Shown here one piece after another: positions 1 through 24,799 of a stretch of 24,799 nucleotides of DNA. The translations under genes were made by a program, and so were the position numbers. Origin of the DNA: Baffinella frigidus (lineage: Eukaryota > Cryptophyceae > Cryptomonadales > Baffinellaceae). The notes under the pieces were generated by a model that made no database searches, was not told the DNA's origin, and was given only the letters and a program-made list of their open reading frames with translations. The stretch is taken from positions 513,033-537,831 of the forward strand of contig MU646511.1 of NCBI GenBank assembly GCA_026770585.1. Direction: 5' to 3'. Position 1 is the first letter of the stretch; the number at the start of each line of letters is the position of its first letter.

Positions 1-1811
1 CCCTCCTTGGCCGGGCGCGTTGTGAAGCGACTGGGTCGAAACAACGGCGGGATGGAGGAGGGGGGCGGCGCGCGCGAGGCAGGCGGCGAGGGGCGCGGCG
101 TCAGCGGGTGCCACATGCTTCCGGTAGGCAGAGGACGTCAGGACAGCGGATGCCAGCGCGCACGCGATGCCCTCCTGTACTCGTCAGGTTTACCGTTTCG
201 GGTTTCGGGTTTCGGGTTTCGGGTTTAGGGGTTGGGGTTTCGGGCGGGGGGCGCGGGGGGCGCAATTTGCGGCCCCGCGTCCTCCGCGTGCTTGCAGGAA
301 GACGCGGACGCGGGGCAGGACGCGCCCGCGGACACCATCACTTCCTCTACACGTCAATGCCCCGTCCGTTGACAACCCTACGGTAGGCGATCCGTACGGG
401 CGGAGGGTTGCTCCTACGGGTGTCCCAACGGAGAGCCTCTTATCCATTCAACCCCCAATGTATACCAGGAGGGCTCGTTTTCGTGCGCTCCCTCCCTACA
501 AACCTGGAACACACGCCATGCACATACAGTTTGTAGGCGAGGCTCGCAACCTGCAGGGCGAGGGCTTTGGTGGTCGGGGTTCCCCGTAGAGAGTCTCCTG
601 AAGTAGTGGAGGCGAGGACCGCGACGAGCGCCTGCACCGCGCGCACCCCCACCGTCCCGCCCGCCCCTGCCCAGATCGCGCCTCTGTTCAGCACGTGCAT
701 GTCTTCGCCTGCTCACGTCAATAGGCTACCGGCCTAAACTCAGGGTAGTTACGCCTACGGTATTGACTACGGTAGGCCGTAGGGCATTCTGAGGGGCCCT
801 ACGAGAAACCCGGGCCTAGGGACCCTACGGCCTACCGTAGTCAACACCGTAGGCTTAACCACCGTACTTTCAGTTCGTTAAACGTGTTGGTATGGATCAC
901 GGTCTCTATCTTTCTAGGTTGGTGTCTTTGTCAACAACGAATACGCCCCCTGGACTATGCAGCACGGATACGGTGCTGAGAAACATGTGGGGTGTTTGTG
1001 AAGCATGGAGGGGCCCACTGATAAGGTGGGACAGTGTCTGTCCCGGGCGCTCTTGCAAGGGGTCAGCGTTTGCGGATCAGGCGAGGACTCCCAACGGAAG
1101 ATGCCCTGACGCCGGCCGCTGCGGAGCCACGCGCGGGGTGCGGAAAGCAATCGTCGCGCGCGAGGACAGCGAGGGCGAGGCAGGGAGGCCAGGCAGGGGG
1201 TCGAGGCGAGTGGGGGGAAGAGGGGGGGAGAGAGGGAAAGAGAGAGCGACAGACTCTCCGCCAGCGAGGGAGGGAGGGAGGGAGGGAGAGGAAGGGGGAT
1301 GACCTGGGGCGGGGCGCGCGCGCGGGTTGCGAGGAGCGAGCAGCGCGGTTGAGAGGAGGCGCACCCGCGCGAGCGCACCTCCCTCCCCGCCCCTCTCCAC
1401 CCCACGCTGCAGGAACCGAATCGCCCCTTCCACCTGCAGTCGTGCGAGGGACTCTGGTTTATGGTTGGGGTTGGGGGTTGGGGGTTTAGGGTTTAGGGTG
1501 TGGGACTTCGGGTTTACGGCTTGGGGTGTGGGGACTGTGCTCGTTTAGGGTTCAGGGTTTAGGGTCGAGAATTTTAGGGGTTTAAAAGGGTTTCGGGGTG
1601 CGGGACGCTGCTTGACCTCCTGTGGGGTGGCGGGGCGCTGTTCTCCCGCGGTCCTGGTTTATGGTGTATGGTTTAGGGTTTAGGGTTTAGGGTTTAGGGT
1701 TTAGGGTTTAGGGTTTAGGGTTTAGGGTTTAGAGTTTAGGGTTTCGTGTTTAGGGTGTAGGGTTTAGGGGTTAGGGTTCAGGGTCTGGTTTCAGGTTTCA
1801 GGGTTGATGGT

Positions 1812-1850
<39 letters not shown>

Positions 1851-1972
1851 GGTTGGGAGTTGGGGCGGAGGGGTTACCGCTTCCCCCCCGAAGGAGGATC
1901 GTCGTCATCCGAGGATGACGAGTCGTACGCGCGCCGGCCGGCTAGCGATGACTGCGCACAGCGCGACGGCAT
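1..1972 (-). CDS. Unrecognised protein, 5' part of a multi-exon gene (3' end off the window)
   Basis: Five minus-strand exons join in one frame: 1972-1878, 1653-1617, 1433-1304, 708-620 and 174-1. All internal borders are AG/GT, and the phases agree (2, 0, 1, 0; 525 nt, no stop). The ATG at 1972 is my choice because a long pyrimidine tract lies just upstream; an in-frame ATG at 2131 is the alternative. The N-terminus carries a Ser/Asp run (YDSSSSDDDD). Exon 3 begins VEGAIRFLQRG, exon 4 contains EDMHVLNRGAIWAGAGG, and exon 5 is Ala/Leu-rich (ALASAVL, LAACLARAAPLL) and looks helical. An alpha-solenoid is possible but is only a guess; no family is recognised. The gene is divergent from the nucleotidyltransferase gene. 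Intron 1 holds the longest perfect telomere-type array in the window. The exon chain is fairly secure; the function is unknown. Confidence 0.6.
747..859. repeat. Fold-back element with arms of about 38 bp
   Basis: The left arm (747-784, containing GACTACGGTAGGCCGTAGGG) is nearly the reverse complement of the right arm (822-859), with a loop of about 37 bp. It lies between exons 3 and 4 of the left-hand gene. Related CTACGGTAGG fragments occur at 378-420 and around 9970-10025. It has the form of a small non-autonomous inverted-repeat element; no transposase is present. Confidence 0.65.
1200..1292. repeat. Purine-rich low-complexity tract (GGGAGA/GGGAGG)
   Basis: This is an almost pure purine run on the plus strand with tandem GGGAGG units at 1267-1290. 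It ends about 12 bases before the donor of exon 3 of the minus-strand gene, so the transcript reads a long pyrimidine tract just inside that intron. Confidence 0.7.
1442..1860. repeat. Interstitial telomere-type array, TTTAGGG on the plus strand
   Basis: About eight perfect TTTAGGG units run from 1672 to 1731, flanked by variants: TTCAGGG, TGTAGGG, and a block of TTGAGGG at 1808-1850. The array occupies introns 1 and 2 of the minus-strand gene, so its transcript reads CCCTAAA. It is interrupted only by the 37-nt exon at 1617-1653, so this is not a chromosome end. Confidence 0.9.
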
Positions 1973-2862
1973 CAGGGTGGAGAGGGGGTTGGGGCCGAGA
2001 GAGAGGGGGGGAGGGGGGGGGAGGGGAAGAGATGGCGAGAGTGCATGCCAGCGGAAGACCGGGATTTGGCAGGCTGCGGCTTTCCCATCCTCTGGGTTGG
2101 CTGTGATTTGCGATGCGTTTCTGTGCGACACATGTTCTGAATGTTGCTACTTGGCATAGAAACTCATCACCGAGGTTGAAACCGCAGCCGTGCTTCAACA
2201 GTCCCTGCCCCAAACGTTTGGAAATAGATTTCCGGGTCCGCATGCAACACTTTGCACACAGGGCGAAAGTGATCATAGAGGTGGAAGTAGATTTCTGGGT
2301 CGAAAGATTGCATTCGAGGGCGAAACCGCAGCAGCTTGCTTCGCGATGCGGCGTTCGATTTCCTCCAGGCCGAGGATATCCTCTTCAAGCTGACTCAGCC
2401 CGCGGTGCGGCAGCCGCACCATGGCTCGCTCCTCGATTTCCACCCCAATCGAAATTTAGCCCGCCCGCAGGAATGTTCAAAAAGGGTCTGGCGGTGTGGC
2501 AAGCCCCCTTGCACCAGGAAAGCTCCAGGCGCCCTGCACTTTTTTTTGGCGCAGAGCTGTTGATCAGAGCAGCGGCGGTGCGCGAAACCCCATTGATTCC
2601 ATCATTGTGTTGAACAGGTCAAGAGGAGGAGAGGAAGAGGGGGTGGCGAAATTTCGGTCTCGGCATTTCCCGAGAATTAAAACCTTCAAAAAAATCCACG
2701 CCAGGGGGCTCGAAACATCCACTTTTGACGTCTTTCACTGGAAACCCGAAGGAAATAAAGTCACTTTTGCCTGAGATAAGACAGTCATCTCCCCCAAGCC
2801 GTCTGGCGTGGTTACAAGTCCAGGATCAGGATTTTGCACCCGAACGTCAACGCTCTTCAGTC
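1973..2862. promoter_or_regulatory. Non-coding spacer between two divergent genes
   Basis: I find no convincing exon between the two start codons. On the minus-strand gene's side there is a polypurine/polypyrimidine tract (1978-2038). A short imperfect direct repeat occurs at 2221-2249 and 2283-2311 (GATTTCCGGGTC against GATTTCTGGGTC), and short open frames there have no coding character. The position implies that promoters for both genes lie here, but no TATA box or other core element is convincing. Confidence 0.45.
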
Positions 2863-5800
2863 ATGGCCACCGTTGTTGAGCAGGCCTTCCTGCTCCAGAC
2901 CATCAACCAGATGGTCGCTCCCCGGACCTCTCACCCCGGCCGTGCCACCCGCCGCATCTCCTTGCCGCCCAAATCTTTAGCCCAGGCCCTGCATTCTGGG
3001 TTCGCAGAGGCATCTGGCAAAAACACAAGTGTTATCTTTCAACTCCCCCATCACACTACTGTCTCCCGCACACATCGCTGCGGCGGACCATGAAGGTTCG
3101 CTCATCAGGCGCGCCTAAAGAGCCGCTGCATGTCGCAGTCCCTCACGCCCGACCTGTTGAGTCAAGGAGGCGTAGCAGATGATGCGCAGAGGACTCCCTT
3201 TTCTGTCTCTGTCTGATCCAGGCTCGCCAATCTGACAAGGCTCATCCACGCTCCAAATTTGACGGATTTGTACTCCGAACGCAGATCGTCAACCTGAGAA
3301 TAGTCCGTCACGCCGACTTGGCAGAGCTAGGATCCGCGCATGCGCGCTGATCCACTAGTCTAAGATCCTCAAGACGAAGCCGGCTCGGCAGGTGGGGACA
3401 GTTGGGTACGACGCCGTGATCATCTGCACGTCGAACATCAACCAGGAGCGGTACTGGCAGAAGCGGCTGGAAGCCACGCGCGGCCAGGCAGCCCGCGAGG
3501 GCGCCCTCATCCTCGCGGTGCCTCCTCCATCTGATCACACCCCAGGGACAACCCTAGGCCCTTTGGCATTTACTACCGTAGGGTCATCGGGAATGAAACA
3601 TACGCGCAGGGGACCCAAAACAGGCATTTTTCTTCCGGTTGCTGGAGCTCCTCCTCCCACCAAGACCAGCGCACACCATCTTTATCCGCGAGCCTCCAAC
3701 TCTCGGTGGCAGACCAAATTGCCCTGCGATGGCCTGGGCACCCCTATACCATTAACTATTAACCATTGACCATGAACCATTAACCCAAATCCCTCAACCC
3801 CAAACCTTAAACCCTAGCAGAAAAAACTGACCCACTCAACCCTACACCCCAAACCCTGAAACTCATTCTTCAAACCCCAAACTCCAAACCCTAACCCCCA
3901 AATCCCAAACAGGTACACGAGGACTGGGCGGCCTCGGAACCCTCTTCACCCTGGATCATGAACCCTAACCTAGCCATCTAAACCCTGCACCCTAAACCCC
4001 AACCTAGGGTTTCGGTCTTCAGTTTTTGGGGTTGGAGGTTACCTTGGTGTCTCCGCCGTGGAGGGTTCACAGCCCGTTGGATTCTTAAACCCTAACCAAT
4101 CCTAAACCTAGTCTCGTTATCTCTAAAAATAGGTGCACGAAGACTGGGGGGCGGATGGCGCGGGCAACGGCCTCGGGACCCTCTACGCCTACACCAAGGT
4201 AACCTCCAAACCCTAAACCCTCAGCCCTCGAGCTCCTAGAAGAGACGCGGGTAAAGCAGTACTATTGCAGCTCAAGTTGTATAGTCCGTGCATGTATTCT
4301 AAAATTGATTTGAATGGATGTAAGGACTATTTAACCTTTCTCCTGCAGTTGTAACATCAATACATCCATTATACGTTTCCGTGCTGGTACAAAACAGGCC
4401 AATTAGCTCTGCGATCGGAAACGGCTGAAGTCGGACGCTTCCATTGAACCCTCGAATCATTGAAAACTATGATTGGGCTAAGTTTGCGTGAGCTTGACAC
4501 CCCCAATGAGTGGCAGGACTGAGGGCTTCCAGGTGCACCCCCTTTCGCTGAAACGATGGGACGCAGTTGCAGTCGCACGGGGGCTGCCTTTCGGCGCGCG
4601 CAAAGGCCCATGAGGACCCGTCGGGGTACACATCTAGTTATATACCCCATGCATCTATTCTATATTCGAAACGAACAATCCTTATTCGAAACGTATAGTT
4701 GAAATGCAGTTATGCAGTCAATACATCCATTATACGTTTCCGTGCTGGTACAAAACATGCCCCTCAGCTCTGCGATTGGAAATCGTTACAATTTTACAAT
4801 AACTTTTCGGGTGCCACATTAAAAACTTCGAGTAGAAAGAAAAATAAATGTAAATGTTCGAATAGATTTGTTTTGAACAGAAATGGGAAGGTCCCTGAAG
4901 GATGTACTTTGAAGTTGGACGCGGGCAAAGGCGCAACAGGACTTCGCAGGCTTCACAGGTATTGATATATAGTCCACAAACCTATTCTGAATGATTTTGA
5001 CCTGCAGTCTGAATTGCTCTCCCCGGCAGGCGCGGGCCAAGGCGCAAAACGATTTCTCGATCGACCTTGACGCCAAGATCGCTGCTGGGTGCGTCCCGGC
5101 TTTTGGGTTTAGAGGCCAGGGTTTTGGTTTAGGGGTTGGGGGTTAGGGTCCTGGTTTAGGGTGTGGGGTTAGGGATGAGGGTCCTGGTTTGACGTTTAGG
5201 GATTCGGGTGCTGTTCTCGATTGACCAACCGTGGATGCCACGATCGCTTCCTGGTGCGTTTCGGCTTTGGGGGTTAGGGTTGGGGGTCCTGGGTTAGGTT
5301 TCTGGTTCAGGGGTTAGGGGCTAGCGTCCTGGTTCAGGATTAGGGATTAAGTTTCTGGTTTTAAGGTTAAGGATTTAGGGGTCAGGGTGCTGGTTTAGAG
5401 TTTAGGGTTCAGGGTGCCCCCCTGCCCCGTTCTTGTTCTCGCGTGTCACTCCCAAGCCCTGAAGCCCCCCCCCCTCCCTCTTTCTCTCGCCCTAAACCCA
5501 AACCATCAACCCTAAACCCTAAACCCTAAACCCTAAACTCTCAACCCTAAACCATAAACCTCAAACCCTAAACCATAAACCATAAACCATAAACCCTACA
5601 CCCTACACCCCACACCCTAAACCCCAAACCCTAACCTAAACCCCAAACCCTAAACTCTAAACCCTTCACGTTAGGTGGTCGGTAGCAATGTTCCACACGG
5701 CAGGAAAGGGCACGCGGCTGGCGCCGCTCCCGGGCAGTGAGAACAACAACAAGCCCGGCGTCAAACTCCCCTCGGTGCGTACCTTGCTCTGCCTCAGTAA

Positions 5801-8800
5801 AACTGGGCTCACCATAAAATCATTTTGGCTGCCCGTGTGTGCTGGTGTTTCTGCTCTAAATGTGTTTTATGGCGAGTCCTGTTTTACTCAGGCAAAGCTA
5901 GAATGCCATCCACCTGCCATTCAGACTGGAGTGTTTTGATCCTCACACCCCAATGTTAACAAATACGCCACATGTTGGTTGACCAGCACGCCATATGTTA
6001 CCGAATGCGCCACATGTCAACAACCACGCCATGTGTAAGCGAATCCGCTGTAAGTTAACAAACACGCTGTATGTCAACAGCCACGGCATATGTCATGAAA
6101 CACGCGATATGTCCACAAACGGTAACACGCGGTATCGCAGGTGGTGGATGGGGCGCCGAAGGAGCTGCCAAAAGAGCTGTCACCATGAAGCCCTAACCCT
6201 GAACCCTAGCCCCTAGGCCCTAGGCCCTAAAGCAAATGACATTGCAGGTGGTGATGGTGGATGGGGCGCCGAAGGAGCTGACGATCCTGGAGGCTGTCAT
6301 CCGCCAGACCAACAGGTTGCCCGAAATCCCGAAACTCCAAACCGTACACTGTAGACCCTAACCCCCTGAATCCTAAACCCTCGCCCTAACCCCTAACTCC
6401 TAAACCCTAAACCCTAAACCCAAACCTAAACCTGAAACCCTAAACCCTGAACCCTAAACCCTGAACCCAAACCCGAAACCCCTCCCGCAGCTACGCGCCG
6501 CACCGCAAGGGACGGTGCTCGGTCTTCTGGGGCGACCAGGTCCAACCCTCAACCTCACACCCGAGACCACCCAGACATCCTCGCTCCGCCTCAATCGGGT
6601 TAGCCGACTACGCTTAAGTTGACACGCTGGGTTCGAGGTACCAATCCGTCAACTTTGGGGAGCACACTCGGGGTTTCGTGCCGTCGGCGGGCACGCCTGC
6701 GAGTGGAGGACACCACGCGGGCATCCTGGCGTGCCTCGGCCCGATTAGCCGACTATGCTTAAGTTGGTGCGCTGGGTTTTCGGTACGAATTCGTCAACTT
6801 TGAGGGGAATGGGCAGGTGTTCGTGCCGTCAGCGGGGACGCCCGCGAGCGGCGCGCACCACGCGGACATCCTCGCGTGCCTTGGCCCGATGCCCTCCGAA
6901 CAGGAGTGGGCCCAGCGTGGCCTCGAAAAGTACGGCCTCATCGCGGTTTGCCCCCCCCCCCCTACACCGCTCCGCGCAAGTCATCTTATCTCGGTTTGAC
7001 GTAGAACATATGTAAGGTGGTCCCCGGTACGGAAAGCGTCAGAAAAGGCGTTGAGAAGACGTGTATGTGGCTCGCGGATACTCTGGCGTGCCTCGGGGCG
7101 ATGCCGACTGAGGGCGAGTGGGCCGAACGTGGCCTCGAAAAGAACGGCCTCATTGCGGTTTGCTCCCCGCCCACACCTCTCTCCTTGAGTCAATCACGCG
7201 TCCCATCTCAGCTCGGCAAATCATACATGTTGCCAGGAACCCCGGTACAACAAGCGCGAGAACGAGCATCCAGAATACGAACAAGCGCGAGAACGAGCAT
7301 CCAGAATAATGCGGCGAGCCCGTAGCCCGAAACGCTGAAGCCGGAACCCGGAGCACAGGTGAACGCGGCAGGCGAAGCAGCGCAAGTGGAGAAGGTCTCG
7401 TACCAGACAGCCACTGCCCTCCTCGCCACCTTCGGCGAGATCGCCAAGGTCCAATCCTCCTCCTCGAAATCCAGGGGGGGCTAATTCCCTCGTCCTCCTC
7501 CTTGGCCCCCTCTTCCCCCGCTTCCTCCTCCCCATCTCTCATCGAGATGCGCATCCTTCTCTGACGACCACCTCCTCAACCTAAGCCCTCAACCTTGATC
7601 CCCACACTGCAAATAGCACCCCCCCCAACCTGGGGGGGAGCTTCCCTCCTCGCCACATTCGGCGAGATCGTCAAGGTGCGAAGTGTCTGGGGGGTTCATA
7701 GCCTCTTCTCACCACCCCCAACCCCTAAACCATGACACCATACACCAACCCAAAACCTGAAAGCCGAAGGCCGAATTCTGGCACCGCCCTCCTCGCCACC
7801 TTGAGCGAGATCGCTAAGGACCAACCCTCCTCCTCGAAACGTACGGGAGCCTAATTTCCTCCTCCGCCTCCACATCCTCTTCCTCCTCCGCCTTATCTTC
7901 CCCCTCTTCCTGCTCCCCTCCTCCACCTCTTCCTCCTCTCATCACCACCACCTCAACCTAAACCCTAAACCTTCATCCCCAAACTGCAAACACCAACCCC
8001 TCCACTCTCACCCAAGTCGGCCCGAGTCTGGGGAACTTCTCGCGGTTAACTTCAAATCCCAACCCCCAAACCCTAAACCCGAAACCCGAAAGCCGGAAGC
8101 CTTATCGCAGGTGGGAGCGAGTCTGGGGAGCTTCTCGCTCTCAGCGACGCTGCTGGCAGCCCTCCTCACCGAGTTTGCCCCCGAAATCACCGCCAAGGTC
8201 ACTCCTAAACCCCAAACACCAAACCCTAAACCCTGAACGCTGAACCCTGAACCCGAAACCCGAAACCCGAAACCCGAAACCCAAAACCCCAGACTCTAAA
8301 CCTGAGACCCTACACACCAGATCCCAAACACCAAACCCTGAACCCTGAATCCAGAACCCTGAACCGTGAACCCTGAATCCAGAATCCTGAAGGCTAAACG
8401 TTACACCGCAAAGCAGGTAGCGAAGCTGGACTCGGACCCGCACTTCTGGATGCCAATGACCCTCTCCGCGGAGGCATACCAATCGGTCCCCAACCCCGAA
8501 ACCCGGGACCCGAAACACCAAATCCAAAACCCGAAACCCGAAACCCGAAACACGAAGCACGAAGCTTCTGGATGCCAATGACCCTGTCCGCTGAGACCGA
8601 CGAATCTGTACCCTCCCCCTCAAACCCTAAACCTTGAACCCAGAGAGTCCTTTATTGGTCGCGGAGGCTTCACCGAAACACGCAACCCGGAACTCGAAAC
8701 CCGCAACCCGAAACTTCTGGATGCCAGTGACCCTGTCCTCCAATGCCTCCGACTCTGTATCGCCCTTCCCCCTCGGGGTTGCGGTGTTTAGGCGGGGGGG

Positions 8801-11800
8801 TGCCGGTTCTTTCTCCCGAGACCCTAACCCCTGGACCCTAAACCCGAATCTCTAAATACCACCTCAGCTTATGGGGCAGAAGAACGACTCGAAGGAGGAG
8901 GCAGCAGTGTCCTACTGATCCCGCATCCCTAACTAAACCCTGATCCCTAAACCCGAAACCCGAAAACCTCGTCAAACCCTGCAAAAGCTAACCGCTGAAC
9001 ATGTCGACAGGTTATGGGGCAGAAGAAGGTATCCAAGGAGGAGGCAGGCGCGCACTACACGCGCATGGCCGCATTCAAGAACGCCTTCTGCGCCCAGGTG
9101 CAGAAACCCTAAACCCCGAAACCCTTAAGAACAAGGCCTTTTGCGAGCGGGTTTGGGGGTGAGGGGTTATGGACCAGGGTGTTGGGGTGCAGTTTTTATG
9201 TTTTAAGGGTTCGGGTGGAGGGGCAGAAGAAGGTGTCACAACTTCTTCGAGCTTCCTGCTCCTCCTTCGGAGGAGGAGGAAGAAGCTCAGTACACCCGCA
9301 TGGCCCCATTCGAGAAGGCTTTTTGCGCCCAGGTTTGGGGGTGCAGGTTATGGAATAGGAGTTAGGCTGTAATTTCTTTCTTCCAGGGTTTACGGGCTAG
9401 GGTGTGGGGCTTAGTGATTAGAGTTTAGGCTGGCATTCAAGACGGCCTTCTGCGACTAGGTCCTCGACCCTACACCCTGCACCCGAAACCCGAAACCCTG
9501 AATCCTGAATCCTGAACCCTCAACCCTCAACCCTCAACCCTACACCCCAAACACGAAACACCAAACCCAAATGCTCTCTCCCTAAACCATCAACCCTATA
9601 TCCTAAACGTTGAACCCTAAACCCTAAACCCTAAACCCCAACCCCTACACAAAAGAGACGGGGAGCAGCGCGAGCAGCGCAGTGGTGGGGTGCATCCTCG
9701 CAGGGAGCAACTGCTACTCATCTGCTTTCTCTCTCTCTCTCGACCTCCCAGGGAGAGAGAGAGAAAGCATTTGGGTTTGGAGTGTGGGGTTCCTAAAGCA
9801 CAAGGTGGGCACGTATTGGCAGACAGGGAGCACGGCGGTGCTGGGGAGCATCGATGCGGGGAGCAACTGCTACTGGTGGGACTACGGCCTCATCAAGCTC
9901 TACCAGAAGAACAACCTCCTCACCACGGTAACCCCGCACGCCCTAATTATGGCGTCAACCTCGTTCTGGTATCCCGTAGGGCGCTACCGTATGCAATACC
10001 GTAGGGTGGTACGGAATGCCGTAAGTAGGTTGACGACGTAAACCCAACATTTTAGAAAATGTAACATAAACATTTTAGAAAAGGCCGCGTTGCCTGGAGT
10101 GGCTGCCCTCTAGTGTCGCACTACCCTTACATAAGTACGTACCGGACGGTGCCGACGATGCAATGTTAAGGGCACGGCCTTCTCAAGCTGTACCGGCAGA
10201 AAAAAATCAATCTCCTTACCACGGTACCTTTCCGCTCCAAAGTTGACGAATTTGTACTACAGGCCTAGATCGTCAACTTGTGAACAGTCCGTGAACCCAT
10301 TTGAATAGTCTGTGAACCCGTTTTATAAGCAGGGTGGCTCGCCCGAGGCAGAAGCGCCGCGGACGTTCCTGGGCCTGGGGACTCGTTTCCGCTCCAAAGT
10401 TGACGGATTGGTACTACAGACCTAGGCCGTCCACTTACGAAAAGTGGGTGAACGAATCAGGTGGACTCTCCGGAAGCGGAGGCGCTGCGGACGTTCCTGG
10501 GCATTCAGTTGGAGCGCACCAAGGGCAGCTCCCTCGGCGCCACTGTCGATGATGTGCGCACCCCGAAACCCGACACCTTCAACCCAACACCAAACACCGA
10601 AGCCCGCATGCCTAAACCTTAAACCCTAGCCCTTGATGCCTCAACGGCTTCGGCCTTTGACAGGCGTCGGTGGTGCTGGCAAGCGACGTCAAGGCAGGGA
10701 CCATCAAGCGCTCGGTCCTCTCGTCGGTCGCGTGCAGCCACGTCGACACCGAAGGCAAAACCCTAACACTATCCCCTAAACCCTAAATCCTAAACCCTAA
10801 ACCCCAAACCCCAAACCCTAAACCCTACACACAAAACCCCAAACCCCAAACCCTAGACACTAAACCCTAAACCCTGAACCCCGAACTCTAAACCCTAAAC
10901 CCTGAACTCTAAACCCTAAACCCTAAATCCTAAATCCTAAACCCTCAACCCTAAACCCTAAACCCCAAACCCTGCACTCCAAATCCCTAAACCAAAACCC
11001 TAAAACCCAGACCATAAACCCCAAACCCTGAACCACAAGCCCCGACCAGGCTCGATCCTGATCAACGTGTGCGCCAAGAGCGTGCGGTACGACCCCCCCC
11101 GCCCTGAACCCTAGACTCTAAACCCTAAACCCCAAACCCTAAACCCTAAACTCTAAACCCCAAACCCCAAACCCTAAACCCTAAACCCTAAACCCTAAAC
11201 CCCAAACCCCAAACCCCAAGTCCTCAAGGGGTTTGCAGCGACCCGACACCACACACCCTAACCCCCAAACTCCGAACTCGAAACGCTACAGGGGCAAGAA
11301 CCTGGTGCTGTACAACGTGGTCGATGACTCGGACGACGGCCTCTCGCTTCCTGACGGCACTGTAAACCCTAAACCCCAAACTAAAAACCATAAACAATAA
11401 ACCACAAACCATAAACCATAAACCATAAACCATAAACACTGAATCGTGAACCCCTACACCTCAAAAAGAAGTCTCGCTCCCGGACGGCGTGGATAGCCCG
11501 GAACCCTAATTTCTGAGCCCTCATCCCGAAACCCGAGAAGTGACACCGGAAACCCAATGAGTCTCTCGCTCTCTCGGTCTCACGGTTCTTCCTGACTGGG
11601 GGGGTGCAGAAACACCGAAACCCTACTCCTGAATCCCGAAACCGGAATTCCGAAACCCGAGTCTCTCTCTCGTTCTTGCGATTCTTTCTGGCTGGGCCGA
11701 ACCCCGAATCCCAAAGCCCGAATTCCGACGCCTCGGTGTGTGTCTCTCGTTCTGACGTGTCTTTATGTCTGGGGAGGCAGGTGCGGGCAGACATCTGCAT

Positions 11801-13117
11801 GCCGGGGAAGGGCAAGGTCCACTCTCAAACCCCAAACCCCAAACCCCGAACCCCAAACCCCAAACCCCAAACTCCTGTTTGAGAATCTTGGCTTCTCCTA
11901 GTACTAGACTGATAGCCCGAGGCTCAGGTTGGCAAACGTGGACAATTTGGCACCACAACCACGCGAGGCCAGAAGAGGCACTATTTCCAAATGTGCTCTA
12001 GTGCCACGCCTAGCTTTGTACTAGAATCGGTCACGTTACCACGATTTGAGCGTGGCAACGAGACCTCCCCGCTGAAACCGCGTTGAGGAACAAATCGGTT
12101 TTAAAAATCGTCAATCGTCCAGCCTGGAATGAAATCGACTCGTAACGTTTCATAGACAGGTGCTGATAACCTGGTGCTCTCGAGGCTCACAACCTGTTGC
12201 TCTGGCAGGTGGTGATGACATCGATGACGTCATCGATCGAGACTGACGGCGGCACCATGTCGAGGCTTACTCCTGCGAACGTCAAGCTACCTTTAGAAAG
12301 CCTCCGACTGGTCTAAACCGCGGTCTTCCGACTGGTCTAAACTTCCGACTGGTTTAAACTGTGTAGTAATCTGGGTCCGTGGCAGGTGGTGATGACGTCA
12401 TCAATGGAGACTGACGGCGGCACCATGTGGAAGGTCCGCATGGACGGCAACGATATGTCTTTCGAGGAGGTGCGTGCATCCAGAAAGCCAACGTTGAAGG
12501 AGCACTTGTCTGGACGCGACGTCCGTGCTTCCAACTTTACAATTGATGACTTTACAACCTATATAGATCAATTATTGTAATGTTCTGTACCATACTACGG
12601 GGAATCACTGGATGGCAACCGACACCTTATCCCCACCCAAATGGGCGGGGACGTGACCCGGGCTTGCCCCTGCCAAAAGGCATTTTACCCAAGAAACAAA
12701 TCATTTTTTTCCAAAAGTGGCAATTTGCGAAGAAAAATTGTGAACTGATCGCAATTCCCGAATTCTAGACAGTCGTTCCGCGTAGTAGTGACTTGCAAGT
12801 AAGGCCTCCTGCAACCTTGGCTCTATCCCGAGTGGGGCCAATCTGTCCCGAGGCGGCATCCAGAAAGCTAACCTTCAATGCGGACTTATTTGGACCTGAC
12901 TCGGGAACAAAACAGTTCAATAATAATTTTAAAGTACTTCTAAAGCCGTCTATTCCTGCGCGAGTGACGTGACTTGGCACGAGTCACGTGACGTCTGACG
13001 GGTCACGTGACCGGGCAGGCGTACAATGCCAACGGCTCCGTGGACCTGCTCGAGGCCCAAAAGATGCTTGCTGAGGTTACGACTCCCCCCCCCTCAACCC
13101 CAAACCCTAAGCCCTAA
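2863..13117 (+). CDS. Sugar-1-phosphate nucleotidyltransferase-like protein, about 20 exons
   Basis: Exons: 2863 to about 2970 (end unresolved), 3392-3517, 4133-4198, 5030-5088, 5675-5774, 6248-6315, 6491-6539, 6817-6945, 7359-7448, 8111-8197, 8417-8485, 9011-9097, 9805-9927, 10461-10553, 10664-10754, 11050-11086, 11292-11361, 11781-11816, 12386-12469 and 13019-13117. From exon 2 onward they give 520 residues in one frame with compatible phases. Exon 2 has a Rossmann-like strand (YDAVIICTSN). Exon 3 has GAGNGLGTLYAY. Exon 5 has HTAGKGTRLAPLPG followed by KPG, the nucleotide-binding loop of sugar-1-phosphate nucleotidyltransferases. Exons 7-8 give FWGDQVFVPS, whose Asp is a likely metal ligand. 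Exons 15-17 (VLSSVACS, ILINVCAKSV) resemble a beta-helix tail. Intron 15 appears to be GC-AG (GAAG|GCAAAA). Exon 2 could start at 3359 or 3365 instead; exon 1 may end at a donor near 2913 or 3028. The protein ends in NPKP, encoded by telomere-like sequence. The superfamily call is good; the sugar and nucleotide are unknown. Confidence 0.72.
3195..3330 (+). repeat. Dispersed element of about 135 bp, copy 1
   Basis: It starts with CTGTCTCTGTCTGATCCAGG, contains CGCTCCAAATTTGACGGATT and GTCAACCTGAGAATAGTC, and ends in GGCAGAGCTAG. It lies in the first intron of the nucleotidyltransferase gene and matches the copies at 21545, 23890 and elsewhere. Confidence 0.75.
3745..4230 (+). repeat. Telomere-like CCCTAAA-rich intron sequence with a shadow of exon 3
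   Basis: Degenerate CCCTAAA/CCCCAAA heptamers surround exon 3. At 3913-3951, after an AG, a decayed copy of exon 3 appears: GTACACGAGGACTGGGCGG against GTGCACGAAGACTGGGGGG at 4133. The central part encoding GAGNG is missing, so the copy cannot replace the exon. A short block at 4012-4045 has the opposite (G-rich) orientation. Confidence 0.7.
4239..4960 (+). repeat. Tandem duplication of exon 4 start plus flanking intron, decayed
   Basis: Sequences like the start of exon 4 (GCGCGGGCCAAGGCGCAAAA at 5030) recur at about 4241, 4591 (GCGCGCGCAAAGGCCCATGA) and 4919 (GACGCGGGCAAAGGCGCAAC). A 60-bp intron block containing TCAATACATCCATTATACGT is repeated at 4357-4420 and 4718-4783, an offset of 361 bp. 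None of the three copies has an intact reading frame and donor. The intron therefore grew by tandem duplication that included the exon border. Confidence 0.65.
5095..5674 (+). repeat. Intron 4: G-rich half followed by C-rich half of telomere-like heptamers
   Basis: From 5100 to 5420 the plus strand carries degenerate TTTAGGG/TTAGGGG. From 5490 to 5670 it carries CCCTAAA, including runs of perfect units at 5513-5540. The two halves are complementary in kind, so the transcript could fold into a long imperfect stem that would bring the donor at 5089 close to the acceptor at 5674. The first half contradicts the usual orientation seen in this gene. Confidence 0.8.
5953..6125 (+). repeat. Degenerate minisatellite, about 22-bp unit, in intron 5
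   Basis: About eight units resemble AACAAACACGCCATATGTCA, with variants such as CACGCCATGTGTAAGCGAAT and CACGCTGTATGTCAACAGCC. The array ends about 15 bases before an exon-6 shadow. It is unrelated to the telomere-like heptamers. Confidence 0.75.
6141..6168 (+). repeat. Shadow of exon 6 (5' end)
   Basis: After a good acceptor (TATCGCAG), GTGGTGGATGGGGCGCCGAA repeats the start of exon 6 at 6248 with a 6-nt deletion, then diverges. It lacks the rest of the exon and a matching donor. Confidence 0.75.
6190..6480 (+). repeat. Telomere-like CCCTAAA tracts flanking exon 6
   Basis: Degenerate CCCTAAA, CCCTGAA and CCCTAGG heptamers fill 6190-6235 and 6340-6480, on both sides of exon 6 (6248-6315). 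The second tract leads directly into the acceptor of exon 7. Confidence 0.85.
6592..6808 (-). repeat. Dispersed element, copies 2 and 3 (minus orientation), with a shadow of exon 8 between them
   Basis: Two reversed element copies start near 6592 and 6738 (TAGCCGACTA at 6601 and 6746, an offset of 145 bp). Between them, 6673-6744 repeats the first half of exon 8 (encoding FVPSAGTPASG, then HHAGILACLGP). The repeated unit is therefore element plus exon. The second element copy ends about 10 bases before the acceptor of the intact exon 8 at 6817. Confidence 0.75.
7061..7157 (+). repeat. Shadow of exon 8 (downstream copy with donor)
   Basis: The 3' half of exon 8 is repeated and open (encodes LACLGAMPTEGEWAERGLEK, then NGLIA) and keeps the donor GCG|GTTTGC. 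The 5' half has lost about 30 nt and is out of frame relative to the intact exon. It could serve as an alternative 3' part only if a new acceptor were used. Confidence 0.75.
7644..7818 (+). repeat. Two shadows of exon 9 (3' end)
   Basis: Copies of the end of exon 9 (CTCCTCGCCACCTTCGGCGA at 7419) occur at 7644-7675 and 7779-7818. The first keeps the donor (AAG|GTGCGA); in the second the donor reads AAG|GACC and is lost. Downstream intron sequence (TCCTCCTCGAAA) follows both the real exon and the second copy, so exon end and intron start were duplicated together. Confidence 0.8.
8013..8045 (+). repeat. Shadow of exon 10 (5' end)
   Basis: GAGTCTGGGGAACTTCTCGC repeats GAGTCTGGGGAGCTTCTCGC of exon 10 (8111-8197) about 100 bp upstream. 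The acceptor is degraded (CCAAG|TCGG). Confidence 0.75.
8045..8400 (+). repeat. Telomere-like heptamers with a CCCGAAA block
   Basis: The sequence flanks exon 10. From 8248 to 8285 the unit is uniformly CCCGAAA (TTTCGGG on the other strand); elsewhere it is CCCTAAA or CCCTGAA. The same CCCGAAA variant clusters at 8525-8550. Confidence 0.85.
8565..8756 (+). repeat. Two shadows of exon 11 (3' half)
   Basis: Copies at 8565-8607 and 8714-8756 encode FWMPMTLSAETDES and FWMPVTLSSNASDS, against FWMPMTLSAEAYQS in exon 11 (8417-8485). Both are open, in the same phase, and followed by GT. Neither has an acceptor in the right phase, so they are probably decayed duplicates rather than alternative exons. 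Confidence 0.75.
8868..8918 (+). repeat. Shadow of exon 12 with in-frame stop
   Basis: After an AG, the start of exon 12 is repeated (encodes LMGQKKNDSKEEA-like residues; seen LMGQKNDSKEEAAVSY) and then meets TGA at 8915. Inclusion in the mRNA would truncate the protein. The intact exon 12 starts at 9011. Confidence 0.75.
9124..9460 (+). repeat. Three further shadows of exon 12 (3' end)
   Basis: Copies of the exon-12 end lie at 9124-9150, 9217-9332 and 9431-9459, each followed by GT. The middle one is nearly full length but has an insertion forming a CTCCTCC...GGAGGAG hairpin. The first two share the downstream intron start GTTTGGGGGTG. The last reads TTCTGCGACTAG, which gives a stop. Confidence 0.75.
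9462..9652 (+). repeat. Telomere-like CCCTAAA tract in intron 12
   Basis: CCCTAAA, CCCTCAA, CCCTGAA and CCCGAAA units are arranged in short runs of one variant each before the shadow of exon 13. Confidence 0.85.
9653..9720 (+). repeat. Shadow of exon 13 (first half)
   Basis: GAGACGGGGAGCAGCG and GGGAGCAACTGCTACT match the exon-13 sequences around 9821 and 9859. It is followed by a CT/GA inverted simple repeat at 9728-9765. Confidence 0.65.
10171..10223 (+). repeat. Shadow of exon 13 (3' half with donor)
   Basis: GGCACGGCCTTCTCAAGCTG through CTCCTTACCACG repeats the end of exon 13 (9884-9927) and keeps the donor ACG|GTACCT. Dispersed element copy 4 begins exactly at this donor. Confidence 0.75.
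10224..10460 (+). repeat. Dispersed element, copies 4 and 5, with a shadow of exon 14 between them
   Basis: Two truncated element copies (CGCTCCAAAGTTGACGAATT near 10231 and CGCTCCAAAGTTGACGGATT near 10390) bracket 10333-10380, which repeats the start of exon 14 (GCGGACGTTCCTGGGC) behind its own acceptor AAGCAG. Copy 5 ends at the acceptor of the intact exon 14 (10461). The duplicated unit is again element plus exon. Confidence 0.75.
10755..11220 (+). repeat. Dense CCCTAAA telomere-like tract, introns 15-16
   Basis: Near-continuous CCCTAAA and CCCCAAA heptamers fill this stretch, broken only by the 37-nt exon 16 (11050-11086). This is one of the densest such tracts in the window. Confidence 0.9.
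11362..11780 (+). repeat. Intron 17: CCATAAA variant block, exon-17 shadow and pyrimidine-rich tandem units
   Basis: The block 11384-11440 is a local CCATAAA variant. At 11469-11490, GTCTCGCTCCCGGACGGC resembles the end of exon 17. Three diverged units of about 85 bp follow, each with a TCTCTCG/TTCTT pyrimidine stretch (near 11553, 11661 and 11742). Confidence 0.6.
11817..12385 (+). repeat. Intron 18, with a shadow of exon 19 and a small tandem repeat
   Basis: After a short CCCCAAA tract (11825-11873) the intron is ordinary sequence with a hairpin near 12033-12060. At 12209-12258, behind the acceptor CTGGCAG, the start of exon 19 is repeated (GTGGTGATGAC through GACTGACGGCGGCACCATG) with a small insertion. 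Three TTCCGACTGGTCTAAAC-like units follow at 12303-12360. The intact exon 19 starts at 12386. Confidence 0.7.
12476..12932 (+). repeat. Diverged direct duplication inside intron 19
   Basis: GCATCCAGAAAGCCAACGTT at 12476 and GCATCCAGAAAGCTAACCTT at 12856 begin two related blocks of about 75 bp, 380 bp apart. No exon is recognised in either. Confidence 0.55.
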
Positions 13118-13380
13118 GCCCTAAGCCCTAAACCCTAAACCCTAAACCCTAAACCCCAAATTACTTTTAGGTTTTTAATTGCCTTGATTTTTTACCGGAA
13201 ACGATTTGGATGGACGCCTTGCGAAATAGAATGTATTTGGTGACAATGACACGATGAAATTGGCGCGAACGCCTTGTGATACTGGGACGTAATCAAGAAG
13301 ATGTGTCATTTGTCGAGCAGGCGCGCGCGGCAGCCATGGTTTGTCTCAAGTGATGCGCGCGTCCGCGCTTGTGAGGACGC

Positions 13381-13467
13381 AGAGAGAGAGAGAGAGTGAG
13401 ACCTTCATTACGACCGACCGACTGAGGTAGTGCATTGCGATAGGATGTTAGCGGAGAGATTGTGAGA

Positions 13468-13500
<33 letters not shown>
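13381..13500. repeat. GA microsatellites
   Basis: There are GA dinucleotide runs at 13381-13398 and 13469-13500 on the plus strand, downstream of the nucleotidyltransferase gene. Confidence 0.85.
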
Positions 13501-13506
<6 letters not shown>

Positions 13507-13652
13507 AACCTTTCAACACGGTCGCCAGGAGAGACCTTTATTACTACCAACACGGCCGCCGTAAGAGGCCTTGATTACTGCCAACACGGCCGCCATGTAT
13601 GCACCCCCACCGAGGCGCTCAGTATCTCAGCTGGACCTAGAGGACGCATCCC

Positions 13653-13773
13653 TACAGGGGTACCTCGCTCATAAGAAACCGCCCCCCCCTAGGACCCTAC
13701 AGTAGGGCCATGCCTAGGGCCCTATGGTGGTCCTAGGGGGGGGGGCGTTTCTTATGAGCGAGGCACCCCTGTA
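13653..13773. mobile_element. Fold-back element A (TACAGGGGTACC family), complete
   Basis: The 121-bp sequence is almost entirely one hairpin. TACAGGGGTACCTCGCTCAT is mirrored at the right end by ATGAGCGAGGCACCCCTGTA, and the centre reads CCTAGGACCCTACAGTAGG...CCTAGGG. Near-identical 11-mers flank it (AGGACGCATCC on the left, AGGACGCAGCC on the right) and may be a target duplication. It codes for nothing and looks like a MITE. Confidence 0.75.
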
Positions 13774-14012
13774 GAGGACGCAGCCCCAGGACGCGCCCCT
13801 CCCGGGTAGATACATCTGGGCTATTACGGGGTTAGATCCGCCTCTGCCCTTAGCAGGCACCGGTGACTTTGGGAATCAGTCCAACGTTGATTTTCACCCG
13901 GGAAACACGAGTCTAGAATTTCTCCCGGAAATCCGGTGGCTTCTCAGTGGAGAGGTTTCCCCAAACGTTTGAAATGAACCACTGTGCTGATCCTGCTCGT
14001 GTCCCTCACGCC

Positions 14013-14115
14013 AAAAGAAACCGCGTCCCCCTAGGACCCTACAGTAGGACCATGCCTAGAGCCCTACGGTGGTCCTAGGGGGGGGGCGGTTTCTTATGAG
14101 CGAGGTACCCCTGTA
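14013..14115. mobile_element. Fold-back element B, left end truncated
   Basis: It shares the AAGAAACCGC...CCCTAGGACCCTACAG core and the right end GAGCGAGGTACCCCTGTA with element A. The left terminal 18 bp are absent or degraded. Confidence 0.75.
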
Positions 14116-14298
14116 AGGGGAGAGGCTCGTCCGCGCCTGTCAGGACGCAGTCCGAGGACGGGCCTGTGTGCACAGAGAGAGACCTTGATTACCGCCCACA
14201 CGCCCGCCACGATGAGACAACCGACTAAGGCAGCAGAGGTAGAAAGGGCGCGTGTCCCTGACGCGACGCGCGCGTCTGTGTGCGCGTGTCCTGGCAAG

Positions 14299-14560
14299 TA
14301 CAGGGGTACCTCGTTTTGAAGGAACCGGAGATCTGAAAACGCCCGCCCTTCGTTCCTTAATCATTTAGGAACTCCGTGGAAACGCCCGCCCTCCGTTCCT
14401 TAATTATTAAGGAACTTTTTGCCCGAAACGTGAAGTACCTCAGCAAATTTTGGGATTTTTCAGGGGTTTAAGGTCCCTACCACCGATCTTTGAGGGTTTC
14501 GAGGTTCCTACCACTCATCCTCGGCAGGCTCGCAGGCTGTGAGGGCGAGGTACCCCTGTA
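14299..14560. mobile_element. Element E with the same termini but a different interior
   Basis: It is bounded by TACAGGGGTACCTCG and CGAGGTACCCCTGTA, 262 bp apart. The interior differs from A-D: it holds a direct repeat (AACGCCCGCCCT...GTTCCTTAAT at 14337 and 14380), each unit ending in a near-palindrome around TTCCTTAATTATTAAGGAA. A second right end (GAGGTGCCCCTGTA) lies at 14587-14600. Confidence 0.65.
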
Positions 14561-15244
14561 GCCTCGCAGCCTGCGTTTTTTTCCGTGAGGTGCCCCTGTA
14601 CACATCTAGGAGTTTACTCGGATCGCTGCCACCATACCCACCATGTACACTCTTCCGAGGAGACCTTGTTTTACAGTGGAGGTCAAGGCCTACACCACAC
14701 AGCGGGCTACGAAGAAATTTTCAGGCCGATTCGAGCAGAAAATGCGTTAAATGTAGCAGTATCTGTATCTATCTACATCTGGGGTAACTACGTCGGAGTT
14801 CCCCACTCATATGGAGTTCCCCAAGCTCCACGCATCTCGCACGTGAAGAGTGCGCATCACCTCTTTCTAGGTCTTGCTCAGACACTGCCTGGCGGGGGTG
14901 CATGCACGGCGCCCGTGTTTATTACATATAATAAATATGTCTTACACATGGCTGCATGACCTCTCTCGGCGCCCCTGCTGAGACAGAGCCTCTCTGGGGA
15001 TGCAGACACGGCGGCCGTGTTGCCAATCTTGCTAATAAAGAAAGGTCTCTCCCGCGGCCGCGGGCGTCGCTGGACCCCTCAAGGTGTGAGCACTAGGTTG
15101 CGAGCCTGGGCAATAAGGTTGCGAGCCTGAGGCGCGATCGTCAGGCCCGCCTCCGTATAGATGGGCGCCTCGGGGTAGATGGTTCCACCTCGGGGAGAAG
15201 TTTGGGGCAGCGAGCGGTGGCGCGAAGGCAGTCCGGGTCTCATG

Positions 15245-15353
15245 CCCCGAGGCGGGCCCGTCCTATGTCACTACGCCCCGAGGCGGGCCCATCCGTGAAT
15301 CCTGTCCCGAGGCGGGCCCGCCCTAGATTTCGCCCCGAGGCGGGCCCGTCCAG
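15245..15353 (+). repeat. Four tandem copies of CCCCGAGGCGGGCCCGTCC
   Basis: Units start near 15245, 15276, 15304 and 15333, a spacing of about 30 bp. The core CCCGAGGCGGGCCC is conserved while the linkers vary. Related inverted motifs (GCCTCGGGG) occur at 15168 and 15190. The array sits just inside the right arm of the 1.7-kb element. Confidence 0.8.
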
Positions 15354-15589
15354 GACAGCGCCCTCACAGACCGGGCAGCCATCGGTGCCTTTCTCCCCCG
15401 TATTTCCGGGGGAGATCTAGACGTTTGGTGTGTTTCCCGGGTGAGAATCAAGGTTGGACCGATTCCCGAAGGCACTGGTGACTGCTAAGTGGTCAGGCGG
15501 ATCTCCCCCCGTAATAGCCCAAATATATCTACCCCGAATACATCCGGGATAAATCTCTTCGATCACGATCGTGCGGAGGCCTCAGGGTT

Positions 15590-15840
15590 TGGCGATCTGG
15601 TTTCGGGTTAAGGGGTTAGGGCGAGTTTCAGGTTTATGGTTCAGGGTTCAGGGTGCAGGGTGCAGGGTGTCGGGGTCAGGGTTTATGGTATACAAAGGGT
15701 TCAGGGTTCAGGGTTCAGGGACCAGGGTTCAGGTTTCAGGGTTCAGGGTTCAGGTTTCAGGGTTTCAGGATTTCGGGTTCAGAGTTTTGGGTTTAGTTTT
15801 AAGGTTTAGGGTTCAGGTTTGAGAGTTTCGGGGAGTTGTT
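15590..15840. repeat. Telomere-like tract (TTCAGGG-dominated) after the oxidoreductase stop
   Basis: It consists of TTCAGGG, TTTCGGG and TTTAGGG units on the plus strand. The tract continues into the last exon and supplies its final codons and stop. Confidence 0.85.
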
Positions 15841-16681
15841 TCAGGGTTTCGGGTTCCGGGTTTTATGTTGAGGGGCGGCGACCTCGATCACGATTTTGCC
15901 CTTGGCCCGCCGAGAATCCAGCAGGTTGTAGGCCCCCTTGACCCCCGCTTCTGTGAAAGGAAAGGGGCCCTTCTTGTCGATGATTACCTGGTGTTCAGGG
16001 TTTCGGGGTTAGGGTTTAGGGTTAGGGACTAGGGTTGAGGGTGTAAGGGTTTGGGTTTGGAGGCGGTTGTAGGCCCGTTTGACCCCCGCCTCCGTGAAGG
16101 GAAAGGGCCCTTCTTGTCGTCGTGAAGGGAAAGGGCCCGTCTTGTCGACCTTCGCCTCTTTCCGTGCGGGGGTGAGGGTTTGGTTTTAGGGAATTGGGTT
16201 TCGGGGTTAGGGATTAGGGGTGAAGGGTTGGAGGTTAGGGGTTAGGGGTTGGGGGTGAGGGTTAGAGGTGGGGGTTTGGTTTTAAGAGTTTGGGTTTCGG
16301 GGTTAGGGGTTAAGGGTTAGGGTTAAGGGGTTAAGGGTTGGGGGTTAGGGGTTGGGGGTGAGAGGCTAGGGGCTAGGGGTTTCGGGTTACGGATTACGGG
16401 TTAGGGGTGACGGATTCATGATTTAGGATGTAAGGTGAATGCGCGTGCAGGTGGCGAGGCCGCCCGCCCTCAGGAGTGCAGAGTTGTGAACCCCTAAACC
16501 TTGAAACCTGAACCCCGAAACCCAAAACCTGAACCCTAAACCCTCAACCCAAAGCCTAGAGCCTAAACCCTTACCTTGAACTTGCCCTCGTCGAACTGTT
16601 TGAAGATTTCGCGGTTCGTCTTTCCGCCAGGCCCCTGGTTTAGGGTTCAGGGTTTAGGGTTTGAGGTTTAGATTTTAGGGT

Positions 16682-16727
<46 letters not shown>

Positions 16728-19217
16728 TGTTTAGGGTTTAGGGTTTAGGGTTTAGAGTTTAGGGTTTAGAGTTTAGGAAGATTTCGCGGTTGGTCTTTTC
16801 CTTGGAGCCCATGTCGCACAAGAGAGTTCAGGTACTAGTCTTACTAGGCAAGGCCTTTACTCAAGGAAATACATGCTGGCCATGCTTGGTTCGATCCTTA
16901 ATAAAAGCACTCGTCTCTATTCAGAAAGAGAGCTTTATTACAAACAACACGGCCTGACGATATGCATGTACCCCCATTGAGGCGGTGTCTGCGCAGGGGC
17001 GCCGAGAGAGGTCATGTGCATTCTAAATGTTGTGTACACAACAGTGTACAGGGGCGCAACCGCCCCATCTCCAGGGAAGGAAGAGAGCGAGTCCCAAACC
17101 CTAAACCCTAAACATTGAACCCCAAGCCAGGCTAAGCTCCACGAGGACGCTATAAGAGATGGGAAGCAGACGAACACGTTCGGTGTCAACCCTAAAACCT
17201 AACGCATAAATCATAAACCGCAAGAGGCCCCGGCACCACACTCTTATGATCCCCCCAGGAGCAGGGTTCTGGGTTTCAGACCGCGCCGGAGATGAGCATG
17301 TGCTCAGCGGGAGAGGAGAAGCCAAACTGCAAGTGGTGCTTCATCCTCTCACTCCTCGCCTCCTCGCCTCCCGCACGCTTCATCCTCTCACTCCTCGCCT
17401 CCCGCACGCGTGTTCGCCCTATATCCTACTCCCTACACCCTACACCCTATACCCCAAACACAGAGTAGGGTTCAAGGTTCAGAATGCAGGGTTTAGTGAG
17501 GGTGTAGGGTGTAGGGTGTAGGGTGTAGGGTGTGAGACCGCGCCGAAGATGAGGATGTGATAGGCGGGAGAGAAGAAGCGAAACTGAAAGTGGTGCCACA
17601 TCCCCGGAAGCATGAACCCCAGCATCTCCCACAGGCTCTGGGGTTAGGGTGTAGGGTTTAGGGGTTAGGTTTTAGGGGTTAGGGTTTAGGGTTTAGGTTT
17701 TAGAGTTCGGGGTTTAGGGGTTTGGGGTTTGGGGGTTGGGGTTTAGGGTTTGGGGATGAGGGTTGAGGGTTGAGGGTTGAGGGATTGGGGGTGAGGGTTT
17801 AAGGCTTAGGCAGACCGTGGCCTTGATTCTCCATTCTTTCCAGACAGACGCGATCCAGCGCCCCCCAACCGACTTTGACTTGATCACCTAGGTTTACGGT
17901 TCAGGGTTTAGTGTTCCGGGTTTAGTGAGACCAGACAAATTAGTCAAGGCCAAAATGTGTGGGCACCAGGCTACTCCTAGTTCTGTCTCGGTCTATTTGC
18001 GCTCACCAAATTGGTGACACCGGGCTTTTCACGCTCCAAAGTTGACCGATTTGTACAGCGCACCCTGCACGTCAACTTAAGAAAAGTCACGAAAGGCTCT
18101 CGGAGTTTGGAGTTTAGGGTTTGGGATTTAGGGTTTAGGGAGTGGGGGTTGAGATCTGGGGTTCGAGGTTTGGGGTTTGTGGTTTGTGGTGTGGGGTGTG
18201 GTGTTTAGGGTGTGGGTTTACCTTTTGCGCGTACGCGCGTTCGTAGGATGCGTAGCCCTCTGCATGGTCGAAAATCTGCGGAGGGGGCGCCCGTTATTTC
18301 TTGAACCTGAACCCGGAACCCTAAACCCTCAACCAAGCACCGTTCAATGCTTGTCGCTCGAACCCCTAAACCTTGAACGCTAAACCAAGCACCCGGCATT
18401 GCTTGACTAAAACCCAAACCCAGCACCCTTCATTGCACGACGCTCTAAACCCTAAAACCTAAACCCTAAACCCCAAATCAAGAACCCCTCATTTCATGAC
18501 ACCCTGGTGTCGGGGGGACAGAGAGAGGGTGGGGGGTGGGGGGGAAGAGCGCGAGGTGGGGGGGGCAGAGCGGAGAGCAGAGCAGAGGAGAGAGGAAGAG
18601 CGAGAAAGCGGGACATGTAGGAGAGACAGAGACGAGGCTTACCTGTGTCTCAGTCTATTTTTTAAGAGAGAGAGAGAGCGAGAAGGCTCCCAAAGGCGCG
18701 GGAAGTGCACCACGTCCAAGAGCTGGAGCGTCACCTCCTCGTCCTCCCACCAGTTGCTCGCCAACCTCTGTCTCAGTCTATTTGATTTCACCAATCTGGT
18801 GAGACCAGGCTCTCTCCCGCTCCAAAGTTGACGAATCTGTACCACACACCCATCATGTCAACTTAAGAAGAGTACCACGTCGAAGGGCTGGAGCTTGAAC
18901 TCCTCGTCCTCCCACCAGTTTGTCTCCTGGTAGTTGATCGCCTTGTCCACCCCTGTTTTCGGGGTTAGGTTGCGGGTCTAGGGTTGAGAGTCTCGGGTCT
19001 AGGGCCACACGGTAGACTACGAGAACACCAAGACCCCCGGAATCCGGGGGTTACGTGACCAAGTTTGTACTTGAAAAGGGCTGAAATGAGACATTGGACA
19101 AGGCTCCTTTCAAAATGAAACCCTCGTAGTCCACCGTGTGGTTAGGGTGCAGGATAATGGGGCTATGCATTACCAAGCTTCGGCATCCCGAGAAAAGAGC
19201 GAGAAAGAGAGAGAAAG

Positions 19218-19271
<54 letters not shown>

Positions 19272-22099
19272 TACCAAGGTTGGTGAGGAAGGCGACGTCA
19301 GAGGACGTGGCGGCCACGTACGACGCTCCCGCGTTCCTTGCCATCTGATTCACGTTTCGTTGGTAGGGTTTAGGGTTGAGGGTTCAGGGTTCAGGGTCCG
19401 CGGACCTTGCCATCTGGTTTGAGGTTCAGGTTAAGGGTTGGGTTTTTGGGTTCGGGATTTAGGGGTTTAGGGTTTAGGGTTTAGGGTGTAGGGTTTAGGG
19501 TGTAGGGTTTAGGGTTTAGGGTTTAGGAGTTAGGGGTTAGGGGTTAGGGTTTCGGGTTTCGGGTTTCGGGTTTCGGGTTTAGGGTTTAGGGTTTTGGGGT
19601 TCTGGTGTAGGGTTGAGGGTGTAGGATTCAGGGTGCAGGGTGCAAGGTGCAGAGTGTAGGGTTCAGGGATTAGGACCCCAACCCCTGCGTTGCAGTGCCA
19701 AAGTTGAGCCATTCCTCTCTCGAGTTAGCCACGTCCCCAACCCACCTTGGGACATGACGAGGGTCTGGGAAGCAACCTGAATGACCATGGAGCCCACCCC
19801 GCCACTTCCGCCGAGCACCAGCACCCGATCGCCTGCCAGCGCAGCGTCGCACGTCAACAAGCAATGTAAATATGTACCAGCAACCTGACCCATCACTTCG
19901 AAAGCAGGTTGCGCACCACCTTCTCCTGTGAAAGCACCTCCCACAGCACGCGCGTGGTTGAGGGAGCAGGGTTCAAGGCGCACCTCACACCTCACTTTTT
20001 CCGGCGGAAGCACCCCACACGGCACGCGCGATGCCCTCACCCCCCACAGCACACAGGGGGATACCTGGCGTGACCTTGGCGATGTCGATGGCGCACCTTG
20101 CCCACTGAGCGCTGTTTGCCAGGGCCGCGCTCTGCGTACGATCAAATACAAAGTTCAATGCGTTCAAATGAAATGTATGTAAGCGTCTCAAGCTTCCTTC
20201 GCACGGAAGGGTGAGGTGTCTGCCTATGTTGGGGGCATTGAAACCCTCAAGGACCTAGAGGCTTCCTGAAGACGGCTCGCTGATGTGAGAAGAGGAAGCG
20301 CTCGTACTCCTGGGTTTCGTATATTTGCGACGCGGAGCACCCTTCGTTGCATCACGCGCTAGGGTCTACGCTCGGGCTATGCCAAAGAGCATAGGACCAC
20401 CCTAGGGGCGGTGTGTGTCCTGGCTCGCGACTAACCCCTGTACTCCAGGCCGTCGAGGGCGGCGCTCTGCAAGACGGGGCGGGAGGGAAAAGGGACCTGA
20501 AGGTGATCAGCATTGGCGGGCTTAGGCGCACACATCTTAGTGTTCACCTGCGAAAGGGTTTCGGCATGAGAGGCACAGTACGACTAGCTCTGTCGCAATC
20601 TATTTGGGCCCACCAATTTCGTGAGCCCGTGCTCATTTTCGCTCCAACGTGGACGGGGTTGTACCGCCAACCCAGGATGTCAATTTGAGAATAGTCTGAC
20701 AGTGAACCCAAGTGAGGCAGAGGGTTGGGGGTTACCAGCATGTATTCAGCGAGGCCCCCCACGCCCGCCTCGTCCCAAGTCCCCACCACGCAATCCCCTA
20801 CCTGTGCAGGACATCACGTGCGAGGCCCCTTCACTTTAGCCGTCCGACCTTCACTTGCGAGCCCTCTCTGGACGCATTGAGTTATGGTTGGACGTGATAA
20901 GTTGGACGTGATAAGTTGAATCAAGTCTTGATCGTGTGCAGGAAAACTCTCACGTGACGCTCGCCACCCTTCGTCACTCGCATTCCCGAAATGATAAACC
21001 CTAAACCTCCAACCTACTTCCTCATCACCCAAAATCCTAAGCCCTAAACAGGGGGGTTTGGGATTTGGGTTTAGGATTGAGGGTAAAGGGTCCAGAGTTT
21101 GGGATGTTAAGGGTTGAGGGTTTAGGGTTTACGGTTTACGGTTTACGGTTTAGGGTTTAGGGTTTAGGGTTTAGGGCTTAAATTAGGGTTCAGGGTTTAG
21201 GGTTTAGGGTTTAGGGTTTAGGGTTTAGAGTTTAGGGTTTAGGGTTTAGGGTTTATGGTTTAGGGTTCAAATTAGGATTTAGAGTTTAGGGTTTAGGGTT
21301 TGGGGTTTGGGGTTTAGAGTTTAGAGTTTAGGGTTTAGAATTTAGGTTTAGGGTTTAGGCTTTAGGCTTTAGAGTTGAGGGAACCTGGGCACAAACCCTC
21401 TCCCGTCGCTGGCATCACCCGAAACCAAAAACCCTGAACCTTCTACCTATTCCCGTTGCACAGCACCCCAAACCCTAAAACCTAAACCCTAAACCTCCCA
21501 CGTCGAACTGTGGCCCAACAAAGGCAGCTGAAGAGTTGTAATTTTGTCTCAGTCTGTTTGGGTCCACCACTTTGGTACCACTTTGGTGAGCCCGGGCTCG
21601 TTCGGCCCCAACGTTGACGAATTTGTACCACCGACCCAGCATGTCAACTTGAGAACAGCCGGTCAACCCGAGTGGGGCAGGGCTAGGAGTTGCGGTGGGG
21701 CGCTGCCAAGGGTCCCGAATTTGGTGGGTTGAGTAGAGGGACAGCGCTGCATGAAATGGGAAGGGTCGGGGCATGCGTGTTGGGGTGTTCGCCCCAACAC
21801 GCACTTCCCTGGGGGTCCACCTTGAACGCCAGGTCTTTCTCGTTCTCGTCAACCTCGAGCACGGTACCGCAAACGTCCCCACACGGAACGTACGGGAACG
21901 GCGGCAGCTTGATGGGGGCGCCGCTCACGTCGCCGCTCATTCGCCGCTGGTCCCCCGGCGTAAGAGACACGGCGTGGACCTTGAGGAGCATTTGGCCCTG
22001 GCCTTTCGTGAGGACCGGCCGCTCGCGAGTGTCGGTCATCTGCAGGACGTCGTTCGGCTTGCCGTAGCCGGTAATCTGCACAGACTTCATCGCGGGCAT
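15841..22099 (-). CDS. Zinc-independent MDR oxidoreductase (quinone-oxidoreductase-like), 12 exons
   Basis: Exons in reading order: 22099-21821, 20801-20736, 20547-20497, 20131-20075, 19884-19777, 19344-19275, 18952-18876, 18275-18222, 17887-17816, 17637-17539, 16634-16575 and 15987-15841. All use AG/GT and join in phase to 378 residues plus TGA, a normal length for the family. The GroES-like N-terminal domain covers roughly residues 1-115 (YGKPNDVLQ, VSLTPGDQRRMSG, GDVCGTVLEV, GGLAEYM). The NAD(P)H-binding fold follows, with VLVLGGSGGVGS near residues 172-183 as its nucleotide loop and VIFDHAEGY after it. The Cys/His ligands of zinc-dependent alcohol dehydrogenases are not seen. It resembles quinone oxidoreductase and reticulon-4-interacting-protein types; the substrate is unknown. 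An in-frame ATG at 22183 would add 28 residues with a hydrophobic stretch, possibly a targeting peptide. The ends of exons 9 and 11 are the least certain. The C-terminus KTRNPKP comes from telomere-like sequence. Confidence 0.85.
16000..16420. repeat. G-rich telomere-like intron with nested shadows of exon 12
   Basis: TTAGGGG/TTTAGGG variants fill intron 11 of the oxidoreductase gene. At 16064-16149 the start of exon 12 is repeated, and within that copy the stretch GTGAAGGGAAAGGGCCC occurs twice, a duplication inside a duplication. The intact exon lies at 15841-15987. Confidence 0.75.
16630..16813. repeat. TTGAGGG/TTTAGGG tract and a shadow of exon 11
   Basis: About seven TTGAGGG units in a row (16681-16728) are followed by TTTAGGG. 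At 16777-16813 (minus strand) the part of exon 11 encoding KTNREIF is repeated, with extra upstream sequence encoding MGSKE. The copy lacks the exon's 3' half. Confidence 0.75.
17282..17346 (-). repeat. Shadow of exon 10 (3' half with donor)
   Basis: On the minus strand it encodes HHLQFGFSSPAEHMLISGA, against HHFQFRFFSPAYHILIFGA in exon 10, and keeps the donor GCG|GTCT. It lies about 200 bp downstream of the real exon in the transcript. Confidence 0.8.
17430..17535. repeat. Facing ACCCTAC and GTAGGGT heptamer runs
   Basis: ACCCTAC-type units (17430-17455) face GTAGGGT-type units (17501-17532), making an inverted repeat next to the donor of exon 10. Confidence 0.7.
17640..17805. repeat. Telomere-like G-rich tract in intron 9
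   Basis: TTTAGGG and TTAGGGG variants, then a TTGAGGG block (17757-17785), lie between exons 9 and 10 of the oxidoreductase gene. Confidence 0.85.
17981..18093 (+). repeat. Dispersed element of about 135 bp, copy 6
   Basis: It contains TCTGTCTCGGTCTATTTGCG, the stem CTCACCAAATTGGTGA, CGCTCCAAAGTTGACC and GTCAACTTAAGAAAAGTC. The 3' end of the consensus is missing. Confidence 0.8.
18300..18490. repeat. CCCTAAA tract with repeated CAAGCACC...CATTGC units
   Basis: Four units of about 50-60 bp (CAAGCACCGTTCAATGCTTG, CAAGCACCCGGCATTGCTTG, CAGCACCCTTCATTGCACGA, CAAGAACCCCTCATTTCATG) are separated by CCCTAAA-like heptamers. The C-rich strand here is opposite to the usual orientation for this minus-strand gene. 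Confidence 0.7.
18528..18620. repeat. Purine-rich low-complexity tract
   Basis: GGGGTGGGGGG and AGAGCGGAGAGCAGAG-type sequence with no coding signal. A shorter GA run lies at 18666-18680. Confidence 0.7.
18711..18755 (-). repeat. Shadow of exon 7 (3' half with donor)
   Basis: On the minus strand it encodes NWWEDEEVTLQLLDV, against NWWEDEEFKLQPFDV in exon 7 (18952-18876), with donor GTG|GTGC. The dispersed element lies between copy and exon. Confidence 0.8.
18765..18875 (+). repeat. Dispersed element, copy 7, abutting the exon 7 donor
   Basis: It contains CTGTCTCAGTCTATTTGATT, TCACCAATCTGGTGA, CGCTCCAAAGTTGACGAATC and GTCAACTTAAGAAGAGTAC. Its last two bases are the reverse complement of the GT donor of exon 7, so on the transcript the intron starts with the element. 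Confidence 0.8.
19196..19271. repeat. GA/GAAA microsatellite next to the exon 6 donor
   Basis: GAGAGAAA units grade into pure GA and end two bases from the donor of exon 6 (19275). The transcript therefore reads GTAC followed by a long CT tract at the 5' end of the intron. Confidence 0.9.
19360..19680. repeat. Telomere-like tract in intron 5 with a shadow of exon 6
   Basis: TTTAGGG, TGTAGGG and TTTCGGG (19549-19578) occur in short homogeneous runs. At 19398-19413 (minus strand), after an AG, ATGGCAAGGTCCGCGGA repeats the start of exon 6 (ATGGCAAGGAACGCGGGA). Confidence 0.8.
20448..20466 (-). repeat. Shadow of exon 4 (5' end)
   Basis: Behind an AG acceptor, AGCGCCGCCCTCGACGGCCT resembles the start of exon 4 (AGCGCGGCCCTGGCAAACAG). 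It is too short and diverged to be used. Confidence 0.5.
20589..20735 (+). repeat. Dispersed element, copy 8, next to the exon 2 donor
   Basis: It contains CTGTCGCAATCTATTTGGGC, CCACCAATTTCGTGAGCC and GTCAATTTGAGAATAGTC, and ends GAGGCAGAGGGTTGG. It ends within about 12 bases of the donor of oxidoreductase exon 2 (20736). Confidence 0.75.
21000..21500. repeat. Long telomere-like tract in intron 1 of the oxidoreductase gene
   Basis: From 21050 to 21380 the plus strand is mostly TTTAGGG, with a TTTACGG block (21127-21147). Short CCCTAAA stretches lie at each end (21000-21030, 21465-21495), so the intron also has facing orientations. Confidence 0.9.
21545..21690 (+). repeat. Dispersed element, copy 9 (near consensus)
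   Basis: It contains TTGTCTCAGTCTGTTTGGGT, a 10-bp internal duplication of the stem (CCACTTTGGT twice), GTGAGCCCGGGCTC, AACGTTGACGAATTTGTACC, CAGCATGTCAACTTGAGAAC and AACCCGAGTGGGGCAGGGCT. Confidence 0.8.
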
Positions 22100-22487
22100 G
22101 GCTGTCGAGAGAGAGATTGTCGAGAGAAGGTGGATTGTGACGAGCGAGAGAGGGATGCGCGCGCGAGGAGAGCTGAGGCCCATGCAATGGGGCGCTCGGG
22201 ATGGTGATCTGAACCTTCAAAAATTCAAGGTTGAATTTTTAGAAATCCTCGGTGATGACCTGGATGACTGGGGCTGCTGATGTCGAAATTTTCCGCCGCT
22301 GGAGCCATTTTTGAGAGAAAAAGGGCCGGAAATGAAAAGGATCAGCGAACAAAGGGAGTTGACTAATCGAAAATGGGTCAACTTTTTGACGAAATTTGGC
22401 GCCCTCCTGGACCAGGCCTCCTAGCAGGAGACGAATCGTGTGCGCCCGAGCGCCCCCCGACCGCAGAACGCGGGAGGAGTGAAGGGC
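22100..22487. promoter_or_regulatory. Compact divergent promoter region
   Basis: 388 bp separate the start codons of the oxidoreductase gene (minus) and the bZIP gene (plus). It is more A+T-rich than its surroundings, especially 22210-22400, and has no telomere-like heptamers, unlike the introns. It contains the palindrome at 22219-22240. Shared regulation is an inference from position only. Confidence 0.5.
22219..22240. promoter_or_regulatory. Perfect 22-bp palindrome, possible operator-like site
   Basis: The arms AAAAATTCAA and TTGAATTTTT surround a GG spacer. It lies about 120 bp upstream of the oxidoreductase ATG and about 250 bp upstream of the bZIP ATG. It could bind a dimeric factor or form a hairpin; no known motif is recognised. 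Confidence 0.5.
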
Positions 22488-24755
22488 ATGCCCCCCACCG
22501 CCACCGCCTTCTCCTCGGATGCCGAGCAGGAAGCCGCGTGCCTTCAACCGGCGACCGCCGCGCAAGCAGCCACGAACTCTGGACGGGGCGCCACCGCGGG
22601 AAGCGCCCTGGGGCGCCGTCTGGTCGACGAGCAGGGCTCCCCGGCGGGGAGTGGGGATGCGAAGCGGGCGCGGGTCGCGGAGGGGGGCGAGGGGTTTCAG
22701 GCGCCGTCTCGGGCGGGAGGTCCTGATTCTCTGAATGGTGGGGGGGGGTCTCCGTCGGGGCCGACGGAAACAGTTCGTGGGCGCGTAGTACCGGACGACA
22801 CAGAGAGCGAGGAGGACGAGCTGGTGATCGACGAGGAGTGGGGTTCTGATGAGGGAGAGGGACGCGCACTCATGAGAAACGACCTAGAAAACGCCCCGTC
22901 AATTGGTAACAACCCCCCTATGATCACCATAGGGCCCTAGGCATAGGCCTACTGTAGGGTCCTAGGGGGTGGCGTTTCTTATGAGCGAGGTACCCCTGTA
23001 CTCTGCAGGGGTACCTCGCTTCTAAGAAAGTGCTCCCCCCTAGGGATTACAGTAGGGTCCTAGGCATAGCTCTACTGTAGGTTCCTAGGGTGAGGCAGAC
23101 TCTTATGAGCGAAGCACCCCTGTAGCAGTGGTGGCATGTACGTGGCACAGCACACACAAAAGCGAGAGAGGTGTTTCATTGGTAGAGGTGTGTATAGTGA
23201 GCGAGCCTGAGCTGCGTACAAAAGAGATGAAAGCGTCCCCAAAGGAGAGGAGCTCCTGCGAGGGTGCATGCCAACCTGTATGCAAAACCTGTAACATGTA
23301 TGCCTAACCTACACCCTACACCCTACACCCCTGCTCCTGAACACGCCTCCTCGCGGTGCGTCCTGCCCTCAATCTCTCTGATTTTTTCGTCCTGAACCCG
23401 AAACCGTGGACCGTGAACCGTGGACCCCAAGATCCTCTCGTCGCAGCCTCGAAGTACGCTGCTCCGGCGGTGCAGGTGTAGCAGTTATGGTTTATTGTTT
23501 AGGTCCCTCCTCCCTAAACCCTAAACGAGTAGGGACCTAAACCCTAAACCCTAAACCCTAAATCATAAAAAGCATAGAGATTGAGAAGCCTAAGCCCGAA
23601 ACAGGGACGGAGGCGGTGGCGACGGGGGGGGGAGTCGCCGCCATGGGCGGCAGGCCGCGAGCGGGGGCGGGTATACCCTAAAACCAAAACCCTAAACCCT
23701 AAACCCTAAACCCTAAACCCTAGACCCTAGACCCTAAAACCCAAGCCCTAAATCCGAAACCCTAAACCTTGAACCCTAAACCCTAAACCCTAAACCCTAA
23801 ACCCTAAACCCTAACCCAGGAAAGCCGATCAATGATCGGGAAAACATCGCCTTGATGGAGCAGGAGCTCGCGACGCTGCACAACCAAGGTTCAACCTCTA
23901 TCTCTGTCTATTTCGGCTCACCACTTTGGTGAGCCCGCGCTCTTTTCCGCCCCAAAGTTGACGGGTGTGTACCCGAAACCCAGCATTACAAGTTGAGAAT
24001 AGTCGGTTAACCCGAGTGAGGCAGAGCTAGAGGTTAAACACTGCCCCCACCCCCTACACCCTATACCTTACACTCTCCACCCCACACCCTTCATGACAAC
24101 CCCCCCCCCATCCCCCAAGGACCCTACAGTAGGACCTCTGCTGTGGCATGCCGGTATCTGCCTGATGCGAGGCCCCGGCACACCAAACGTAGAAAGACAA
24201 AAGCCAAGCGTAGAAAGTCGAAAAGCAAGGGTAGGCGCGGACGGGCATCGGAGTGTTTGTCAGACAAGGGTTTGGGGTCACCTTGGTGCACACCCGCTAA
24301 ACCCTTAACCCTAGACCCTAGATCCTAAATCATAAATCCTAAATCCTAATCTCTCGACCCTAACCCCTAAACCCTAAACCCTCAAACCTAAGCCCTAAGC
24401 AGACAGCGACGTCGCGAAGAATCGCAGACGGGCGCTCAAGAACTGCATCTCAGCTGCCAGGTCTCTTCGCGACCCTGCACACATTCCATTTCAGAGTTGG
24501 CTTGGCATTGGAACCGTCTCTCACTTTTAGGGGGTTACAACACCTGGTTGTGCGCCAGGAATCTTTCAGGCGGACGCGCTGCGAAATGAAACACCTTGTG
24601 TGCCGGGGCTAGGTCGCGGGAGAAGAAGCGCAAGTACGTACACGACCTCGAGCAAGCGTTTGCGCAGCGCAGCGCCGAGTGCCAGCAGGTGGCCGCGCGC
24701 CTCGCCGAGAGCGAGAAAGAGAACCAGCAGCTCCGCGCCGCGCTGAACACGCCAG
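22488..24755 (+). CDS. bZIP transcription factor, 5' part (continues off the window)
   Basis: Exons 22488-22842, 23605-23670, 23820-23888, 24403-24460 and 24613-24755 join with phases 1, 1, 1, 2; the last ends at a donor CCAG|GTTTTC. The first 118 residues look disordered and end in acidic runs (ESEEDELVIDEEW), typical of an activation region. The last two exons give the basic region: KNRRRALKNCISAARSR fits the bZIP signature N-x7-R (N-CISAARS-R), and the heptad start LEQ lies ten residues after that Arg, as in the family. The zipper positions read L, R, V, S, L, with an Asn at an 'a' position (ENQQL); the weak leucine content may limit dimer partners. An intron splits the DNA-binding helix inside the codon before S-R. 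It should act in the nucleus. Target genes are unknown. The start ATG is the first in frame. Confidence 0.82.
22867..23000. mobile_element. Fold-back element C, in intron 1 of the bZIP gene
   Basis: The left side is degraded (CTCATGAGAAAC). The right side is intact (CCTAGGCATAGG, CTTATGAGCGAGGTACCCCTGTA split over 22937-23000). It begins 24 bases after the exon 1 donor; reading through the donor would translate the element and stop inside it. Confidence 0.7.
23006..23124. mobile_element. Fold-back element D, complete, directly next to C
   Basis: It is bounded by CAGGGGTACCTCGCTTCTAA and GAGCGAAGCACCCCTGTA, with the CCTAGG...TACAGTAGG core. Only five bases separate it from element C. A fragment of the same core (AGGACCCTACAGTAGGACC) lies at 24118-24136. 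Confidence 0.75.
23510..23815 (+). repeat. CCCTAAA telomere-like tracts flanking bZIP exon 2
   Basis: Perfect CCCTAAA runs (23533-23560, 23691-23720, and six units at 23773-23813) lie on both sides of exon 2, and the last leads straight into the acceptor CCCTAACCCAG of exon 3. A further tract (24297-24400) precedes exon 4. Confidence 0.9.
23890..24032 (+). repeat. Dispersed element, copy 10, starting at the bZIP exon 3 donor
   Basis: Immediately after CAAG|GTTCAACCT comes CTATCTCTGTCTATTTCGGC, then CTCACCACTTTGGTGAGCCC, GCCCCAAAGTTGACGGGTGT, AAGTTGAGAATAGTCGGTTA and GAGTGAGGCAGAGCTAGAGG. With GT at the start and AG near the end, this copy has the form of an intron. Confidence 0.8.
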
Positions 24756-24799
24756 GTTTTCAGCCCTCCCACCACCTCTTTTTCTGCCCCACACACACA

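Follow-up and report, generated by a model that had tools for sequence, protein, structure and literature searches.

Intron lengthening is usually attributed to transposons. Internal gene duplication is said to have been described by Gao and Lynch in 2009. Among the described systems closest to the locus reported here is the potato RdRp gene, in which a tandemly duplicated genomic segment spanning an intron-exon boundary gave rise to a new intron; the same source treats intron gain of the Rogers type, that is, the tandem duplication of an exon segment containing AGGT (PMC4974935). Direct repeats of 4-30 bp that flank introns are read as insertion scars (PMC11782384), and introners represent a further system (PMC9860276). 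In Tetrahymena LRR genes, exon shuffling by ectopic recombination involves whole 90-bp exons that stay coding (PMC6564038). Here, we describe a locus of the cryptophyte Baffinella frigidus at which exons are accompanied by decayed partial copies of themselves, in the following termed shadows. Our literature search, which covered titles and abstract openings, returned no description of this pattern in a cryptophyte.

Two genes and the partial copies beside their exons

The window, i.e. the whole stretch of 24,799 nucleotides that was analysed (G000:C209:513033-537831), is part of a 555-kb contig in a genome of 382 Mb and 1,364 contigs. For Baffinella sp. CCMP2293, a genome of 534.5 Mb with 41.1% repeats has been published, compared to 87.2 Mb for Guillardia theta (PMC9756366). 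A nucleotidyltransferase-like gene (NT; 2863..13353, forward strand) comprises 21 exons and 20 introns with a single open frame of 528 aa, and its splice sites are regular (19 GT donors and one GC donor; 20 of 20 acceptors AG). An earlier model of 517 aa, without exon 1 and with an exon 13 six residues longer, matched protein P0001 along the entire query at 69% (E=5e-234). The family is large: of 7,995 scored candidates, at least 1,053 proteins had an E-value no higher than 0.001. No Pfam family matched NT, the Rfam and tRNA scans gave no match, and no relative was detected when the NT protein was scanned against viral contigs or the repeat pattern against viral contigs and genome contigs.

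The second gene encodes a zinc-type oxidoreductase (ADH; 15582..22090, reverse strand) and consists of 12 modelled exons (22090-15841), which form one open frame with 11 of 11 introns GT-AG, and a short last exon of 15 bases at about 15596-15582 that is implied by the C-terminus of protein P0121. P0121 follows the ADH model as far as KIVIE and then terminates with IAKP, as expected of a last exon of 15 bases at 15596. The modelled exon 12 (15987-15841) is therefore about 42 bases too long, and the overlong end lies outside the part that is matched by the counted shadows (exon bases 8-64). The ADH protein matches P0121 (356 aa; contigs no longer than 1,858 bp) at 99% and P0122 (Baffinella frigidus) at 88% in the search and 97% in aligned columns; the next best match reaches only 44%.

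A preliminary description had named 18 exons of the two genes as having partial copies nearby. After masking of the heptamer repeats, we searched the non-exon sequence up to 800 bp from each of the 33 exons for alignments to that exon on either strand; 100 dinucleotide shuffles and introns at a distance of more than 2.5 kb served as controls. On the sense strand, 16 of the 33 exons had a partial copy scoring above every control, among them all 100 shuffles of each exon, compared to a single exon (NT 19) on the antisense strand. This bears out both the proposed excess over shuffled introns and the retention of the coding strand. Moreover, 16 of the 18 named exons were recovered. For NT these were all 12 (exons 3, 4, 6, 8-14, 17 and 19), although exon 17 is weak with a score of 24 compared to maxima of 22 in shuffles and 20 in distant introns. 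For ADH, exons 7, 10, 11 and 12 stood, exon 6 was marginal (score 22 alone compared to a shuffle maximum of 24, and 29 including the splice junction) and exon 4 yielded no copy in either the exon test (800 bp) or the flanked search (900 bp). Introners are introns formed by the members of a dispersed element family; this feature was not found, as 16 of the 33 exons match their own neighbourhood above any distant intron.

The individual copies were listed by searching up to 900 bp with exons extended by 40-bp flanks. At a score of at least 26, this gave 27 partial copies with identities of 0.80-1.00 and lags between exon and copy of 69-370 bp (median 158). The range from 100% to 80% identity agrees with the earlier statement that the copies differ in age and decay. 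Counted once per exon and side, the copies represent 20 events on 16 exons, 12 upstream and eight downstream. A splice junction was counted as included where homology extended at least 2 bp beyond the exon border; one junction was present in 15 copies (3' site in five, 5' site in ten), none in 12 and both in 0. The claim that the copies usually include one splice junction thus holds only roughly.

All NT copies listed here lie on the forward strand. The 5' part of exon 3 recurs upstream with its 3' splice site at 3911..3932 (lag 220, identity 0.86); an inverted copy of the 3' border of this exon was also observed at 4024-4079. Exon 4 has copies on both sides, of its 5' part upstream at 4920..4945 (lag 111, 0.85) and of its 3' part with the 5' splice site downstream at 5214..5258 (lag 160, 0.82). 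The upstream copy of the 5' part of exon 6 at 6142..6167 (lag 113) is identical at 26 of 26 positions. Exon 8 shows two upstream copies of its 5' part at 6566..6745 (6637-6745 and 6566-6584) with a period of about 145 bp, and downstream its 3' part with the 5' splice site at 7073..7162 (lag 212, 0.80). Two downstream copies of the 3' part each accompany exon 9 at 7641..7856 (7641-7677 and 7782-7856) and exon 11 at 8565..8738 (8565-8613 and 8714-8738), and the 5' part of exon 10 is found upstream at 8023..8043 (lag 95, 0.95). Exon 12 has an upstream copy of its 5' part with the 3' splice site at 8865..8904 (lag 143, 0.88) and a near-whole downstream copy (exon bases 6-23 and 26-87) at 9220..9334, which is broken by a hairpin-like insert and in which the 5' splice site is kept and the 3' splice site absent; a second downstream copy covers the 3' end with the 5' splice site at 9433..9461 (lag 362, 0.86). 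Around exon 13, the 5' part lies upstream at 9672..9718 (lag 156, 0.81) and the 3' part with the 5' splice site downstream at 10174..10226 (lag 290, 0.87). Exon 14 is preceded by its 5' part at 10333..10374 (lag 127, 0.86), and exon 19 by its 5' part with the 3' splice site in two aligned pieces at 12203..12263 (lags 168 and 177). The weak copy of exon 17, its 3' part downstream at 11472..11488, falls below the listing cut of 26.

In ADH, the copies are on the reverse strand. The marginal copy of exon 6 is its 5' part with the 3' splice site, upstream at 19398..19419. Downstream copies of the 3' part with the 5' splice site accompany exon 7 at 18702..18755 (lag 165, 0.87) and exon 10 at 17278..17346. 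Upstream copies of the 5' part accompany exon 11 at 16779..16798 (lag 175, 0.95) and, twice, exon 12 at 16065..16148 (16065-16119 and 16122-16148; lags 140 and 168).

The masked window as a whole contained 27 local direct repeats compared to 0.00 expected under an order-2 Markov null (20 replicates), and seven local inverted repeats, which are either palindromic themselves or represent two copies of a single palindromic element. An exon is touched by 16 of the direct repeats but not by the remaining 11, so that local duplication also takes place outside exons. They cover 31% of the NT exon bases and 21% of the unmasked NT intron bases, and 15% and 12% of the ADH exon and intron bases, respectively. 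Exons are thus not the sole target.

Geometry of the copies and a tandem-duplication reading

Judged by where the matched exon part has its centre, 26 of the 27 copies in the window follow one rule: copies of 5' parts lie upstream and copies of 3' parts downstream of their exon. The sole exception is the piece of NT exon 12 with bases 6-23, which lies downstream, just before the downstream copy of bases 26-87. Such a geometry is characteristic of head-to-tail tandem duplication in which one breakpoint falls within the exon. In such a process, a segment U would be duplicated so that a-U-b becomes a-U-U-b, and the intact exon would survive across the edge of one unit. Where the exon spans the right end of U, its 5' part would be left upstream; where it spans the left end, its 3' part would be left downstream. 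The second unit would carry just the exon part within U and at most one splice site. Such a truncated copy would go unseen by splicing, so that the extra unit would be removed as intron, the protein would be unchanged and the piece would decay. A complete exon copy with both splice sites, in contrast, would be spliced in and then lost by selection. The breakpoints would be scattered over exons and introns, with duplicated segments of about 70-370 bp, and as a net outcome introns would grow by exon-anchored tandem duplication in parallel with the turnover of heptamer arrays. We consider it likely, with a probability of roughly three in four, that local head-to-tail tandem duplication gave rise to the shadows and that pieces with one splice site survive in introns. 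We infer that splicing is the route by which selection acts and that the process continues today.

If a unit was duplicated as a whole, the sequence between the copies should align to the outer flank. We scored this full-period homology where at most 0.4% of random stretches aligned as well. It was found downstream of NT 4, on both sides of NT 8, at NT 9, NT 14, NT 19 and ADH 7, and downstream of NT 12 for the lag-204 piece only, i.e. in about eight of the 20 events. In the other 12 events, the intron part of the unit aligns unconvincingly, while the exon part is 81-100% identical. Decay in two lineages together with heptamer turnover may explain the missing intron homology. NT 6 fits poorly, since its copy is identical at 26 of 26 positions, yet the intervening sequence is not alignable.

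The second characteristic is the lack of whole exons. By the two-splice-site criterion, none of the 20 events is a whole-exon copy, compared to 7.1 expected from random breakpoints given the observed lags and exon lengths (P=6e-5). A simulation that drew lags and exons at random gave P=7e-6. The near-whole NT 12 copy weakens this test, as counting it as whole results in P=9e-4. The simplest reading would be that complete extra exons are removed by selection, with a half exon being invisible to splicing. Summed lags amount to 2,667 of 8,904 bp (30%) of the NT intron length and to 806 of 5,161 bp (16%) in ADH.

Recurrence at other loci and decay of the copies

Absence of the pattern from other genes of the same genome had been named as a finding that would speak against it. 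This comparison was run in part, and the pattern was found at other loci of the genome. A systematic sample of twenty 10-kb stretches contained 13 that were wholly N, six that were partly N and one that was complete (L010). L010 encodes a P4-type ATPase according to the match of its joined predicted exons to PDB 6k7g (E=3.5e-35); the joined pieces matched no Pfam family. Here, 11 of 46 exon sides had a sense hit and 0 an antisense hit. We pooled 15 loci outside the window, namely six systematic ones, four chosen for heptamers and five that extend heptamer loci or L010 or adjoin the window. We left out the window itself (L001), L015 and L018, which consist mostly of N, all wholly masked stretches, and three loci contained in others (L002, L003 and L008). 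The exons at these loci are ab initio predictions by a finder trained on the two genes of the window (at a lower cut, it recovered 20 of the 21 NT exons among 28 predictions), and only part of L010 is homology-checked. Across 143 predicted exons with 271 sides, there were 50 sense and five antisense hits. After dropping hits whose target was a higher-scoring predicted exon, 40 pairs were left, of which 36 had concordant geometry, three were discordant (L029, L032 and L034) and one was whole (L034). The geometry rule thus applies to 36 of the 39 partial pairs outside the window. No sense hit occurred in L026, L027, L013, L006 and L007, the last of which is without any predicted exon.

Six of the 42 non-synonymous changes in the NT shadows affect residues that are invariant in all 38 aligned homologues. 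Together with the identities of 100-80% and the other loci, this supports the earlier suggestion of a recurring process that produces decaying exon-border duplications. Measured against the 38 homologues, the 42 changes are better tolerated than random ones (P=0.0002), while BLOSUM scores showed no effect (P=0.52). In several of the non-synonymous differences it is the exon, not the shadow, that departs from the state of the family.

Using one copy per exon and side, we found that exons and shadows differ at 25/280, 21/278 and 73/282 sites of codon positions 1, 2 and 3, respectively, a third-position ratio of 3.14 (bootstrap 2.3-4.3). In simulations of a copy that never had a coding function, next to an exon that evolves synonymously, the ratio was 1.52-1.56 at all ages. 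The observed third-position excess speaks against the tandem-duplication reading. L010 shows a similar excess (8/105, 6/106 and 25/103; ratio 3.66), L021 alone shows none (2/46, 1/45 and 1/46), and for the full set of 39 partial pairs beyond the window, to which L010 contributes, the ratio is ordinary (57/624, 50/624 and 78/618), most of their frames being unverified. Candidate causes of the excess are exchange between diverged haplotypes, synonymous sites of exons that evolve faster than introns, or past coding use.

Some other causes were discarded. Base composition or CpG content does not account for the excess, as GC and AT sites differ equally at positions 1 (9.0/8.3%) and 2 (7.4/7.5%) and CpG is not raised there; at position 3, CpG sites are raised (32 vs 21%) and AT sites more so (22/46). 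A detection bias would have appeared in the simulation, which remained at 1.52-1.56 at every age. A uniformly diverged template is in conflict with pairs without third-position differences (NT 6; L021 3359 downstream). The changes were too few for use of transition/transversion spectra.

Competing explanations and comparison with known systems

Heptamer repeats make up 31% of the NT and 39% of the ADH intron sequence and at least 40% of the sequence between copies in 11 of the 20 events, and unequal exchange or template switching between these intronic arrays had been proposed to make the duplications. We regard this as very unlikely. One breakpoint sits in unique exon sequence, and the 20 bp joined to the exon-internal breakpoint are not enriched in heptamers (share of 0.24 compared to 0.32 in random intron; P(null >=)=0.85). 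The heptamer share between copies is close to that elsewhere in the intron for NT (0.33 vs 0.30) and above it for ADH (0.61 vs 0.36). Furthermore, exchange between flanking arrays would duplicate whole exons, and these are missing. We take the heptamers to be a parallel process. The same repeats enter another explanation, in which double-strand breaks with staggered ends close to exon borders took up telomeric repeats, and filling in the stagger left a duplicate of the border on either side of the insert. Single pairs fit this, with heptamer shares inside and outside the copies of 0.40 and 0.00 at NT 6, 0.99 and 0.05 at ADH 11, and 0.88 and 0.30 at ADH 12. A precedent is reported from horse, where three of 66 loci carry a direct target duplication and some loci inverted duplications (PMC7215372), to which the inverted border copy at NT exon 3 could correspond. 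However, the shares inside and outside differ by at most 0.15 in 12 of the 20 events, only 0-7% of the sequence between copies is heptameric at NT 14, ADH 7 and downstream of NT 8, and the joints overall are not heptamer-rich. Telomeric insertion thus appears improbable; in a version with long target duplication for the 12 events without convincing intron homology, it was kept as a rival only.

The third-position excess in the window and in L010 would also be expected if the shadows were decaying remnants of mutually exclusive or alternative exons formerly in use as complete exons, and P0122, encoded on a 607-kb contig, indeed holds the shadow of ADH exon 10 as 39 extra in-frame residues. Its location on such a contig suggests that P0122 is presumably a gene model. 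The contigs of P0121 are far shorter than the gene and its frame is intact, so that it should derive from spliced RNA, and P0121 contains extra residues neither from this nor from any other ADH shadow. Moreover, both splice sites are retained in none of the copies in the window, decaying whole exons would not be reduced to just the half that faces away from the real exon, and the 39 partial pairs outside give an ordinary codon-position ratio. Lags divisible by three (9/27) correspond to the chance share, which argues as well against an in-frame use via alternative splice sites. Former alternative exons are therefore a highly improbable source. Third-position differences likewise resemble the divergence of coding alleles, and false local duplications could have arisen from merged divergent haplotypes in a short-read assembly; the published Baffinella sp. 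CCMP2293 genome is based on Illumina libraries assembled with AllPathsLG (PMC9756366). Such an artefact has, however, no reason to avoid whole-exon copies, would not explain changes at residues that are invariant among homologues, and would have to be repeated on several contigs, which makes it very unlikely.

Local tandem duplication filtered by splicing hence remains our preferred reading. It may be speculated, although we consider this wider scenario rather unlikely, that a sustained genome-wide pressure of short tandem duplications is a main builder of introns, that copies made via exchange with diverged homologues (or pieces briefly under coding selection) acquire mostly third-position differences, and that the splicing filter passes one-splice-site pieces only. 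The locus makes a source of intron growth directly readable, as the detected duplications sum to 30% of the intron length of one gene and the copies record age, direction and breakpoint. The absence of whole-exon copies renders the filter that splicing imposes on duplications measurable in a natural genome. Caution is advised with gene models of this species, which may include such pieces as exons, as in P0122.

Judged on general knowledge, the events are of a known kind and unusual in their density, their clean geometry, the missing whole-exon class and their share of the introns. Internal gene duplication likewise involves segments duplicated within genes; here, 20 events are visible over 33 exons. 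As reported for the potato RdRp gene, the duplicated segment crosses exactly one border and one copy holds a partial exon, whereas here the copy was absorbed into an existing intron instead of creating a new one, and this at 16 of 33 exons (PMC4974935). With intron gain of the Rogers type, as outlined in the same source, the locus shares local tandem duplication within a gene, but no new intron results and the copies lie within introns rather than at both ends (PMC4974935). The direct repeats known to flank introns are also located at or near intron-exon borders, while the copies described here are longer, bear exon sequence and lie inside introns (PMC11782384). Similar to the horse telomeric insertions, telomere-type repeats occur beside direct duplications, but the heptamers are not specifically at the joints (PMC7215372). 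Finally, the locus resembles the Tetrahymena LRR genes in repeated exon-level duplication within genes, with truncated pieces instead of whole coding exons as the product (PMC6564038).

Orientation of the telomere-type heptamers

The telomere-type heptamers that fill much of the intron sequence are strongly biased in orientation. In the introns of the nucleotidyltransferase-like gene, the CCCTAAA strand lies on the coding strand 415 times versus 27 in the opposite orientation, and in those of the zinc-type oxidoreductase gene 322 versus 82 times. At 22091-24799, CCCTAAA occurs 125 times on the + strand versus 3 on the opposite strand. Elsewhere in the genome, 16 loci were examined, and CCCTAAA predominated on the coding strand in 11 of the 13 callable ones (10 of 12 without L002, a locus nested within L031); among the callable loci, the orientation was reversed in L013 and L021. 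Since CCCTAAA contains neither GT nor AG while TTTAGGG contains both, this bias likely results from selection against cryptic splice sites.

Dispersed and palindromic elements and a putative third gene

A dispersed element around CCAAAGTTGACGRATTTGTAC is present in nine copies in the window when up to three mismatches are allowed (3253, 6638 (-), 6783 (-), 10237, 10394, 18036, 18822, 21608 and 23952). These occur in both orientations, within as well as outside of genes, and exact matches were absent from the viral and prokaryote genome collections searched. The members of a palindromic element family (13652-13774, 14012-14118 and 22913-23125) have ends that, by eye, resemble GGTACCTCGCTCATAAGAAAC. 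The start of a putative third gene on the + strand (22440-24799) contains a segment, DSDVAKNRRRALKNCISAAR followed by SREKKRKYVHDLEQAF, labelled basic-leucine-zipper-like from its motif by eye.

Exon copies and exon starts

At 17278-17425, the public Baffinella frigidus protein P0122 takes in the decaying partial copy ('shadow') of oxidoreductase exon 10, and shadow pieces may be present in further gene models from this genome as well. The region around the 3' border of nucleotidyltransferase exon 3 (4165-4217) recurs in inverted orientation at 4024-4079, a copy that was detectable solely with the heptamers unmasked. Of the 20 exons that follow the first one in the nucleotidyltransferase-like gene (3392-13353), 12 start with GT immediately behind the acceptor AG, as do 4 of the 11 corresponding exons in the oxidoreductase gene. 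These AG|GT exon starts resemble recursive splice sites or the marks of past insertions.
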